A stretch of DNA of 64,000 nt from Sphingomonas panacis. Lineage in GTDB: Bacteria; Pseudomonadota; Alphaproteobacteria; Sphingomonadales; Sphingomonadaceae. The notes under the pieces were generated by a model, which saw nothing but the letters and a program-made list of their open reading frames with translations, made no database searches and was not told the origin of the DNA. Made by a program: the position numbers and the translations under genes. The DNA lies in assembly GCF_001717955.1 (NCBI RefSeq), contig NZ_CP014168.1, positions 124,001-188,000 on the forward strand. The letters run 5' to 3'. Positions 1-64,000 of this stretch are shown here, piece after piece (position 1 is the stretch's first letter; every line of letters starts with the position of its first letter).

Positions 1-502
1 CACCACCACCTTCAATGCGGGCGTGGTGAAGTATCGCGGCGAAACCTATGCGATCGATTATCGCTTCGCGCCGGGCGATCTGTTCGCGGGCGGGCGCGAT
101 CTCGGCCGGCTCCAGCTCAACGCGTCGGCAACGCACAACGAACTGCTCACCCAGTCGGTGACCGGCGAGACGTTCGACCGTACCGACGACACGATCACCG
201 AGCCGAGCTGGGTCGGGCGGTTCAACGCCACCTACGTGAAGGGTCCGGTGCGCCTGTCGTACCAGATGTTCTACCTGCCCGGCGCGCGGCGCACGTACAC
301 CTCGACGATCGAGAACGACCCCAATCCCGAGGTCGCCAGCAACATGACCCACAGCCTGTCCGCACAGATCGACGCGGGTCGGCTCACCTACCGGCTCGGC
401 GTGGAAAACCTCACCGACGAGCAGCCGTCCTATCCGAGCATCGCTTATGGCGACATTCTCGGCCGGCGTTTCTTTGCCGGCGTCAACGTGCGGTTGCCCT
501 GA
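1..502 (+). CDS. TonB-dependent receptor, C-terminal part (5' end outside window)
   Basis: The reading frame is open from the first bases and ends in TGA at 500-502, so only about the last 166 residues are present. They show the alternating beta-strand pattern of an outer-membrane receptor barrel. Near the end comes the typical 'GVENLTDEQPSYPS' strand-turn and then a final strand (RRFFAGVNVRLP). TonB receptors import scarce substrates using TonB energy. The next gene starts 110 bp downstream on the same strand, so the receptor probably serves the aminotransferase/peptidase genes that follow. The substrate cannot be told from this fragment. Confidence 0.85.
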   Translation, partial: TTTFNAGVVKYRGETYAIDYRFAPGDLFAGGRDLGRLQLNASATHNELLTQSVTGETFDRTDDTITEPSWVGRFNATYVKGPVRLSYQMFYLPGARRTYTSTIENDPNPEVASNMTHSLSAQIDAGRLTYRLGVENLTDEQPSYPSIAYGDILGRRFFAGVNVRLP

Positions 503-612
503 CGGCGGCGGTTCGGCCCCCTTTCACCACATCGGGCACCGGCCACGCGAGGGCGTGGGCCGCGCCGGTGTCTCGACGGCGCGCGCCCGGTGGGCGTGAG
601 GAGTAGGAAGCA

Positions 613-1794
613 ATGGCTCATCACGGCGAGACTTCGCCGCCACGATCCTACGCGCAGTGGATTCGCCGGACGCTCCGCCGTGTGCGGGCCGAACGCACGC
701 TGCTGGTCAGCCTGTTCGAAAGCTCCGTGCCCGAACCGCGCGAGATGCTGCGCGCGCTGGTGGCGGAAGGCTTCGGGCAGACGATCACCTCGCGGTACGC
801 CAGTGCGTTCGCGGGCGGCAACCCGTTCGTGGTCGAACAATTGATGAATCGCTACCGCGTCGATGCCGATCGGTTGCTCTGCACGACCGGCGCGACCGGC
901 GCGCTGTCGTTGATCTACCGCGCGCTGCTCAAGCCCGGTGATCGCGTCCTGATCGAAACGCCCGCGTTCGACCTGTTCGATACGATCGCGCGCTCCTACG
1001 GCCATGAGGTCGATCATTTCAGACGCAGCGGCGCACGCTTCACGATCGATCCCGAAGAGGTCGCCGCGCGGATCGGGCCGGATACCAAGCTGATCGTGCT
1101 GTCGGACCTTCATAACCCGTCAGGGATGCGAACCGACCCAACCGTGATCGCCGAGATCGGCCGGATCGCCGCGGCGCGCGGCGTCACCGTGGTGGTCGAC
1201 GAAGTGTACCGCGATTATGCCGACGACGCGGCGGAGGCGACGCCTTCGGTCCATCTTTCGCCCAGCATCGTCACGATCAGCAGCCTGACCAAGATTTATG
1301 GCCTCAGCACCCTGCGCTGCGGCTGGATCGTCGCCGCGCCCGAGGTGATGCGGACGATCCGCGCGCTCAACGACGAGGTCGAGTTCGGCGTCTCCAATCT
1401 CGCGCATGCGGTGGCGGCGATGGTGCTGGAACGGCGCAACCGTTTCGACGCCTATTCCGCCGGCATCGTGCGGCGGGGCCGGCCCGTGATCGAGGCGTAT
1501 CACGCGCATTGGCGCGCGAACGGCCTGGTCGATGGCGAGCTTCCCGATTTCGGCTGCATCGCCTTTCCCCGCCTTATCGGCATCGACGATACCGATGCCT
1601 TTTCGGACTGGATCGCGGCGCGCGGCGCGGTCGTGGTGGCGCCCGGCAGCTATTTCGGCGCGCCCGGCCATGTGCGGATCGGTTTCGGGCTCGAACCAAC
1701 CGCGCTCGAATACGGCCTTCAGGCGCTGACCGACGGGATGAAGACCTATCGCGACCGTTCGGCGAGGCCGGCACCGGTCGCGGTACATGATTGA
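613..1794 (+). CDS. PLP-dependent aminotransferase, class I/II
   Basis: A 393-residue fold-type I PLP enzyme, the usual family length. Visible landmarks are the cofactor phosphate loop TTGATGA (about 91-97), the HNPSG Asn (168), the Asp of VVVDEVY (196), the Schiff-base Lys of SSLTKIYG (227) and the substrate-carboxylate Arg region VRIGFG near 355. A GGAGTAGGAAG ribosome site precedes the ATG. It probably transaminates an amino acid released by the neighbouring peptidases, but specificity cannot be read from the sequence. The S10 peptidase starts 30 bp later, so they are likely co-transcribed. Confidence 0.88.
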   Translation: MAHHGETSPPRSYAQWIRRTLRRVRAERTLLVSLFESSVPEPREMLRALVAEGFGQTITSRYASAFAGGNPFVVEQLMNRYRVDADRLLCTTGATGALSLIYRALLKPGDRVLIETPAFDLFDTIARSYGHEVDHFRRSGARFTIDPEEVAARIGPDTKLIVLSDLHNPSGMRTDPTVIAEIGRIAAARGVTVVVDEVYRDYADDAAEATPSVHLSPSIVTISSLTKIYGLSTLRCGWIVAAPEVMRTIRALNDEVEFGVSNLAHAVAAMVLERRNRFDAYSAGIVRRGRPVIEAYHAHWRANGLVDGELPDFGCIAFPRLIGIDDTDAFSDWIAARGAVVVAPGSYFGAPGHVRIGFGLEPTALEYGLQALTDGMKTYRDRSARPAPVAVHD

Positions 1795-1824
1795 TGTTTC
1801 GAGCGAACGGCAGATGCTAGGGCG

Positions 1825-3303
1825 ATGACGAAAGGGGCTGGGATGGCGTCGAAGACAATCGCAGGCTGGCTGCTGCTGGCGAGCGCGGTGGCATGCGCAC
1901 CCGCGACCGCGCAAACCGTCCTCGCGCGCAGCGAGCGCACCGTCACCATCGCTCGCCAGCCAGTGCGGATCGCCACCGAGATCGGCACGGTGCCCGTCGC
2001 CAGCGCGGCCGGGCATGACGACGCCACCGCCGGCTATATCTCCCACGTGCGCGCGGGCGGCGCGACCGAGCGGCCGGTGCTGGTCGCCTTCAACGGCGGC
2101 CCCGGCGCGTCCTCGACCTATCTGCAACTGGGTGCGCTCGGGCTCGATCATGTCGCCGTGCCGCAGGTGCCCGGTGCCCCCCTTCCGCCCGCGCCGACGC
2201 GCGCACCGAACGACGACAGCCTGCTCGACACCACCGACCTGCTGTTCGTCGATCCGCCCGGCACCGGCTTCTCGTCGCTGCCGGCGGGTGCCGATCCCGG
2301 TTCCTACCATTCGGTCCACGGCGACGCGCTCGCCGCCGCCCAGGCCGTCCGCGCGTGGCTGGTCGCGCACGGGCGCACGCACGCGCCGGTCTACATCCTC
2401 GGCGAAAGCTACGGCACGATCCGCGCGGCGGCGATGGTCGATGCCCTGCGCGAAATCGATCCTGCGATGCACGCAGCGGGGGTGTTGCTGCTCGGCCAAG
2501 CGCTCAACATGATCGAGACCGCACAGCGGCCCGACAATATCGTCAGTTACGTCGTCTCGCTGCCGACGCTGGCGGCGATCGCCTGCTACCACGGCAAGCT
2601 CGCCAAACCGTGCGACCCCGCGCATGCCGCCGATGCCGCGCAAGCGTTCGCGGGCACCGCCTACCTCCACGCGCTGTACGAGGGGCGGAACATCGCCCCA
2701 GCCGAAAAGCAGCGGGTGGCGGCGCAGCTCGCGGCGCTGAGCGGAATCCCCGCCGCCTATTACCGCGCGCACGATCTGCGTATCTCGAAGGAGCGGTTCC
2801 GCGTCGAACTGCTGCGCGCCGAGGGCAAGGTGATCGGCCGCTATGATGCGCGCTACACCGCGCCGCGCGCGCCCGACGCCGGTCCGGTCGTCGGCTCTGA
2901 TGCGTTCTCGGCCGTAAGCCGCCAATACGAACAGGCGATGCCGGCCTATCTGCGCGCACTGGGTATCGCGGACCCGTCCGGCTACGCGGTGCTGGCGCCG
3001 CCCAAGGGCAGTTGGAACTATGGCGGCGACACCTCGCCCTTCACCGACTGGCCGTTTCTCGACCCGATCGAAAAAGCCGCCGCCGCGGACCCGCATTTCC
3101 GGCTGTTCGTGTCGAGTGGTCTCTACGATCTCACCACCACGATCGGCGCGGCCGACTATCTGATCGCGCAATCGAACCTGCCGGCGGCGCAGTACACAGT
3201 CGAGCGCTTCCCCGCCGGCCATGTCAGCTATTCGGACGAAGCGAGCCGGCACCGGCTGATCGCCGACATCCGCACGTTCATCGCCGCCGGGACGTCGCGT
3301 TGA
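1825..3303 (+). CDS. S10 family serine carboxypeptidase, secreted
   Basis: A 492-residue protein with an N-terminal signal peptide (hydrophobic stretch about 11-25, then ATAQ). The oxyanion motif FNGGPGASS lies at 89-97. The nucleophile Ser195 is in GESYGT, the Asp is in GLYDLTT (435) and the His is in PAGHVSY (466), so the S10 triad is complete. S10 enzymes remove C-terminal residues from peptides, here presumably in the periplasm. An alternative ATG at 1843 has the better ribosome site (AAAGGGG) and a cleaner signal peptide. The stop codon overlaps the start of the permease gene, indicating translational coupling. Confidence 0.88.
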   Translation: MTKGAGMASKTIAGWLLLASAVACAPATAQTVLARSERTVTIARQPVRIATEIGTVPVASAAGHDDATAGYISHVRAGGATERPVLVAFNGGPGASSTYLQLGALGLDHVAVPQVPGAPLPPAPTRAPNDDSLLDTTDLLFVDPPGTGFSSLPAGADPGSYHSVHGDALAAAQAVRAWLVAHGRTHAPVYILGESYGTIRAAAMVDALREIDPAMHAAGVLLLGQALNMIETAQRPDNIVSYVVSLPTLAAIACYHGKLAKPCDPAHAADAAQAFAGTAYLHALYEGRNIAPAEKQRVAAQLAALSGIPAAYYRAHDLRISKERFRVELLRAEGKVIGRYDARYTAPRAPDAGPVVGSDAFSAVSRQYEQAMPAYLRALGIADPSGYAVLAPPKGSWNYGGDTSPFTDWPFLDPIEKAAAADPHFRLFVSSGLYDLTTTIGAADYLIAQSNLPAAQYTVERFPAGHVSYSDEASRHRLIADIRTFIAAGTSR

Positions 3304-4589
3304 GCGCGGAGACCGGTCTCGTCAAAGGGATCGATCTCGGCGGCGTGATCGCGCTCGGGCTCGGCACCGCGGTCGGCGTGTCGATCTTCTCGGCGATCGC
3401 CCCCGCGACCGCGCTCGCCGGGCCGGGTATGCTGATCTCGGTGCTGATCGCGGCGCTGCCGATGTATCTGATCGCGATCAGCTACGCGTTCCTCGGCTCG
3501 GCGGTGCCGGTCTCGGGCGCATCCTATGTCTGGCCGGCGCGGTTCCTGCACCCGGCCTGGGGCTTCGTCGTCGCCTGGCTGCGGATCGTGGCCAACATGG
3601 GCGCGATCGTCGTGCTCGCGCTGGTGATGGTGCGCTATCTGTCAATGGTGCTGCCGCTGCCGCTCAAGCCGACGATGTTCGCGGTGATGCTGCTCGCCTT
3701 GCTCGCCAATCTGTTCGGCATCCGCACCGCGACACGCGTGCAGAAAGTGCTGATGGTGGCGATGCTCGCCGTGTTCGCGCTGTTCGTTGCATGGGGTGGC
3801 GCGACCACGGTCGACACCGCACGGCTGTCGCCGCTGCTGCCGAACGGCTGGGCGGGCGTGGTCGCCGCCGCGCCACTGCTGCTCGGGCTGTTCTTCGGCA
3901 TCGAGGCCGCGACCGAGGCCGGGGCCGAGGTCAGCGACAGTGCACGGACGATCCCGCGCGGTATCGCGCTGTCGATCGGTTCGGCGACCTTGCTGTATCT
4001 CGCGGTCGGCTTCGTCGCGCTCGGCGTGCTGGGCAGCGATGCGCTCGGCAGCAGCCAGGCGCCGATCCTCGATGCCGCCAAGCGGTTCATGGGGCCGGTG
4101 GCGACGCCGCTCGTCGTGCTGGCGGCGGTGCTGTCGATCGGCAAGTCGCTCAACGCCCTGTTCGCGATGTTCAGCCGCAGCCTGTACGCGATGGGCGTGG
4201 CCGGCGCGCTTCCACATGCCTTCGGCCAGATCCATCCGCGCTGGCAGACGCCGCACGTCGCGCTGATCGCGGTGTTCGCGCTCGGCTGCGTCGGGCTGTT
4301 GCTGCCGATGGAACTGACCTTCCTGTTCCTCGCGGTCAACGTCCCCAATCTGCTCAAATATGCCAGCGTCTGCCTGGCGGCCGCGCAAGTGACGCGCCGC
4401 CATCCCGAGATTTACGCGGTGGCCGGGTTCAAGCTGCCGAAACGGCGGTTGCTGGCGTGCAGCTACGGCGGCGTCGCCTGTTCGCTCGCGCTGGTGGTCA
4501 TCGGCATCGGGACGAACTGGCGGCCCTATGCGCTGCTGGTCGGCTGGCTGGTGGTGGGCCTGCTATATTACGCGGTGCGGCGCCGATAA
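3300..4589 (+). CDS. APC superfamily amino acid permease
   Basis: An inner-membrane amino acid/polyamine/organocation transporter of 429 residues with about 12 hydrophobic segments. The N-terminal GLGTAVGVSIFSAIAP is the glycine-rich broken first helix typical of the family, and GIEAATEAGAEV matches the sixth helix region. I chose the TTG at 3300 because it overlaps the upstream TGA in a TTGA junction. An upstream frame extension reads through the peptidase gene and is not protein-like. It probably takes up the amino acid released by the S10 enzyme. It converges on the amidohydrolase gene with only 8 bp between them. Confidence 0.85.
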   Translation: MSAETGLVKGIDLGGVIALGLGTAVGVSIFSAIAPATALAGPGMLISVLIAALPMYLIAISYAFLGSAVPVSGASYVWPARFLHPAWGFVVAWLRIVANMGAIVVLALVMVRYLSMVLPLPLKPTMFAVMLLALLANLFGIRTATRVQKVLMVAMLAVFALFVAWGGATTVDTARLSPLLPNGWAGVVAAAPLLLGLFFGIEAATEAGAEVSDSARTIPRGIALSIGSATLLYLAVGFVALGVLGSDALGSSQAPILDAAKRFMGPVATPLVVLAAVLSIGKSLNALFAMFSRSLYAMGVAGALPHAFGQIHPRWQTPHVALIAVFALGCVGLLLPMELTFLFLAVNVPNLLKYASVCLAAAQVTRRHPEIYAVAGFKLPKRRLLACSYGGVACSLALVVIGIGTNWRPYALLVGWLVVGLLYYAVRRR

Positions 4590-4597
4590 CCGTCGGA

Positions 4598-6670
4598 TCA
4601 GAAAAATTCGTCGGCCGGATCATGCGCCGGGACGGCCGACACGCCCGCCTTCCCCGCCGCCGGCATCGCGATCTTCGGCGCCGGCGCGAACGGCGTCACG
4701 CCGAACGCCGGCCAGATTTCGGACGGGAAATAGATCGTCCCGTCCTTCACCACCATGCCGATGCGGTGGATTTCGCGCAGGTCTTTCACCGGATCGCCCG
4801 GCAGCAGGATGAAATCGGCGAGCTTGCCGCGTGCGATCGTGCCCAGTTCCTGATCGCGGCCGAAATATTGCTCGGGCGCGAGCGTGCCGAGCCGCAGCAC
4901 CTCGGGCACCGATATCCCCGCTTCGGCATAGATTTCCAGCTCGCGGTGGACCGACAGCCCGGTGCCGTCGTCGGTGCCGGGCAGCAGCCGGATGCCGCGA
5001 TCGTGCATCAGCTTGAGCAGTTCCTTCACCTTGGCGAAGGCGCCGCGATACGCGGCATCGTCGGCAGCGCTGGTGATCGGCGCGATCGCCTGACGGCGGC
5101 GGCGCTGGAGGCCGATCGGCAGATGATCGATATACTCCGCCACCGCCGGGCTGGGCGTGCCATCGCGGCTCAGCATCAGCAGTTCGAGCGTTACCGCAGT
5201 CGGATCGTGCGCGATGTGGCGTGCGGCCATCCGGTCGAGCGTCGCCTGGACGCGGGGTGCGGCGAGATCGAGTCCGGCGGTGCGTCGCATCGCGGTGAGG
5301 CGCAGCGGCGTGCGCGTATCCTCCTCGGGCTTGAGCACCCAGCCGAGCATCACCTGGTTGATGTGAGTCACCTCGTCATAGCCGGCGTCGATCATCGCAT
5401 CGGCATTGGTGAAGGCGGGGACGTGCCCGGTCACGGTCATGCCGAGCCGATGCGCCTCGCGGGCGATCGCGGGCACCCAGGCGGGGTTCATGCTGTTGTA
5501 GATCTTGATCTGCCAATATCCGCGCGCGGCATACCAACGCACCGCCTCCAGCGCCGCCGCCTCGCTATCCACCACCGTGCCGAGCCGCGCCGAATAGGGG
5601 CTTCGCCCTTCGAGGAACCCGTTGCGGACGATTCGCGGCCCGGCGATCGTCCCCGCCTCGATCTGCGCCTGCGCGCCGAGCAGAAACGCATTGTCGTTGC
5701 CCATGTCGCGCACCGACGTGACCCCCGAGGCGATGTAGAGCAGCGCCGATTCGAGGCTGAGATGCGCGTGCATGTCGTGCAGGCCCGGCATCAGCGTGCC
5801 GCCCTTGCCGTCGATCTTCGCCTCGCCGGGGGTGGGCGGGCTGTCGAGCGGCTCGACGCTGGAGATGCGGTTTCGGAAGAACACCACCGATACCGGATCG
5901 GAGAGCCTGCCGCTTGCCGGATCGAACACATGCACGTTGCGGATACGAACCGGACCATCGACATGATGCGCGAAGCGCTTCTGGAGATCGACGTAGCGCG
6001 CGCTGGTCAGCCGCGTTGCGATCTCGGTAAGTGCCGGCGTCTCCGCTTCATGGCCCGCGCGCACCGTGGCCCCGTCCGAGCTGACGACCGCGAACAGCGC
6101 GTCGTTCGCGTCAAGCAGGATCAGCGCCGGCGAGAGATCGATGCCGCTCAGGAAATAGGCGCGATAGGTCGCCTTGCCGACGGCCACGCTGCCTTGCGGA
6201 TCGAGGTGGATCGCGCCGCCAGGCAGCGCGAGAACGGTGTGGTCGGCGCGCTTCAGCAGCGCCCGCGCATAGAGGCCGAGCGCCCACGGGCTTGCGTTCT
6301 GGCCGATATAGACCTTTGGGCCATCGAGCGTGGCGCGTTTCTCACCCGTCGAATCCCGCCATGTCGCGATGCCTCTGGCCGCGTCATAGGCCTCGTGCGC
6401 CGCGCCGCCGAAGGTCGCGGTGCCGTCGATCGTCCAATGCGTCGGCAGGCCATCCGCGCCGATGTCGATCGCCTCGTCGAGGGTCGGGCCGCGTCCGTTG
6501 TTCTTGACGTCGTAATGGATCGCGACGTGGCCCCCGGTCTGGGTCACGTCGAGCGCGCCGACCGTCTCGCCGTTGGCGATGACGACCAGCCTGTCGGCGG
6601 CGGGCGCGGCGCCGATGCAGGCGAAACAGGCGGAAGCGGCGAGTGCTGTACGCAACGGCAGTCTGATCAT
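4598..6670 (-). CDS. Periplasmic metal-dependent amidohydrolase
   Basis: A 690-residue member of the amidohydrolase superfamily with a signal peptide (residues 1-25). The first 240 residues form a beta-rich domain I do not recognise. The TIM-barrel metal ligands are all visible: HxH 301/303, the probable carbamylated Lys389 (WQIKIYN), His416 (VTGHVP), His436 (EVTHINQ) and an Asp in PGTDDGTG. Such enzymes often cleave Xaa-Pro or other dipeptides or cyclic amides. Its position beside peptidase, permease and cyclodeaminase genes supports a peptide substrate. Its start overlaps the stop of the ornithine-cyclodeaminase homologue by 4 bp. Confidence 0.85.
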   Translation of the reverse strand: MIRLPLRTALAASACFACIGAAPAADRLVVIANGETVGALDVTQTGGHVAIHYDVKNNGRGPTLDEAIDIGADGLPTHWTIDGTATFGGAAHEAYDAARGIATWRDSTGEKRATLDGPKVYIGQNASPWALGLYARALLKRADHTVLALPGGAIHLDPQGSVAVGKATYRAYFLSGIDLSPALILLDANDALFAVVSSDGATVRAGHEAETPALTEIATRLTSARYVDLQKRFAHHVDGPVRIRNVHVFDPASGRLSDPVSVVFFRNRISSVEPLDSPPTPGEAKIDGKGGTLMPGLHDMHAHLSLESALLYIASGVTSVRDMGNDNAFLLGAQAQIEAGTIAGPRIVRNGFLEGRSPYSARLGTVVDSEAAALEAVRWYAARGYWQIKIYNSMNPAWVPAIAREAHRLGMTVTGHVPAFTNADAMIDAGYDEVTHINQVMLGWVLKPEEDTRTPLRLTAMRRTAGLDLAAPRVQATLDRMAARHIAHDPTAVTLELLMLSRDGTPSPAVAEYIDHLPIGLQRRRRQAIAPITSAADDAAYRGAFAKVKELLKLMHDRGIRLLPGTDDGTGLSVHRELEIYAEAGISVPEVLRLGTLAPEQYFGRDQELGTIARGKLADFILLPGDPVKDLREIHRIGMVVKDGTIYFPSEIWPAFGVTPFAPAPKIAMPAAGKAGVSAVPAHDPADEFF

Positions 6671-7629
6671 CGCGTCAGCGAACTCCGGTAGAGAAAGGCG
6701 GCGGCAGCCAGATCCTGCACGGCATGGCCGAGCGATTTGTAGGCAGTAACCTCGTCGGGGGAGGTGCGGCCGGGAATGCGGCCGAGCACGACCTCGCCGA
6801 TTTCGCCGGCGAGATGCGCGTCCTCGATCGCGCCGCTGTCGCGCGCGATCAGGAATTCCGCGGCAGCTTCCAGCGCGGAGGCGCGGCTGTCGGCGATATA
6901 GCGGCTTCGCGCGACCAGCGCGGTATCGACCTCGACCGGCCCGGCGAAGCTCGATCCGACGATGTTGATGTGCGTTCCCGGTTTCACCCAGTCGCCGAGC
7001 AACACCGGCTGCACCGCCCCGGTCAGCGTGCAGATCACGTCGGCCTCGCGCGCGGCGGCTTCGACCTCGGTCGCGACCTCGACCGGCAACGTGGCGTTAA
7101 ACTCCCGCGCGAGGTGCTCCGCCTTGCCGGTGTCGCGTCCCCAGATCAGCACGCGCTCGAACGCGCGCACCAGCGGCAGCGCCAGCAGGTGCGTTCGCGC
7201 TTGTCCGCCGGTGCCGAGGATGAGCAGGGTTTTCGCGTCGGGGCGCGCCATCGCGTCGGTTGCAACCGCGCTGGCGGCGGCGGTGCGGATCAGCGTGATC
7301 TCCTCGGCATCGGCGATGCAGACCGGCCGCCCCTGTTCGGGTTCGAACATCACCACCACGCCGCGATGGCGCCGGCGGCCCGGCGAGGCCGGATCGGCGA
7401 AAACGCTGATCATCTTGGCACCGAACATGTCATCATCGCCGAGCGCGCCGGGCATTTGCGCGAAGGTGCGGCCCGGCCCCATGCCGATCATCGTGCGCAG
7501 CAACTGGCGCGTCGTCCCCGCCGACAGCGCGGCCATCGCCTCGCGCACGACGCGGATGCAATTCGGGTAGTCGAGCTTCGCCCGCACCGCATCGGCATCG
7601 AAAATCACCAGATCGTCCGCGCGCATCAT
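6667..7629 (-). CDS. Ornithine cyclodeaminase / mu-crystallin family protein
   Basis: A 320-residue protein with the Rossmann dinucleotide motif LGTGGQARTH and the family core IGMGPGRTF...LGDDDMFGAKMIS. Members include ornithine cyclodeaminase, alanine dehydrogenase and ketimine reductases, so the exact reaction is open. It overlaps the downstream amidohydrolase gene by 4 bp (ATGA type), so the two are translated together. It is transcribed divergently from an Lrp-type regulator 115 bp away, the usual arrangement for local amino-acid-responsive control. Confidence 0.87.
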   Translation of the reverse strand: MMRADDLVIFDADAVRAKLDYPNCIRVVREAMAALSAGTTRQLLRTMIGMGPGRTFAQMPGALGDDDMFGAKMISVFADPASPGRRRHRGVVVMFEPEQGRPVCIADAEEITLIRTAAASAVATDAMARPDAKTLLILGTGGQARTHLLALPLVRAFERVLIWGRDTGKAEHLAREFNATLPVEVATEVEAAAREADVICTLTGAVQPVLLGDWVKPGTHINIVGSSFAGPVEVDTALVARSRYIADSRASALEAAAEFLIARDSGAIEDAHLAGEIGEVVLGRIPGRTSPDEVTAYKSLGHAVQDLAAAAFLYRSSLTR

Positions 7630-7640
7630 GATCCCTTCCT

Positions 7641-7653
7641 GTAAGTATCTTAC
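7641..7653. promoter_or_regulatory. 13-bp palindrome in the cyclodeaminase/Lrp divergent promoter
   Basis: GTAAG-TAT-CTTAC is a perfect 5-3-5 inverted repeat 11 bp upstream of the cyclodeaminase start codon, in the intergenic region shared with the Lrp gene. Lrp/AsnC proteins bind short AT-containing dyads, so it may be the operator. This is inferred from position alone. Confidence 0.35.
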
Positions 7654-7744
7654 CGAGGCCGGCGCGTAGCGCTTGCCGATCGTCGCCCGGAAACCTAGTT
7701 TTGCGCATCATACATATCGTGCTGGGCACAAAGGGAACATAAAC

Positions 7745-8218
7745 ATGCCCATCGAGCTCGACCGCCTCGACTACAAGATTCTCGATCGGCTCCAGATAGA
7801 CGCTGCCGAATCCTCAAGCGAGATCGCCGACCGCGTCGGCCTGTCGCAGTCGCCCTGCTGGCGGCGTATCCAGCGCCTGAAGGAAGAGGGGTTCATCAGC
7901 GGTCAGGTCGCGATCCTCAATCGCGAGATGTTCGGCGACAGCATGTTCATCTTCGCCCAGCTCAAGATGGGCCGTCTCACCGACGACGAGCGCGACCGCT
8001 TCGTCCAGGCGATCGAGGACATTCCCGAGATCACCGAGGCCTATACGCTGTTCGGCGAGATGGACGTGATGATCAAGGTGCTCGCGCCGAGCATGGCCTG
8101 GTATCAGAATTTCACCTTCCGCACGCTGTTGCGCCTGCCGGGCGTGGAGGACATTCGCTCGACCGCCACCTTGTCCGAGATGAAGAACACGCACCGTTTG
8201 CCGCTGCCACGGGGGTAG
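7745..8218 (+). CDS. Lrp/AsnC family transcriptional regulator
   Basis: A 157-residue one-gene regulator. The N-terminal winged helix (about 6-60: LDYKILDRLQ...SSSEIADRVGLSQSPCWRRIQRL) is classical Lrp, followed by an effector-binding RAM domain (about 70-150). I chose the ATG at 7745 because AAGGGAAC lies just upstream and MPIELDRLDYKIL is the family's usual beginning; the longer in-frame extension is not family-like. It is divergent from the cyclodeaminase/amidohydrolase operon, which it probably controls in response to an amino acid. Confidence 0.9.
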   Translation: MPIELDRLDYKILDRLQIDAAESSSEIADRVGLSQSPCWRRIQRLKEEGFISGQVAILNREMFGDSMFIFAQLKMGRLTDDERDRFVQAIEDIPEITEAYTLFGEMDVMIKVLAPSMAWYQNFTFRTLLRLPGVEDIRSTATLSEMKNTHRLPLPRG

Positions 8219-8320
8219 GTCGCCCAAGCCTGCATAGATCATGCGCGGCCGCGCGGGATTCGCCGATTTTCTTGCCGGGCACCCGCGCTACGATCGCCGA
8301 GAGATCGGAAAGGAAGCGGC

Positions 8321-10024
8321 ATGAACGGATCGATGCGGTGCATGGCGAGCGGAATCGCGCTTGTGCTCTCCGGCGCGCGTGCCGCGCCCGAGCCGCCACC
8401 CACGCTGAGCATCACGCTCGCCCCCGACGCGCCCGACCGCGACGGGCATATCCGCGCGATCGACCTCACGCTCGTCGTGACCGACGCCGATGCCGCTCCG
8501 GGCGCGCCGCTGTTCCACCTCCCGGCGACGGCGAACACCGTCGTCACCAGCGCGGACGACATCACCGCCCTCACCGCGACCGACGCGCGCGGCCCGCTAT
8601 CGCTTGCCGCACAAGACACGCCAGCGGACGATTCGAACACCGATCGGGCGTGGCGCGCCGACCGGGCGGTCGCGGGGACAGTCACGATCCGCTACCGCGT
8701 GACGATCGACCCCGCCCGACCGCCACTGGTCGCGCCGCAGTACGACATCCGTACGGAAAGCGGCACCGTCTCGGGCGCAGCGAACAGCTTCGTGCTGCTG
8801 CCCGCCGACGCTAAGCCCCGCCATGTCGCCGTCCACTGGAATCTGACCAAACTCGGCGCGAACGCGATCGGCGTGTCGAGCTTCGGCGTCGGCGATGTCG
8901 CGCCGGACACACCGATCACGCCCGACCGCCTTGGCTCGGTCTATTACATGGCCGGGACGCCGGGCCTGTACCGCGCGCCCGGCTTCTTCGCTGCGTGGCA
9001 GGGCACACCCGCCTTCGCCGCAGCCGAGGTGATGCAATGGGCGAGCAAGCTGCACGCCTTTTACGGCAGCTTCTTCGGCTACCGGCCGCCCAGCTTCGGC
9101 GTGTTCGCGCGCACCAACGCGGGCAACCCCGGCAGCGGCATCGGCCTGGTCGATTCGTTCGCCTTCACCTTCGGCCCGACCTCGACCGCTGAGGAGATGC
9201 GCACGCTGCTGGCGCACGAGATGCTGCACGCATGGGTTAACTCGCTCGACGGATCGATGGACGCGGCGAACGGCCTCGGCGCGGCGTGGTTCGGCGAGGG
9301 GCTGGCGGTCTATTACCAGCGTGCGCTGCCGTACCGCGCCGGGCTGATCCCGACCGCCGCTTTCCTGGCCGACCTCAACGAAACCGCCGGCCGCTATTAC
9401 ACCAACGCGATGATCGCGACGCCCAACGCGGACATTGCGGCGGGGTTCTGGCGCGACACCCGCATCCGCGTGCTGCCTTATGATCGCGGCTCGCTCTATT
9501 TCGCCACCGTCAATGCCGCCATCCGCGCGCGATCGGGCGGGCGGCGATCGCTCGACGATCTCGTTCGCGAGATGCTCGCCGCCCGCCGCCGGGGCGAGGC
9601 GATGACTCTCGTGATGTGGCGCCGGATGCTCGCGGCCGAGCTCGGGCAGTCGGGCATCCAGTCGTTCGAGGCGATGCTCGCCGGGAAGACCGTGCTACCG
9701 CCGTCCGACGCTTTCGGTGCGCGGTTTGAGCGGGTGAAGGTACCATTGCGGCGCTGGCAGCTCGGCTTCGATCCCGCCTCGACGACGACTTCGCCGAAGA
9801 CCGTGCGCGGGCTGATTCCGGGGTCGAACGCCGCGCTGGCCGGCCTTCGCAACGGTGACCATATCACCACCGCCTTCCCTCAGGACGCACCGCAGGGCGA
9901 TCAACACGCGACGCTAGACCTCAAGATCGAACGCGACGGGAGACCGATGGTGATCCACTACCTGCCACGCGGCAAGACCGTTCTGGCGTGGCAGTGGCGG
10001 CTGCGTTCGGCGGGCAAGCGGTAA
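8321..10024 (+). CDS. M61 family metallopeptidase with C-terminal PDZ domain
   Basis: A 567-residue secreted peptidase with a short N-terminal signal sequence. The zinc site HEMLH lies at 299-303 and the third ligand Glu326 is in WFGEGLAVYY, the M1/M61 gluzincin arrangement. A PDZ-like segment (GLIPGSNAALAGLRNGDHI) occupies the C-terminus, as in glycyl aminopeptidases. The ribosome site GGAAAGGAAG precedes the ATG. It probably trims peptides in the periplasm alongside the S10 enzyme. It stands alone between the Lrp gene and the DUF763 gene. Confidence 0.85.
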   Translation: MNGSMRCMASGIALVLSGARAAPEPPPTLSITLAPDAPDRDGHIRAIDLTLVVTDADAAPGAPLFHLPATANTVVTSADDITALTATDARGPLSLAAQDTPADDSNTDRAWRADRAVAGTVTIRYRVTIDPARPPLVAPQYDIRTESGTVSGAANSFVLLPADAKPRHVAVHWNLTKLGANAIGVSSFGVGDVAPDTPITPDRLGSVYYMAGTPGLYRAPGFFAAWQGTPAFAAAEVMQWASKLHAFYGSFFGYRPPSFGVFARTNAGNPGSGIGLVDSFAFTFGPTSTAEEMRTLLAHEMLHAWVNSLDGSMDAANGLGAAWFGEGLAVYYQRALPYRAGLIPTAAFLADLNETAGRYYTNAMIATPNADIAAGFWRDTRIRVLPYDRGSLYFATVNAAIRARSGGRRSLDDLVREMLAARRRGEAMTLVMWRRMLAAELGQSGIQSFEAMLAGKTVLPPSDAFGARFERVKVPLRRWQLGFDPASTTTSPKTVRGLIPGSNAALAGLRNGDHITTAFPQDAPQGDQHATLDLKIERDGRPMVIHYLPRGKTVLAWQWRLRSAGKR

Positions 10025-10244
10025 AATCAAACCACCGCGTCGAGGGCCACGGAGACGATTCTCACCGCGGCGCTCACGGCAACCTCCTCTTCTGCTTCGT
10101 GCTTGTTGCCGGAGCCCGTGAACGGCTCGCCAAGTTTCCGCGAGAAGCAGTTCCCTGTATGTTTCAATCGTGCTACGCCGCCCGGATGCCGGTGTCGGTT
10201 CCTCATCGCGTGCTTGCCTGTGCTGCGCAGACTGCCGTCGCCTG

Positions 10245-11513
10245 ATGGGCAAGCGTGCCGGCAGCGCCGACCTTCCGCTGCATGGCGGTCGCGTGCCCGC
10301 GTGGCTCGGGCAGCGCATGACCCGGCTCGGCACCGTCATCACCGAGGCGATCGTGCTGGAATATGGCCGCGACGAGTTCCTGCGCCGCCTCGCCCATCCG
10401 TTCTGGTTCCAGTCGTTCGGTGCCGTGATGGGGATGGATTGGCATTCGTCCGGCATCACCACCAGCGTGATCGGCGCACTGAAACGCGGCCTTGCACCGT
10501 TGTCTAGCGAACTCGGCATTCACGTCTGCGGCGGTCGTGGCAAACATTCGCGCGCGACACCGGGCGAGTTGCTCGCGGTCGGGGAGCGGGTCGGGCTGGA
10601 CGGCGCCGATCTCGCGCGTTCGAGTCGGCTCGTCGCCAAGGTCGATAGCGCGGCGCTTCAGGACGGGTTCGACCTCTACCTGCACGGGTTCATCGTCGCC
10701 GACGACGGCCAGTGGGTGGTCGTGCAACAGGGCATGAACGATGCGCGGCGGCAGGCGCGACGATATCATTGGCATTCGCAAGGCCTGGAGAGCTTCGTCG
10801 ATGCGCCGCACGCCGCCATCGAGGGGCACGGACAGGGCACGATCGTCAATCTCGCCGATCGGCGTGCGGCCGCGTCGCGCGACAGCCAGCTCGACCTGCT
10901 CGCCACGATCGGCCCCGATGGCATCACACGCCACTTCGGCGAGGCGCGGGCGCGACCGGCTCCGCCCGAGCCGGCACAGGCGGTGCTGCCTCACCTGATC
11001 CTTCCCGATCGGCACGATGTCCGCGCCGAGGACGTGGTCGCGCGCCGCCTGCATGGCGCGCTCGCCGCCGCCGCCGACCGCGGTCCCCGGGATTTCGCGG
11101 AGTTGCTTCTCGTCCCCGGCATCGGCGCGCGCGCGGTCGAAGCGCTCGCGCTGGTCGCGGAGGTCGTTCACGGCGCACCATGCCGGTTCAGCGACCCGGC
11201 GCGATTCTCGCTCGCCCATGGCGGCAAGGATCGTCATCCCTTCCCGGTGCCCACCAAAGTCTATGACCACACCATCGGCGTGATGAAGTCGGCGGTGTGC
11301 AAAGCGAAGCTTGGGCAACAGGAGGAACTGGCCGCGATCCGCCGGCTCGACGATCAGGCCCGGCGCCTCGAAGCGGCCGCGACCGGACCGTCGGTAGAGG
11401 TCTATATGGCTAGTGAACGCGCTCGCTCGCACGGCTTTGGGGGGCGGAGCGTGTTCGGTTGGGAGCCGCCGGCGGAGACGGCAAGGCCGACGCGCGGGCA
11501 GGACCTGCCATGA
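10245..11513 (+). CDS. DUF763 domain-containing protein
   Basis: A 422-residue protein matching the DUF763 family, with the typical opening GSADLPLHGGRVPAWL and conserved stretches GVMGMDWHSSGITTSV, CGGRGKHSR and YHWHSQ. A helix-hairpin-helix-like segment (LLLVPGIGARAVEALA, about 285-300) suggests nucleic-acid contact, and PVPTKVYDHTI is a conserved C-terminal stretch. No biochemical function is established that I know of. I prefer the ATG at 10245 over the longer open frame because conserved sequence begins there. It stands alone and converges on the catabolic cluster. Confidence 0.8.
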   Translation: MGKRAGSADLPLHGGRVPAWLGQRMTRLGTVITEAIVLEYGRDEFLRRLAHPFWFQSFGAVMGMDWHSSGITTSVIGALKRGLAPLSSELGIHVCGGRGKHSRATPGELLAVGERVGLDGADLARSSRLVAKVDSAALQDGFDLYLHGFIVADDGQWVVVQQGMNDARRQARRYHWHSQGLESFVDAPHAAIEGHGQGTIVNLADRRAAASRDSQLDLLATIGPDGITRHFGEARARPAPPEPAQAVLPHLILPDRHDVRAEDVVARRLHGALAAAADRGPRDFAELLLVPGIGARAVEALALVAEVVHGAPCRFSDPARFSLAHGGKDRHPFPVPTKVYDHTIGVMKSAVCKAKLGQQEELAAIRRLDDQARRLEAAATGPSVEVYMASERARSHGFGGRSVFGWEPPAETARPTRGQDLP

Positions 11514-11657
11514 CGATGCGCGCTTTCGATCTGTTCGATACGCCGGTTCTGCCGGGCCTGTCTAGCGTACGCCCGGAAAGACATTCTGCGATAGGTTCAG
11601 CGCCGCACTCTCAATCGCGGTTGGCAAGCCGGCGGCCATAGCTTTTCCGCTGCGGAC

Positions 11658-12689
11658 TCAGGCGCTCGAATCTTCCGTTGTGACTAACAGCGTTCCTGTG
11701 TTCAGGCCGGAGAACAGACCCGCGAATGCATTTGGCAGCGTTTCGAATCCTTTCCGCACGTCGATCCGGCATTGCAGCTGGCGGCTGGCGGACCATGCGC
11801 CGATCGCCGCCGTAGCCTCGTCATAACGCGCGGCGAAATCTCCGACGACGAAGCCTTCCATCCGGAGTCGCCCATATACGAGCTTCATCATATCGTTCGG
11901 GCCGGCGGCCGGTCGGCCGGTATCATAGGCGGAGATCTGGCCGCACAGCACGATCCTGCCATGCGGCACCATCTGATCGATCGCGTCTTGCAGGATTTGA
12001 CCGCCCACATTGTCGAAGAAAAGATGGTATCCGCCGGGGCTCGCGGCCTTCAGCCGGGATACCATGTCGCCCGAGCGATAATCGATCGCGGCGGCCACTC
12101 CGCAGTGTTCTTCCAACCAGCGGCATTTTTCCTGCCCGCCCGCGACGGCAACGACGCGGCAGCCCGCTAGTTTCGCCATCTGGCACGCCATCGCACCCAC
12201 GGAGCCGGCGGCGCCGGAAACGAGGACGGTCATTCCCGGTTCGGGCTCTCCGATGGCGAACAGACCGAAATAGGCCGTCAGGCTGTTCGGTGAATATAGC
12301 GTCATGGCATCGATCGGGTCCATGCCACGCGGAATCGTGGTGACCGGAACCACCGCCGCGTCGGGCCGCAGCACGGCATAGTCCTGCCACGGAGTCACGG
12401 CGGTCACGAGATCACCGATTTTGAAACGGGAATGACGCGTGGCGACGACCTCGGACGCGGCCATTCCTCGGATCGGTTGTCCGATGTCGATCGCCCCTCG
12501 ATAGCTTCGGTCGGGTGGGTTAAGCCAGTTGCGGATCGTCGGAGCACAGGAGAAGATCAGCGTCCGCACGAGGATCTCGCCGTCCGCGAGGTCCGGCGCC
12601 GCATAATCCTCTTCGCGATACGCGAAGTCGGAGGCGGCGACCGGCCCTTCGGGCCGTCGCGCCAGAACCCACGTGCGGTTGAGGCTCAC
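11658..12689 (-). CDS. NADP-dependent MDR family oxidoreductase (CurA/LTB4DH-like)
   Basis: A 343-residue zinc-free medium-chain reductase like leukotriene B4 12-hydroxydehydrogenase and CurA. The start NRTWVLARRPEG, the loop RGMAASEV, the cofactor motif GAAGSVGAMACQMAKLAGCRVV and FDNVGGQILQDAI are all present. Such enzymes reduce alpha,beta-unsaturated ketones or enoyl thioesters with NADPH. It is the last gene of the seven-gene leftward operon and overlaps the FadJ-like gene by 4 bp. It may saturate an enone or enoyl-CoA intermediate. Confidence 0.87.
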   Translation of the reverse strand: MSLNRTWVLARRPEGPVAASDFAYREEDYAAPDLADGEILVRTLIFSCAPTIRNWLNPPDRSYRGAIDIGQPIRGMAASEVVATRHSRFKIGDLVTAVTPWQDYAVLRPDAAVVPVTTIPRGMDPIDAMTLYSPNSLTAYFGLFAIGEPEPGMTVLVSGAAGSVGAMACQMAKLAGCRVVAVAGGQEKCRWLEEHCGVAAAIDYRSGDMVSRLKAASPGGYHLFFDNVGGQILQDAIDQMVPHGRIVLCGQISAYDTGRPAAGPNDMMKLVYGRLRMEGFVVGDFAARYDEATAAIGAWSASRQLQCRIDVRKGFETLPNAFAGLFSGLNTGTLLVTTEDSSA

Positions 12690-14755
12690 GCCGTTTCGCC
12701 GAAGCCACGTCCCTTGTCAGCAAGTCTGACAAGAAGATCCGTCGGACAGAACGCCTCGCCGTATCGACCTTCCAGTTCCCGCATTTCCGCGACGATCCTG
12801 CCCAGCCCGATCTGATTGGCCCAGAACAGCGGGCCGCCGCGATAGACGGGCCAGTTATAGCCGAGGATGGCCGCAATATCGACGTCGGAGGCTCGCAGCG
12901 CGATGCCTTCCTCGAGGATCTTCGCCCCTTCGTTCACGACCGGATAGAGAAGCCGGGCCAGCAAAGCCTCGTCCCCGCTCGTCGCATCGGGCCGTATTCC
13001 GCGCGTTGCCGCAACGTCGCGTATCAACTCCGAGGTGATGCCCGATTCGCTCGGGCGTCGCGTATCGTCATAATCGTAATACCCCGCGCCCCGCTTCTGG
13101 CCGAGTCGACCGCAGGCGACGAGCTCACCCATCACGGTGCGCTCGGTTGAATCGCGGCCGATCACGTCGAGCCCGACCAAGTCCATCATCTGGAAATGGC
13201 CCATCGCGAAGCCATATTCCACGAGCGCGCGGTCGATCGCGTCGATCGGCGTGCCCTCGAGCATCATCGCTTCGGCCTGGGCGCCGCGCGGCGCGAGCAG
13301 ACGGTTGGCGATGAAGCCATCGCAAACGCCGCTCAAGACCGGCACTTTGCCGATCCGCTTGGCAAGTCGCATCGCCGTCGCCACCACCGGCTTCGCCGTC
13401 GCGGCCCCGCGGACCACCTCCAGCAACCGCATCACATTCGCCGGCGAGAAGAAGTGCAGTCCGATCACCCACTCCGGGCGGCTGGTAGCCTCCGCGATCC
13501 GGTTCAGGTCGAGGAAGGATGTGTTGGAGGCGAGAATGGCGCCCGGCTTGGCAATGCGGTCGAGCTTGCCGAAAATCTCGCGCTTGACGTCCAGACTTTC
13601 ATACACCGCCTCGATGACGAGATCGGCGTCCGCAAGCGTCGCCAGATCAAGACCGGGCGAGATCAGCCCCATGCGCTGTTCCACCTGCTCGGCGCTCATC
13701 CGGCCTTTCCGAACGGTCGCCTCATAGTTCCGCCGGATGACGGCAACGCCGCGATCGATCGCCTCCTGCGTCATCTCGACCAGCGTGACCGGAATGCCGG
13801 CGTTGAGAAAATTCATCGTGATGCCGCCGCCCATCGTACCGGCGCCGATAACGCCGACCGAGCGGATATCGAGTATCTCGGTGTCGGCGGAAACATCAGG
13901 CACCCGCGCCGCCTCACGCTCGGCGAAGAAGACATGGCGCTGCGCCGCGGATTGCGGGGTTGCCACCAGATGCTCGAACAGCGCAGTCTCTCGTGCCAAG
14001 CCTTCTTCGAACGGCAGATCGACAGCGGCTTGTACCGCCGCGATGATCGCGTCCGGCGCGGCGAAGCCTTTGAAGCGGCGGGCATTCTTGGCGGCGAAGT
14101 CCGAGAAGATCACCGGCCTTTTCCGGTCAACGACGGTCCACACCTCGTGATCACGCGCCCTGGGCCGCGCCGAACCGCGGGCAACGACATCGCGCGCGAA
14201 GGCAATCGCACTTTCGCGCAGGTTTCCGTCAGGAACGAGCGTGTCGATCAAACCAAGCGACAGCGCCTCCTTAGCCCGGATCTGCCGCCCGGAGGTAATG
14301 ATGTCCAGCGCCGCTTCGGCACCGACGAGCCTCGGCACGCGCTGCGTGCCCCCCGCCCCTGGTAAAAGGCCAAGATGCACCTCGGGCAGCCCGACCTTCG
14401 CCGTCTCTGCGGCAACACGATAATGGCAGGCGAGTGCCAGTTCGAAGCCGCCACCAAGCGCCGTACCGTGGATCGCCGCGATCACCGGCTTGGGCGCCTG
14501 CTCGATCAGCGCGAACAGCTCGGCGAAGCTGGGCGGCTGCGGGGCCTTGCCGAATTCGGTGATGTCCGCACCCGCGATGAAGGTACGCCCGGCGCAAAGG
14601 ATCACGACCGCCTCGACCGCGGAGTCCGCCAGCGCCTGTTGGAGTTCGCGCAGCAGGCTGGCGCGCAGCGGCGCCGACAACGCGTTCACCGGGGGATTAT
14701 CGAGCGTGATGATGGCGATTCCGCCGGTCAGGGCACTCGCTGCCAGTATGGTCAT
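12686..14755 (-). CDS. FadJ/FadB-like enoyl-CoA hydratase/3-hydroxyacyl-CoA dehydrogenase
   Basis: A 689-residue fusion of standard size. The N-terminal crotonase half carries AAIHGTALGGGFELALACHY and the catalytic LPEVHLGLLPGAGGTQ (about 95-130). The second half has the NAD motif GVIGAGTMGGGITMNF (about 300) and two 3-hydroxyacyl-CoA dehydrogenase C-terminal domains. It catalyses the hydration and NAD oxidation steps of beta-oxidation. It lies 12 bp after the acyl-CoA synthetase gene and overlaps the oxidoreductase gene, so these genes form one transcription unit. Confidence 0.9.
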   Translation of the reverse strand: MTILAASALTGGIAIITLDNPPVNALSAPLRASLLRELQQALADSAVEAVVILCAGRTFIAGADITEFGKAPQPPSFAELFALIEQAPKPVIAAIHGTALGGGFELALACHYRVAAETAKVGLPEVHLGLLPGAGGTQRVPRLVGAEAALDIITSGRQIRAKEALSLGLIDTLVPDGNLRESAIAFARDVVARGSARPRARDHEVWTVVDRKRPVIFSDFAAKNARRFKGFAAPDAIIAAVQAAVDLPFEEGLARETALFEHLVATPQSAAQRHVFFAEREAARVPDVSADTEILDIRSVGVIGAGTMGGGITMNFLNAGIPVTLVEMTQEAIDRGVAVIRRNYEATVRKGRMSAEQVEQRMGLISPGLDLATLADADLVIEAVYESLDVKREIFGKLDRIAKPGAILASNTSFLDLNRIAEATSRPEWVIGLHFFSPANVMRLLEVVRGAATAKPVVATAMRLAKRIGKVPVLSGVCDGFIANRLLAPRGAQAEAMMLEGTPIDAIDRALVEYGFAMGHFQMMDLVGLDVIGRDSTERTVMGELVACGRLGQKRGAGYYDYDDTRRPSESGITSELIRDVAATRGIRPDATSGDEALLARLLYPVVNEGAKILEEGIALRASDVDIAAILGYNWPVYRGGPLFWANQIGLGRIVAEMRELEGRYGEAFCPTDLLVRLADKGRGFGETA

Positions 14756-14767
14756 TGTCCGTGTCTC

Positions 14768-16297
14768 CTAAACGGCGGAGGACACCACACGGCGGCCGAC
14801 TTCGTCGATCGCGAGCGCGGCCATCGCCTTCTTGTCCAATTTGCCGGTGGCGGTGACGTGCATCGCTTCGACCAGCACCAGATGCTCGGGCCATTTCTTT
14901 CGCGACACACCTTGTGCGGCCATGTGCTCGAGCAGCGCGGAAAGATCGAACGCAACCGCGCCCGGGCGCAGCCGGCACACCGCACACGCCTGCTCGCCGA
15001 GCTTGCGCTCTGGCACCGCCACCACCGCGACCTCTGCAATCGCCGGATGGCGCAACAGCGCCGCCTCGACTTCGGCGGGGTCGATGTTGAAACCGCCGCG
15101 GATGATCTGATCCTTGATCCGGCCGACCACGCGCACGAAACCGTCCTCGTCGCGGATGATCTCGTCACCCGTCAGATAAAATCCGTCGGGCGTCTTGCGT
15201 TCCTGGCCGGCACCGAGTCCGTTGGCATAACCGAGAAACAGCGAGGGGCCGCGCACACCGGCTTGCCCGCGTGCGCCTCTCGCGAGAGCGCGCAATTCGG
15301 CATCGAACGCTTCCTCCTCGGTGCCCGGGAACGGGATTCCATCAGAAATCTGGCGACGTTCGAGCGAATGGTCGGGCCGAGTCGACGCGTGGCCCATGCA
15401 TTCCGACATTCCGAACATGCGAAGCGCCTTGAGCCCCAGCAAAGCATCGGCGTCCGCGATCAGTTCAGCGGTCATCGCACTGCCGCCGACCGCCATCGCG
15501 CGCAGCGGCAAGCGTCCGTGCCACTCGCCCTGCCGCGCCGCCTCGACCATAGAGAAAAGGTGTGTCGGCACTGCGATCGCCCAGCCGCAACGATAACGTT
15601 CGGCCCGGCGCAACGCCTCGGCTGGAACCCAAGGGTCGACCAATATCAACGGATGACCCAGCGAAAGCGCGAAATGCGCCGTGAAGGTGAAGCCCGGCGC
15701 GCTGTCCAACGGGACGATACCGAGAATCGCGTCATCACCCTGAAGGCCGGCGATGGCGGCGCAGGCGCGCGTCGCGTAATTGAGTGCCCCTGCCCCGTGC
15801 ATCACGCCCTTGGGAATGCCGGTGCTGCCGGAGGTGAAGCCGATCAGAACGGTCTGCGCGTCACGCGGATCGGTCGACCGGCCCCCTTCCGACGCGAGCA
15901 CATCCACCGTGACCGCATCTGTCGGCGTCACTTTGGCGGTGTGTCCGACGCGCGATTCGATCAAGGCGAGGTCCGCCGTCCCGAGCTTTGGCGAAACCGG
16001 ACAGAACACGGCATCAAGCGACGATACCGCCAGGGCCGTCGCGATCGTGGCCGGATTCTTATGCGCCGCGACGAGGACGCGCGATCCCGCGCCGACACCC
16101 GCACCGACGAGGTCGGTCGCGATCCCGGCGGCGAGCGCGCGAAGCTCGCGACGGTTCCAAAGCCTGTCCTGACAATCCGCCATTGCCAGAGCGTCGGGAT
16201 CGGCGGCGACGAGCGCGTCGAACTGTGGCCAGAGGCGGGCCTCGTTCCACTCGAACGGAGCATGCATGGCATCGTCAGGCAATGGATTGTCCCCCAT
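14768..16297 (-). CDS. AMP-binding acyl-CoA synthetase
   Basis: A 509-residue ANL-superfamily ligase that activates a carboxylic acid to its CoA thioester using ATP. Motif A3 (IGFTSGSTGIPKGVMH), the A5-like FGMSECMG, A7 YLTGDEI, A8 GRIKDQIIRGGFNIDP and the A10 Lys of TGKLDKKAM are all present. It shares its operon with the hydratase/dehydrogenase, so it probably starts the pathway. The assigned start overlaps the upstream SDR gene by 23 bp. An internal ATG at 16267 would remove this overlap; neither has a strong ribosome site. Confidence 0.88.
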   Translation of the reverse strand: MGDNPLPDDAMHAPFEWNEARLWPQFDALVAADPDALAMADCQDRLWNRRELRALAAGIATDLVGAGVGAGSRVLVAAHKNPATIATALAVSSLDAVFCPVSPKLGTADLALIESRVGHTAKVTPTDAVTVDVLASEGGRSTDPRDAQTVLIGFTSGSTGIPKGVMHGAGALNYATRACAAIAGLQGDDAILGIVPLDSAPGFTFTAHFALSLGHPLILVDPWVPAEALRRAERYRCGWAIAVPTHLFSMVEAARQGEWHGRLPLRAMAVGGSAMTAELIADADALLGLKALRMFGMSECMGHASTRPDHSLERRQISDGIPFPGTEEEAFDAELRALARGARGQAGVRGPSLFLGYANGLGAGQERKTPDGFYLTGDEIIRDEDGFVRVVGRIKDQIIRGGFNIDPAEVEAALLRHPAIAEVAVVAVPERKLGEQACAVCRLRPGAVAFDLSALLEHMAAQGVSRKKWPEHLVLVEAMHVTATGKLDKKAMAALAIDEVGRRVVSSAV

Positions 16298-17069
16298 CGA
16301 CGAGGAAGGTCTGCCCGGTGATGAAACTTCCTGCCTCCGACGCGAGCAAGGCCAGCATGCCGGTTATTTCCTCGGGCCTGCCGAAGCGGCGCAGCAGGAT
16401 GCCTGCGCGGGTCTTCTCCTGCGTGGCGGCGTCGAGCGTCTCGGTCATGCCAGTTTCGATCGACCCAGGCGCGATCGCGTTGACGCGGATGCCGTGCTGC
16501 GCCCATTGTGCGGCGAGATCGCTGGTGAGGTGAACGATCGCCGCTTTGCTCGTGGTGTACGGCACGACTTGACCGGCATCGGGCTGGTAGGAGATGAACG
16601 CTCCGACCGAGGCGATATTGATGATCGCTCCGCCCCCTTGCGCGATCATGTGCCGGGCTGCGTGGCGGCAGGCAAGGAACGTGCCGGTTACGTTCACGTC
16701 CATCACCTTCTGCCATCCTTTCAGGGGAATGTCCTGTGGCAGCCCCCACCAGGAAGCACCGGCATTGTTGATGAGGATGTCGAGGCCGCCTAACCGGTCG
16801 ACCACACTCGCGACCGCAGCCTCAACCGAGGCTTCGTCCGCGACATTGCAGGCAAGTCCGATCGCAGAGACGCCAAAGCGTTCGGCGATATCGGCGGCGA
16901 CGGCGGCACAATCAGCCTCGGTACGGGACGCCAGCGCCACCGAACACCCCAGGTCCGCGAGCGTGGCCGCCATCGCCTCGGCAAGCGCGCCCCGCCCGCC
17001 GGTAATCAGCGCGCGCTTGCCATCCAGGCGGAACTGGCTGGTCGAGAACCCGCGAACCATCTCAGCCAT
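16275..17069 (-). CDS. SDR family oxidoreductase
   Basis: A classical short-chain dehydrogenase of 264 residues. The cofactor loop is TGGRGALAEAM instead of the usual TGxxxGxG, and NNAG and YTTSK (the catalytic Tyr and Lys) are intact. The C-terminus has the GQTFLVDGG motif. The ATG at 17069 is preceded by GGAGACGAGC and overlaps the stop of the EthD-domain gene; an upstream open extension of 45 residues is low-complexity Arg/Ser and is rejected. It may oxidise a hydroxyacyl intermediate. The operon runs on into the acyl-CoA ligase. Confidence 0.87.
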   Translation of the reverse strand: MAEMVRGFSTSQFRLDGKRALITGGRGALAEAMAATLADLGCSVALASRTEADCAAVAADIAERFGVSAIGLACNVADEASVEAAVASVVDRLGGLDILINNAGASWWGLPQDIPLKGWQKVMDVNVTGTFLACRHAARHMIAQGGGAIINIASVGAFISYQPDAGQVVPYTTSKAAIVHLTSDLAAQWAQHGIRVNAIAPGSIETGMTETLDAATQEKTRAGILLRRFGRPEEITGMLALLASEAGSFITGQTFLVDGGQSIA

Positions 17070-17400
17070 TGCTCGTCTCCGCCAGCAGGTCGACCTCCTC
17101 CGTGATGAGGATGATCCGTCGGCCGCCCATACCTCTGGTCTGCGCAGTCGCCGCCTTCCATTCGGGTGACGAGAAGGCGGTATCCAGCGCCGCCTGGTCG
17201 GCAAAGGTCAGCACGGCATGCCCGTCCCATGCCGGCGCCTCGGGATTGTCGTAATCCTTGGTGACGGCGCCGTGCCGATAGGCCGTGAGCCCGGGCAGCA
17301 CTCTGGCGGCATCGGCGTGAGGCCCACGCCACCAGATCGTGAACTGCTCGTGCGTCCAGTCCGTCGGCCGGCTGGCCAGGACGACCATGCTGACCGACAT
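17062..17400 (-). CDS. EthD domain-containing protein
   Basis: A 112-residue ferredoxin-like dimeric alpha/beta-barrel protein. The family pattern HEQFTIWWRGPHADAARVLPGL is clear, with the conserved His in GPHAD, and a second strand pair near WDGHAVLTFAD. EthD-type proteins occur in degradation clusters as accessory proteins or small isomerases/decarboxylases; their reaction is usually undefined. It starts 3 bp after the enoyl-CoA hydratase stop and overlaps the SDR start, so it is tightly embedded in the operon. Confidence 0.8.
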   Translation of the reverse strand: MSVSMVVLASRPTDWTHEQFTIWWRGPHADAARVLPGLTAYRHGAVTKDYDNPEAPAWDGHAVLTFADQAALDTAFSSPEWKAATAQTRGMGGRRIILITEEVDLLAETSNG

Positions 17401-17403
17401 CGC

Positions 17404-18201
17404 CTAGTTTCCCGTCCAGACGGGCTTGCGCTTCTCGAGGAACGCCGCGACGCCTTCCTTCGCGTCTGCCGAGTGATGCACGACGTTGCAGGTCATCGTT
17501 TCGAGCGTGATGAGCGAGTTGGTATCGGCGTCCATGCCACGGTTGAGCGCCATCTTGGTCATCCACATGCAGAACGGGCTCTTGTCGATGAGTGGCGCGC
17601 AGAAATCCTCGATCAGCTTGTCGAACTCGGCCGCCGGTGCGGAGGCGTTACACAGGTTCCACTCGACGCATTCGTCGCCGGTGAGGAGCTTGCCGGTCAG
17701 CATCAGTTCCTTCGACTTGCGCATGCCGATGTAGCGCGGCAGGCGGTAGATCGGCCCGGCGCCACCGAACAGCGCACGGCGAATGTGGAAATCGCCGATC
17801 TTCGCCTCGGAAGCCGCCAGTGCGAAGTCGCAGGAAATCATCAGCTCGAAACCACCGGCGACAGCATAGCCTTCGACGGCCGCGATCGTCGGCTTATTCA
17901 TGTTGTAGATCTTGTCGTAGGTACGCGCTGAGTCGATCGCGAGTTGCAGAGACACGGTCGATTCATGCAGCACGGGGCCGACAAGCTGGTCGAGATCGGC
18001 ACCCGAGCAGAAGGTGTTGCCGCGACCGCGGAACACCACGGCCAGCGCCTTCTTTTCAGCGGCGGCGCGGTCGACCGCGACCTCCAGTTCACGCAGGAGC
18101 TGCGGGCTCACACAGTTGCGTTTGCGCGGGCGATTGAGCCAGATCGTGCAGATGCCGTTCTCGGCCAGCTCGTACTGGATGACGTCCTTTTCGGGTTCCA
18201 C
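17404..18201 (-). CDS. Enoyl-CoA hydratase/isomerase family protein
   Basis: A 265-residue crotonase. The oxyanion-hole segments GNTFCSGADLDQL and EGYAVAGGFELMISCDFA are present. Around the usual catalytic Glu position the protein reads GDFHIRRALFGGAG, which lacks the standard PE pair, so it may be an isomerase, a hydrolase or another crotonase type. The GTG at 18201 is preceded by AAAGGAGAG at good spacing; the longer ATG frame overlaps the upstream gene without homology. It is second in the leftward operon. Confidence 0.85.
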   Translation of the reverse strand: MEPEKDVIQYELAENGICTIWLNRPRKRNCVSPQLLRELEVAVDRAAAEKKALAVVFRGRGNTFCSGADLDQLVGPVLHESTVSLQLAIDSARTYDKIYNMNKPTIAAVEGYAVAGGFELMISCDFALAASEAKIGDFHIRRALFGGAGPIYRLPRYIGMRKSKELMLTGKLLTGDECVEWNLCNASAPAAEFDKLIEDFCAPLIDKSPFCMWMTKMALNRGMDADTNSLITLETMTCNVVHHSADAKEGVAAFLEKRKPVWTGN

Positions 18202-18245
18202 GAATTCTCTCCTTTGTGAATGGTTGAAAAGCGAATTTTGAAACT

Positions 18246-18950
18246 TCAGCGCGGGATACCGCCCTCTTCGGGCGGCGCCAGCATGCCGCCGACGGCCATC
18301 CAGGCTGCCACGCCCGCCGCCGGCACGGCACACAGCACCGCTTCCGCTATCTCTTCGTCCGAAGCGCCGGCGTTACGCGCGCCACGGACATGAGTCGCCG
18401 CCATCGGGCTGTATCCCGCCGCCAGGATCGCCAGCAGAAGCAGTTCGCCGTGCTTGGGGGAGAGCGGGTTGGCGTCGATGCTGCCGCGCCGCATCAGGTA
18501 ATAGGCGTCGGCGGCTTGAGGGCTCAGCCGGAGCAGTTGCTTTAGCGGGGCAGGTATCGAGCCGAAATATGCGGTGAAATTCGCCTCCGCCTCGCCCGCC
18601 TTCGCCGTCGGCAGATCCTGCGGCTCGGGCGCCTGAAGATCCTCGAACGCCGCGTCGAGCACATCCGCGAAGTCCATCGCCGCCGCTTCGCCGCGCAGAC
18701 TGGTGAGAACGATTAGCCCCGCAGTCGCTTCAAGCGGCGTGAGACCAAGCGTGACGCCACGCTCGATTTCGCGACGGGCAAGGCTCAGATGCCGCCGGTC
18801 GATCGCGGCCACGGCGACGAAAAGCGCTTTGAGACGCGCCGGCACCGCCCCGTCGGTATCGATCACCGACCGGAAGGCCGCGAACCCGGCCAACGTGTAG
18901 GGCGCGTGCCCTTTGAGCAGCGCGATATCCATGAGCGGACGTGTTTTCAT
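18246..18950 (-). CDS. Carboxymuconolactone decarboxylase-like protein, tandem domain, no CxxC
   Basis: A 234-residue all-helical protein with two AhpD/CMD-like halves (about 25-90 and 130-230). The second half has HGELLLLAILAAGYSPMAATHVRGA: the motif Glu and His remain, but the redox CxxC is replaced by SPMA, so AhpD-type peroxidase chemistry is unlikely. I chose ATG 18950 because AGGAGAGG precedes it. It is first in the leftward operon, with a palindromic operator 28 bp upstream. A paralogue with the same features lies at 34745-35428. It may be a decarboxylase, lactonase-like or scaffold protein; the function is open. Confidence 0.75.
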   Translation of the reverse strand: MKTRPLMDIALLKGHAPYTLAGFAAFRSVIDTDGAVPARLKALFVAVAAIDRRHLSLARREIERGVTLGLTPLEATAGLIVLTSLRGEAAAMDFADVLDAAFEDLQAPEPQDLPTAKAGEAEANFTAYFGSIPAPLKQLLRLSPQAADAYYLMRRGSIDANPLSPKHGELLLLAILAAGYSPMAATHVRGARNAGASDEEIAEAVLCAVPAAGVAAWMAVGGMLAPPEEGGIPR

Positions 18951-18977
18951 TCTGCCTCTCCTGGCCAATCTGATGCT

Positions 18978-18991
18978 CGACCGACTGGTCG
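18978..18991. promoter_or_regulatory. Cluster operator 1 (CGACCG-AC-TGGTCG)
   Basis: A 6-2-6 inverted repeat with one mismatch, 28 bp upstream of the CMD-like start. On the minus strand it lies two bases after TTGACG (18994-18999), so it fills a -35/-10 spacer. It is one of seven copies near the cluster's operon starts. I infer repressor binding by a TetR-type protein. Confidence 0.7.
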
Positions 18992-19023
18992 GGCGTCAAC
19001 CGAAAAATTTCCGCCTGACCTAT

Positions 19024-19052
19024 TTGACAGCCGACCGGTCGGTCGGGTAGCC
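19024..19052 (+). promoter_or_regulatory. Promoter with embedded cluster operator 2
   Basis: TTGACA (19024-19029) is followed after 17 bp by GTAGCC (19047-19052), a weak -10. The perfect palindrome CGACCG-GT-CGGTCG (19032-19045) occupies the spacer. It drives the acyl-CoA dehydrogenase operon starting at 19134. A bound protein here would occlude RNA polymerase. Confidence 0.65.
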
Positions 19053-19059
19053 AAACAGT

Positions 19060-19073
19060 CGACCGCTCGGTCG
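19060..19073. promoter_or_regulatory. Cluster operator 3 (CGACCG-CT-CGGTCG)
   Basis: A perfect 6-2-6 palindrome 28 bp downstream of operator 2 (start to start) and 60 bp before the dehydrogenase GTG. The near-three-turn spacing from operator 2 would put two bound dimers on similar faces of the helix. Confidence 0.65.
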
Positions 19074-19133
19074 GGCGAGTCCTAAAGTAGGCGAGACAGG
19101 ACGAATCGTGTCGCGCATCGGGGAGGACAACGA

Positions 19134-20378
19134 GTGATTTTCGAACAGTCTGCGAAATCCAGGGAGTGGATGGAGCGGGTCCGCGCCTTCATGGACGAGC
19201 ATATCGTCCCGGCGGTGCCGATCTACCAACAGCAACTCGCGGCTATCGACCGATGGGCGGAGATCCCGCCGATATTCGAGCAGCTCAAGGCCAAAGCGCG
19301 CGCCGAGGGGCTTTGGAACATCTTCATGCCACCGTCGGAGCATGACGACGCGTTCTTCACCAGCGTCGGGCTGACAAACGTCGAATATGCGCCGATCGCC
19401 GAACTGATGGGTCGCGTCTCGTTCGCAAGCGAGGTGTTCAACTGCATGGCGCCCGACACCGGCAATTTCGAAGTGCTGCATCGTTACGGTACGCCCGCGC
19501 AGAAACAGCGCTTCATGGTGCCGTTACGCGACGGCGAGACGCGGTCTGCCTTCCTGATGACAGAACCGGCCGTTGCCTCCTCCGATGCGCGCAACATCCA
19601 GACCGAAATTCGCCGCGAGGGCGACGAATACGTCGTCAATGGCCGCAAATGGTGGTCATCCGGGGCCGGCCACCCGCATTGCGCCTTCTACATCGTGATG
19701 GGCAAGACCGATCCCAACGCCGCGCCCTATCACCAGCAATCGATGATCCTCGTGCCGCGCAACACGCCCGGCATCACGCTCGTCCGCCATCTGCCGGTGT
19801 TCGGCTATGATCATGCGCCGCACGGGCATTTCGAGGTGCTGCTCGAAAACGTCCGCGTGCCCGCCGAGAACATGCTGCTCGGCGAAGGGCGAGGGTTCGA
19901 GATCGCGCAAGGCCGCCTTGGGCCGGGACGAATCCATCACACGATGCGAAACATCGCGACGATGGAGGTCGCGCTCGAAAAGACCTGCCGGCGGCTGCTG
20001 TCGCGGCGGGCGTTCGGAAAGGCGATTGCGGAACATTCCGTCTGGGAGGAACGCATCGCGCGCGCGCGCTGCGAGATCGAGATGGCGCGTCTGCTTTGCC
20101 TCAAGGCGGCGCACATGATGGATACCGTCGGCAACAAGGAAGCGCGCGCCGAGATCGCGATGATAAAGATCGCAGCACCCAAAATGGCACAGCAGATCGT
20201 CGATGATGCCATCCAGGCGCATGGCGGCGGCGGCGTGAGCGACGATTTCGGCCTCGCCGAACTCTGGGCCAACACGCGCATCGTCCGCCTGACCGACGGC
20301 CCCGATGAAGTTCACGAACGCCAATTGGCGCGCATGGAACTCGCGAAATATCGCGAACGCGACGGAGCGACATCGTGA
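19134..20378 (+). CDS. Acyl-CoA dehydrogenase, ACAD10/11-like
   Basis: A 414-residue FAD flavoprotein of acyl-CoA dehydrogenase fold. The N-terminal helical domain, [14 protein letters not shown] (FAD/substrate strand), [11 protein letters not shown] and the C-terminal [18 protein letters not shown] are typical of the ACAD11 branch. Where MCAD has its catalytic Glu in YEGT, this protein has TDGPDEVH, so Asp replaces Glu. The GTG start follows GGGGAGG. A GTGA overlap links it to a phosphotransferase-like kinase, the gene pair seen in levulinate (LvaC/LvaA) catabolism and fused in animal ACAD10/11. It may eliminate phosphate from a 4-phosphoacyl-CoA. Confidence 0.88.
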
Positions 20379-21457
20379 GCGCGGCACAACCCGCCGCGAT
20401 GATCGGCGGCACGGTCGATGTGGCGGCGAACAGCGCTTTCGACGAAGCGAGGCTCATCGCCTATCTCTCCGGCCGTATTCCAGAATTCCCAGGCTCGGTG
20501 CGAGTCCAGAAGTTTGAGGGCGGCCAGTCGAACCCGACGTTCCTGCTATCGACGCCCGATGCGCGCTACGTGCTTCGTCGGAAACCGGCGGGCGCGCTTC
20601 TCAAATCGGCGCACGCGGTCGATCGTGAATATCGCATCACCAAGGCTTTGTTCGAGGCTGGACTTCCCATCGCCGAGCCGCTTGTGCTCTGCGAGGACGA
20701 CGATGTTATCGGAACGATGTTCTATGTGATGCGGCACGTTCCCGGGCGCAGCTTCTGGAATCCGCGCATGCCGGGTTTGGAACGCGCCGAACGCGCGGCC
20801 ATCTACGATTCGGCGAACGAAACGCTGGCGCGCCTTCATCTGGTCGATTTCGAGGCGATCGGGCTTGGCGATTATGGTCGCCCGGGCAATTATTTCGCGC
20901 GTCAGGTCTCGCGCTGGTCCCGCCAATATGAAGCATCGCGCACCCGCGACATTCCGGAGATGGAACGCCTGCTGGCATGGTTGCCAGGCGCCATCCCGGA
21001 AACGGGCGACCGCACGACGATCATCCACGGCGATTACTCCTTCCACAACCTCCTCGTGCATCCGACCGAACCGAGAGTTTCGGCAGTGATCGACTGGGAA
21101 TTGTCTACGCTTGGCGACCCGCTCGGCGATCTCACCTATCACATGATGGAATGGTCGCGCCCCGAAGGCGTCGATGCTCGCGGCACATTGCAGGGGGCCG
21201 ATCTCGGCGCCCTCGGCATCCCCACCGCGCAGGAATATGCGCGACGCTATTGCGAGCGCACCGGCTTTCGCGGCGACCCGACGCACCCCTTCTACCGGGC
21301 CTTCAACCTGTTCCGGGTGGCCGCGATCCTGCAGGGAATCGCTGGCAGAGCGCGCGACGGTGTCCAGACCGCTTCGAACGCCGAAGACATCATCTCGCGT
21401 GTCGAACCGCTCGCCCGCGCGGCGTGGATCGCCGCTCAGGAAGCGGGAGCAGGCTGA
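20375..21457 (+). CDS. APH-family phosphotransferase (acyl-CoA kinase candidate)
   Basis: A 360-residue aminoglycoside-phosphotransferase-fold kinase of the ACAD10/11-associated type. The nucleotide loop region [12 protein letters not shown], the ATP-binding Lys in [17 protein letters not shown], the catalytic [13 protein letters not shown] and the metal-binding Asp of [12 protein letters not shown] are all intact. The start GTG overlaps the dehydrogenase stop. By analogy with LvaA it may phosphorylate the hydroxyl of a 4-hydroxyacyl-CoA. A paralogue sits at 39918-40988. Antibiotic resistance is unlikely given the context. Confidence 0.87.
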
Positions 21458-21526
21458 CCCGATCACGCGGAGACGAAACGATCATCATGGCCATAAAAAA
21501 AGGCCAGTTCGTAGGAGAGAGATACC

Positions 21527-23821
21527 ATGACCAAGAAAGCGCAGTCCTTCCGTACAATATTGCTCGCTGGCAGTGCCCTGGCATTCGCCAGCCCCGCGTT
21601 CGCTCAAACGGCGCCGGCTTCCGGCGCGCCCGTGAGTAACGCGGCGCAGGCCAGCATCGCCGACATCGTCGTGACGGCGACCCGTCGCGCCGAACGGTTG
21701 CAGGACGTGCCAATCGCGATCAGCGCGCTCGACGGCGCGCAGGTTCAGGCGCAACGCATCGACAATTTCGCGTCGATCACCAAGATCGCGCCGGGGCCGA
21801 CGTTCGTACCAGTCAAAGGCACGTCCACGATCGCGGTACAGATCCGCGGAAAATACTCGAACAACGATGCTCCCGGTCTGGAAAATCCGGTGGGCGTGTA
21901 TATCGACGACATCTATTACGGCTCACTGGCGTCCTTCGACGCCAATCTGTTCGATGTCAGCCAGATCGCGATTCTGCGCGGGCCGCAAGGCACGACGTTC
22001 GGCCGCAACGCGGTCGGCGGCGCTCTCCAGATCACCAACAACGTCGCCGAACTCGGCAAGACCGATGCGCGGATCACCCTGACCGGGCTCGGCAACGCGA
22101 TGGGCCAGTTGGGTATCGAGAGCGACGGGTATGTCAATTACGCGATCGGCAGCTCACTGGCCGCGCGCTTCGCCTATAGCGTGAAGAACGACGGCGGGTA
22201 TCAGAAGAACCTGCTGTCGGGCAATTACCTCGATGACAATCGGGTACAGAGCGTGCGCGGCTCGGTGACGTGGCAAGCTTCCGAACGCCTCAAGATGACC
22301 GCGAGCGCATCCTACACGCATCGCGGAGGCTATGGTGACGGCGCGGTCATTGTCGGCCAGGGCGCTCTGGTGAAGCAGGTTCGCGCGGCGAACGGCGGCG
22401 ATCTTCACAAGACCTTGCTCGACGACGACGGCGAGACTCGCCGGCACCTGTTCGCTGGCATCCTGAAACTGGAATATGACACCGATGTGGGTACGATCGC
22501 GTCCATCACCGGCTATCGATCGCTCAACGCCTTCTATCAGGAGGATTCCGACGGCGGTCCGCTGCCGGCGAACTATCCTTCGATCAACATCAACAAGGAA
22601 AAGCAGGTCAGCGAAGAGCTTCGCTTCACCTCGAAATTCGGCGGCCCGTTCGATTTCGTCTCGGGCGTCTATTTCGGATACGAAGATCTCTACAAGGGCA
22701 TCCAGTTCAATTTCAACGGCACGCTGCCGCAGTCCTATCTGTCGGTCCTTTCACCCGGCCGGGTCGCATCGCAGTTCGTGGCCGGCAGGATCTATAATTA
22801 CAGCGTCGGGCCGTTCATCGAGGGAAAATACAAGATCACGCCGCAACTCTCGCTGACGGCAGGGCTTCGCTACAGTTACGAGCGCAAGAACGGCTACACC
22901 TCGCACGAGGGGTCTTCGCCCTTTTACGGGGCGCCGTATTTCGTCGAACTCGGCAAGAACGGGGGCACCAATTCCTGGCAGTCCTTCACACCGCGCTTCA
23001 TCGTCGATTATAAACCGACTCGGGATATCTCCTTCTATGCTTCGGTTTCCAAGGGCTTTCAGGGCGGCGGCTGGGTGCTGACCGCGACCAGCGCAGCCAA
23101 GGCGCTCGTTCCGCTCGCCGCGGAAACGACGTGGAGCTACGAGATCGGCACGAAGTCCAATTTCTTCGATCATTTCCTGACGACCAACGTCGCGGCGTAT
23201 CTGTCCGACACGAGCAACCTTCAGGTCCGTTCGCTGATCAACGGCGTGCTGACGGACAGCAACGCCGGCAAGGAGCGCGTGAAGGGTGTCGAGGTCGAAG
23301 CGGCCATTCACCCGGTAGCAGGTCTCTCCATCGGAGCGAATTACGCGTATACCGACGCCGTCTATCGCAGCTTCCCGGGGTGTGCGGCAGGCGGCCTGGA
23401 CTGTACCGGAAACCGGGTTCCGTTCGTATCGAAGAACGACTTCACCGCGCTTCTCGATTACAAGATGGATCTCAAGAGCGGCGCCAGGCTCGGCTTCCAC
23501 TTCGACGACAAGTTCGCAAGTCCGTACCAACTCATCGCCACGAACCTCCAGCAGATCGGCGTGCCGTATACGAGGCGGCGCAACGTCGCCAACGCTTCGG
23601 TGAGCTACACTCCGCCCTCGGGCGCGTGGGATCTGCGGCTGTGGAGCACCAATCTGTTCGACAAGACCTACGCGAGCAACGGTCTGAACTATTACTTCTA
23701 CCATATGTCGCCGGCGGAAGTTTCGGCGGGCGGTGGTGCCGCGAACGCGGACGTCGAGCGGCTGACGATCGCGCCACCGCGCGTTATCGGCATCACCTTC
23801 ACCGCTCGGGTCGGAGGGTAG
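21527..23821 (+). CDS. TonB-dependent receptor
   Basis: A complete 764-residue outer-membrane receptor. A signal peptide (residues 1-27, ending SPAFAQ) is followed by the TonB box and plug start DIVVTATRRAERLQDVP and by the plug motif ILRGPQGTTFGRNAVGGAL, then a beta-barrel to the end. The ribosome site TAGGAGAGAG precedes the ATG. Sphingomonads use receptors of this type for hydrophobic or aromatic substrates. Its place between the kinase and the MFS gene indicates that it imports the pathway's substrate across the outer membrane. The last residues (FTARVGG) lack the usual terminal aromatic. Confidence 0.92.
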   Translation: MTKKAQSFRTILLAGSALAFASPAFAQTAPASGAPVSNAAQASIADIVVTATRRAERLQDVPIAISALDGAQVQAQRIDNFASITKIAPGPTFVPVKGTSTIAVQIRGKYSNNDAPGLENPVGVYIDDIYYGSLASFDANLFDVSQIAILRGPQGTTFGRNAVGGALQITNNVAELGKTDARITLTGLGNAMGQLGIESDGYVNYAIGSSLAARFAYSVKNDGGYQKNLLSGNYLDDNRVQSVRGSVTWQASERLKMTASASYTHRGGYGDGAVIVGQGALVKQVRAANGGDLHKTLLDDDGETRRHLFAGILKLEYDTDVGTIASITGYRSLNAFYQEDSDGGPLPANYPSININKEKQVSEELRFTSKFGGPFDFVSGVYFGYEDLYKGIQFNFNGTLPQSYLSVLSPGRVASQFVAGRIYNYSVGPFIEGKYKITPQLSLTAGLRYSYERKNGYTSHEGSSPFYGAPYFVELGKNGGTNSWQSFTPRFIVDYKPTRDISFYASVSKGFQGGGWVLTATSAAKALVPLAAETTWSYEIGTKSNFFDHFLTTNVAAYLSDTSNLQVRSLINGVLTDSNAGKERVKGVEVEAAIHPVAGLSIGANYAYTDAVYRSFPGCAAGGLDCTGNRVPFVSKNDFTALLDYKMDLKSGARLGFHFDDKFASPYQLIATNLQQIGVPYTRRRNVANASVSYTPPSGAWDLRLWSTNLFDKTYASNGLNYYFYHMSPAEVSAGGGAANADVERLTIAPPRVIGITFTARVGG

Positions 23822-23823
23822 AC

Positions 23824-25128
23824 ATGGACGGCGCCGTGACTCGCAAGCCGGAAACGGCGCCTCCGACGGCACCGTCGAATCGCACCCGGCGCCTCGTGCT
23901 GGTGATGCTGGGGCTGGTATCGATGTTCAACTACATCGACCGGACCGTGCTTTCGATCCTGCAGGAGCCGATCAAGCGCGAACTCGGGTTGAGCGACGCG
24001 CAATTGGGTATGCTGACCGGCCTCGCCTTCGCGCTGTTCTACGCAACGCTGTCGTTGCCGATCGCGCGCTTGGCCGACCGGCTCAATCGGCGCAACATCG
24101 TCACCGCCTCGCTCGCGGTGTGGAGCGGCATGACCGCGCTTACCGGCCTCGCGACCGGATTCGCGACGTTGGTGGCCTTCAGGATCGGCGTGGCGCTCGG
24201 CGAGGCGGGATCGGTGCCCGCATCGCATTCGATGATCGCCGATTATTATCCGCCCGAGAAGCGCGTGACCGCACTCGCCTTATGGGGCCTTGCGCTGCCG
24301 GCGGGGATCATGCTCGGCTACGCATCGGGCGGCTGGATCGCCGCGACCCTCGGTTGGCGCACCGCCTTCGCGGTCATCGGCGGGGCTGGTCTCATACTCG
24401 CGCCTTTCATGTTGCTGCTGGTCAAGGAGCCGATGCGCGGCGCCTTCAACAAGCCGCAACAAGCGGCCGAGCGGATACCGCTCGGCGCGGCCATCGCTAC
24501 GCTGTGGAGGCTGCGCACCTACCGCTACATGCTTGCGGGCACCACGCTTCACGCCTTCGCGCAATATGCGATCATGAACTGGACCGCACCCTTCTACATG
24601 CGCGTGCATCATATGCCGCTGTCCGAAGTCGCGGGATGGCTGGCGCTGATGAACGGCATCGGCGGCGGTATCGGCATCTATCTCGGCGGGTGGCTTTCGG
24701 ACAGGATGGCGCGCTCCGATCCCGCGGCACGAGTCTGGGTCAGCGCGGTGGCGATGTTCGTGATGGTTCCGGCGGCGCTGGTGCAGTTTCTCGTCCCCTC
24801 GCCGGGGCTTTCGCTCGCGTTCGGTTTTGTGGCGACCATGCTGATGTTCTTTTATTATGGCCCGATTGTCGGCGTACCGCAGTCGCTTGTAGCGCCGCGG
24901 ATGCGTGCGCTCACCTCCGCAGTGACCCTGCTGGTCTTCAACCTGTTCGGACTTGGGCTCGGCCCAGCCGTCACCGGCTTCATCAGCGATCGTCTGGCCG
25001 CCGGCGGCGGCATGCACGATACGTCGCTTCGTTATGCGCTTGCGGTGGTGCTGGTCTTCTCGCTGGTGGGCGCGCTGAGCATCGCTTGGGCGAGCCGCTT
25101 CTACCGATCGGAAATCCGCGAGTCCTGA
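23824..25128 (+). CDS. MFS transporter
   Basis: A 434-residue major facilitator with 12 predicted membrane helices. FNYIDRTVLSILQEPIKREL in helix 1 and the loop motif ARLADRLNRRN between helices 2 and 3 are typical of the sphingomonad spinster-like/ACS-type transporters. The ATG at 23824 lies 2 bp after the receptor stop; a much longer open frame upstream overlaps the receptor and is spurious. It probably carries the substrate over the inner membrane after TonB-dependent uptake. Confidence 0.9.
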   Translation: MDGAVTRKPETAPPTAPSNRTRRLVLVMLGLVSMFNYIDRTVLSILQEPIKRELGLSDAQLGMLTGLAFALFYATLSLPIARLADRLNRRNIVTASLAVWSGMTALTGLATGFATLVAFRIGVALGEAGSVPASHSMIADYYPPEKRVTALALWGLALPAGIMLGYASGGWIAATLGWRTAFAVIGGAGLILAPFMLLLVKEPMRGAFNKPQQAAERIPLGAAIATLWRLRTYRYMLAGTTLHAFAQYAIMNWTAPFYMRVHHMPLSEVAGWLALMNGIGGGIGIYLGGWLSDRMARSDPAARVWVSAVAMFVMVPAALVQFLVPSPGLSLAFGFVATMLMFFYYGPIVGVPQSLVAPRMRALTSAVTLLVFNLFGLGLGPAVTGFISDRLAAGGGMHDTSLRYALAVVLVFSLVGALSIAWASRFYRSEIRES

Positions 25129-25160
25129 TCTTCGCATTTCACCTGCGCTCGGGAGACTTC

Positions 25161-26633
25161 ATGCCCATCGCCACTCGTTCGCTGCGCATGTGTGCGGCAG
25201 CCGCCATCGCCCTGTCCGCGCCCGTTGCGGCGGGACCGCTCGGCGATGCAGCCTCGACGCAGCGGCTCTTCCGGGGCCGGTCGAGCGATCCCTACACGCT
25301 GGCGGTGAGAGCCACGGTCTGGGGATATCCGTTGGTCCGTGCCGCGCAGTTGCGCCAGAAGGCGACCCAGCCGGATCATCCGTTCGCCCCGCGCGCGCAG
25401 ACTGTCGCGACCGCGCCGCTGAACAGACTGGGGCGTGCGAGGCAGCTTGCCGACCCCGATACGCGCATCGGAGTCGCCCCGAACAACGACACGCTCTACG
25501 TTCTGGCGTTTCTGGATACAAACAACGGGCCGTTCCTGCTCGATACGCCGGACTTCGGGAACCGATATTACACGTTCCAGTTCGGCGAGGCCGACAGCGA
25601 GACTCGCCATTCCTACGGGCAAAGCACACACGGCGGGAAACTGCCGCCGATCTTCATCGTCGGCCCGGATTATCGCGGCGCCACGCCAGCCGGCGCGCTG
25701 ACGGTACGGAGCGAACAACGCTATCTGATGATTGCGGGGCGGCTTCTGGTCTCCGGGGCGGATGATCTTCCTGTCGTCCATCGACTGGAAGACCGCATTT
25801 CGCTCAGCAAGTGGCTCGGGCCGGGCGTTCTCGGCCCGACCACGGTAACGCCGCAACGCATTCTTGCGGGCGCCGGAAGCCAGGTTCCAGATGGCCTCAA
25901 GCTTCTCGCCGACCTTGGTACGGTGATGCAGGACTGGAAGCCGGCGGCACAGGAGCAATCATTGTTTCGATCTTTCCGGGCGATCGGCATCACGCAGGAA
26001 GACGGGTTTCGCTTGGATCGGCTGAACCCGTCCCAGCGCGCCGCGATCGAGGCCGGGGTCGAAGACGGCCTGAAGATCATCGGCGCGAAAACCCGCAATC
26101 TGGGCGCGATGGCGAACGGCTGGTCGACGAGCTATTCCGGATCGACCTTCGGAAAAGATTATCTCCTCCGCGCGGCGGTGGCGATGGATCAGATCTACGT
26201 CGTGGACAAGGACGAGGCGCTCTATCCGGTCGCCCATCTGGACGGCAAGGGCGCGCCGCTGGACGGCCGGAACGCCTATACGATCTGCTTCAGCAAGCAG
26301 GCGCTTCCACCGGTCAACGCATTCTGGTCGATCACCCTGTATTACGCCAAGGGTTTTCTCGTGCCGAACCGCATGAAACGCTATTCGATCGGTGATCGCA
26401 CACCCGGGATCACCTATGGAAAGGACGGCTCGCTCAAGCTCTACGTGCAGAGCGAAAGCCCCGGTGCCGGGAAGGAAGCAAACTGGCTGCCCGCTCCGAA
26501 AGCGGGCTTCATGCTCATGATGCGGCTCTATCGGCCCAAGCCGAGCGCGATGCGCGGTCAGTGGCATCCCCCCGCCGTAACGCCGCTGGGAAATCCCGCG
26601 GAGTCAAAAGACGAGGGCTGTTCCGCACGGTGA
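25161..26633 (+). CDS. DUF1254/DUF1214 domain-containing protein
   Basis: A 490-residue exported protein (signal peptide about 1-24, APVAAG). The N-terminal DUF1254 region contains GYPLVRAAQLRQ and NNDTLYVLAFLD; the C-terminal DUF1214 region contains LPPVNAFWSITLY and NWLPAPKAGFMLMMRLY. The ribosome site GGGAGAC precedes the ATG. The family's biochemistry is not established. It ends the rightward operon that begins at 19134. A paralogue is found at 38391-39869 beside the second kinase/dehydrogenase pair, so it is probably functionally linked to the pathway. Confidence 0.85.
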   Translation: MPIATRSLRMCAAAAIALSAPVAAGPLGDAASTQRLFRGRSSDPYTLAVRATVWGYPLVRAAQLRQKATQPDHPFAPRAQTVATAPLNRLGRARQLADPDTRIGVAPNNDTLYVLAFLDTNNGPFLLDTPDFGNRYYTFQFGEADSETRHSYGQSTHGGKLPPIFIVGPDYRGATPAGALTVRSEQRYLMIAGRLLVSGADDLPVVHRLEDRISLSKWLGPGVLGPTTVTPQRILAGAGSQVPDGLKLLADLGTVMQDWKPAAQEQSLFRSFRAIGITQEDGFRLDRLNPSQRAAIEAGVEDGLKIIGAKTRNLGAMANGWSTSYSGSTFGKDYLLRAAVAMDQIYVVDKDEALYPVAHLDGKGAPLDGRNAYTICFSKQALPPVNAFWSITLYYAKGFLVPNRMKRYSIGDRTPGITYGKDGSLKLYVQSESPGAGKEANWLPAPKAGFMLMMRLYRPKPSAMRGQWHPPAVTPLGNPAESKDEGCSAR

Positions 26634-26647
26634 TGTCATCCGTCGGG

Positions 26648-27646
26648 TCAGGCGGCGAGCGAGGCCCGCGCTGCGGCAGCGCCACCGTAGAGCCGCGATA
26701 GCAACAGCACGCGACGCAAGCCCCGGCCCGCCGCGAGTTCGTCGGTCACGCCCATGCCGCCGTGAAGCTGCACGACATCCTCCGCAAGCCGCAGCGCCGC
26801 ATCGAAGACATACGCCTTGGCAGCGGTCACGGCTCGCGGCCGGACTTCGTCGGCAACCAGTGCGGCCTTGAGCAGCATCGAACGCGATTGCTCAAGCAGC
26901 GTGTAAAGACGCGCGCAACGATGTTGAATCGCTTGGAAACTGCCGATCGCCTTGCCGAACTGCTTGCGCTGCTGAACATAATCGATGGCGAGATCGAACA
27001 GAATGCCCATCGCACCGACCAACTCCGCGACGATCGCCAGTTCGGCCAGCGTGATCGCGCCGGTGAGATCAGCCTCGGATATGCCAAGCATAGCGGCAGA
27101 GGCACCGTCGAACCGCAGGTCGGCCGCCATGCTCCCATCGACCAGCCGCACAGGTGCGCGATGGACGCCGGAGCCATCCGCCTCGACGAGAGCCACATCT
27201 CCTGTTTGCGACACCACAACAAAAGCGGAGGCCGCCATGCCATCGCGAACGATCCCGACATCGCCGGAAAGACGTCCGTTTTCGATCGTGCCGCCGCGCG
27301 CGAAGCCGAGGACGACATCGCCCTGCGCGAGCGGCGCGCCCCACTGACCGGACGCATCGCTTCGCGCGATCACCTGTCCGCACAGCACCACGCTTTCCGC
27401 CAGCGGGGTGATCGCCAGGGCGCGGCCGAACTCTTCGGCGACGATCATCACCTCGGCGGCGCCGCCGTTCATGCCGCCGGCCTGCTCGGGAAGCAGCAAG
27501 GCGAACAGGCCGAGATCGCCCAGCGCGCGCCAATCCGCCGATGTCATCGGGCCCTTGGCCATGCTGGCGGCATCATAGCGATCCGCGAGGAAACGCCGCA
27601 CCATGTCGCGGACCATCACCTGTTCGTCGGTCGGCGCGAAGTCCAT
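26648..27646 (-). CDS. Acyl-CoA dehydrogenase, short subunit
   Basis: A 332-residue acyl-CoA dehydrogenase-family protein, short for the family (380-400). It has the N-terminal LLPEQAGGMNGGAAE and the C-terminal RKQFGKAIGSFQAIQHR and QLHGGMGVTDE, but the middle beta-domain is reduced and the usual YEGT Glu region reads LYGGAAAAR. This looks like one half of a heteromeric (alpha2beta2) dehydrogenase of the steroid-catabolism type, paired with the protein at 28845-30023. I chose ATG 27646, 2 bp after the thiolase stop; the longer frame overlaps that gene. Last gene of the operon. Confidence 0.83.
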   Translation of the reverse strand: MDFAPTDEQVMVRDMVRRFLADRYDAASMAKGPMTSADWRALGDLGLFALLLPEQAGGMNGGAAEVMIVAEEFGRALAITPLAESVVLCGQVIARSDASGQWGAPLAQGDVVLGFARGGTIENGRLSGDVGIVRDGMAASAFVVVSQTGDVALVEADGSGVHRAPVRLVDGSMAADLRFDGASAAMLGISEADLTGAITLAELAIVAELVGAMGILFDLAIDYVQQRKQFGKAIGSFQAIQHRCARLYTLLEQSRSMLLKAALVADEVRPRAVTAAKAYVFDAALRLAEDVVQLHGGMGVTDELAAGRGLRRVLLLSRLYGGAAAARASLAA

Positions 27647-27648
27647 CG

Positions 27649-28824
<1,176 letters not shown>

Positions 28825-28844
28825 GGATTACGTCCTTTTGTCTG

Positions 28845-30023
28845 TCACAGGCCGAGCGCGGCCTTGGCGATGATGGAAAGCTGGATTTCGCTGGTGCCGC
28901 CGAAGATCGACCAGGCGCGCGCGTTGAGATAGCGGGCGGCCGCGACCTGCGCTTCGGCGGAGCGGATCGGTGGAGGCGCATCGTTGCCGTAGAACGGGCG
29001 ATCGAGCGGAAGCTGAAGACCGGCGAGGCCGAAGGCATCGACGGCCAGCGCCTCGATGCCCTGCCGAATTTCGGACGCGATCAGCTTGGTCGTAAGGCTG
29101 CGCGAGTCGGGGGAGGCGCCACCCTCGATCTCGATCAACGTCCTGAGTTCGGTGATTTCCAGTGCCTCGGCCTCCAGACGCAGCCGCAACGCGCGATCCG
29201 CCAACTCGCCGGCAAGCGGCCCCGCCGCCTCACGCAGCCGCCGGATGTCGGCGAGCAACTGGGGCGCGAAGGAAGACCCCCCGCGTTCGTTCTCGAGAAG
29301 GAACTTGGCGATCGACCAGCCCTGCCCTTCCTCGCCGACCCGCTCCGCGACCGGGACGCGCACGTCGTCGAGAAAGACCTCGTTCAGTTCGTGGTCTCCC
29401 GACGCGCTGAGGATCGGCTTCACGGTCACCCCGGGCATGGCCATGTCGATCAGCAGGAAGCTGATGCCCTGCTGCGGCTTGACGTCGGCATCGGTGCGTA
29501 CAAGCGCAAACAGCCGGTTCGCGAACTGCGCCTGCGTGGTCCAGATCTTGTGACCCGACACGACATACGCATCCCCGTCCCGCACGGCGCGGGTGCGCAG
29601 GCTGGCAAGGTCGGAACCCGAACCGGGTTCGGAAAATCCCTGCGCCCACACATGCTCGGCGCTGCGCAGACGGGGCAGATAGTGCGCCCGCTGCGTGTCG
29701 GTGCCGAAGGTATAGAGGACAGGCCCGACCAGCTTGAGCCCCATACCGGGCAGGACTGGCACTCCAGCCTCCGCGCATTCCTTCTCGAAAATCCAGCGCT
29801 GGATCGGCGTCCAGCCCGGTCCGCCGGCGTGGACCGGCCAGTGATAGACCAGCCAGCCCCTGGCGTCGAGAATCGCCTGCCATTCGCGCGCGATATCCGG
29901 CTCGGCGAAGACGCTGGAGGTCAGCGCCGCGCCGCGGCGCAGTTCAGGGGTCAGCGCGTGGGCGAGGAAAGCGCGAACCTCGTCGCGGAACGCCGTCTCG
30001 GCGGCGGTGAAGGTCAAATCCAT
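28845..30023 (-). CDS. Acyl-CoA dehydrogenase, FadE-like
   Basis: A 392-residue acyl-CoA dehydrogenase. The motifs WAQGFSEPGSGSDLASL and YVVSGHKIWTTQAQFAN (FAD and substrate strands) and the C-terminal WSIFGGTSEIQLSIIAK are typical of FadE-type enzymes. The position of the MCAD Glu is Gly (FGGT), so catalysis would use a Glu elsewhere, as in related FadE enzymes. The ATG at 30023 lies 4 bp after the stop of the Ltp-like thiolase gene; a longer open frame reads back through that gene and is spurious. It may pair with the short dehydrogenase at 26648-27646. Confidence 0.88.
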   Translation of the reverse strand: MDLTFTAAETAFRDEVRAFLAHALTPELRRGAALTSSVFAEPDIAREWQAILDARGWLVYHWPVHAGGPGWTPIQRWIFEKECAEAGVPVLPGMGLKLVGPVLYTFGTDTQRAHYLPRLRSAEHVWAQGFSEPGSGSDLASLRTRAVRDGDAYVVSGHKIWTTQAQFANRLFALVRTDADVKPQQGISFLLIDMAMPGVTVKPILSASGDHELNEVFLDDVRVPVAERVGEEGQGWSIAKFLLENERGGSSFAPQLLADIRRLREAAGPLAGELADRALRLRLEAEALEITELRTLIEIEGGASPDSRSLTTKLIASEIRQGIEALAVDAFGLAGLQLPLDRPFYGNDAPPPIRSAEAQVAAARYLNARAWSIFGGTSEIQLSIIAKAALGL

Positions 30024-30027
30024 GCCG

Positions 30028-31173
30028 TCACCGTTCCACGATCGCAACCGCCGACACGCCGGGCGCGCCGTACACATGGCTGTAGCCAAGCCTCGGATTG
30101 CCGGGCACCTGTCGCCGGCCGGCCCGCCCGGTAAGCTGGACATAATTCTCGTAAATCTGGCGCAGTCCCGACGCCCCGATCGGCTCGCCGCAGGCAAGAC
30201 ATCCCCCGTCGGTGTTGACCGGTAACGCCCCGTCGATCCGGGTCCGTCCCTCGGCGATCCAGGCAGCCTGTTCGCCATCGGCGCAGAATCCGTTTTCGGC
30301 CATATGCATGATCTCGGCACCGGCCTCGGTGTCCTGAAGCTGGGCGATGTCGATGTCCTCTGGACCAACGCCTGCCATTTCGTAGGCGGCCTGCGCGGCG
30401 ATCGTGGTCGGCGAGCCGCCGCGTTCGAGATCGAGCGCGGGCGAAAAGACTTCGAACGAACCGGGCGGCCGCGTCCGCACCGCCGCCGCGCGCAGCCGCA
30501 CGCTGGGAAGGCCCAATTCCCTTGCCCGTTTTCCGCTCGCGAGGACGAGCGCCACCGCACCTTCGGCGGGGGAGCAGAACATGAACTTGGTCAGCGGATC
30601 GCTGACCATCTGCGATGACAGAATCGTCTCGATATCGACCGCCTCGCGGCGCCAGGCATGATCGGCCAGCACACCGTTCGCAAACGCCTTTTCCGCCACC
30701 GCGCCGAGGGTGCGGAGCGGAATTCCATATGTCGCCATGTAGCGCTGAATCTTCATCGCGAAGAACTGAGTGGTGAGCATGAGGCCGGTCTCGCCATACC
30801 AATCGGGCAAGCCCCAATCGGCCGGCAGCGGCGAGAACGAACCGCGCGGATGCTTGTCGAAGCCGACCGCGATGCCGAGATCGAATTCACCGGACTTGAT
30901 CGTGCTATACGCCCCGAACATCGCCGAGCCGCCAGTTGCGCACCCATTGGCGACGTTGACGAACGGCAAGCCGGTGAGCCCCAGTTCGGACACCATCGTA
31001 TCCGCGTTCCCCGCCGAATCGGATCCGCCGAAGGCGAAGCGGATATCGGGCCAGGCGAGGCCGGTGTGCGCCAACGCCTGGCGCACCGCATGGACACCCT
31101 GCTCAAGCCCAGTAAGGCCCGGCGTGCGTCCGAAGCGATGAATCCCGGCACCCACGATGAAGACATCACTCAT
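30028..31173 (-). CDS. Thiolase-like lipid-transfer protein/aldolase (Ltp2/SCPx type)
   Basis: A 381-residue thiolase-fold protein of the lipid-transfer-protein group. A Cys aligned with the thiolase nucleophile lies in NVANGCATGGSAM. The usual GHPxGATG His motif reads CGEPIGASGLRQIYE, and the end reads YSHVYGAPGVSAV. The GEP variant is typical of Ltp2-like retro-aldolases that remove side chains from steroid-CoA thioesters together with a DUF35 partner. Such a partner lies immediately upstream with a 4-bp overlap. Retro-aldol or thiolytic cleavage of a branched acyl-CoA is inferred. Confidence 0.85.
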   Translation of the reverse strand: MSDVFIVGAGIHRFGRTPGLTGLEQGVHAVRQALAHTGLAWPDIRFAFGGSDSAGNADTMVSELGLTGLPFVNVANGCATGGSAMFGAYSTIKSGEFDLGIAVGFDKHPRGSFSPLPADWGLPDWYGETGLMLTTQFFAMKIQRYMATYGIPLRTLGAVAEKAFANGVLADHAWRREAVDIETILSSQMVSDPLTKFMFCSPAEGAVALVLASGKRARELGLPSVRLRAAAVRTRPPGSFEVFSPALDLERGGSPTTIAAQAAYEMAGVGPEDIDIAQLQDTEAGAEIMHMAENGFCADGEQAAWIAEGRTRIDGALPVNTDGGCLACGEPIGASGLRQIYENYVQLTGRAGRRQVPGNPRLGYSHVYGAPGVSAVAIVER

Positions 31174-31592
31174 CGCCCGGCTCCCACGGCTGGCGCAAAG
31201 GCGAAGCTGGTGCGGACCTCGCCGCTCGCCAATGTGAACGGCAGCGGCACGAGCCGCATCGGCATGTCGATCCGCAACGCATCGAACGCGACATCGACCA
31301 GCCGCGATTCGACGATCAATGCGCCGTCGAGTTGCACATAGCCGACCGCATAGGGTTCGAAAGCGTCCGGCCCGGCATAAGGCGGCGATTTCGGCCGGAA
31401 GCGCTGGACCGTCCAGGACCAGAGCCGCCCCTCGTGTGGCAAGGTGATGGTTTCGTAGCGGTCATCGGCGGCGGGCTTCGCCGGGAATATCGCGCGACCG
31501 CTCACGCGGTCGCGCGATGCGACCAGCCGATACGCGCCATCGACCTCAACCAGCAGATTGTCCGCGATAACGGGGGCGAGCATGTCGGGCAT
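31170..31592 (-). CDS. DUF35 OB-fold protein lacking the zinc-ribbon cysteines
   Basis: A 140-residue partner of thiolase-like proteins. The C-terminal OB-fold (LWSWTVQRFRP...YAVGYVQLDGALIVESRL) is well conserved. In most DUF35 proteins the N-terminal part is a four-Cys zinc ribbon (CxxCG...CPxC). Here the equivalent stretch reads SRDRVSGRAIFPAKPAADD with no cysteine, so zinc binding is lost. It is first in a five-gene leftward operon whose upstream region carries operator 4. It probably forms a complex with the Ltp-like protein and helps bind the CoA substrate. Confidence 0.82.
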   Translation of the reverse strand: MPDMLAPVIADNLLVEVDGAYRLVASRDRVSGRAIFPAKPAADDRYETITLPHEGRLWSWTVQRFRPKSPPYAGPDAFEPYAVGYVQLDGALIVESRLVDVAFDALRIDMPMRLVPLPFTLASGEVRTSFAFAPAVGAGR

Positions 31593-31622
31593 CGTGTCTC
31601 TCCTGCCCGCCCTTCTAATGCC

Positions 31623-31636
31623 CGACCGGGCGGGCG
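31623..31636. promoter_or_regulatory. Cluster operator 4 (CGACCG-GG-CGGGCG)
   Basis: A 6-2-6 inverted repeat with one mismatch, 31 bp upstream of the DUF35 start and just beyond the LuxR gene's 3' end. It is well placed to control the DUF35-thiolase-dehydrogenase operon. I see no clear -35 box beside this copy. Confidence 0.55.
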
Positions 31637-31659
31637 GCTTCTGACCAATGCGACAGCGG

Positions 31660-32457
31660 CTACCGAATCATCCCCAAAAAGCCGAGTTGCGCTGCCTTGA
31701 AGAGCGTCTGATCCCGATTGACCGCATCCAGCTTGAGCGACGCGGCCCGGATATGGAAACGCACCGTCGTCCGTTGCAATCCGAGGATCAGTCCGATCTC
31801 GTCGTTGGTCTTGCCGGCCGCCGCCCAGCGCAGACATTCGACCTCGCGCTTGGTGAGGGAGACGCCCGCCACGTCCTGCCGAACGTGCGCCGTGACCTTG
31901 ACATAGCTCTGGATGAAAGCCCGGGCGAGCACCGCGAGCGCGTCCGCGACGACGTCATATGCCCCGGAAAGATCCTCTTCGAGCGGATCGGGCGACAGGA
32001 AACTGGCCGCGCCGATCTGCCCGAACGGCAGATGGATCGGCACCACCAACGCCGACGATGTCATCGCCCGCGCACGAAAGTCGGAGAGGTCGATGGCATC
32101 GAGCAGGGGATTGGCGACCCTGGTGCGAAAACCACGCGCGTCGCACCAGAACGGCTCCGCCTCGACCCGACAGGCATGGACGAGCGGTGAGGACAGCGCG
32201 AGCTGCGGCGCGTCCCACCAACGCCCTTCTCCCTCCCGAAACCCGAACACCTCGCTGGCAAGAACCGCACCCTCGCCGTCCCGCATCGGCTCGCGGACCG
32301 CGATGTTGTGGGATACCGCGGTCCGCAATCCGCACAGATGCGCGACCTGGTCCCGAAGCGCCTCCGCCGCGCGCCGGATGCCCGCCAGCTCGGTGAAACG
32401 CACCGCCGCTACGTCCCCGGAGGAAGGCATGTGCCGAAGGTTGCCAGGCACGGACAT
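31660..32457 (-). CDS. LuxR family regulator (solo, autoinducer-domain-like)
   Basis: A 265-residue regulator. The C-terminal LuxR helix-turn-helix (LTKREVECLRWAAAGKTNDE through TTVRFHIRAAS, about 200-255) is canonical. The N-terminal half (about 25-175) resembles an autoinducer-binding domain (SPLVHACR, PFWCDARGF, the ALVVPIH strand). No LuxI synthase gene is in the window, so it is a solo that may sense the catabolic substrate or a foreign signal. It starts 3 bp after the TetR stop, so both regulators are made from one transcript. Confidence 0.85.
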   Translation of the reverse strand: MSVPGNLRHMPSSGDVAAVRFTELAGIRRAAEALRDQVAHLCGLRTAVSHNIAVREPMRDGEGAVLASEVFGFREGEGRWWDAPQLALSSPLVHACRVEAEPFWCDARGFRTRVANPLLDAIDLSDFRARAMTSSALVVPIHLPFGQIGAASFLSPDPLEEDLSGAYDVVADALAVLARAFIQSYVKVTAHVRQDVAGVSLTKREVECLRWAAAGKTNDEIGLILGLQRTTVRFHIRAASLKLDAVNRDQTLFKAAQLGFLGMIR

Positions 32458-32460
32458 GGC

Positions 32461-33078
32461 CTATGGTTTCGCCAGACTAAGTCCTTCGAAAAACGGGCGA
32501 CAGAGCGCGTCCGCGACATCCTCCGGCGATTGTTTCTTCGCCAGCGGCGGATACCATTTATAGGCCCAGTTGCACATGCCGAGGAACCCGAAGGTCGTCA
32601 GGTCGGGATCGCAATCGCGGAACTGCCCGTTCCGGATGCCGGTCGAAACAATGCTTCGGACCTGTTCGAAATACGCCTTGCGCTGCGCCCGGATCTGATT
32701 GCGCATCGTGCCTTCCAGATCCTCATAATGATCCATAAAGGCACGAACATAGCCGGGATGTTCCGCGATCTGCCGCAAGATGTTGATGCACGCCGCGCGC
32801 AACATCCCCAGCGGATCGTCTGAAAGCTCCTCATCCGCCAGTCCGTCGAGCAACGCGGTCATATGCGCGTCGTGGATCGCATAGAGGATGGCGTGCTTGC
32901 TCGGGAAGTAATGATACAGCGTAGGCTTGCCGAGACCGACCTCGTCGGCCAGCATCTGCATCGATGCCTTGTGATAGCCGACCTTATCGAACAAGATGGC
33001 ACAATGCCTGAGGATCTCGTTGCGCTTTTCATCATGCGCTTCGGTCGTCTGTCGTTTCTTTGTCTCGTGTCGCGCCAT
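32461..33078 (-). CDS. TetR/AcrR family transcriptional regulator
   Basis: A 205-residue TetR. The N-terminal HTH (about 20-65: RNEILRHCAILFDKVGY, MLADEVGLGKPTLYHYFPSK) is canonical, and a ligand-binding helical domain follows (a TetR_C-type KstR2/FadR-like C-terminal part). Its position at the centre of the catabolic cluster and the seven TetR-style palindromes around it make it the best candidate for their repressor, relieved by a CoA thioester. It is transcribed after the SDR gene from the promoter region containing operator 5, which would give autoregulation. Confidence 0.9.
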   Translation of the reverse strand: MARHETKKRQTTEAHDEKRNEILRHCAILFDKVGYHKASMQMLADEVGLGKPTLYHYFPSKHAILYAIHDAHMTALLDGLADEELSDDPLGMLRAACINILRQIAEHPGYVRAFMDHYEDLEGTMRNQIRAQRKAYFEQVRSIVSTGIRNGQFRDCDPDLTTFGFLGMCNWAYKWYPPLAKKQSPEDVADALCRPFFEGLSLAKP

Positions 33079-33133
33079 GCCGGCCCCAGATCCTCATTCC
33101 ATCGGACAGCCGCCGGGCCGCCGATCTTGCACC

Positions 33134-33889
33134 TTATTGCACCAGAGCTCCACCGTCCACGGCAAGCGCCGTGCCCGTGATGTAGGACGATTCATCGCTG
33201 GCTAGGAAGAGCACCGCCGCGACCACCTCTCCGATCTCGGCGAGACGGCCGATCGGCACGCGCGATAGCCGAACCGCCAAAGCCGCCGCATCGGTGTACG
33301 CGGCTCGCGCCAGTGCGCTGTCGATCGGTCCGGGATGCACCGAATTGCAGCGCACACCCTCGCGCGCATGTTGCGCCGCCGTGATCCGCGTCAGCATCGC
33401 CAGCGCCGCTTTGCTACACGCATAGGCCGGGTCCATGATCCCGGACTGGCCAAGCCCGGCAACCGAAGACACGTTGACGATCGTGCCGCCGCCCTGCGCG
33501 CGAAAGAGCGGCAGAAACGCGCGCGTGCCGAGGAACGGCCCCTTGGCGTTGATCGCCATGCTTGTGTCCCAGTCTTCCGGGGTGCGCTCCTCGATCCGGG
33601 TAAGGCTCGATGCGATCGCCGCGTTGTTGACGAGGATATCGATCCCGCCCCGGCGGTGGCGGACTTCCGCAACCACCCGGTCCCAGCCCGCCGGGTCCGC
33701 CACATCGAGGCCGATCTCCCAGGCGTCGCCACCAGCCGCGACAATCGCATCGGCCACGTCCAGTCCGGTGCGCTCGTCGATGTCCGCCACGACCACGCTC
33801 GCGCCCGCGCCTGCGAAAGCCGTCGCGATCGCGGCACCGAGTCCCCTCGCTCCACCTGTGATCAGGGCGCGCTTGTTCGCGAGACGCAT
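33134..33889 (-). CDS. SDR family oxidoreductase
   Basis: A classical 251-residue short-chain dehydrogenase. TGGARGLG (cofactor), NNAA, a Ser in NVSSVAG, YACSK (catalytic Tyr/Lys) and GTALAVDGG are all present. ATG 33889 follows TTGGAGAGG; the longer open frame overlaps a divergent gene and is spurious. It is first in an operon with the TetR and LuxR genes and divergent from another SDR gene, with operator 5 between them. It probably oxidises a hydroxy intermediate. Confidence 0.9.
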   Translation of the reverse strand: MRLANKRALITGGARGLGAAIATAFAGAGASVVVADIDERTGLDVADAIVAAGGDAWEIGLDVADPAGWDRVVAEVRHRRGGIDILVNNAAIASSLTRIEERTPEDWDTSMAINAKGPFLGTRAFLPLFRAQGGGTIVNVSSVAGLGQSGIMDPAYACSKAALAMLTRITAAQHAREGVRCNSVHPGPIDSALARAAYTDAAALAVRLSRVPIGRLAEIGEVVAAVLFLASDESSYITGTALAVDGGALVQ

Positions 33890-33900
33890 GACCTCTCCAA

Positions 33901-33929
33901 TTGGTAACTCGACCGTCCGGTCGGTAGCG
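33901..33929 (+). promoter_or_regulatory. Divergent promoter region with cluster operator 5
   Basis: The perfect palindrome CGACCG-TC-CGGTCG lies at 33910-33923 between divergent SDR genes. For the rightward gene a TTGGTA (33901-33906) and GTAGCG (33924-33929) pair with a 17-bp spacer encloses it. This arrangement matches the promoters at 19024 and 35513, with a weaker -35. Confidence 0.6.
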
Positions 33930-33979
33930 TATAGCGTTGGTCCCAATGGTGCTGGAGCGCAAGCCCGAGGGAGAGGAAA

Positions 33980-34732
33980 ATGGAACTGAACGGTAAGGTT
34001 ACCCTGGTTACGGGCGCAAGTTCTGGGCTGGGTCGGCATTTCGCGACCGTGTTGGCGGCGCAGGGTGCGATCGTCGTCGTCGCTGCACGGCGAGAGTCCG
34101 CGCTCGCGGCGTTGGCCAAAGAAATCGCCGAAGCCGGCGGACACTGCATTCCGATCGGTATGGACGTGACCGATCCCGCCTCGGTCGCGGCGGCGTTCGC
34201 GCGTATCGGACAGGCGGTGCCGGCGCCCTTGTCGATCGTCGTCAACAACGCCGGCGTGGCGCACACACGCCGGGCGATCGATATGTCGCCCGAAGATTGG
34301 CAGGATGTGCTCGCCCCGAATCTCACCGGCGCGTTTCTCGTTGCCCAACATGGCGCACGCGCGATGCGCGGCGGCGGTGGTTCGATCGTCAACGTCGCCT
34401 CGATCCTCGGCGAACGCGTCTCCAAGGGGCTGGCCGCTTATGCCGCGAGCAAGGCGGGGCTGATCCAGCTTACCAAGGCGCTGGCGCTCGAATGGGCGCC
34501 GCTCGGCATCCGCGTCAACGCGCTCGCGCCGGGATATATCGAAACCGACCTCAACCGGGACTTCTTCGCATCAGACGCCGGCAAGCGCTTGATCGCTCGC
34601 ATCCCGCAACGCCGGCTCGGCCAGATGGGCGATCTCGATGCGCCGCTTCTGCTGCTCTGCTCGGACCAGTCGCGCTACATGACCGGCTCGGTAATCGCGG
34701 TGGACGGCGGGCATCTCGTCAGCGAACTTTGA
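33980..34732 (+). CDS. SDR family oxidoreductase
   Basis: A classical 250-residue SDR with VTGASSGLG, VNNAGVAH, NVASILG, YAASKAGL (catalytic Tyr/Lys) and GSVIAVDGG. The ribosome site GAGGAAA precedes the ATG. It is transcribed alone, rightward from the operator-5 region, and converges on the CMD-like gene 12 bp away. Substrate unknown; likely an alcohol or hydroxyacyl intermediate of the pathway. Confidence 0.9.
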   Translation: MELNGKVTLVTGASSGLGRHFATVLAAQGAIVVVAARRESALAALAKEIAEAGGHCIPIGMDVTDPASVAAAFARIGQAVPAPLSIVVNNAGVAHTRRAIDMSPEDWQDVLAPNLTGAFLVAQHGARAMRGGGGSIVNVASILGERVSKGLAAYAASKAGLIQLTKALALEWAPLGIRVNALAPGYIETDLNRDFFASDAGKRLIARIPQRRLGQMGDLDAPLLLLCSDQSRYMTGSVIAVDGGHLVSEL

Positions 34733-34744
34733 GCGCGGCGTACA

Positions 34745-35428
34745 TCAGGCGTCCATCGCCGTGGCGCCGATCACCCAGGCAGAAAGACCGGCGGTCGGCA
34801 CCGCGCAGATCACCGCCTCTGCGACGGCTTCCTCGCTGGCGCCAGCCGTGCGTGCGCCTTTGATATGCACCGAAGCCCAGGTGCTGTAGTCGGCGACGAG
34901 CACGGTCACGAGCAGCAGTTCCGCGTGGACCGGTCCGAGCGCGGTCCCGGAGAGCGTACCTTCGCGCATCAGGTAATACGCATCAGCCCCAAGCGGCTTG
35001 ACCTCGAACAGCTTGCCGAGCGAAGGGGGCATGGTTCCGAAATACCGGAGGAAATTGGCCTCCGCCGCGCCGGGTTCGACGACGAGATCCTCGTCGGACG
35101 CTTCGATGTCGACGGCGTCGGGATAGACATCGCAGAAGATGCCGTGGAAACGCAGTGCCGCACCCTCGCCGCGGACGCTCGCCAAGATCGCGACGGCCGC
35201 GCCCGCCTCATCCTCGGTCAGCCCCGCATCGCGCGCCGCCTGCAATTCGCGAAGCGACATTTCCTCATAGCCCTTCACCGTCGCAGCGCAGGCGACGAAC
35301 AGGCGCTTGATCCGCGCCGGCACCGCGCCGTCCGAATCGATGATGAGACGCCAGCGACGGAATCCGGCGATCGTCTTGGGCGCATTGCGCCGCAGGCGAC
35401 CCAGCGCGATGAGAGGATTGGTTGGCAT
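34745..35428 (-). CDS. Carboxymuconolactone decarboxylase-like protein, tandem domain, no CxxC (paralogue)
   Basis: A 227-residue paralogue of the protein at 18246-18950, matching along its whole length (AGFRRWRLIIDSDGAVPARIK versus AGFAAFRSVIDTDGAVPARLK; ADAYYLMREG versus ADAYYLMRRG). The AhpD motif again keeps Glu and His but has no cysteine pair (VADYSTWASVHIKGA). Like its relative it is a leftward gene that starts close to a cluster operator and is divergent from a rightward catabolic operon. A shared role in the pathway is inferred; the reaction is unknown. Confidence 0.78.
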   Translation of the reverse strand: MPTNPLIALGRLRRNAPKTIAGFRRWRLIIDSDGAVPARIKRLFVACAATVKGYEEMSLRELQAARDAGLTEDEAGAAVAILASVRGEGAALRFHGIFCDVYPDAVDIEASDEDLVVEPGAAEANFLRYFGTMPPSLGKLFEVKPLGADAYYLMREGTLSGTALGPVHAELLLVTVLVADYSTWASVHIKGARTAGASEEAVAEAVICAVPTAGLSAWVIGATAMDA

Positions 35429-35447
35429 AACGGCTCCTGCATGATCC

Positions 35448-35461
35448 AGACCGTCCGGTCG
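35448..35461. promoter_or_regulatory. Cluster operator 6 (AGACCG-TC-CGGTCG)
   Basis: A 6-2-6 inverted repeat with one mismatch, 20 bp upstream of the CMD-like start codon. It would control the leftward gene, probably by blocking early transcription. Confidence 0.6.
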
Positions 35462-35512
35462 GCCGAGCCTTGCTATGCCGCTCTTTTCCGGCGGTCAACG
35501 GCGCGATCACGA

Positions 35513-35541
35513 TTGACGCCCGACCGGACGGTCGGCTAAAG
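35513..35541 (+). promoter_or_regulatory. Promoter with embedded cluster operator 7
   Basis: TTGACG (35513-35518), 17-bp spacer, CTAAAG (35536-35541). The perfect palindrome CGACCG-GA-CGGTCG (35521-35534) fills the spacer, two bases after the -35 box, exactly as at 19024. It drives the seven-gene operon that begins at 35601. Confidence 0.65.
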
Positions 35542-35600
35542 GGGTGGCGAACGGCGAGTCCCCGAACCGGACCGCATGGTAGGACAGGAGCGATGCCGGC

Positions 35601-36488
35601 ATGAAAGATTTCTCCGGTAAAACCGCAGTCATCACCGGCGCGGGAAGCGGCATCGGCGCAGCGCTGGCGGATCAGGCCGCAGCGCTGGGCATGAACCTCG
35701 TCCTCGCCGACATCAACCGCGCGGATCTGGAAGCAATCGCCGGCCGGATCTCCGCGAGCGCGATCCTTCTCCAACAGACCGACGTCGCCGATCCCGACGC
35801 GGTGCAGGCGCTGGCGGATGCTGCCTGGGATCGTTTCGGCGGGGTCGATCTGCTGTGCAACAATGCCGGGGTCGTTCCCGGCGGCCGGCATCGCTTCGTG
35901 TGGGATTACGCGCCGGAAGACTGGCGCTGGGCGTTCGGCGTCAACGTCGATGGCGTCGTCAACGGCATCCGCAGCTTCGTACCCCGGATGCTCGCCGAGG
36001 GGCGGAGTGGACATATCCTCAACACCGCCTCGGTTGCCGGTTTCGTGAGCGGATCGGGGTCCGCAGTGTATGGCGCGTCGAAACACGCCGTGGTCCGCAT
36101 CACCGAGGCGCTGTATGCTGGCCTGCGCGACGAAGGCGCGCCGATCGGCGTGACGATGCTCTGCCCCGGCCTCGTCGCCACCCGCATCTATGATGCCGAG
36201 CGCTCGCGGCCCGCGCATCTCCAGACTGCGGCGGGCCGGGCGGAGGAAGCGCAGGAGCTGCGCTCGATCGCGGACAATCTGTACCGCAACGCGCCCTCCC
36301 CCGAAGCTGTCGCGGCGCAGGCGTTCGAGGGCATCCGGCAGGATCGCCTGTACGTGTTCACATCGGAGCGCTTCGATGACCCGATCCGGGCGCGAACCGA
36401 GGCGATCCTGTCCCGCGCCAATCCGACTTTCGAAAGCCTGCTCTCGCTGAGCAAGGATGACGCCGGCCTGTCCGGACAGGCGGCGTGA
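35601..36488 (+). CDS. SDR family oxidoreductase (295 aa)
   Basis: An SDR with ITGAGSGIG, CNNAGVVPGG, NTASVAGF and YGASKHAV (catalytic Tyr/Lys). It is 295 residues, longer than the classical 250, with a C-terminal extension (about 225-295) resembling the SDRs of terpene and steroid clusters. The ATG lies 60 bp after the operator-7 -10 region. A GTGA overlap couples it to the next SDR gene. It may oxidise a hydroxy or reduce a keto intermediate. Confidence 0.88.
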   Translation: MKDFSGKTAVITGAGSGIGAALADQAAALGMNLVLADINRADLEAIAGRISASAILLQQTDVADPDAVQALADAAWDRFGGVDLLCNNAGVVPGGRHRFVWDYAPEDWRWAFGVNVDGVVNGIRSFVPRMLAEGRSGHILNTASVAGFVSGSGSAVYGASKHAVVRITEALYAGLRDEGAPIGVTMLCPGLVATRIYDAERSRPAHLQTAAGRAEEAQELRSIADNLYRNAPSPEAVAAQAFEGIRQDRLYVFTSERFDDPIRARTEAILSRANPTFESLLSLSKDDAGLSGQAA

Positions 36489-37237
36489 GCCGCTTCGCCG
36501 ATCGTATCGCGCTGGTTACGGGCGCCGCCTCGGGCATCGGCCTCGCCACCGCACGGGGGCTCGCCGATGGGGGTGCCACAGTTTTTCTGGCCGACCGTGA
36601 CGTCGAGGCGCTGAAGGCGGCGCGCGAAAGCCTGGCTGGTGCGCCACACGAAGCGATCCCCCTCGATGTGACCGACGAGCAAGGGTGGGTCGCGCTAGCC
36701 GAACGCATTCGGGCGCGCTTCGGCAAGCTCGACATCCTCGTCAACAATGCCGGTTTCGGCAAGTTCGCCGCGATCACCGATACCACGCTGGACCAATGGC
36801 GCTCGATCATCGCGGTCAATCTCGACAGTGTGTTCCTGGGCACCAAGCACATGATGCCGCTACTGGCTGCCTCCGGATGCGGGGCGATCGTCAACATGTC
36901 GTCGATCCGCGGCATCGTCGCGGGCGCGAACACCGGCTCCTACAGCGCCGCGAAAGGTGGAGTGCGAATGTTCACCAAGGTCACGGCGCTGGAATGCGCG
37001 GCGGCAGGCAATGGCGTGCGTGCCAACTCGGTCCATCCGGGCCACATCGCGACGCCGCTCACCGCGCCGGCCTATGCCGACCCGGAAATCGCGAAGGCGT
37101 TGCTGGCGGACGTTCCGCTTGGGCGGATCGGACAGGCGGACGAGGTAGCCGATGCGATCCTTTTCCTGGCCAGCGACGAATCGCGCTACATGACCGGCGC
37201 CGAACTCGTGATCGACGGAGGAACTACCGCACAATGA
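36485..37237 (+). CDS. SDR family oxidoreductase
   Basis: A classical 250-residue SDR with VTGAASGIG, VNNAGFG, NMSSIRG, YSAAKGGV (catalytic Tyr/Lys) and GAELVIDGG. The GTG start overlaps the preceding stop by 4 bp and its own stop overlaps the next ATG, so three genes are translationally coupled. It resembles cyclopentanol/3-hydroxyacyl dehydrogenases, but the substrate is not identifiable. Confidence 0.9.
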   Translation: MSRFADRIALVTGAASGIGLATARGLADGGATVFLADRDVEALKAARESLAGAPHEAIPLDVTDEQGWVALAERIRARFGKLDILVNNAGFGKFAAITDTTLDQWRSIIAVNLDSVFLGTKHMMPLLAASGCGAIVNMSSIRGIVAGANTGSYSAAKGGVRMFTKVTALECAAAGNGVRANSVHPGHIATPLTAPAYADPEIAKALLADVPLGRIGQADEVADAILFLASDESRYMTGAELVIDGGTTAQ

Positions 37238-38394
37238 CCGAGCGCGCAGAGACGATTGCGGCGAAGGTGGAAACCTTCGTGCGCGACATCGTGATCCCTT
37301 ACGAGAAGGACGGCCGCCGCGACCATCACGGTCCGGCGGACGCACTGGTTCGCGAACTGCGGGAAAAGGCCCGCGCCGCCGGCGTGCTGACGCCGCACGT
37401 CCTCCCGGACGGGTCACACCTGACGCAGCGCGAAACCGCGATCGTGCTGCGGAGGTCGGGCCTGTCACCCTTGGGGCCGCTCGCGTGCAACACCGCCGCG
37501 CCCGATGAGGGCAATATGTATCTGCTCGGCAAGGTCGCCAGCGCGGAGCAAAGGGCGCGTTTCCTGGACCCGCTGATCGCGGGCGTCGCGCGCTCCGCGT
37601 TTTTCATGACCGAACCCGCCGAGGACGGCGGTGCGGGCTCCGATCCCTCAATGATGCAGACAACGTGCCGGCGCGACGGCGATCATTGGGTCATCAACGG
37701 CCGCAAGAAATTCATCACCGGGGCGGAAGGCGGCAGCGTCGGCATCGTCATGGCGAAATCCGACGACGGCGCCTGCATGTTCCTCGTCGACCTTCCAGAC
37801 CCAGCGATCCGCACCACACGCGTGATCGACACGATCGACAGTTCGATGCCAGGCGGCCACGCCGAGATCGACATCGTCGATTTGCGCGTTCCCGCGCACC
37901 AGATGCTCGGCGCGAGCGGCGAGGGCTTCAAATACGCCCAGATCCGGCTCAGTCCGGCCCGTCTGTCGCACTGCATGCGCTGGCTCGGGCTGGCGATCCG
38001 TGCGCACGAAATCGCCGCCGACTATGCCAATCGGCGCCACGCCTTCGGCAAGCCCTTGGTCGATCACGAAGGGGTCGGCTTCATGCTCGCCGACAATCTC
38101 ATCGATCTCCAACAGTCCGAATTGATGATCGACTGGTGCGCCAGCGTGCTCGATACCGGCTCCCTAGGCACGACGGAAAGCTCGATGACGAAGGTGGCGG
38201 TGTCGGACGCGTTGTTCCGGGTGGCCGACCGGTGCGTTCAGGTGATGGGCGGCACCGGCGTCTCGGGCGATACGATCGTCGAGCAGGCGTTCCGCGAAAT
38301 CCGGGCGTTCCGCATCTATGACGGCCCGACCGAGGTTCACAAATGGAGCCTGGCCAAGAAGATCAAGCGTGACTGGATTGCTGCGCAGGCATGA
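37234..38394 (+). CDS. Acyl-CoA dehydrogenase, ACAD10/11-like (second copy)
   Basis: A 386-residue acyl-CoA dehydrogenase. AFFMTEPAEDGGAGSDP and VINGRKKFITGAEGG are the FAD/substrate strands, and ANRRHAFGKPLVDHEGVGF and QVMGGTGVSGD complete the C-terminal fold. As in the enzyme at 19134 the catalytic position reads YDGPTEVH, with Asp in place of the MCAD Glu. ATG 37234 overlaps the SDR stop (ATGA); the longer open frame is a shadow of that SDR gene. The second kinase lies two genes downstream, so this repeats the dehydrogenase/kinase association. Confidence 0.88.
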   Translation: MTERAETIAAKVETFVRDIVIPYEKDGRRDHHGPADALVRELREKARAAGVLTPHVLPDGSHLTQRETAIVLRRSGLSPLGPLACNTAAPDEGNMYLLGKVASAEQRARFLDPLIAGVARSAFFMTEPAEDGGAGSDPSMMQTTCRRDGDHWVINGRKKFITGAEGGSVGIVMAKSDDGACMFLVDLPDPAIRTTRVIDTIDSSMPGGHAEIDIVDLRVPAHQMLGASGEGFKYAQIRLSPARLSHCMRWLGLAIRAHEIAADYANRRHAFGKPLVDHEGVGFMLADNLIDLQQSELMIDWCASVLDTGSLGTTESSMTKVAVSDALFRVADRCVQVMGGTGVSGDTIVEQAFREIRAFRIYDGPTEVHKWSLAKKIKRDWIAAQA

Positions 38395-39869
38395 GCAAGC
38401 CCGCGCCACCCAAAGAGAGCCAAGCCGATATGGCGAAAAGCGCCTGCGCCCGATCGATCCGGTGCCTCCTCATCGCGCCCGCTGCACTCGTTGCGGCGGT
38501 TTCCTTTCCAGCCTCGGCGAACACGTTCGCCGCGCCCGAAGCGCCGCGCTCAACCGCCGGTTTCGGCGCCGATCTGCTGCCGAAGGACGAGAAGAGCCGC
38601 GCCGCTCTGCTCAAGTCCACTGCGTTCGACGCGACGATCTACGGTATGTCGGCCTATCTGCAATATGAGCAGATGTACCGTCAGGTGTTCGACACGTCCG
38701 CCCCGAACTTCACGGGCTTCAACCGCTTCGCGCATGAGCGCGCGCTCGCTGGGCCTGATTATGCAACGTTCAAGGTACCCAATTCCGACACGCTTTACTC
38801 GACCGCATGGATCGATTTGAGCAAGGGGCCGGTCGAAATCGACGTCCCGCCGACCAGCCTGAAATACTTCACCCTCAACATCTTCGATATTTTCGGAAAC
38901 CCGAGCAACCTGAGTAACCGGACGATCGGGCTGAACGGCGGGCGCTTCCTGCTGGTGCCTCCCGGCTGGCACGGCTCGCCCCCGCCCGGCACGACGGTCT
39001 ACCGCGCCGCCACCGTCCAGCTCTGGATTCTGATGCGCGCCTTCGCTCAGTCCGACAAGGAGGTGGCCTACGCCCGCCGCTTCCAGGACGACGTGAAGAT
39101 CATCCCGCCCGCCATTCCGACGCAGGAGGCCGGCGTAGGCATGACGCCGCCCGCTCCCGCGCCGGGAGCGGCGGGGTTCTTGCGGGTTCTCGACTACATC
39201 CTGCGGGTCAACGGGTGCCAGCCCGGCGAGGAAGCGCTGGTGTCGCGCTTCCGCGTGCTCGGCGTAGTGGGCGATCGCCCATTCGGCGCGGCGGCCCTCG
39301 ACGCGCCGTCGCTCGCGGCGATCGACGGCGGCTATACCGATGCAGTCGCCCTGATCGCGGCCTCGAAATCGCAGCTCGGCGTGTCCACCGGCACCGGTTG
39401 GATGAAAGTGAACAAGGGCGAATATGGCTTCAACTATATCCGCCGGTCCGTCACCAACACCGCCGGGCTCGGAGCGAACGTCCGGGAAGAAAACGCATCC
39501 TACACAACCTTTGCGGATGGAAACGGAAAGCCCCTGGACGGCGCGGCGTCGCGTTACACGCTGCGCCTGCGGACCCCGCCGCCAGTCAACGCCTTCTGGT
39601 CGGTCACGCTGTACGACGCCAAATCCTTCACCCTCTATCCCAACCCCCTCCGCCGCTATCTGGTGAGCGACCGAACACCGGGTTTGAAGGTCGGCGCCGA
39701 CGGAGCGATCGATATCCGTCTCCAGCATCTGCCAAGCGATGGCGGCAATTGGCTGCCCGCGCCGGCGGGACCGTTCTTCGTGGTCATTCGCGCCTATAGC
39801 CCCAAGCCGGAGATGCTGGACGGGCGGTGGCTTCCCCCCGCCATCCAGGCGGGCGCACCCGCCAGATAG
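38391..39869 (+). CDS. DUF1254/DUF1214 domain-containing protein (paralogue)
   Basis: A 492-residue paralogue of the protein at 25161-26633. Shared landmarks are NSDTLYSTAWIDL (DUF1254) and PPVNAFWSVTLYDAKSF, RYLVSDRTPG and NWLPAPAGPFFVVIRAYSPKP (DUF1214). The ATGA overlap supports the start at 38391. A second ATG at 38430 (MAKSACARS) would give a more compact signal peptide ending at PASANTF. The protein is exported and its activity is unestablished. Its repeated co-occurrence with the dehydrogenase and kinase is the main clue. Confidence 0.85.
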   Translation: MSKPAPPKESQADMAKSACARSIRCLLIAPAALVAAVSFPASANTFAAPEAPRSTAGFGADLLPKDEKSRAALLKSTAFDATIYGMSAYLQYEQMYRQVFDTSAPNFTGFNRFAHERALAGPDYATFKVPNSDTLYSTAWIDLSKGPVEIDVPPTSLKYFTLNIFDIFGNPSNLSNRTIGLNGGRFLLVPPGWHGSPPPGTTVYRAATVQLWILMRAFAQSDKEVAYARRFQDDVKIIPPAIPTQEAGVGMTPPAPAPGAAGFLRVLDYILRVNGCQPGEEALVSRFRVLGVVGDRPFGAAALDAPSLAAIDGGYTDAVALIAASKSQLGVSTGTGWMKVNKGEYGFNYIRRSVTNTAGLGANVREENASYTTFADGNGKPLDGAASRYTLRLRTPPPVNAFWSVTLYDAKSFTLYPNPLRRYLVSDRTPGLKVGADGAIDIRLQHLPSDGGNWLPAPAGPFFVVIRAYSPKPEMLDGRWLPPAIQAGAPAR

Positions 39870-39917
39870 CGGATCGCCAGCGCGGTACGCCATTTTGCCG
39901 ATCGAGAGGTATCGACC

Positions 39918-40988
39918 GTGAGTGTTTCAGCCAATTTCAACAGCGGTACGATTGCGGTTCGTGAGGGCTATGGACTCGATGCGCGCGCGCTTGAATCGTG
40001 GATGCGCGAGACGGTCGATGGCTTCGCCGGCCCGCTCTCGATCGAGCAGTTCCAAGGCGGTCAGTCGAACCCCACATACAGGCTGGTGACACCAGGCGCG
40101 TGCTACGTGCTCCGCAAGCAACCGCCCGGCCAATTGCTCAAGGGTGCCCATGCGGTCGATCGCGAAGCACGCGTTCTCACCGGTCTCGCAAAAGCGGGCT
40201 TCCCGGTCGCGCATGTCCGTGGCGTCTGCAACGATCCGGCGGTACTCGGCACCATCTTCTACGTGATGGACATGGTGGAGGGCCGCATCTTCTGGGACGC
40301 GACCATTCCCGGCGTGCCGAACGCGGAGCGCGCCGCCCTGTTCGACGCGATGAACGAGACGATCGCCCAGCTTCATAGTGTCGATTACGATGCCGTCGGG
40401 CTCGGCGATTATGGTCGCCCGGGGAATTACTTCGAACGGCAGATCGGACGCTGGTCTAAGCAGTATCTGGAGGATGAGGAGGCAGGCCGTGATCCGAACA
40501 TGGACAGGCTGGTCGAATGGTTGCCCGCCAATATTCCGCCAGGCGACGAGACCAGCATCGTTCACGGCGATTTCCGCATCGACAACATGATCTTCCATCC
40601 TACCGAGCCCCGCGTGCTGGCGGTGCTCGACTGGGAATTGTCCACGCTGGGACATCCCGGCGCGGATTTCGCATACCATGCGATGATGTATCGCATGCCT
40701 CCGCATATCGTAGCCGGGCTCGGCGGTGCCGACACGATGGCACTCGGGCTGCCGAGCGAGCAGGAGTATCTCGCCACCTATTGTCGCCGGCGCGGAATGG
40801 GCACGATGCCAGGCTATGGCTTCTACATGGCGTTCAACTTTTTCCGTCTCGCCGCCATCTTCCACGGCATCAAAGGCCGCGTGCTGCGCGGCACCGCGGC
40901 ATCCGCCCAGGCGCGCGAACGCGTCGCCGTCCTGCCCGAACTCATGCAACTCGCCTGGCGACAGGTCGAGCGGATCGATACGCCATGA
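39918..40988 (+). CDS. APH-family phosphotransferase (second copy)
   Basis: A 356-residue APH-fold kinase closely similar to the one at 20375-21457: FQGGQSNPTYRL, VLRKQPPGQLLKGAHAVDRE, catalytic HGDFRIDNMIFHP and [12 protein letters not shown] are intact. The GTG start follows GAGAGG. It overlaps the enoyl-CoA hydratase gene by 4 bp. By analogy with LvaA and the ACAD10/11 kinase domain it may phosphorylate a hydroxyacyl-CoA for the dehydrogenase two genes upstream. Confidence 0.87.
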   Translation: MSVSANFNSGTIAVREGYGLDARALESWMRETVDGFAGPLSIEQFQGGQSNPTYRLVTPGACYVLRKQPPGQLLKGAHAVDREARVLTGLAKAGFPVAHVRGVCNDPAVLGTIFYVMDMVEGRIFWDATIPGVPNAERAALFDAMNETIAQLHSVDYDAVGLGDYGRPGNYFERQIGRWSKQYLEDEEAGRDPNMDRLVEWLPANIPPGDETSIVHGDFRIDNMIFHPTEPRVLAVLDWELSTLGHPGADFAYHAMMYRMPPHIVAGLGGADTMALGLPSEQEYLATYCRRRGMGTMPGYGFYMAFNFFRLAAIFHGIKGRVLRGTAASAQARERVAVLPELMQLAWRQVERIDTP

Positions 40989-41773
40989 CCAACACCCCCA
41001 TCGGCTTTCGCGTCGAAGACGGCGTAGCGTGGCTCACGCTGGACCGGCCGGAGAATCGCAACGCGCTCGGGCCGGAACTTGCCGAAGCACTGCATGCGAT
41101 GGCGGATCGCTGCGCCGACGATCCAACGGTGCGTTGCGTCGTTCTGACCGGGAGCGGCCGCTTTTTCTGTGTTGGCGGCGACATCGCGGTGTTCGCTCAG
41201 ACGGGCGGGGATATCGAGGCAACCGTTCTAAAGCTCGCGCGCAGCTTCCATGCCGGCATCCTGCGACTGGCAACGATGGCGAAACCCCTCGTCGTCGCCG
41301 TCAATGGCCCCGCCGCCGGCGCCGGCTTCAGCCTGGCCTTGCTCGGCGACATCGTCATCGCGGCGGATACGGCGCATTTCACGGCGGCCTATACCGCAAT
41401 CGGCCTGACGCCGGATGGCGGTCTGTCGTGGTGGCTGCCGCGTTTGGTGGGGTTCAGGCAGGCCCAGGATATCCTGCTTACCAATCGGCGGATAGACGCG
41501 GGCGAGGCCGTGCATATCGGCCTGATAACGCGCGTCGTCCCGGAGGGGGAACTGGAAGCGGCGGCGCGCGAGACGGCGCTCGCCCTCGCCGCCGGGCCAT
41601 CGGCGGCGCTTGCGCGATGTCGCGGGTTGTTGCTGAGCGCAATCACCACGCCATTGGACGCACAGCTCGACGCCGAAGCGGCGTCGATCGCTGCGGCCAG
41701 CGCCGGCGCGGAAGGTCGTGAAGGTGTCGCCGCCTTCCTCGCGAAGCGGCCGCCGGTCTTCCCGAGCGAATAA
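40985..41773 (+). CDS. Enoyl-CoA hydratase/isomerase family protein
   Basis: A 262-residue crotonase with the conserved start LDRPENRNALG, the first oxyanion segment FCVGGDIAVF and the second AVNGPAAGAGFSLALLGDIV. The catalytic region reads AYTAIGLTPDGGLSWWLPR; the usual Glu positions are not standard (IGLTPDGG), as in 2-(1,2-epoxyphenylacetyl)-CoA isomerase-type (PaaG-like) members. The ATG overlaps the kinase stop; a longer open frame is a shadow. It would hydrate or isomerise the enoyl-CoA made by the dehydrogenase/kinase pair. Confidence 0.88.
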   Translation: MTNTPIGFRVEDGVAWLTLDRPENRNALGPELAEALHAMADRCADDPTVRCVVLTGSGRFFCVGGDIAVFAQTGGDIEATVLKLARSFHAGILRLATMAKPLVVAVNGPAAGAGFSLALLGDIVIAADTAHFTAAYTAIGLTPDGGLSWWLPRLVGFRQAQDILLTNRRIDAGEAVHIGLITRVVPEGELEAAARETALALAAGPSAALARCRGLLLSAITTPLDAQLDAEAASIAAASAGAEGREGVAAFLAKRPPVFPSE

Positions 41774-41781
41774 CCGCGCCG

Positions 41782-42570
41782 ATGCGCCCCGCCAACTTAT
41801 GCTATCCGCCAAATCCCGCTTATGGTTCGGGCGCTTGCCGGCGAATGGTGCAGATCACCTGCGGCGATGGTGTCGTCGATGCGCATCTGTCCGACACGTT
41901 TCATGAAATGCGCTGCCGCGTCCGCCACAACGGCGAAGTGGTAACGGCGATCGAGGGAGAAACCATCCGCATCCCAACCACGGCATGCCCTGCTGCAATC
42001 ACGGTTCTGCAAGATCTCGTCGGAACGCGTTTGGACCTGCCTGGACGAGCCTTCTACAGCGGTGGGCGTGCGCGCCGTCATTGCACGCATCTGTTCGATC
42101 TCGCGGTACTTGCCATCCAACACGGCAAGCAAGCTGAAGGCTCCTGCCGCTACGACGCGATCGTTCCGGACGAAACCGATTCGCCCGTCGCGATCACCGT
42201 CCACCGCAATGACATCGAGATACATCGCTGGCTCATCCAAGATGCTACCATTTTGCACCCGCCGGCTCTTCGGGGAAATACGCTCGACAGGGGATTCGCT
42301 GCATGGGCGACTTTGCATTTCGCTGACGGTGCGCTGGAAGCCGCAACCGTTCTCGCCCGAACCTGGCTGATCGCGCTCGGGCGGCGCTATCTGATCGAGC
42401 AGGCTGCCGGACAACCTATAACCCAGAACGCGCAAATGGCTGGACGGTGCTTCGCTTACGCCGCCGAGAACGCGCAAGCGGCAACGTTCACGTCCGGAAG
42501 CATCGCTATTCAGCCAACGCTTGAAGGTCGAGAGGTCACTTACAGGCGCGGTAGGATCAGAACGGCTTGA
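41782..42570 (+). CDS. DUF2889 domain-containing protein
   Basis: A 262-residue protein with the DUF2889 pattern: a strand-rich start (HLSDTFHEMRCRVRHNGEVV), a conserved TTACPAAITVLQDLVG and CTHLFDLAVLA. The function is not established. The family is frequently found at the edges of aromatic, terpene and steroid catabolic clusters. It starts 8 bp after the hydratase stop and ends the operon. The integrase remnant begins about 80 bp later, so the pathway cluster appears to end here. Confidence 0.75.
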   Translation: MRPANLCYPPNPAYGSGACRRMVQITCGDGVVDAHLSDTFHEMRCRVRHNGEVVTAIEGETIRIPTTACPAAITVLQDLVGTRLDLPGRAFYSGGRARRHCTHLFDLAVLAIQHGKQAEGSCRYDAIVPDETDSPVAITVHRNDIEIHRWLIQDATILHPPALRGNTLDRGFAAWATLHFADGALEAATVLARTWLIALGRRYLIEQAAGQPITQNAQMAGRCFAYAAENAQAATFTSGSIAIQPTLEGREVTYRRGRIRTA

Positions 42571-42652
42571 GCGAGCCAGAAGATAACGGTGGCTGCACGG
42601 GCGAGACGGTAGAGAAGAAGCGGTTCGGCGTCAGTTGAATCACCAGCCCCGG

Positions 42653-42988
42653 CTATCCGCCAGAGGTTTTTCGAGGCGTCCGACCGACATCAAGCGCGCC
42701 GCGCGCTTCGACCGAGCGCACCATCGCGAGCACGTCGGCACTGGTGATCGCGCGCAGACCGCGGTCACCGAACGCCGGGAACGCGTCGCGCTAGAGCCGG
42801 GTCAGCAGCCGAGTCGCATGGCCAGCATTAAGCGACGCCGCGCGGTTGTCGTGCCACGCCCGCGCGGCAGCTTCGAACGTCGTAACCGGCGCCGGCGCAG
42901 CCTTAGCGCCGGGATCTCTGCCCTGCCCCAGCGCAAGCTTGGCTTCGGCGCGACACAGTCGTGCAGCCGCGAGGATTGGCGGAAAGTC
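42653..42988 (-). pseudogene. P4-type tyrosine integrase remnant, internal stop
   Basis: Reading leftward, one frame gives a middle piece of a P4/IntS-type integrase: RAEAKLALGQGRDPGA, TFEAAARAWHDNRAASLNAG and RDAFPAFGDRGLRAITSADV. These match the end of the N-terminal arm domain and the core-binding domain. A TAG at 42791-42793 replaces the expected Glu of 'LERDAFP'. The N-terminus is lost above about 42988, and the catalytic RHRY domain is absent after the stop at 42653. It is a decayed, inactive relic of an integrated element. No att site or tRNA is visible beside it. Confidence 0.75.
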
Positions 42989-43134
42989 TCACAGTTTTGT
43001 CTCACGGTCCGAGAGGCACACGGTAGGGCGGGTACGGGTAGCTCCGCCTCCCCCGAGGCTATCTAGTGGATTGATCGTGACGAATGAGTCCTTTTGAGCA
43101 TTCCGGCGGGCGCTGCATTGTGCGACCAAAGGGT

Positions 43135-43461
43135 ATGCGTAGCGGTATCACCTTCGTCGTCACGGCACCGGATCGGGCTCGGCTTGAGGCTCTCGTTTCG
43201 GCACGTGGGTCGCCCCAGAAGCACGTATGGCGGGCGCGGATCGTCCTTCTGTCGGATGATGGGCTGGGCACCGTTGCGATCATGGCGGCGACGGGCAAGT
43301 CGAAGACGTGCGTGTGGCGCTGGCAGGAGCGGTACATGGCCGAAGGCGTCGATGGCCTGCTCCGCGACAAAACCCGCCCTGCTGGCATCGCGCCGCTCGA
43401 GACGACGCTCGTCGACCAGGTCGTGGCGTTGACGCTCGAGCCACCGGCTCAGGAGGCGACA
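43135..43461 (+). pseudogene. IS630 family transposase, 3'-truncated
   Basis: About 109 residues of an IS630-type transposase N-terminus: RARLEALVSARGSPQKHVWR, the helix-turn-helix TGKSKTCVWRWQERY and GVDGLLRDKTRPAG, up to EPPAQEAT. Similarity stops at about 43461 and the DDE catalytic domain is missing. The open frame continues a few codons into unrelated sequence. The break coincides with the start of an NsrR-like promoter region, so a later rearrangement removed the rest of the element. No terminal inverted repeat is evident. Confidence 0.8.
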
Positions 43462-43492
43462 AGTGCATCTTTACACACGGCACCGTTTAGAT

Positions 43493-43515
43493 AACAAGCA
43501 CCAAATATGCATCTT
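43493..43515. promoter_or_regulatory. NsrR-like operator upstream of the Rrf2 gene
   Basis: The right half-site ATGCATCTT is perfect for the NsrR dyad (AAGATGC...GCATCTT type), while the left half (AACAAGC) is degenerate. A second TGCATCTTT lies 44 bp upstream at 43464-43472 in the same orientation. The site is about 215 bp before the Rrf2 start. Inferred from motif likeness only. Confidence 0.4.
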
Positions 43516-43730
43516 TTCGCTGAACCCATTTCCGGCCTTCGAAGGGAAGCTCGCGCGATGACGACCGCCACGATCACCGAACCGAAGCGCTCCCTCGGCG
43601 CGCAACGGCCCCCACCTCCGCGCGCGCCGGATCGGGGCTCGCGACGCGAAGGATGGCGAGTGCATACGGAACTTGCGTCAAAGCCGACCCGCCGGCGCCG
43701 GGTCGCCGTCGCGATGACCGCGACACCGCG

Positions 43731-44177
43731 ATGCAGCTGACGCGCTACACGGACTATGCGATCCGGATCATGCTGCACGTGGGGTCGCATGACGAGCTGT
43801 CTTCGATCGCCCAGATCGCCGACGCCTATCGCATATCGAAGAACCACCTGATGAAGGTGGTCCAGCATCTTGGCCAAGGAGGGTTCCTCGAGACCATCAG
43901 GGGCCGGAACGGGGGGCTGCGCCTGGGACGCCCGGCGGAGGAGATCACGCTGGGACAGCTCGTTCGCCATACCGAACAAGGCTTCACCCTGGTCGACTGC
44001 TCCACCTGCCTGGTCGCCCCCGCATGCACCGTGCCGCGCATCCTGGGCGAAGCGACGCAGGCGTTCCTCGCGGTCCTAGACCGCTACACGGTGGCCGACA
44101 TCCTGTCGCGCAAGGTCGACATGCGCAATCTCTTCGGGGGCGCGTCCTCGCTCGGCGAGGTCATGGCGGAGATCTGA
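43731..44177 (+). CDS. nsrR: Rrf2 family regulator, NsrR-like
   Basis: A 148-residue Rrf2 protein beginning MQLTRYTDYAIRIM, very like NsrR, with the helix-turn-helix ISKNHLMKVVQHL and wing RGRNGGLRLG. The three cluster ligands lie in CSTCLVAPAC (C-x2-C-x5-C), slightly shorter between the first two than E. coli NsrR (C-x4-C). NsrR binds a 4Fe-4S or 2Fe-2S cluster and derepresses on nitric oxide. A short open frame between the operator and this gene (43558-43740) is not recognisable. No hmp or other NO gene is adjacent, perhaps lost with the IS rearrangement. Confidence 0.82.
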   Translation: MQLTRYTDYAIRIMLHVGSHDELSSIAQIADAYRISKNHLMKVVQHLGQGGFLETIRGRNGGLRLGRPAEEITLGQLVRHTEQGFTLVDCSTCLVAPACTVPRILGEATQAFLAVLDRYTVADILSRKVDMRNLFGGASSLGEVMAEI

Positions 44178-44188
44178 GCGGGCGGAGA

Positions 44189-44201
44189 GGGGCGTTGCCC
44201 C
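44189..44201. terminator. Possible bidirectional terminator hairpin
   Basis: GGGGC-GTT-GCCCC lies between the convergent nsrR-like and SDR genes. The stem is short but GC-rich and there is no T tract. Confidence 0.35.
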
Positions 44202-44207
44202 CCTGCC

Positions 44208-45185
44208 CTAGTATGCGAGATCCACACCGGTCAGCTGTCGGCTGACCGTCCAGAGGCGGTCGGCGCTTGAGGGATCGACCGCCCATGCCGCAACGCCCGG
44301 CTTACCCACCGCGCCTTCGGTTAGCATGGGAGCAACGTCACTATTCTCGCAGTATACACCCCCCAAGCCATCCAGCCGACCGCTGGTCGCGCACCAGACG
44401 GAAGTGGCCGCGCCCTGCTGCGGCGTCTTCATGTCGCGGTCCGGGTCGATGTTCGGGCGGCCGTCGGCGCCCCGCGCTCCGAACGTATCGATCTCCTCCT
44501 CGGTCAGATGACGCGCCAGCGGGCCTAGGACAGAACCCGGGTGGACTGAAAACGCTCGAATGCCATGGGCCTCGCCAAAGCCGTCCAACGCGAGAGCGAA
44601 CAGGATGTTGGCCGTCTTGGATTGACCATATGAGACCCATTTGTCGTAAGCGCGGCGATCGAAGTTGATGTCGCCGAAATCGATGTCGGAGATCTGGTGT
44701 CCGCGCGACGAGAGTGACACCACCCGCGCGCCGTCCGCCCTGCGCAACGCAGGCCACAGACGGCACGTGAGCCGGAAGTGGCCTAGGTGGTTGGTCGAGA
44801 ACTGCGACTCGTTCCCCTGAGCGTCCCGCGCGAGAGGAGTCGCCATGATCCCGGCGCTGTTCACGAGTATGTCGAGTTTCTCGCCGCTGGCGATGAACCT
44901 CTGGCTGAACGCGTCGATCGACTGCGGGTCCATCAGATCCATCTGCTCGATGGTCGCGCCCGGCACGACGGACAGGGCGTCCTGGGCGCGGCGCGGATCC
45001 CTCGCGGGAATGACGACCCGCGCGCCGGCTCCCGTTAAAACCCGCGCGGTCTCAAGCCCGAGGTGCGAATGGCCACCGGTGATGATGGCCGTCTTGCCCG
45101 TCAGGTCGCTGCCGCCGACGACATCCTCGGCCGTGCTGTGAGCGTCGTAACCCGAGCCGATTGGGTGCTGCTTGCTGCTGGTCAT
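44208..45185 (-). CDS. SDR family oxidoreductase, retinol-dehydrogenase-like
   Basis: A 325-residue SDR of the WWOX/retinol dehydrogenase branch. ITGGHSHLGLETARVL is the cofactor motif (His replaces a Gly), and NSAGIMATPL, SQFSTNHLGHF and YGQSKTAN (catalytic Tyr/Lys) follow, with a long C-terminal region. ATG 45185 follows GAGGAGATTG. It is divergent from the AraC regulator gene 89 bp away, which probably controls it. Such enzymes act on aldehydes and ketones; the substrate is unknown. Confidence 0.88.
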   Translation of the reverse strand: MTSSKQHPIGSGYDAHSTAEDVVGGSDLTGKTAIITGGHSHLGLETARVLTGAGARVVIPARDPRRAQDALSVVPGATIEQMDLMDPQSIDAFSQRFIASGEKLDILVNSAGIMATPLARDAQGNESQFSTNHLGHFRLTCRLWPALRRADGARVVSLSSRGHQISDIDFGDINFDRRAYDKWVSYGQSKTANILFALALDGFGEAHGIRAFSVHPGSVLGPLARHLTEEEIDTFGARGADGRPNIDPDRDMKTPQQGAATSVWCATSGRLDGLGGVYCENSDVAPMLTEGAVGKPGVAAWAVDPSSADRLWTVSRQLTGVDLAY

Positions 45186-45273
45186 GATCAATCTCCTCAG
45201 TCACAGGAGGTAACGGCTGCGGGACGGATATCCTATGCTTGAAAGTCGCGTATTCTGTCGCGATAATCCAAGG

Positions 45274-46194
45274 ATGACAGACCCCCTGACCGACGTTCTA
45301 TCACTGCTGGAAGCACAGAGCTCCGTCTCCACGGGGCTCAGGGCTGGAGGAGACTGGTCGCTGCGCGTCGGGCGGCACGAAGGCCTGAAGTTCAACGCCG
45401 TGCTTTCCGGCCGCGCATGGCTCGCGATCGAAGGCCGGGACGAAGCGATCGAGCTGAAGGCGGGCGACTGCTTCCTGCTCGCTCGCGGGCTCCCGTTCAC
45501 GCTGGCGACCGACCTCGCGATATCTCCTGTCGACGCAGCCGACGTCTTCGGCACCGATGCGCCGATCGCAACCATCGGTGATGGCGCCGACTTCCACGTG
45601 GTCGGGGGGAAGATGGTGCTCGACCCCACGTCCTCGGCGATCCTGACCGATACCCTTCCGGACTGCATTCTGCTCCCGAACACGTCACCTGGCGCGACGT
45701 CCATGCGATGGCTCCTCGAACGCTTCGTGGCCGAGGCCGATGGGGTCGAGGCCGGTAACGGCGCAAGCGCAGCCAATCTGATGCATCTGATGTTCATCGA
45801 GTTGATCCGCGCGCATCTCTCGCGTTCCGGTGAGAGCAGCGAAGGCTGGTTGTACGCCTTGTCCGATCCCAAGGTCGGAAAGGCCCTGCGCCTGATGCAC
45901 GCCGCACCAACCCATCATTGGACGCTCCCGGAACTAGCGGATTCGATCGCCATGTCCCGATCAAGCTTCGCACAGCACTTCCGTTCGCGGGTGGGGATGC
46001 CCCCGCTGGAATACCTGCTGAGATGGCGGATGCGATTGGCGCGGCGCGATCTGCAGAAGCTGCGCCAGCCCATCGCCGAGGTCTCACGGCGATACGGTTA
46101 CGGATCGGAAAGCGCGTTCGGCAACGCCTTCAAGCGCGTATTCGGCGAATCTCCGCGCCGTTCGGTCACTGCGCGGCCGACGCCTGGGAGGTAG
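45274..46194 (+). CDS. AraC family regulator with cupin-like sensor domain
   Basis: A 306-residue regulator. The N-terminal cupin-type domain (about 25-115: GLKFNAVLSGRAWLAIEG, LKAGDCFLLARG) is followed by an AraC double helix-turn-helix (about 205-300: LADSIAMSRSSFAQHFRSRV and IAEVSRRYGYGSESAFGNAF). I chose ATG 45274 because DPLTDVLSLLEAQ is the family's usual beginning; an upstream ATG at 45235 is possible. It is divergent from one SDR gene and followed by a similar SDR gene, and is likely their activator. Confidence 0.87.
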   Translation: MTDPLTDVLSLLEAQSSVSTGLRAGGDWSLRVGRHEGLKFNAVLSGRAWLAIEGRDEAIELKAGDCFLLARGLPFTLATDLAISPVDAADVFGTDAPIATIGDGADFHVVGGKMVLDPTSSAILTDTLPDCILLPNTSPGATSMRWLLERFVAEADGVEAGNGASAANLMHLMFIELIRAHLSRSGESSEGWLYALSDPKVGKALRLMHAAPTHHWTLPELADSIAMSRSSFAQHFRSRVGMPPLEYLLRWRMRLARRDLQKLRQPIAEVSRRYGYGSESAFGNAFKRVFGESPRRSVTARPTPGR

Positions 46195-46276
46195 GCCGCC
46201 GACTGCGGCATCATCACGCTTGCAAAAGACCGCCGGTCTCTTATGTGCGGTCCATCATTGGATGGGGTGCGATACG

Positions 46277-47191
46277 ATGCCGTTTACCGGACACGACGTT
46301 CCGGATCTCGCCGGGAAGACCGCGCTGGTCACGGGGGCGACCGGCTTGGGCTTCGAGACCGCGCGCGTGCTGGCTCATGCCGGAGCGTCGGTGATTCTCG
46401 CAGGGCGCGACGACGACAAGGGTGCCCGCGCCGTCGGCCGTATCCGGCAGCTCACGCCGAAGGCACGGACCCGCTTCGCCCGCCTCGACCTTGCCAGCCT
46501 GACCTCCATTAGCAGATTCGGCGAACAGGTCGGTGACGCGCCGATCGACATCCTGATCAACAACGCGGGTGTGATGGCGCCGCCGGCGCGAAAGCTCACC
46601 GCCGACGGGTTCGAACTGCAGCTGGGAACGAACCATCTCGGCCACTTCGCGCTGACCGGCACGCTGCTGCGCCTCCTGTTGAAGGCCGCCGCGCCGCGCG
46701 TGGTTTCGATCTCTTCGGGCATCGCGGCGATGGGCCGCATCGATTTCGACGACTTCCAATCCGAGCGCTCCTATGTCCCCAACACCGCCTACATGCAGTC
46801 GAAGCTCGCCAATCTCCTGTTCGCCCGCGGGTTGCAGATCCGCAGTGATCGCGGGGACTGGAACATACTCTCCGTCGCCGCGCACCCCGGTCACGCGCGA
46901 ACCGACCTGATCGAAAACGGCGCCGGGCGTCCCACGGGGTTGAAGTCGGTGTTGATCAAGGTCCTACAGGCGGTCGCTTCGCACGATGCGGCTTCCGGGG
47001 CCCTTCCCGGGCTCATGGCCGCGACGGCTCCGGCCGTCCAGAAGCTCGATTACTTCGGTCCCATGGGTCTGTTGAACCAGAAAGGGCCGCCGGGCTTGGT
47101 CAAGCTGCCTTCAAGGGCGCAGGACGATCCGGTCGCCGAGCGGCTCTGGTCGGTTTCCGAAAAGCTGACGGGCGTGCGCTTCGCTGCCTGA
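46277..47191 (+). CDS. SDR family oxidoreductase, retinol-dehydrogenase-like
   Basis: A 304-residue SDR related to the protein at 44208-45185. VTGATGLGFETARVLAHAG, NNAGVMAPP, FELQLGTNHLGHFALTG and YMQSKLAN (catalytic Tyr/Lys) are intact, with AHPGHARTDL after the active site. The ATG at 46277 is preceded by GGGGTGCG; upstream codons are not SDR-like. It sits between AraC and TetR genes in the accessory segment and may reduce toxic carbonyls. Confidence 0.88.
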   Translation: MPFTGHDVPDLAGKTALVTGATGLGFETARVLAHAGASVILAGRDDDKGARAVGRIRQLTPKARTRFARLDLASLTSISRFGEQVGDAPIDILINNAGVMAPPARKLTADGFELQLGTNHLGHFALTGTLLRLLLKAAAPRVVSISSGIAAMGRIDFDDFQSERSYVPNTAYMQSKLANLLFARGLQIRSDRGDWNILSVAAHPGHARTDLIENGAGRPTGLKSVLIKVLQAVASHDAASGALPGLMAATAPAVQKLDYFGPMGLLNQKGPPGLVKLPSRAQDDPVAERLWSVSEKLTGVRFAA

Positions 47192-47245
47192 GCCCGCTTC
47201 CGCACAAGGAGGTTGCGTTGCGCCCTCCCCTGACGAAGGTCGGGG

Positions 47246-47911
47246 ATGACCGACTTCAAGCGCGCCCGCCAGACCGATCAGAAGAACGCACGGCGTCGAA
47301 GCCTGCTTGACGCCGCGGCGGACCTCTTCGACACGGGCGGGCCGACCGGTGCAGGCATCAACGCGATCGCCGCCCACGCCGGTTTCACGAAGTCGAACGT
47401 ATACCGCTACTTCGAGAGCAGGGAACACGTTCTGCTGTCCCTCTTCCTCGAGGAGTTCGAAGGCTTCTCGCTAGCCGTAAGCGAACGGATCGGGAGTTTG
47501 CCGGCTGGCGACGTCGGAGGCATCGCGGACGCGATGACGACCGGCTTCCTCGATCGTCGACGCCTCTGCAAGCTCGTCGCCATCTTCGGCACCGTTCTGG
47601 AGCAGAACGTCTCCGCCGATACGATCGAGGCGGTCAAGTCGGTCCTCGGTGGCCTGACGGTGCCGCTGGTCGAAGCGATGCGCCAGCGCCTTCCCGGCGC
47701 CACGACCGAAGATTGCCAGTGGGCCTTCGCCATGACGACGTCGCTCTTGGCTGGCATGTGGCCGGGCGTGTGCCCGTCGCCGGCAGCCGCAGAGGTCTTG
47801 GCGAAGTCCGAGTTCGCGCGGATGACTCTGGCGTTGGATCGCGAGTTCAAGCGTGCGCTCGAGGCGCTGCTTTGGAGCTTGGTCGCCACGCCCCGCGATA
47901 GCGCTGATTGA
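47246..47911 (+). CDS. TetR family transcriptional regulator
   Basis: A 221-residue TetR with an N-terminal HTH (about 15-60: RRRSLLDAAADLFDTGG, INAIAAHAGFTKSNVYRYFES) and a helical C-terminal ligand domain. It is 54 bp downstream of an SDR gene and probably co-transcribed with it. Its sequence is unlike the TetR of the catabolic cluster, and no CGACCG-type operator is near it. Confidence 0.88.
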   Translation: MTDFKRARQTDQKNARRRSLLDAAADLFDTGGPTGAGINAIAAHAGFTKSNVYRYFESREHVLLSLFLEEFEGFSLAVSERIGSLPAGDVGGIADAMTTGFLDRRRLCKLVAIFGTVLEQNVSADTIEAVKSVLGGLTVPLVEAMRQRLPGATTEDCQWAFAMTTSLLAGMWPGVCPSPAAAEVLAKSEFARMTLALDREFKRALEALLWSLVATPRDSAD

Positions 47912-47927
47912 TCGTCCGATGACGAGG

Positions 47928-47951
47928 GGGCCGCGCGATGGCACGCGGCCC
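47928..47951. terminator. Possible terminator between convergent TetR and GST genes
   Basis: GGGCCGCG and CGCGGCCC form an 8-bp perfect GC stem with an 8-nt loop, located between the two convergent stop codons. No T tract follows on either side. Confidence 0.4.
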
Positions 47952-47957
47952 GCCAAC

Positions 47958-48542
47958 TCAGCGCAGTCCTTCAGCCTCTAGCGTCCTTTGGACTGCGGGC
48001 CGCGCCTTCAGCCGCTCATAAAGCGCTAGAAGCTGAGCGGGTGCGGCGATCCCGAACTTCTCCGCCCACATCATCGTGACGAAGAGGTAGAAATCGGCGA
48101 CGCTGGGAGAGTCGCCGAAGAGGTATTCCGTCTGAAGGGAGTCGGCGAAATACGACATCCTCTTGACGATATATTCAGCCGCCGCAGCCTTGTCGGCGTC
48201 GCTGCCGCCCCTCCAAAATGGCTTGAAGCTCTTGTGGATCTCGGTCGAGATGTAGGCGAGCGCCTCAAGGAGGCGCGTCCGCGAGAGCCCGTCGCCGATG
48301 CCAAGCTGCGGATACTGCTGGGCGAGAAAATCGAGCACGGCGATGTTCTCGGTCAGCACTTCACCGTCATCTAGGACGATCGCCGGCACGTAACCCTTGC
48401 TCGTGATCGTATTGAAGTCGACGCCGCCCGCGGTCACCTTACGCTTGAGATCGACGCTTTCGCTTTCGAATACCACGCCCGCTTCGAACAAGGCGATGTG
48501 GCCGGCCAAGCTGCATGCGCCCGGGCAATAATAGAATTTCAT
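47958..48542 (-). CDS. Glutathione S-transferase family protein
   Basis: A 194-residue cytosolic GST. The N-terminal thioredoxin-like domain starts MKFYYCPGACSLAGHIALFEAG with the beta-class Cys/Ser segment CPGACS, and includes GYVPAIVLDDGEVLTENIAVL (glutathione-binding region). The C-terminal helical domain follows (SVADFYLFVT). ATG 48542 follows GGAGGAATCC. It conjugates or isomerises electrophiles with glutathione. A strong hairpin separates it from the AhpD-like gene upstream. Confidence 0.9.
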   Translation of the reverse strand: MKFYYCPGACSLAGHIALFEAGVVFESESVDLKRKVTAGGVDFNTITSKGYVPAIVLDDGEVLTENIAVLDFLAQQYPQLGIGDGLSRTRLLEALAYISTEIHKSFKPFWRGGSDADKAAAAEYIVKRMSYFADSLQTEYLFGDSPSVADFYLFVTMMWAEKFGIAAPAQLLALYERLKARPAVQRTLEAEGLR

Positions 48543-48568
48543 GTTGGATTCCTCCATCGGTTCACAAC

Positions 48569-48599
48569 CGAGGTCCGCCGGCAAAGACGGCGGACCTCG
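48569..48599. other. 12-bp perfect intergenic hairpin
   Basis: CGAGGTCCGCCG and CGGCGGACCTCG form a perfect 12-bp stem with a 7-nt loop (GCAAAGA) between the AhpD-like and GST genes. It has no T tract. It could be a terminator, an mRNA processing or stability element, or a dispersed repeat. Confidence 0.6.
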
Positions 48600-48619
48600 C
48601 TACATCCAGGCGGCCGGGA

Positions 48620-49084
48620 TCAGGCTGCCGCGGCGACCGGCGCATCGACGGGATGCACGGCGCGGAGGCCGATCTGGACCTGGTTCCAGAAGTTGATCGC
48701 GCCGATGAGAACCGTGAGATAGGCGATCTCATGATCGCTGAAGTGGCTCTTCAGCGGTGCGTAATCGGCGTCCGGCGCATTGGTCTTTGCGATGCGGGTG
48801 AGCGATTCGGTCCACGTGAGGGCCGCGCGCTCACGGTCGGTGAACGAAGGGGATTCCCGCCAAGCTGACAGAAGGTGGATCCGCATGGCGGACTCGCCGC
48901 TCTTAACGGCATCCGTGGCGTGCATGTGGATGCAGTAGGCGCAGCCGTTGATCTGCGAAGCGCGCAGCTTCACCAGTTCGACCAGGCTGTGCTCCAACCC
49001 GGAATTGGCGACGCTGGTCTCCACGGCGATCATGCCCTTCATCGCGTCGGGGGCAGCCTGAAAGATGTTCATGCGAGGTGTCAT
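48620..49084 (-). CDS. AhpD-like carboxymuconolactone decarboxylase family protein
   Basis: A 154-residue AhpD-type protein. Glu36, the redox pair Cys48/Cys51 (NGCAYCIHMH) and His55 form the full peroxidase-type motif, unlike the two cysteine-less CMD proteins of the catabolic cluster. Such proteins reduce peroxides or act as disulfide carriers. The ribosome site ACAGGAGA precedes the ATG. Neighbours are a GST gene and a small membrane protein gene in the same direction, consistent with an oxidative-stress operon. Confidence 0.88.
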   Translation of the reverse strand: MTPRMNIFQAAPDAMKGMIAVETSVANSGLEHSLVELVKLRASQINGCAYCIHMHATDAVKSGESAMRIHLLSAWRESPSFTDRERAALTWTESLTRIAKTNAPDADYAPLKSHFSDHEIAYLTVLIGAINFWNQVQIGLRAVHPVDAPVAAAA

Positions 49085-49131
49085 GGTCGGTCTCCTGTAT
49101 TGGTTGATTGCGTCGATGATGACGCGGGTGG

Positions 49132-49554
49132 TCAGCGCGTGGCGGCCGTGCTGACGGCACGGCGGCCGTCACCCATCGCCCACAGCGTGATAAAGATGCC
49201 GAGCGCGGCCGGGAGCGTGACTGCCGGGAAATCCCGCACCAGCGCGGACGGACCGCAGATGCCGACCGCCACCTCCCAGAAGTGGAAGAGGGCGTGACCC
49301 GACAACCATAGGGAGGGGGCGGTCCACAACGCCGTCCGAAGCGCGGGCTTCCCGGCGCCGCACAGGTAGGCCGTCCCGACGAAGAGGAAGATCAGCCCGA
49401 TGTCGCGGATGAAGTGTTGGTTGAACGGACCAGTGGTCGTGACCCCAGGCACCGCGAAATACCAGTTCGCCGGCGTATAGAGCATGTAGAGTCCGTTGCC
49501 GATCGCCAGCACGCCCATCAGACAGGCGATGCCCACACATGTTTTCCTGAGCAT
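49132..49554 (-). CDS. Small integral membrane protein, unknown function
   Basis: A 140-residue protein with four hydrophobic segments (about 7-25, 50-68, 78-95 and 105-125) and no family I recognise with certainty. It has a conserved-looking FNQHFIRDIGLIFLFVG and SGHALFHFWE, so several His residues sit near helix ends. The GGGAGGGG ribosome site precedes the ATG. It lies 47 bp upstream of the AhpD-like gene and is probably co-transcribed with it and the NmrA-like gene. Confidence 0.7.
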   Translation of the reverse strand: MLRKTCVGIACLMGVLAIGNGLYMLYTPANWYFAVPGVTTTGPFNQHFIRDIGLIFLFVGTAYLCGAGKPALRTALWTAPSLWLSGHALFHFWEVAVGICGPSALVRDFPAVTLPAALGIFITLWAMGDGRRAVSTAATR

Positions 49555-49623
49555 ATCTGCCCCTCCCTCAAACCGGTTTGGCGCAGCGGCAGGCCGGAGC
49601 GTCGTCCTCGCCAGCCGGCGCGC

Positions 49624-50388
49624 TCACTTGCGTGAGGCAGGCGGGGGCACGTTCTCCAGCCACCAATCGAACTTGGTCGATCCGAGCTTCGCGTCCCGGC
49701 CGGGAATGAGCGATTCCTCTTCTAGCTTCACACCGAAATAAGCGGCGTCGGGATCGGTCACCACCGTGCGGGGATCGTTGTCGAACGCCAGGACGCGCGC
49801 GACCAGCTCGTCGATATGGAACTTCTCGGGACCGCCCACCTCGACCGTTCCGTTCGCGGCCGGCGCGAGCGCGGCCTCGACGACCGCGTCAGCGACGTCC
49901 TCCGCCGCCATCGGTTGGATGTAGGCATGGGAAAGACGGACCTCGTCGCCGACCGTTCCCGATTGCGCGATGCCCCGCAGGAACTCCATGAACTGCGTCG
50001 CATGGAGGAGGGTGTAGGGGACTGACCCCGACTTGATCAGCGTCTCTTGCGCGAGCTTCGCACGGAAATAGCCCGACCCCTGCAGATTCTCGGTGCCGAC
50101 GACAGACAGCGCCACGTGCAGGCCGACGCCCGCAGCGACCTCGGCGGCGGCGAGGTTCCGTCCCGCAGTCTGGAAGAAGTCCATCACGGCCTGATCCTCG
50201 AACGAAGGCGAATTCGCCATATCCACGACGGCCTGCGCACCCGAAAGCGCATCAGCCAGGCCTTCACCCGTGATCGTGTTCACACCTGTGTTCGGTGCCG
50301 CCGCGACCGCCTCATGTCCGAGCGCCTCGAGCTTCTGAACGACCTTGGAGCCGATCAGACCAGTCCCTCCGATTACGACGATTTTCAT
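49624..50388 (-). CDS. NAD(P)-binding NmrA-like/atypical SDR protein
   Basis: A 254-residue atypical SDR with the N-terminal Rossmann motif VVIGGTGLIGSKVVQKLEALGHE. No YxxxK motif is present, and it continues with LSVVGTENL, YFRAKLAQETLIKSG and YTLLHATQFMEF, as in NmrA/quinone-reductase-2-like proteins (e.g. QOR2). It may be a quinone or redox-sensing NADPH-binding protein. ATG 50388 begins the conserved MKIVVIGG; the longer open frame is discarded. It is divergent from the flavin reductase gene. Confidence 0.85.
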   Translation of the reverse strand: MKIVVIGGTGLIGSKVVQKLEALGHEAVAAAPNTGVNTITGEGLADALSGAQAVVDMANSPSFEDQAVMDFFQTAGRNLAAAEVAAGVGLHVALSVVGTENLQGSGYFRAKLAQETLIKSGSVPYTLLHATQFMEFLRGIAQSGTVGDEVRLSHAYIQPMAAEDVADAVVEAALAPAANGTVEVGGPEKFHIDELVARVLAFDNDPRTVVTDPDAAYFGVKLEEESLIPGRDAKLGSTKFDWWLENVPPPASRK

Positions 50389-50500
50389 TGCGATGTCCTT
50401 CATCTCGATCGGGCTTGCGGGACGCGCGGATGGCGGCCTGTCGATTGGCAGATACCGTCGCAGAGGCGGAGGCACGAGCACCGAGACTTGCTAAAGGCAG

Positions 50501-50544
50501 TGTACCAATCCTAGGGCCGCGACCGCGAAGGCCGTCTTGGTACA
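50501..50544. promoter_or_regulatory. 8-bp inverted repeat in the NmrA-like/flavin-reductase intergenic region
   Basis: TGTACCAA (50501-50508) and TTGGTACA (50537-50544) are perfect inverted copies 28 bp apart, midway between the two divergent genes. The layout suggests two half-sites for a local regulator, possibly with looping or dimers of dimers. No regulator gene is adjacent. Confidence 0.45.
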
Positions 50545-50676
50545 TCGCTAGCGTCACGTTTCGGTTCTAACGCGACGTTTTGCAGCGTGATCTAAGGGCT
50601 TTGCGCGGTGTGGGGGATCCCATCCCGCGATACCAAGCCAGGGATCAGCCTGGCCTTCTTCGCTAGAGAGCAACGA

Positions 50677-51339
50677 ATGGCGCACAACGGCGACGGAACG
50701 GTCGAGGACTTCCAGGACGCAACCTTCATACCGGGCATCCTGGCGATGGCCGACAACCTCGACGCCGGTTCCGATAACCAGCGGCTGATCGATCTCGCGG
50801 TCGCATGCGCGGCCAGCTTGGGGACGGACGTGACGATACTGGATCTTCGCGATCTGGACCTCCCCGATTACCCCAGTGCCGCCGAGCAAGGTGGTGATCT
50901 GCCGCAGGGGGCATACGCGTTCCGGCAGCTTCTATGCGCACACGACGGCCTCCTCATAGGGCTACCGTCCGACGAAGGGGACTGCGGGCCTCTGCTGCTG
51001 AATGCGGTGGCATGGAGCACCTGCCCGGAGTTCGGCTTAGACGCCCGAGCAGCCTATGCGGGCAAATGCGCGACGTTGGTTTCGGCGACCAACAGGAGCG
51101 AACGTATCGAACGGCAAGTCGCGGAACTGACCACGAAGCTCTCCCTGCTCGGTGTTCTCGTTCTGCCTGAACCGCCGCCGCCACCGGCCGCCACCACCAA
51201 TCCCGCAACAGAAAGCGGGCCCGGCAAAGCAGCACGGTGGCAACTGGAAGACCAGATGAACGTCTTCATCAGGACTATCAGGTGGGCTCAAGGCCAAGCA
51301 AGACTTGGTTCTACCGCGATCGACGTGGACGACGCGTGA
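50677..51339 (+). CDS. NADPH-dependent FMN reductase-like protein
   Basis: A 220-residue flavodoxin-like protein. The first loop reads NLDAGSDNQRLIDLAV, and later LLCAHDGLLIGLPSDEGDCG and LLNAVAW follow the FMN reductase pattern. The usual SPEYN flavin motif is altered to LPSDEG. A proline-rich insert (EPPPPPAATTNP) precedes the last helix. It probably reduces flavins or quinones, though the changed motif leaves this uncertain. I chose ATG 50677 after AGAGAGCAACGA; an earlier ATG at 50608 is possible. Confidence 0.7.
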   Translation: MAHNGDGTVEDFQDATFIPGILAMADNLDAGSDNQRLIDLAVACAASLGTDVTILDLRDLDLPDYPSAAEQGGDLPQGAYAFRQLLCAHDGLLIGLPSDEGDCGPLLLNAVAWSTCPEFGLDARAAYAGKCATLVSATNRSERIERQVAELTTKLSLLGVLVLPEPPPPPAATTNPATESGPGKAARWQLEDQMNVFIRTIRWAQGQARLGSTAIDVDDA

Positions 51340-51734
51340 CGGCTGGTTCTTCTCCGGCCCCAACGGCGAGATCGTGGCTGCATCAGTATCACACTTCCAA
51401 TGCCTGCAACGCGACGCTAGATCAGTGTCATCATCAACCGCGCCGGTACAGCAAACAGGTACCGCGTGGCCAGAATTGCCGAGGCGAATCCGCAGTTTTC
51501 TGCGGCTTTCGGAATATGGTAGCCCGTACCGTAGGGGTCACCATTTTAAAGAACCGTCGGTATTCTGGGCTAGTGCTAAAAGCGCCCAAAGCATCAAGCC
51601 ATGAGCTTCGCGGTGCTGGCTGCTGCACGCTCTCGAAACGTCCACGCCATCGGACCCATGCAGCCATAGAAACTTCGATATGGTCGCATGGACTCAAATG
51701 AAGCGCCTTCGAAGCCTCCAGGCGCCTCAAGGCG
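51340..51734. other. Gap of 395 bp without a recognisable gene
   Basis: Open frames here are shadows with no protein-like composition. The stretch is less GC-rich than its surroundings (TTTTAAAGAACC, ATATGGT) and marks the boundary between the accessory segment and the capsule locus. It holds the hairpin at 51490 and ends with a short stem next to the kpsS stop codon. Confidence 0.6.
51490..51505 (+). terminator. Possible terminator after the flavin reductase gene
   Basis: CCGCAG-TTTT-CTGCGG is a perfect 6-bp stem with a 4-nt loop, followed by CTTTC. It lies 150 bp after the flavin reductase stop and is weak as a Rho-independent signal. Confidence 0.35.
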
Positions 51735-51735
51735 C
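51722..51735 (-). terminator. Short GC hairpin at the kpsS 3' end
   Basis: GCGCC-TCAA-GGCGC (read on +) touches the last base of the kpsS stop codon. A further repeat of GCGCCTT at 51702 could extend the structure. There is no T tract, so termination is only suggested by position. Confidence 0.3.
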
Positions 51736-53093
51736 TACAATCCGGGCAAAGCCTCATCGCGCGCGCGAATGCCCTTGGCATGAAGCGGCGCCTTAATCCC
51801 GGTGGGCAAGGCCTGCAACGGGCTCCCGGTCTCAAAGCGCGCAAGCACCCCCTGCGTCACCTTGTCGAGAGCCTCATCCGAAAAGAACCCACCGGCCACC
51901 AAACAGCGGTCGATCAGCACGCGGCAGAAGGCGGCGAAGGTCGCCGCATCGGGCTTGCCAGGGTCGCGCCAGAAATCGTCGAGCCGACCTTGGAAGGTCA
52001 CGTCCTCGATATCATACACCGCCTGCCCTAGCGCGATCACCGGCACGTCGAGCGCCAACGCGAGTGTGCCGCTGGTGCTGTTGATCGTCACGACCCCTTC
52101 CGAATCGCGCGCGACGGGCACGATGTCGCCGGTTTCGAGATAGTCGACTCGCTCACCCACGCCGTGCAGCTTGGCGAGCGCCGCCGTTTCAAGCCGCCAG
52201 TCGCGCACGCCGTTGTCGAGCGGGTGTTCCTTCACCACCAGCCGCATGTCGGCGGGGGCGTGCGCCGCAAACGAGGCGATCACCATGCGCAAAGCATCGG
52301 CGATCCCAGCGAACGAGGAGTGCAGCCGGATCTGCGCGTCCGAATCGAGCTGGAGCGGGAACAGCATGTAGCGGGGGCGCTCGGCGGCGAGCTTTGCCAG
52401 CACCGCCTGCGCCCGCTCCGCCGACGCCTTGTTGCGCAGCAGCCGCCGCGCCCAGCCCATCCCCTCGACCAGAGGATGCCAGGGGCGGTGATTCTCCCAG
52501 AACGGATAATACCAGCGCGTCAGCACGTCGGCGACGTTATAGGCGAGCCCTTCCAGCGCGCGGCGACGGAACGAGGACGGAACCGGGTGATGCTGCGGCG
52601 CGGGCGGCAGCGACGCCGCTTGGGCGCGATACCAGGCAGCGTCGCGCGGCAGCGACGAATGGCCGTTCACCCCGCCGAGTTCGAGCGTGACCCAGTCGGG
52701 CCGGATATAGCCTTCCTCGAAGACGTGGACCGGCACGTGCAGATCGCGGCACAATGCTGTCGCCGCCATATGCAGCGGCCGGCAATCGCCGAACAGCACG
52801 ACATCGGTGATCTGCCGCTCGGCGATGATCTGGCGGAGCGCCTCGGGCCAGTCCTCGGCGCTGCCGCGATAGTCGATCCCGTTGGGCAGGCGCCAGAACA
52901 GCCGGTCGCCGCCGTTGAAATTGACCTTATGGACGCCGTAACCCGCGCGGCCGAGCGCCTGCCCGAGCCGGCGGAAGAGCGGCCCCATCAGCCCCTGCAA
53001 CAACAGGATGTTGCGCTGGGCGAGCGGCTGCGGGATGCCGGGGGCGGCAACCTGCGGCATCAGCGCCGGGGCTTGGGCGGGCAGTTCGGGCAA
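51735..53093 (-). CDS. kpsS: Capsular polysaccharide biosynthesis protein KpsS-like (Kdo transferase)
   Basis: A 452-residue KpsS-type enzyme, which adds the first Kdo to the phosphatidylglycerol acceptor of group 2/3 capsules. NILLLQGLMGPLFRRL, VNFNGGDRLFWRLPNG, VFEEGYIRPDWVTLE, the donor-side KEHPLDNG and INSTSGTLALALDVPV are conserved. It is transcribed away from the phosphoglycerol-transferase-like gene; the other Kdo genes are 4-8 kb downstream. The first 25 residues are Pro/Ala-rich, and a later start is possible. Confidence 0.88.
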   Translation of the reverse strand: MPELPAQAPALMPQVAAPGIPQPLAQRNILLLQGLMGPLFRRLGQALGRAGYGVHKVNFNGGDRLFWRLPNGIDYRGSAEDWPEALRQIIAERQITDVVLFGDCRPLHMAATALCRDLHVPVHVFEEGYIRPDWVTLELGGVNGHSSLPRDAAWYRAQAASLPPAPQHHPVPSSFRRRALEGLAYNVADVLTRWYYPFWENHRPWHPLVEGMGWARRLLRNKASAERAQAVLAKLAAERPRYMLFPLQLDSDAQIRLHSSFAGIADALRMVIASFAAHAPADMRLVVKEHPLDNGVRDWRLETAALAKLHGVGERVDYLETGDIVPVARDSEGVVTINSTSGTLALALDVPVIALGQAVYDIEDVTFQGRLDDFWRDPGKPDAATFAAFCRVLIDRCLVAGGFFSDEALDKVTQGVLARFETGSPLQALPTGIKAPLHAKGIRARDEALPGL

Positions 53094-53283
53094 TCAAACG
53101 TTCCTTCTTCGTCCCCGGCGATTCTCTGAACTCGTCGCCGGTGCGGCGGGCCATATAGATCACGCTTGGTCTTTCAAGTCGCGGCGCGGTGACAGCCGGC
53201 AGGACGACCGCTATAGCCGCCGCGTCGCTTCTCTCTCATGGGCGCGCGGCGTGGCATAATCGAGGCTGGCAACGCGACCAATT

Positions 53284-54726
53284 GTGGCAAAGACTGTGAT
53301 GTATTTGCTGGCGACGCTGGTCGTGTCGCTGCTGCTCGACTCGATAGTGCGGCCGCGCCCGGTGCGCGGGCGGCGCGGTGTCGGTGCACTACTGCATGTG
53401 CTGGTGATGACATTCGCGTTCGGAGTGTTCCTGACGCTGGCGGGCAATGCGGCGGTCTCGGCGGTGCTGGCGTGCGCGCTGATGGCGGTCTTCACGGTCG
53501 CGTCGAACGCCAAGTACAAGATGCTCGGCGAACCCTTGGTCTTCTCCGATCTCGCGTTGCTCGCGGCGGTGGTGCGTCACCCGCGTTTCTATTTCACCGC
53601 GATCTCGGCACGTCAGCGCGTGTTGATGGCGCTCGGCGCGGTGGCGGCGCTGGTCGCCCTGCTGTTCCTGATCTCGCTCGACGCGTCGCCACATCTGACG
53701 GGTGCGGTGATCTTGCTGGCGGCGAGCGGGGGATTGTGGCTGGCGTTGCGGAGCGGATGGGTGGGCGGCGTGATGCGCGTGCCCGACCTGGAAGGCGACC
53801 TGCAACGCTACGGGCTGGTCGCGACATTGCTGGTGTACTGGCGGCGCTGGCGCGAGACGGCGGACCCGCCGGCCTGCCTGCCGAGTGCGGCGACCGCCCC
53901 TGCCCCGCCCGAGGTGATCGTGATCGTACAGTGCGAGTCATTCGCCGATCCGGTCGAGATCGGCGGCGATGCCAGCCTCGCCCTGCCCGGCCTGACACGA
54001 GCGCGTGGCGATGCGTGGCAGCATGGCGACCTCGCGGTGAGCGGCTTCGGCGCCTATACGATGCGGACGGAATATGGCGTGCTGTTCGGGCGCAGCGAGG
54101 CCGAACTGGGCTTCCGCCGCTACGACCCTTTCCTGACCGCCCATGGCGAGACGACGCTCGCGCTGTCGGCGCGGCTGGACGGGGCGGGGTATCGCGGCAT
54201 TTTCGTCCACCCGCACGACCTGGGCTTCTACGGGCGCGACCGGTTGATGCCGGCGATCGGCTTCGAGCAGGTGATCGGCGAGGACGGCTTCGCGCCGGTC
54301 CCGCCGGACGCTGGCCGCTATGTCGATGATCGTACTCTGGGCGCGAAACTCGGGGAACTGGTCGCGGCGGCGCGCGGGCCGACCTTGCTCTATGCGGTGA
54401 CGATGGAGAATCACGGCCCCTGGGACGCCGGGCGCGTGCCGGGATCTCCGGGCGGGCTCGACGCCTATCTCCAGCATGCGCGCAGCAGCGACGCGATGCT
54501 CACGGGTCTGATCGAACGGCTCGGTGCCGATGGCCGCCCGGCGCTGCTCGTGTTCTTCGGCGATCACCGGCCGAGCATTCCCGGCGTCAGCATGCCGGGC
54601 GGAGCGCGGCATACGCCTTATGTCATGATGCGCTTCGCCGCTGGCGGCGTGCCAGTGTCGGGCGCCGGCCGAGTTGATCTTACGCCCGACGAACTCCACC
54701 ACACGATCCTGCGCTGCGTGCAGTGA
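53284..54726 (+). CDS. LTA-synthase/phosphoglycerol-transferase-like membrane sulfatase-fold protein
   Basis: A 480-residue protein with four or five membrane helices (to about residue 170) and a periplasmic alkaline-phosphatase-superfamily domain. Metal-binding features are VIVIVQCESFADP, a likely nucleophilic Thr in AYTMRTEYGVL, TMENHGPWD and FFGDHRPSIPG. Family members transfer phosphoglycerol or phosphoethanolamine groups to glycans (LtaS, OpgB). In this locus it may decorate the capsule or its lipid anchor. It converges with the SDR gene, with 3 bp between them. Confidence 0.83.
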   Translation: MAKTVMYLLATLVVSLLLDSIVRPRPVRGRRGVGALLHVLVMTFAFGVFLTLAGNAAVSAVLACALMAVFTVASNAKYKMLGEPLVFSDLALLAAVVRHPRFYFTAISARQRVLMALGAVAALVALLFLISLDASPHLTGAVILLAASGGLWLALRSGWVGGVMRVPDLEGDLQRYGLVATLLVYWRRWRETADPPACLPSAATAPAPPEVIVIVQCESFADPVEIGGDASLALPGLTRARGDAWQHGDLAVSGFGAYTMRTEYGVLFGRSEAELGFRRYDPFLTAHGETTLALSARLDGAGYRGIFVHPHDLGFYGRDRLMPAIGFEQVIGEDGFAPVPPDAGRYVDDRTLGAKLGELVAAARGPTLLYAVTMENHGPWDAGRVPGSPGGLDAYLQHARSSDAMLTGLIERLGADGRPALLVFFGDHRPSIPGVSMPGGARHTPYVMMRFAAGGVPVSGAGRVDLTPDELHHTILRCVQ

Positions 54727-54729
54727 CGT

Positions 54730-55500
54730 TCAGCGCTCCGGCGGCGTGAGGCTCAGCAGCAGTCGGTCGCGGAAGACTGCGGGCAGCAACCGATCGAACC
54801 AGCGCAGCAGCGCGAAGGGCCACGGTAGGATCGCGTGCGCGCGCCCATCCTCCGCGGCGCGGGCGATTCGCGCGGCGGCGTCGGCGGGTTGCATCAGGAA
54901 GGGCTTGGGGCCGGGCGTGCGCCGCGCCGCCGCTGTATCGATGAACCCGGGCGAAACCAACGTCACGCGAACGCCATGCGGCTTCACCCCGATCCGCAAT
55001 GCCGCGGCGAAGCGCGCCAGCCCCGCCTTCGCCCCCGAATAGCCCGCCGCGAACGGCAGTGCATGGAAGGCCGCGGCCGACCCGACCAATACGATCCCCC
55101 CGGCCCCGCGCCGCGCCATGCGATCGGCAAGCGCCGCCGCCATCGCCGCTGGCGCGACGAAATCGACAAGCCCGAGCCGTATGATCTGCGCGGCATCCTC
55201 AACGCGTGCGCCCGGTGCGCGGGTATCGCCCAGCCCCGCGGCGAAGATCGCCAGATCGATCGCGTGCGCGGCATCATCGGTTTCGAGCGCTGCGACCGCC
55301 GACGCGCTGTCGGAAAGGTCGAGCATGCGAAGTGCCACAGTCGCGCCGGTGGCGCGACACGCGGCGGCGACGGCTTCCAGCCGCGCGGCGTCCCGGCCCC
55401 ACAACAGCAAGCTACGGCCGGGCACGGCGTAATGTCGCGCCAGTGCGCCACCGAGGCCACCCGACGCGCCCGTGATGAGGATATGGTTTGGTGGCGTCAT
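54730..55500 (-). CDS. SDR family protein of the capsule locus
   Basis: A 256-residue SDR with ITGASGGLGGALARHY, AAGLGDT in place of NNAG, and YSGAKAGL (catalytic Tyr/Lys). The C-terminal part carries a short hydrophobic helix (PWPFALLRWFDRLLPAVF) like membrane-associated sphingolipid/ketoreductase SDRs. ATG 55500 begins the Rossmann strand; the longer frame runs back into the promoter region. It is divergent from the fatty-acid hydroxylase gene and may act in the same lipid modification. Confidence 0.85.
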   Translation of the reverse strand: MTPPNHILITGASGGLGGALARHYAVPGRSLLLWGRDAARLEAVAAACRATGATVALRMLDLSDSASAVAALETDDAAHAIDLAIFAAGLGDTRAPGARVEDAAQIIRLGLVDFVAPAAMAAALADRMARRGAGGIVLVGSAAAFHALPFAAGYSGAKAGLARFAAALRIGVKPHGVRVTLVSPGFIDTAAARRTPGPKPFLMQPADAAARIARAAEDGRAHAILPWPFALLRWFDRLLPAVFRDRLLLSLTPPER

Positions 55501-55664
55501 CAACCTGTCATCTATCCGCTTCGAAAGTGTTGCTTTTGTGCATTCGGCCCCGAAGCAATGCAGATTGGCGGATTTTTGCTGCGTCGCAACTTGACAGTCG
55601 ACCTCCGGCAGTGCCCATACGATCCGGACGTGTACGCGTCGATCCGGGAAGAGCGAAACTGTCA

Positions 55665-56276
55665 ATGATGAAGTCCGGGTCCAGTCCCCAGCGCATAAGG
55701 CTGTTCCAGAACGATCTGCTCGAACGCTTTACGTTGATTTCTCCTATCGTGTTCGCCGTGACATGGGCGGTGTTTCTCGCGATCGCGATTCGCGCAAGCT
55801 GGGGCGTGGCAAGCTTTCTGCCTTCGGTCGCGCTGGTCGCGGCGGGGCTGCTGATCTGGTCGCTGTTCGAATATGCGATGCACCGCTTCATCTTCCACCT
55901 CAAGCTGCGGTCCAAGTTCGGCCAATGGCTGATCTTTCTGACTCACGGCAACCATCACGTCGTCCCCGGTGACGGGATGCGCAACATCATGCCGCCGATC
56001 GTCAGCGTGACGATCTCGTGCGGGGTGTGGGCATTGCTGTACGCGGCATTCGGCCCAGCGGGATCGGTGATCTTTCTCGGCTTCGGCATCGGCTACGTGG
56101 TGTACGACAGCGTACATTACGCCTGTCATCAGTTCCCGATGCGGGCGCCCGTGCTGCGGCAGTTGCGCAAACACCATATCCGGCACCATTACGCCAAGCA
56201 GGAGGGCAATTTCGCGATCACCGCGATCTTCTGGGATCGCGTGTTCGGCACCGAGGTTCCCACCAAGAAGCGCTAG
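55665..56276 (+). CDS. Sterol desaturase/fatty acid hydroxylase family protein
   Basis: A 203-residue membrane di-iron hydroxylase. The His clusters HRFIFH, HGNHH, HYACH and HHIRHH are present, in the order of fatty acid 2-hydroxylases, between four hydrophobic stretches. Such enzymes introduce a hydroxyl into acyl chains of sphingolipids; sphingomonads contain hydroxylated glycosphingolipids, so this role fits. The ATG at 55665 (or 55668) begins the homologous part; the upstream frame is not protein-like. Its stop lies just inside the 3' end of the convergent glycosyltransferase gene. Confidence 0.87.
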   Translation: MMKSGSSPQRIRLFQNDLLERFTLISPIVFAVTWAVFLAIAIRASWGVASFLPSVALVAAGLLIWSLFEYAMHRFIFHLKLRSKFGQWLIFLTHGNHHVVPGDGMRNIMPPIVSVTISCGVWALLYAAFGPAGSVIFLGFGIGYVVYDSVHYACHQFPMRAPVLRQLRKHHIRHHYAKQEGNFAITAIFWDRVFGTEVPTKKR

Positions 56277-57465
56277 GTTCGCAGCGCCTCGATCGCGGCG
56301 CAGACGATCGCGATATGATCGTCCCACGTCGGCGCACGCCATGCGGTCAGGCGCTCGCGTTGCGCCGTATGAAGCGGCCCGTTACGAAAATGGTCGAGGA
56401 TCGCCGCGCGCCAGCCGGGACCGTCGAGCGGATCGATGAAGTCGGGCGCATCGCCGCCCGCCTCGCGCAACGCTGGCAGATCGCTGCAAATCACTGGCGT
56501 TCCGACCGACAAGGCCTCCGTCACCGGCATGCCGAATCCTTCCGCGAACGACGGCAGCAGCAGCGCGCGCGCGCGCCGCGCAGCAGATCACGCAGGGCGC
56601 CGTCGGAACAGCCGTTACGCTCCTCGACATGACCGACCAACGCCGGGCAGCGTTCGAGCATGTCGATCACCTGCTCATTCTCCCAGCCGCGCCGCCCGAC
56701 GATAACAAGGCGTGGCACCGCGCTCGCCGGCAGGGATTCGGCCATCGCGCGCCACAGGTTGAGCAGCAGCAGATGGTTCTTGCGTGGCTCGATCGTGCCC
56801 ACGCAAAGGAAATAGGGGTCCGCGGGGACCGGGTTGGGAGTCACCGCTAAGGGCATGTCATGCGTGCCGAGCAAGGCGACGTGCGTTGGCACATCGCGCC
56901 CTGCCTTCTCCAGCCAGGGCCTGAGCGATTCGCCGGTGGCGGCGGAGTTGACGATCGCCCCATCCGCGAGCGCGGCGACCGTCTCGATTCGCCGCTGGTG
57001 GAGCGCGGCGCCATTCGGCCGGGCATATTCGGGATAGTCGATCGGGATCAGGTCATGGACGAGGCAGAGGAAGCGCGCCTGTTCGCGCGTGAGGATACGC
57101 CGCACCAGATCGGGCCTGGTGAGGTGATGCGGCGAGGCCTGCACATAGACGCTGCCCGGTACGGGACGCGGCGCCTCGGGCCGCAGATCGAGCAATGCCG
57201 GTAACACGGCCGCGAGCGAACGTGGCTTGGCATCCCCGTCCTCAAGCGCCCAGCGCTCTTCGAGCATGTCGAGGAAGCGCAGCGCCTTGGCGGCGGGCAG
57301 TCGGCCGTATCGCCCGACCGGATGGACGATCGCGAAGCGCAGCCCGTCACCATACCGCGCGTGCAATCCGCGCGCATAGGCCATCTCGACCCGATCGACG
57401 CCCGACGGCGTATGATGCCGCACCCGCGACACCAGCCGCGACAGATCGAGGATCACCTCGCTCAT
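56273..57465 (-). pseudogene. GT4-type glycosyltransferase, frameshifted at a (GC)7 tract
   Basis: The first frame (57465 to about 56565) gives a GT-B glycosyltransferase with FLCLVHDLIPIDYPEYARP, YFLCVGTIEPRKNHLLL and LVIVGRRGWENEQV. It then runs into Arg/Cys-rich nonsense. The continuation LLLPSFAEGFGMPVTEALSVGTPVICSDLPAL lies in another frame down to 56273. The break is in the alternating GC run at 56563-56576: removing one GC unit restores LLRGARALLLPSF. It may be a true null allele, a phase-variable switch or a sequencing error. The start overlaps the kpsC stop (ATGA), so it belongs to the kpsF-kpsC operon. Confidence 0.82.
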
Positions 57466-59039
57466 GGCCGGCGCCTCACCAAGCGGCCCTGCACCTGCTT
57501 GAGGCGTGTCACCCAGCCGAGCCGGTTGTGCGCGGCGCCGGCTTCCATGCGCCGGATCAACACCTCGGGCGCGCAAGGCAGCCCGATCACCGGATCGAGA
57601 TAGCGCGGATAGGCGATCAGCACGCCAGCGACGAGCGCGTCGAGCGTCAGCGCCCTGCCGCGCCGGTCGGGGACGGCTGCAAGATCACGCGTCAGGCCCC
57701 AGCCCGCATAGAATGGCACGCCGTGGCAGGTGACCTCACACCCGCGCAGCAGCGCCTCGAACCCGGTCAGCGAGGTGAGGACATGCACCGCATCGACCGT
57801 GTCGAGCAGCGGCGCCATGCCACCGCCGCGCACGATGCGGTCGGCATGGAGAAGCGCATCGGCATCGCGCACCGCGCCGATACGGTGACCGGCATCGACG
57901 TCGGGATGGGGACGGAACCAGATTTCCGCGTCGGGTTCGAGCGAGCGCGCACGCCGCAGCACTTCGAGATTGCTCGCCAGCCCTGCCCCGCCAAGCCGTA
58001 CCGACATATCATCCTCGACCTGCCCCGCCACCAGCACGAGCCGGCGGTTGCCATCGCGCGCCGGGGCCGGCTGCGCGGCATCCTGGCCGTATTTGCTGAT
58101 CCCGGCCTTGACGATCGTCTCCCGGAGCCGAGCAGCGCGGGCGAGCATCTCGGGCGCGAAATCCTCGTTTGCGAGCAACGTTTCCAAGTCGCTCGGATGC
58201 GCTGGATCATAATGGATGCCAAGCCGATCGACTGCGATCGAGGACGGTGGCACGAGGTTGCTGCCGAGCCCGACCGAGCGCACAAAGCCGTCCTCGACCC
58301 GCACCAACGGCACGCTACGCGCGGCAGCTTGCGCCACCAGCGCCGCCGAGACTCGCGAGGGCCACACCGCCAAGGCGCCACGTTGCCGCTCGGCATGTGC
58401 CAGCGCCGCGCGTTCGGAGCGGAAGAATCGCAAGAGGTGTTCGGGCGTCCACAGGAAACGCGCGATCTCGCGGCGTTTCCACCAACTGAAACCGCAGCCC
58501 GCGACGATGTTGCGGTTGGCGGTGAAGATGCGCCGCCACGCACCGAGCAGCGCAATCGTCGCATCGAGGGTGGTGTCTTCGCCGGTGTACGGATCGCGGT
58601 AGCACACGCTCGCGAGGTCGTCGGCAACGCGGCGGCGTAGCGTCGCCAGATCGTCGCGCGGCACGCCGAACCGACCGGCGGAGAGAATGCGCACCCGACA
58701 TCCCGCGATGATCGCGAGTGCGAGCCATTCGTCATCGCCATGCGCCACCAATGTCGATCCGGCGTCGAGCAGAGACCACGGATCAACCTCCGCCGCCCGA
58801 TCGATCAACAGCGCGTTGCCCACATCAGCCGGAGCGGCGGCGGCGCGCACGATCACCGTCCCGTCGCCGCGCTCGACCGACCGCGCCCAGAACGTACCGC
58901 CGACGCGCGCCGCGCCGATCGCAGCGAACAGGCGGTCGATCGTCTCGGGCGCGAGCGTGTCGGGCGCCACCGCGCCCGATCGTGTCACGGCGGCGTCGAT
59001 CCCCGGAAACGGGGGCGCGCGGAGCAGCGACGCGTCCAT
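57462..59039 (-). CDS. kpsC: KpsC-like capsular polysaccharide protein, shortened N-module
   Basis: A 525-residue KpsC homologue; the usual protein has about 650-700 residues and two glycosyltransferase modules for alternating Kdo linkages. The complete C-terminal module is visible: DPYTGEDTTLDATIALLGAW, WWKRREIARFLW, RVEDGFVRSVGLGSNLVPPS, FRPHPDVDAGHR and TSLTGFEALLRG...FYAGWGLT. Before it lies only about 130 residues resembling the second half of the N-module, without its own VEDGF motif. It would transfer Kdo to the KpsS product. It is coupled to the glycosyltransferase gene by a 4-bp overlap. Confidence 0.85.
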   Translation of the reverse strand: MDASLLRAPPFPGIDAAVTRSGAVAPDTLAPETIDRLFAAIGAARVGGTFWARSVERGDGTVIVRAAAAPADVGNALLIDRAAEVDPWSLLDAGSTLVAHGDDEWLALAIIAGCRVRILSAGRFGVPRDDLATLRRRVADDLASVCYRDPYTGEDTTLDATIALLGAWRRIFTANRNIVAGCGFSWWKRREIARFLWTPEHLLRFFRSERAALAHAERQRGALAVWPSRVSAALVAQAAARSVPLVRVEDGFVRSVGLGSNLVPPSSIAVDRLGIHYDPAHPSDLETLLANEDFAPEMLARAARLRETIVKAGISKYGQDAAQPAPARDGNRRLVLVAGQVEDDMSVRLGGAGLASNLEVLRRARSLEPDAEIWFRPHPDVDAGHRIGAVRDADALLHADRIVRGGGMAPLLDTVDAVHVLTSLTGFEALLRGCEVTCHGVPFYAGWGLTRDLAAVPDRRGRALTLDALVAGVLIAYPRYLDPVIGLPCAPEVLIRRMEAGAAHNRLGWVTRLKQVQGRLVRRRP

Positions 59040-59111
59040 AAGGTCAGCCGAGGCGCACGCGGATCATGCGTGGCGCTTTCGGGGAAGCACAGCCACGATG
59101 CAAGCGCCGGA

Positions 59112-59708
59112 TCACGGCCGGCGGTCCCAGTCAAGCAGCCGCAGCCCGTCCGCATCCCGAACGATCACCCCATACGCCCCGGTTCGCAGCTTGAGTGATG
59201 GCAACGCCGCGGCCTGTCGTTGCAGCGCCGCGTCCGAGCGGAGCGCGAAGCGCGCCGCGCCGTTGCTGGTGACGATCAGCACGCGCCCTGCGCCATGCGT
59301 CCACAGGTCCCGCCACCCCGCCAGCCTGCGCTCCGCATCGACGCTCCACCCGTCGGGTACGCGCGCCTCCGCATCCCAGGCGGCGAGCGCATCGTGGCCG
59401 ATACGGGCGACCACCGCATCCTCGGTCGCGCCTTCATCAGGGCCGTGATCGATCTCGGTGAGCCAGTCGGCGTGTTCGATCACAGGCGCCTCGGGCTGCG
59501 CGGCGAGGATCGCCTCGGCGGTCTCGCGTGTGCGCAGCAGCGGCGCTGCCAGCGCGCGCTCGAACCCGTGCAAAGCGCCCCCCAGCGCGCGCGCCTGCGC
59601 GTGCCCGCTCGCGACGAGCGGCAGATCGGTGCGCGCGCCGATCCGGCGTGCTGGCTCGCCCGGTTCGAATGTGTTGCCGTGGCGGACTATCGTGACGATC
59701 AGGTCCAT
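59112..59708 (-). CDS. Histidine phosphatase family protein
   Basis: A 198-residue branch-2-like phosphoglycerate-mutase-fold phosphatase. The phospho-His is in IVRHGNTFEPG (His10), the Arg is in LLRTRETAEAI, the Glu is in LTEIDHGPDEG and the second His site region is VLIVTSNGAARF, where the usual His reads Asn. Its start overlaps the kdsB stop by 10 bp, so it is translated within the Kdo operon. No kdsC (Kdo-8-phosphate phosphatase) is seen in the window, making this protein a candidate replacement, although the altered second His weakens that. Confidence 0.8.
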   Translation of the reverse strand: MDLIVTIVRHGNTFEPGEPARRIGARTDLPLVASGHAQARALGGALHGFERALAAPLLRTRETAEAILAAQPEAPVIEHADWLTEIDHGPDEGATEDAVVARIGHDALAAWDAEARVPDGWSVDAERRLAGWRDLWTHGAGRVLIVTSNGAARFALRSDAALQRQAAALPSLKLRTGAYGVIVRDADGLRLLDWDRRP

Positions 59709-60544
59709 GACAGATGCGGCTCGCCATGTTCGGCGATCAGCGCTTCGGCCATCGCGACGTCCTCGGGCGTATCGATCCCCGACATCGCGTGGCGCGGCGG
59801 TGCGACCGCGACGGTGAGGATATCCTCACCCGTTTCGAGGAAGCGCAACTGCTCGAGTCCCTCCAGCACCTCATACGGGGTCGGCGCGGTCTGCTCGAAG
59901 CCTTGCAGCGCCGCGAAGCGATAGGCGTAGAGGCCGATATGGCGGAACACCGGCGACAGTTCACCCATGCCGCGTAGCCGTGCCTCGTCTCGGATCGCCG
60001 GAAGGACGGTCTTCGAGAACCACAAGGCGCGATCATCAGCGCGCCGAACGCAGGTCGTACCGCTGAACGGGGACGCCAGCTTATGCGCGCGCAAAGCGTC
60101 GAGCGCCGCCCAGTCGAGCTGCACCACCGGCGTCGCCACCCCGCAGGGCGAGTCCCGCAGCGCCGCGATCAGCGCGGCGATCATGCCGGGCGCGGCGAAC
60201 GGCGCATCTCCTTGCAAATTGACGACGATCGGCGGCGGCACCGTCCGCCCGCGCGCGACCGCCCAGGCACGGCCCGATCCTGACGTGATCGCCGAATCGG
60301 TCATCACCGCCGCACAGCCGAGTTCACAGGCGTGGTCGAGGATGCGTGGATCGTCGGTCGCGACCACCACCTCGGCATTGCCGACGCGGGCCGCGCCCTC
60401 GCGCGCGATCACGATGACACGTGACAGCAAGGTGCGCCCGGCGATCAGCACCAACGGCTTGCCGGGGAGCCGGGTCGAGCCGTAGCGGGCGGGGATCACG
60501 ATCAGGTCGGGCGGTGCGTCCTCCGCCGCGCGCGTGTCAGGCAA
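59699..60544 (-). CDS. kdsB: 3-deoxy-manno-octulosonate cytidylyltransferase
   Basis: A 281-residue KdsB, which activates Kdo as CMP-Kdo for transfer. The CTP-binding PARYGSTRLPGKPL, ATDDPRI, TSGSGRAWAVA, NLQGDAPF (metal Asp) and HIGLYAYR are conserved. In HxSGTDR-type family members the motif reads TSGSGR here, typical of the capsule/KdsB-like branch. It overlaps kpsF by 8 bp and the phosphatase gene by 10 bp. Confidence 0.92.
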   Translation of the reverse strand: MPDTRAAEDAPPDLIVIPARYGSTRLPGKPLVLIAGRTLLSRVIVIAREGAARVGNAEVVVATDDPRILDHACELGCAAVMTDSAITSGSGRAWAVARGRTVPPPIVVNLQGDAPFAAPGMIAALIAALRDSPCGVATPVVQLDWAALDALRAHKLASPFSGTTCVRRADDRALWFSKTVLPAIRDEARLRGMGELSPVFRHIGLYAYRFAALQGFEQTAPTPYEVLEGLEQLRFLETGEDILTVAVAPPRHAMSGIDTPEDVAMAEALIAEHGEPHLSWT

Positions 60545-61544
60545 CGCCAGCCCGCAGCATATCGTGGAGGTGGACGACGCCGACCAGCCGCTGATCCTCG
60601 CAAACGAACAGCACCGACACGGCCTTTTCGTTGAGGATGCGCAGCGCGTCCGAGCTCAGCGTCTCGGGGGCGACCACGATCGGCGTCTGAGTCATGTGGT
60701 GGCGGATATCGTCGCCGAGATGCTTGTTCGCGAAACTGCGTCGCAGATCGCCGTCGGTGAACGCGCCGACCAGCCGGTCCGCCTCATCGACGACGGCGGT
60801 GCAGCCGTAGCGCTTCTGGCTCATCTCGATCATCGCGTCCTGGAGCGTCGCGCCGAGCCGCACCACCGGAACTTCCTCACCACGCGCCATCAACTGCACG
60901 ATGGTGACGAGTTGCGCGCCGAGCCGGCCGCCGGGATGGAAAGTGAGGAAATCGGACCGCGTGAAGCCGCGCCGCTCGATCAGCGCGACCGCGAGCGCAT
61001 CGCCCAGCACAACCTGCACGGTCGTCGAGGAGGTCGGCGCGAGTTGGTTGGGGCATGCCTCCTGCACCATCGGCAGCGCGAGGCAGATATCGGCGGCGCG
61101 GCCGGCGGTGCTGTCGGGTCGCGCTGTCGCGACGATCAGCTTGACGCCGAAGCGGCGGCAATAGGCGATGATGTCGCCCAGCTCGGTGGTCTCGCCCGAC
61201 CAGCTCATTGCCAGCACGATGTCGTCATGGCCGATCGTGCCGAGATCGCCGTGGCTGGCGTCGCCGGGATGGAGGAACAGCGCCGGCGTGCCGGTGGAGG
61301 TCATCGTCGCGGCGATCTTGCGCGCGACGAGGCCGCTCTTACCCATGCCGGTCACGATCAGCCGGCCGCCATGTCCGCTGATCGCGCTGACGGCAGCGGT
61401 GAAGCTCTGTCGGAGGGGGGCGACATGCAGCGCCTCTGACAGCGCGCGGAGCGCATCCATTTCGATGCGCGTGGTGCGCAGGGCGGACAGCAGGCCGGGT
61501 TCGTCCGCTCCGCTGGTAGCAATCGCCGGCATAACATTCCCCAA
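60537..61544 (-). CDS. kpsF: KpsF/GutQ arabinose-5-phosphate isomerase
   Basis: A 335-residue sugar isomerase that supplies arabinose-5-phosphate for Kdo. The SIS domain (about 45-190: VTGMGKSGLVARKIAATMTS, FLHPGDASHGDLG, MSWSGETTELGD) is followed by two CBS domains (about 215-330: RYGCTAVVDEADRLVGAFTDGDLRR). It is the first gene of the leftward Kdo operon and divergent from kdsA, sharing a 145-bp intergenic region. Confidence 0.93.
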   Translation of the reverse strand: MGNVMPAIATSGADEPGLLSALRTTRIEMDALRALSEALHVAPLRQSFTAAVSAISGHGGRLIVTGMGKSGLVARKIAATMTSTGTPALFLHPGDASHGDLGTIGHDDIVLAMSWSGETTELGDIIAYCRRFGVKLIVATARPDSTAGRAADICLALPMVQEACPNQLAPTSSTTVQVVLGDALAVALIERRGFTRSDFLTFHPGGRLGAQLVTIVQLMARGEEVPVVRLGATLQDAMIEMSQKRYGCTAVVDEADRLVGAFTDGDLRRSFANKHLGDDIRHHMTQTPIVVAPETLSSDALRILNEKAVSVLFVCEDQRLVGVVHLHDMLRAGVA

Positions 61545-61616
61545 TGGCGGCGCTTTAAGCGTCTCGCGGCTGTCCTAGAAGCGCATCGCATTGACTTCCA
61601 GCGCTTTCGCGGCGCA

Positions 61617-61663
61617 GGGAAACCAATACGCGACCGTCTGTTGTTCTTGAGAGACAGTTTCCC
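61617..61663. promoter_or_regulatory. Inverted repeat in the kpsF/kdsA divergent region
   Basis: GGGAAAC (61617-61623) and GTTTCCC (61657-61663) are perfect inverted copies with a 33-bp spacer, 27 bp before kdsA. They could be regulator half-sites or a long stem. Weak evidence. Confidence 0.3.
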
Positions 61664-61689
61664 GCGTGGCAAGTCTAGTGAGGTCGTGG

Positions 61690-62544
61690 ATGCGTCTGTG
61701 TGGGCAGCAAATCGGTCCGAATCAGAAGATGTTCTTCATTGCCGGCCCCTGCGTGATCGAAAGCGAGTCGTTCGCGCTTGCGACCGCGACGCGGCTGCGC
61801 GCCATCGCCGACCGGCTCGGCGTGCTGCTGATCTACAAGAGTTCCTTCGACAAGGCGAACCGCAGTTCGGGCACGTCGTTCCGCGGCCCCGGCATCGAAG
61901 AAGGCCTGCGCATTCTCGAGAAAGTCCGCGCCGAAACCGGACTGCCGGTGCTGACCGACGTGCATGACGAGAGCCAGGTGCGCGCCGTCGCCCAAGTGGT
62001 CGATGTGCTGCAAACCCCCGCCTTCCTGGCGCGGCAGACCGATTTCATCGCCGCGGTCGCGGCGGCGGGCAAGCCGGTCAACATCAAGAAGGGACAGTTC
62101 ATGGCGCCCGGCGACATGGTGCATGTCGTCGCCAAGGCACGCGCCGCGGCCGAGAGCGCGGGCGTCGCCGCCGATTTCATGGTGTGCGAGCGTGGGGCGA
62201 GCTTCGGCTACAACAACCTCGTCTCGGACATGCGCGGCCTGGCGATCATGCGCGAGACAGGCTGCCCGGTGGTGTACGACGCGACGCATTCGGTGCAATT
62301 GCCAGGCGGACGCGGCGCCACCTCGGGCGGACAGCGCGAGCATGTGCCGGTGCTGGCGCGCGCCGCCGTCGCGGCGGGCATCTCGGGCCTGTTCATGGAA
62401 ACGCACCCCGACCCCGACAAGGCGATGTCGGACGGCCCCAACAGTTGGCCGCTCGACCGGCTAGAAGCCCTGCTTGCGCGGCTGCTCGCGATCGACGCGA
62501 TCGTGAAAGAGGGCGGCTTCGAAGAACAGGCGCTGGTCGCCTGA
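61690..62544 (+). CDS. kdsA: 3-deoxy-8-phosphooctulonate synthase
   Basis: A 284-residue KdsA, condensing phosphoenolpyruvate with arabinose-5-phosphate. [64 protein letters not shown] and [11 protein letters not shown] are all conserved. The Asn/Cys metal position reads [14 protein letters not shown], so the class (metal-dependent or not) is not decided here. ATG 61690 gives the family start MRLCGQQIG; an upstream ATG would add eight residues. It is transcribed divergently from kpsF. Confidence 0.95.
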
Positions 62545-62579
62545 CCATGCGACCCGGCGCGTGTGGAGGCTAAGACAGC

Positions 62580-62888
62580 ATGTTCGCCCACGTTCCCGTC
62601 GCGATCGGCATCCAGCTTGCCTGCTGGGCACTGGGTCGATGGCTCGGCGCGTCCACCAAGGCGTCGCTATGGCTCGGCTGCTTCGCGGGCGCTGCGGTGT
62701 GCATCATGCGCGAGATCACACAGCGCGAATATCAATGGATCGAGCAGTTCGGCGGCGGCCGCCGCGCCAACATGCCGGGCTATGCCGGTCTCGAAGTGTG
62801 GCAATGGAACGCCCATTCGCTGAGCGAGACTGCGGTGGCGATCGCCGCGTCGGTGGCGCTGGCGCTATTCGTCGCGCGGCGGCGATAG
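62580..62888 (+). CDS. Small membrane protein, unknown function
   Basis: A 102-residue protein with two or three hydrophobic segments (about 5-20, 28-45 and 82-98) and a central soluble loop (REITQREYQWIEQFGGGRRANMPGY). No family recognised. It starts 35 bp after kdsA on the same strand, so it may share its transcript. Confidence 0.65.
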   Translation: MFAHVPVAIGIQLACWALGRWLGASTKASLWLGCFAGAAVCIMREITQREYQWIEQFGGGRRANMPGYAGLEVWQWNAHSLSETAVAIAASVALALFVARRR

Positions 62889-62895
62889 CCGCGCG

Positions 62896-63414
62896 TCAGG
62901 CCAAGCGTTCCGGCACCGACATCGCTTCCTCGACGATCGTCGCGCTCATCGCAACGGCTTCCCAGGGGAACACGAACCAGCGCTTGTCGCCGTCGCGGTC
63001 GATCGTCTCCGCCCGGTAATCGACCCGCGCCTGCGAGCGGACATTGTCCAGCACCACCGCGAAGCGCAGATTGCCGCTGTCGCAGCCGGTCTCGGCGAGC
63101 AGCTTGCGGATATAGGCGATCGTACCGCCGCTATCGTTGATGTCATCGACGAACAGCAGCCGCTCACCCGCTGCGCTCTTCTCCGCCACCTTGCGCAGCA
63201 GCTCGTCGGCGAAGCCCGGCACCTTGGAGGAATGATCGACCGACAGCATCGGCAGGTTTAGCTGGTGCGAGATGAACACAGCCGGCACCAGTCCGCCGCG
63301 CCCGATACCGATCACGAAATCGGGCTTCCAGTCGCCTGCCGAGACGCTCGCCGCGACGGTGCGGACATCGGCGAGGAAGGTCTCATAAGGGATGTAATAG
63401 AGGTCCGGGCTCAT
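62896..63414 (-). CDS. Phosphoribosyltransferase (hypoxanthine/xanthine-guanine type)
   Basis: A 172-residue type I phosphoribosyltransferase. The PRPP loop LLFVDDINDSGGT (about 96-108) and the early GIGRGGLVPAVFIS are clear. The C-terminal WFVFPWE is typical of the bacterial xanthine/guanine branch. It salvages purine bases to nucleotides. It converges on the small membrane protein gene and precedes no obvious operon partner. Confidence 0.85.
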   Translation of the reverse strand: MSPDLYYIPYETFLADVRTVAASVSAGDWKPDFVIGIGRGGLVPAVFISHQLNLPMLSVDHSSKVPGFADELLRKVAEKSAAGERLLFVDDINDSGGTIAYIRKLLAETGCDSGNLRFAVVLDNVRSQARVDYRAETIDRDGDKRWFVFPWEAVAMSATIVEEAMSVPERLA

Positions 63415-63482
63415 GATCGGGCGAATCCAGAATGCTTGGAGAAAGCGCCCCGGATATCGTCTCGGCGCGGTCGCGGCAATCG

Positions 63483-64000
63483 TTACGCCTCTGCAGCAGC
63501 CGTCTGGATCGCCCCCGGATAGCCGAGCTGTGCGAAATCGTTCTCGATTTCCGCCAGCACGATGCTCGCCGCATAGGATGGCGTACGCGCGGTCGCGGTG
63601 GCGAGCGCCAGCGTCATCGGCCGCAGGATCGAATCGGAAATGCGCGTGAAGCCGAGCAGTCCGCGCTTGACCTCGGTGAAGACGTCGATCGAGGTGAGGA
63701 TGCCGATGCCGACCCCCTCCAACACCAGCGACACGATCATCTGGATGTTGTCGGAGGTGACGGTACGATCGAGCACGACGCCGGTGATCCCCTCCAGCAC
63801 CGCGATCTGCTGGCTGACCGCGAGCGGTTCGGCGGGCACGATCAGCGCCGAGCCGGTCACCGCCGAGAAACGCGCTTCCTTCTTTTGCCCGAGCGGGTGA
63901 TCCGGCCGGGTGATCAGCCCCAGCACCACCTCGACGAAGGCGCGCACGGTGATGCCGCGATAGGATTGCGGTTCGAAGAAAATGCCGAAATCGACCTCAC
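63483..64000 (-). CDS. LysR family regulator, partial (5' end outside window)
   Basis: The frame is open to the window edge, so the first part, with the DNA-binding helix-turn-helix, lies outside. What is visible is the effector-binding domain: VDFGIFFEPQS, the strand IVPAEPLAVSQQIAVLEG, and NIQMIVSLVLEGVGIGILTSID, which is the conserved LysR 'VaaGlGia.lp' segment. The target genes cannot be identified here. Confidence 0.8.
   Translation of the reverse strand, partial: EVDFGIFFEPQSYRGITVRAFVEVVLGLITRPDHPLGQKKEARFSAVTGSALIVPAEPLAVSQQIAVLEGITGVVLDRTVTSDNIQMIVSLVLEGVGIGILTSIDVFTEVKRGLLGFTRISDSILRPMTLALATATARTPSYAASIVLAEIENDFAQLGYPGAIQTAAAEA

Follow-up and report, generated by a model that had tools for sequence, protein, structure and literature searches.

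In actinobacteria, the late steps of cholesterol catabolism are repressed by the TetR protein KstR2, and PaaR is an acyl-CoA-responsive TetR repressor of phenylacetate catabolism. The ligand of KstR2 is HIP-CoA, an acyl-CoA (PMC8700777). In the Sphingomonadales, EdcR of Caenibius tardaugens is a TetR repressor of the estradiol cluster (PMC8700777). Comparative genomics described FadP and LiuQ as TetR-type regulators of the breakdown of fatty acids or branched-chain amino acids (PMC5343134). Dyad-symmetric lux boxes are the binding sites of LuxR-type proteins that carry a GerE domain (PMC10134790, PMC5601948), and in Vibrio fischeri one such box over a -35 element is reported to act in repression (PMC5601948). 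Our literature searches returned no paper on GACCGNNCGGTC and GACCGACCGGTC, and the titles, abstract beginnings and passages retrieved did not describe the regulon analyzed here.

We analyzed a 64,000-nucleotide stretch of the Sphingomonas panacis chromosome (the window) that contains an acyl-CoA breakdown cluster with a TetR-family regulator on the minus strand (32461..33078). Both family domains scored above their cut-offs, PF00440 with 47.8 bits (cut-off 24) and PF17932 (TetR_C_24) with 84.1 bits (cut-off 26.4), and palindromic candidate operators, which recur in relatives, lie in target promoters and before the gene's own operon, as is typical of the family. The closest NCBIfam models, FasR, FadR and RutR, were rejected as identities (44.4, 42.9 and 41.5 bits against cut-offs of 330, 200 and 368). 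The KstR model NF033703 reached 27 bits where 280 are needed, which does not place the protein in KstR, and none of the 18 families matched was a KstR2 model. Its likeness to KstR2 lies in a distant match to 4w97 (E 2.4e-8, PDB sequence search); 3 among the 120 homologues listed (64-70% identity to the cluster TetR) are annotated by JGI as 'cholesterol catabolism regulator'. To our knowledge, the target genes of the cluster are not the KstR2 set and the KstR2 operator differs. The second-best PDB sequence match was 3vpr (1.5e-18), which is titled as TetR family and which we take to be Thermus PaaR, but a paa-type operon was not recognized in the cluster. EdcR resembles the cluster TetR as a local repressor in a catabolic cluster with several promoters, an operator over promoter boxes and proposed autoregulation (PMC8700777). 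However, its C-terminal domain is TetR_C_11 (PF16859) instead of PF17932, and its proposed operator TnnCnnTACnAnTnGTAnnGnnA (TnnCnnTAC-type) is unlike CCGACCG-N2-CGGTCGG (PMC8700777); identity with EdcR was therefore rejected. Among the regulators of proteobacterial acyl-CoA regulons (FadP, LiuQ and PsrA), FadP and LiuQ share the TetR type and a role in degradation with the cluster TetR, but are described as unique to betaproteobacteria (PMC5343134).

The cluster is patchily distributed in sphingomonads and Caulobacter. Leftward from its first promoter region lies a unit encoding CMD1, an enoyl-CoA hydratase, an EthD-domain protein, an SDR, an AMP-binding ligase, an ECH/3-hydroxyacyl-CoA dehydrogenase fusion and a zinc-type reductase (11658..18950, minus strand), whose close spacing suggests one operon. 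The rightward unit (19134..26633, plus strand), also a probable single operon, encodes ACAD1, an APH-family phosphotransferase, a TonB receptor, an MFS transporter (23824-25128) and a DUF1254/1214 protein (25161-26633). It is followed on the minus strand (26648..31592) by genes for an OB-fold protein (ChsH2_C), an SCP2-type thiolase, ACAD3, a thiolase and ACAD2. A LuxR-type gene (31660..32457, minus strand), the TetR gene and SDR1 (33134..33892, minus strand) form a unit that begins with SDR1. Beyond it are SDR2 (33980..34732, plus strand), CMD2 of the carboxymuconolactone decarboxylase family (34745..35428, minus strand) and a last putative operon (35601..42570, plus strand) for SDR3, SDR4, ACAD4, a DUF1254/1214 protein, an APH-family protein, an enoyl-CoA hydratase and a DUF2889 protein. 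Gene limits come from a simple gene caller, and those at 25101-26567, 26762-27652 and 33335-33907 were corrected from domain matches and relatives. No RNA element reached the Rfam gathering score in 11000-44000. The nearest PDB matches of ACAD3 are 4x28 and 6wy8, presumably steroid side-chain enzymes, and the thiolase is nearest to benzoylsuccinyl-CoA thiolase and SCP2-thiolase; these matches hint at alicyclic or steroid-like acids as substrate.

The original prediction proposed that seven copies of a 6-2-6 palindrome, CGACCG-N2-CGGTCG, mark a regulon across this cluster. All seven are present where it placed them, with exact copies at 19032, 19060, 33910 and 35521 and one-mismatch copies at 18978, 31623 and 35448, and all are intergenic. 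Three start exactly two bases past a -35 hexamer and would fill the -35/-10 spacer: candidate operator O1 (TCGACCGACTGGTCGG, 18977..18992, minus strand) behind TTGACG 18999-18994 in the leftward CMD1/ECH promoter, O2 (CCGACCGGTCGGTCGG, 19031..19046, plus strand) behind TTGACA 19024-19029 in the ACAD1 promoter, and O7 (CCGACCGGACGGTCGG, 35520..35535, plus strand) behind TTGACG 35513-35518 in the promoter of the SDR3 operon. Candidate O3 (TCGACCGCTCGGTCGG, 19059..19074, plus strand) lies downstream of the ACAD1 promoter, and O4 (CCGACCGGGCGGGCGG, 31622..31637, minus strand) in the promoter of the OB/thiolase/ACAD operon. Candidate O6 (CAGACCGTCCGGTCGG, 35447..35462, minus strand) follows a conserved -10-like GcTAtgc in the CMD2 promoter by a few bases. 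O5 (TCGACCGTCCGGTCGG, 33909..33924, not assigned a strand) is a candidate between the divergent SDR1-TetR-LuxR and SDR2 units; the gene order, with SDR1, TetR and LuxR behind the site on the minus strand, is consistent with the autoregulation predicted through it. The prediction did not note the palindrome at other places in the window, but it matches exactly at 8659 and with one mismatch at 2063, 11380, 13222 and 50691. All five of these matches are inside genes as called by the simple gene caller, and so are the four window sites other than the seven that have at most two mismatches to the 16-mer CCGACCGNNCGGTCGG. The sites span the extent first proposed (18978..35541), but the regulon read from the putative operons reaches further, from about 11658 to 42570.

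Comparative genomics supports a cluster-wide regulon tied to this TetR. The palindrome has a like intergenic placement in loci of Sphingomonas, Sphingobium, Novosphingobium, Caulobacter and Erythrobacter that carry the TetR gene. The 16-mer occurs exactly in 11 of 20 such loci, with at most one mismatch in 15 and with at most two in all 20; the loci were picked by TetR homology, which makes this co-occurrence partly one of design, and five of them (L054, L055, L057, L058 and L064) have only two-mismatch sites, a class also found inside genes. At up to one mismatch, the inter-gene DNA of the 20 loci (40,557 bp) has 30 sites and their genes (312,402 bp) have 4. When motifs were enumerated de novo in 10 diverged loci, a set without the window, L055 and L060, CGACCG-N2 ranked first (25 sites, 8/10 loci). 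The flanks vary while the palindrome is conserved. O1 has counterparts at the equivalent place in L076 and L078. Of 216 orientations, 31 have a -35 hexamer exactly two bases ahead of the palindrome, versus 0-6 at 24 other offsets, and 21 of those 31 have TA at spacer 18; this count covers 108 sites, including overlapping registers, the near-duplicate loci L054/L055 and L059/L060, and the window part 17400-38400. For 7 of the 13 carrier genomes searched, those with complete site lists, 24 of 75 sites with no more than one mismatch are at most 20 kb away from the TetR gene. Because the TetR occurs in only 2 of 149 family genomes (that of the window included), with the exact 16-mer in 16/149, a comparison of carriers with non-carriers is uninformative.

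The picture of a single palindrome was incomplete, however, as it missed a second conserved dyad next to the LuxR-type gene. CTG-N10-CAG is the lux-box signature. The LuxR-type protein has a GerE domain (PF00196, 51.2 bits, cut-off 23.5) and, like LuxR solos, is accompanied by dyad-symmetric candidate boxes, one of them over a -35 element. It differs from them in that its Autoind_bind domain (PF03472) scored 20.6 bits, below the Pfam cut-off of 23, and in that its gene sits in a catabolic cluster. One box, CTGACCTATTTGACAG (19015..19030, plus strand), holds the -35 element of the ACAD1 promoter in its right arm and touches O2. The other, CTGTCGCATTGGTCAG on the minus strand (31641..31656), is upstream of O4 in the thiolase promoter, 3 bp away. 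Genome-wide, three lux-like sites have at most one mismatch, and two of these are in the cluster. The dyad is present in 17 of 19 LuxR|OB intergenic regions against a background of 0.31 per kb. At the ACAD1 promoter the box of the window has exact-consensus counterparts in L076 and L078, and it is absent or weak in L061, L062 and L063. In L054 and L055 a box lies just upstream of luxR, which is there separated from tetR by other genes.

Could the palindromes be chance matches without function in GC-rich DNA? A random genome-wide frequency had been named as grounds for rejecting the regulon, and the bare core GACCGNNCGGTC is literally at control level, with 30 copies versus 35 for its reversed control (15 of the 30 were assigned to loci and placed, 5 of these being cluster sites). 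The window-wide count is also ordinary (12 with at most one mismatch; index 19 in the list of all 6-mer half sites with spacers 0-12). In the 13 carrier genomes together, the 16-mer with up to one mismatch had 168 sites against 232 for the reversed control, exceeding it in 6/13. We therefore rejected genome-wide enrichment as proof, and only clustering and location counter the chance explanation. Both exact genome sites of CCGACCGNNCGGTCGG, and 6 of 13 with at most one mismatch, fall in the 16.5-kb cluster stretch of a 5.32-Mb genome. The 957 bp of cluster inter-gene DNA hold seven copies, where none of 1000 first-order Markov simulations exceeded two for this motif or four for any 6-mer/spacer combination; this test is conservative because 298 of the 957 bp (23822-24119) are in the transporter gene. 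It is the placement of the palindromes, not their number, that is beyond chance. Together with the conservation in divergent loci with varying flanks and the fixed -35 register, this makes a chance origin vanishingly improbable. Four further genome sites, whose genes were named by eye, were not counted as regulon members: 889170 (core, intergenic, adjoining an integrase-like gene), 846322 (core, before an acetyltransferase-like gene), 3232951 (16-mer, intergenic) and 963851 (16-mer, within a gene that belongs to a different acyl-CoA cluster).

It may instead be that the sites serve a regulator from another part of the genome, of the TetR family or not, with the cluster TetR using a different operator. 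The same genome does contain four other TetR-like stretches (26-29% identity), but the motif travels with the cluster TetR across genera, and of the 7 genome sites with at most one mismatch outside the cluster, 6 are in called genes and the seventh, 3232951, has neighboring genes that by eye seem unrelated. We hold this explanation to be quite improbable. The palindrome could also be bound by the LuxR-type protein encoded next to TetR, or both could compete for one site, as luxR is kept with tetR beside the palindromes in most loci. However, LuxR has its own distinct dyad, exact in 8 LuxR|OB loci that lack the CGACCG palindrome there (L057 would be a ninth but differs by one base), and the -35/-10 spacer position suits a repressor. 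The operator also persists in L061 and L064, where luxR does not adjoin tetR; L063 is not usable for adjacency, since its contig ends right after tetR. LuxR homologs are encoded at other places in the L061 and L063 genomes, and the TetR was seen without any LuxR match only in L064, a small MAG. Binding of the palindrome by the LuxR-type protein, alone or in competition with TetR, is very improbable.

We consider it highly probable from these comparisons that CCGACCG-N2-CGGTCGG is the operator of a TetR repressor encoded at 32461-33078 that would shut seven transcription units, with the LuxR-type protein acting through CTG-N10-CAG. Without inducer, TetR dimers would occupy the seven sites in four intergenic regions and block RNA polymerase inside the -35/-10 spacer at O1, O2 and O7 and at the start region at O3 and O6. 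The units from about 11.7 to 42.6 kb would thereby be silenced, among them, by way of O5, the SDR1-TetR-LuxR unit that encodes the regulator itself. TetR would be released by an intermediate of the pathway, probably an acyl-CoA of the substrate. Dual control is likely because CTG-N10-CAG is kept beside the LuxR-type gene in 17/19 sources, including 8 that have no TetR operator at that place. The LuxR-type protein probably works from the boxes that immediately precede O2 and O4, and its most likely effect is to activate ACAD1 and the thiolase operon, although activation at ACAD1 is not a safe assignment because the Vibrio fischeri lux box over a -35 element is described as repressive (PMC5601948). 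Judged from sequence, TetR control of the OB promoter is lineage-specific, because the operator is found there with at most two mismatches in 10 of 19 sources and is missing in 9.

The contact between lux-like box and TetR operator at ACAD1, and their 3-bp distance at the thiolase promoter, suggest a two-regulator gate, a proposal that we regard as evenly balanced between right and wrong. TetR would sense an intracellular acyl-CoA and the non-canonical LuxR solo the substrate or an outside signal, so that full expression would need both LuxR input and derepression; the TetR operator of the thiolase promoter would have been gained or lost by lineage, as distant relatives keep the LuxR box alone there. 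The analysis supplies a predicted operator, two candidate regulators and seven promoters for an acyl-CoA cluster that is not described in the literature we retrieved. The substrate and inducer of the cluster become testable through a reporter, and the locus offers a case of control by a LuxR solo and a TetR protein in catabolism.

The original prediction placed seven copies of the palindrome CGACCG-N2-CGGTCG at 18978, 19032, 19060, 31623, 33910, 35448 and 35521, and all seven were confirmed there (four exact, three with one mismatch). The two-base gap between TTGACA/TTGACG and the palindrome is likewise correct at 19032, 35521 and, on the minus strand, 18978. The original prediction noticed no copy elsewhere in the window. 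There are in fact five, an exact one at 8659 and ones with a single mismatch at 2063, 11380, 13222 and 50691, every one within called genes. Genome-wide, the bare core GACCGNNCGGTC was at control level (30 vs 35). Extended by one base per side (CCGACCGNNCGGTCGG), it has two exact sites in the 5.32 Mb genome, both in the cluster, and 13 sites with at most one mismatch, six in the cluster; six of the seven outside sites are inside called genes. Cluster DNA that is mostly inter-gene, 957 bp in all, holds the 6-2-6 word seven times; the maximum in 1000 simulations was two, or four with any half site and spacer.

Scanning one genome per species yielded 20 loci encoding the TetR (59-92% identity) in Sphingomonas, Sphingobium, Novosphingobium, Caulobacter, Erythrobacter and other MAGs. 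At these loci, operators reappear in the corresponding intergenic regions (CMD2/divergent SDR, SDR1|SDR2, LuxR|OB and CMD1|ACAD1, the last compared in relatives where the stretch was within view). In closer relatives, two operators ~74 bp apart precede CMD2 and the divergent SDR gene. CMD1|ACAD1 has three operators in each of L076 and L078; in L063 it has two. The exact 16-mer operator is present in 11 of the 20 loci, and one with at most one mismatch in 15; L054, L055, L057, L058 and L064 have operators with two mismatches only. Sites with at most one mismatch in these loci numbered 30 in 40,557 bp of inter-gene DNA vs 4 in 312,402 bp of genes. When every 6-mer half site with spacers of 0-12 was enumerated in just the 10 more diverged loci, the window left out, CGACCG-N2 ranked top (25 sites, 8/10 loci). 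There was no whole-genome operator excess in 13 carrier genomes (168 vs 232 control, above control in 6/13); in the seven of these with complete site lists, 24 of the 75 sites are no more than 20 kb from the TetR gene. The Erythrobacter relative L077 (G160) has operators at 5984-6003, 9133 and 11505, preceding a transporter-like gene (by eye), CMD-like genes and a DUF1254-like gene. The regulon may therefore be larger there.

Among 108 sites from 25 sources, counted in both orientations, TTGACA, or a hexamer differing from it at a single position, stood exactly two bases before CGACCG 31 times, against counts of 0-6 for each of 24 other offsets. TA followed at spacer 18 in 21 of these 31 promoters and at spacer 17 in four. 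This fixed register and TA placement argue that the operator fills the predicted -35/-10 spacer of the SDR3, ACAD1 and CMD1 promoters. At the CMD2 promoter, ten aligned sequences show a conserved GTCAAY (minus-strand -35), then GcTAtgc, with the operator a few bases on; lying beyond GcTAtgc, it would sit at the start region.

Lux-box-like CTG-N10-CAG dyads, absent from the original prediction, lie beside the TetR operator at 31641-31656 (LuxR|OB) and 19015-19030 (ACAD1 promoter). In the LuxR|OB alignment an almost invariant dyad, CTGTCGCATTGGTCAG, lies just upstream of the operator. At the ACAD1 promoter the dyad is CTGACCTATTTGACAG, again on that side of the operator and with the -35 in its right arm; the L076 and L078 ACAD1 promoters have CTGACCAGTTTGACAG, that of L061 a weak form only, and nothing alike was found at those of L062 and L063. 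Across 19 LuxR|OB regions (the window, 17 of the 20 TetR loci and L075), 17 contain CTG-N10-CAG, vs 0.31 per kb overall, and those of L057 and L075 are one base off. A TetR operator (at most two mismatches) is present in 10 of the 19, and eight have the box without it. luxR and tetR have other genes between them in L054 and L055; there, a dyad copy with one mismatch to consensus lies ~80 bp before luxR. The S. panacis genome has three dyad sites with at most one mismatch, two being the cluster boxes. Retention of the dyad beside the LuxR-type gene, also without a TetR operator, is the best evidence that the LuxR-type protein would have its own sites and the CGACCG palindrome belong to TetR. 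The LuxR-type protein has a GerE domain; its autoinducer domain scores below cut-off. With this box added, dual control by both proteins is likely. LuxR may activate or repress at ACAD1: a lux box over a -35 is reported to have mediated repression in Vibrio fischeri (PMC5601948). In the Caulobacter relative L078, LuxR may have another target, a TonB-receptor-like gene with a further CTG-N10-CAG (CTGTCGTTGCGGTCAG, 5612) ~80 bp upstream of it.

Gene spacing and relatives suggest seven units for the seven operators: 18950-11658 (-), 19134-26633 (+), 31592-26648 (-), 33892-31660 (-; SDR1, TetR, LuxR), 33980-34732 (+), 35428-34745 (-) and 35601-42570 (+). They encode acyl-CoA dehydrogenases, thiolases, hydratases, SDRs and an AMP-binding ligase, with a TonB receptor, an MFS transporter, an OB-fold protein, two DUF1254/1214 proteins and two APH-family phosphotransferases (20375-21457 and 39918-40988). 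One APH gene directly follows ACAD1, as in ACAD10/11-type pairs. The nearest PDB entries to ACAD3 are 4x28 and 6wy8, and the thiolase is nearest to benzoylsuccinyl-CoA thiolase and SCP2-thiolases. Our guess is that an alicyclic or steroid-like acid is broken down here in a CoA-linked pathway. A second acyl-CoA cluster in the same genome (G000:C1:958000-970000, L068) has, by eye, dehydrogenase-, ligase-, thiolase- and monooxygenase-like genes and an IclR-like regulator.

We found no literature description of this operator or the regulon members. EdcR, from the same order, has a similar organisation with a different domain and operator. We infer the attribution of sites to proteins, repression versus activation, inducer and substrate. 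On the sequence evidence the system is a putative local TetR regulon, ordinary in kind. In the family sample, 2 of 149 genomes carry the TetR, S. panacis being one of them, which suggests that the cluster is accessory and patchily distributed.
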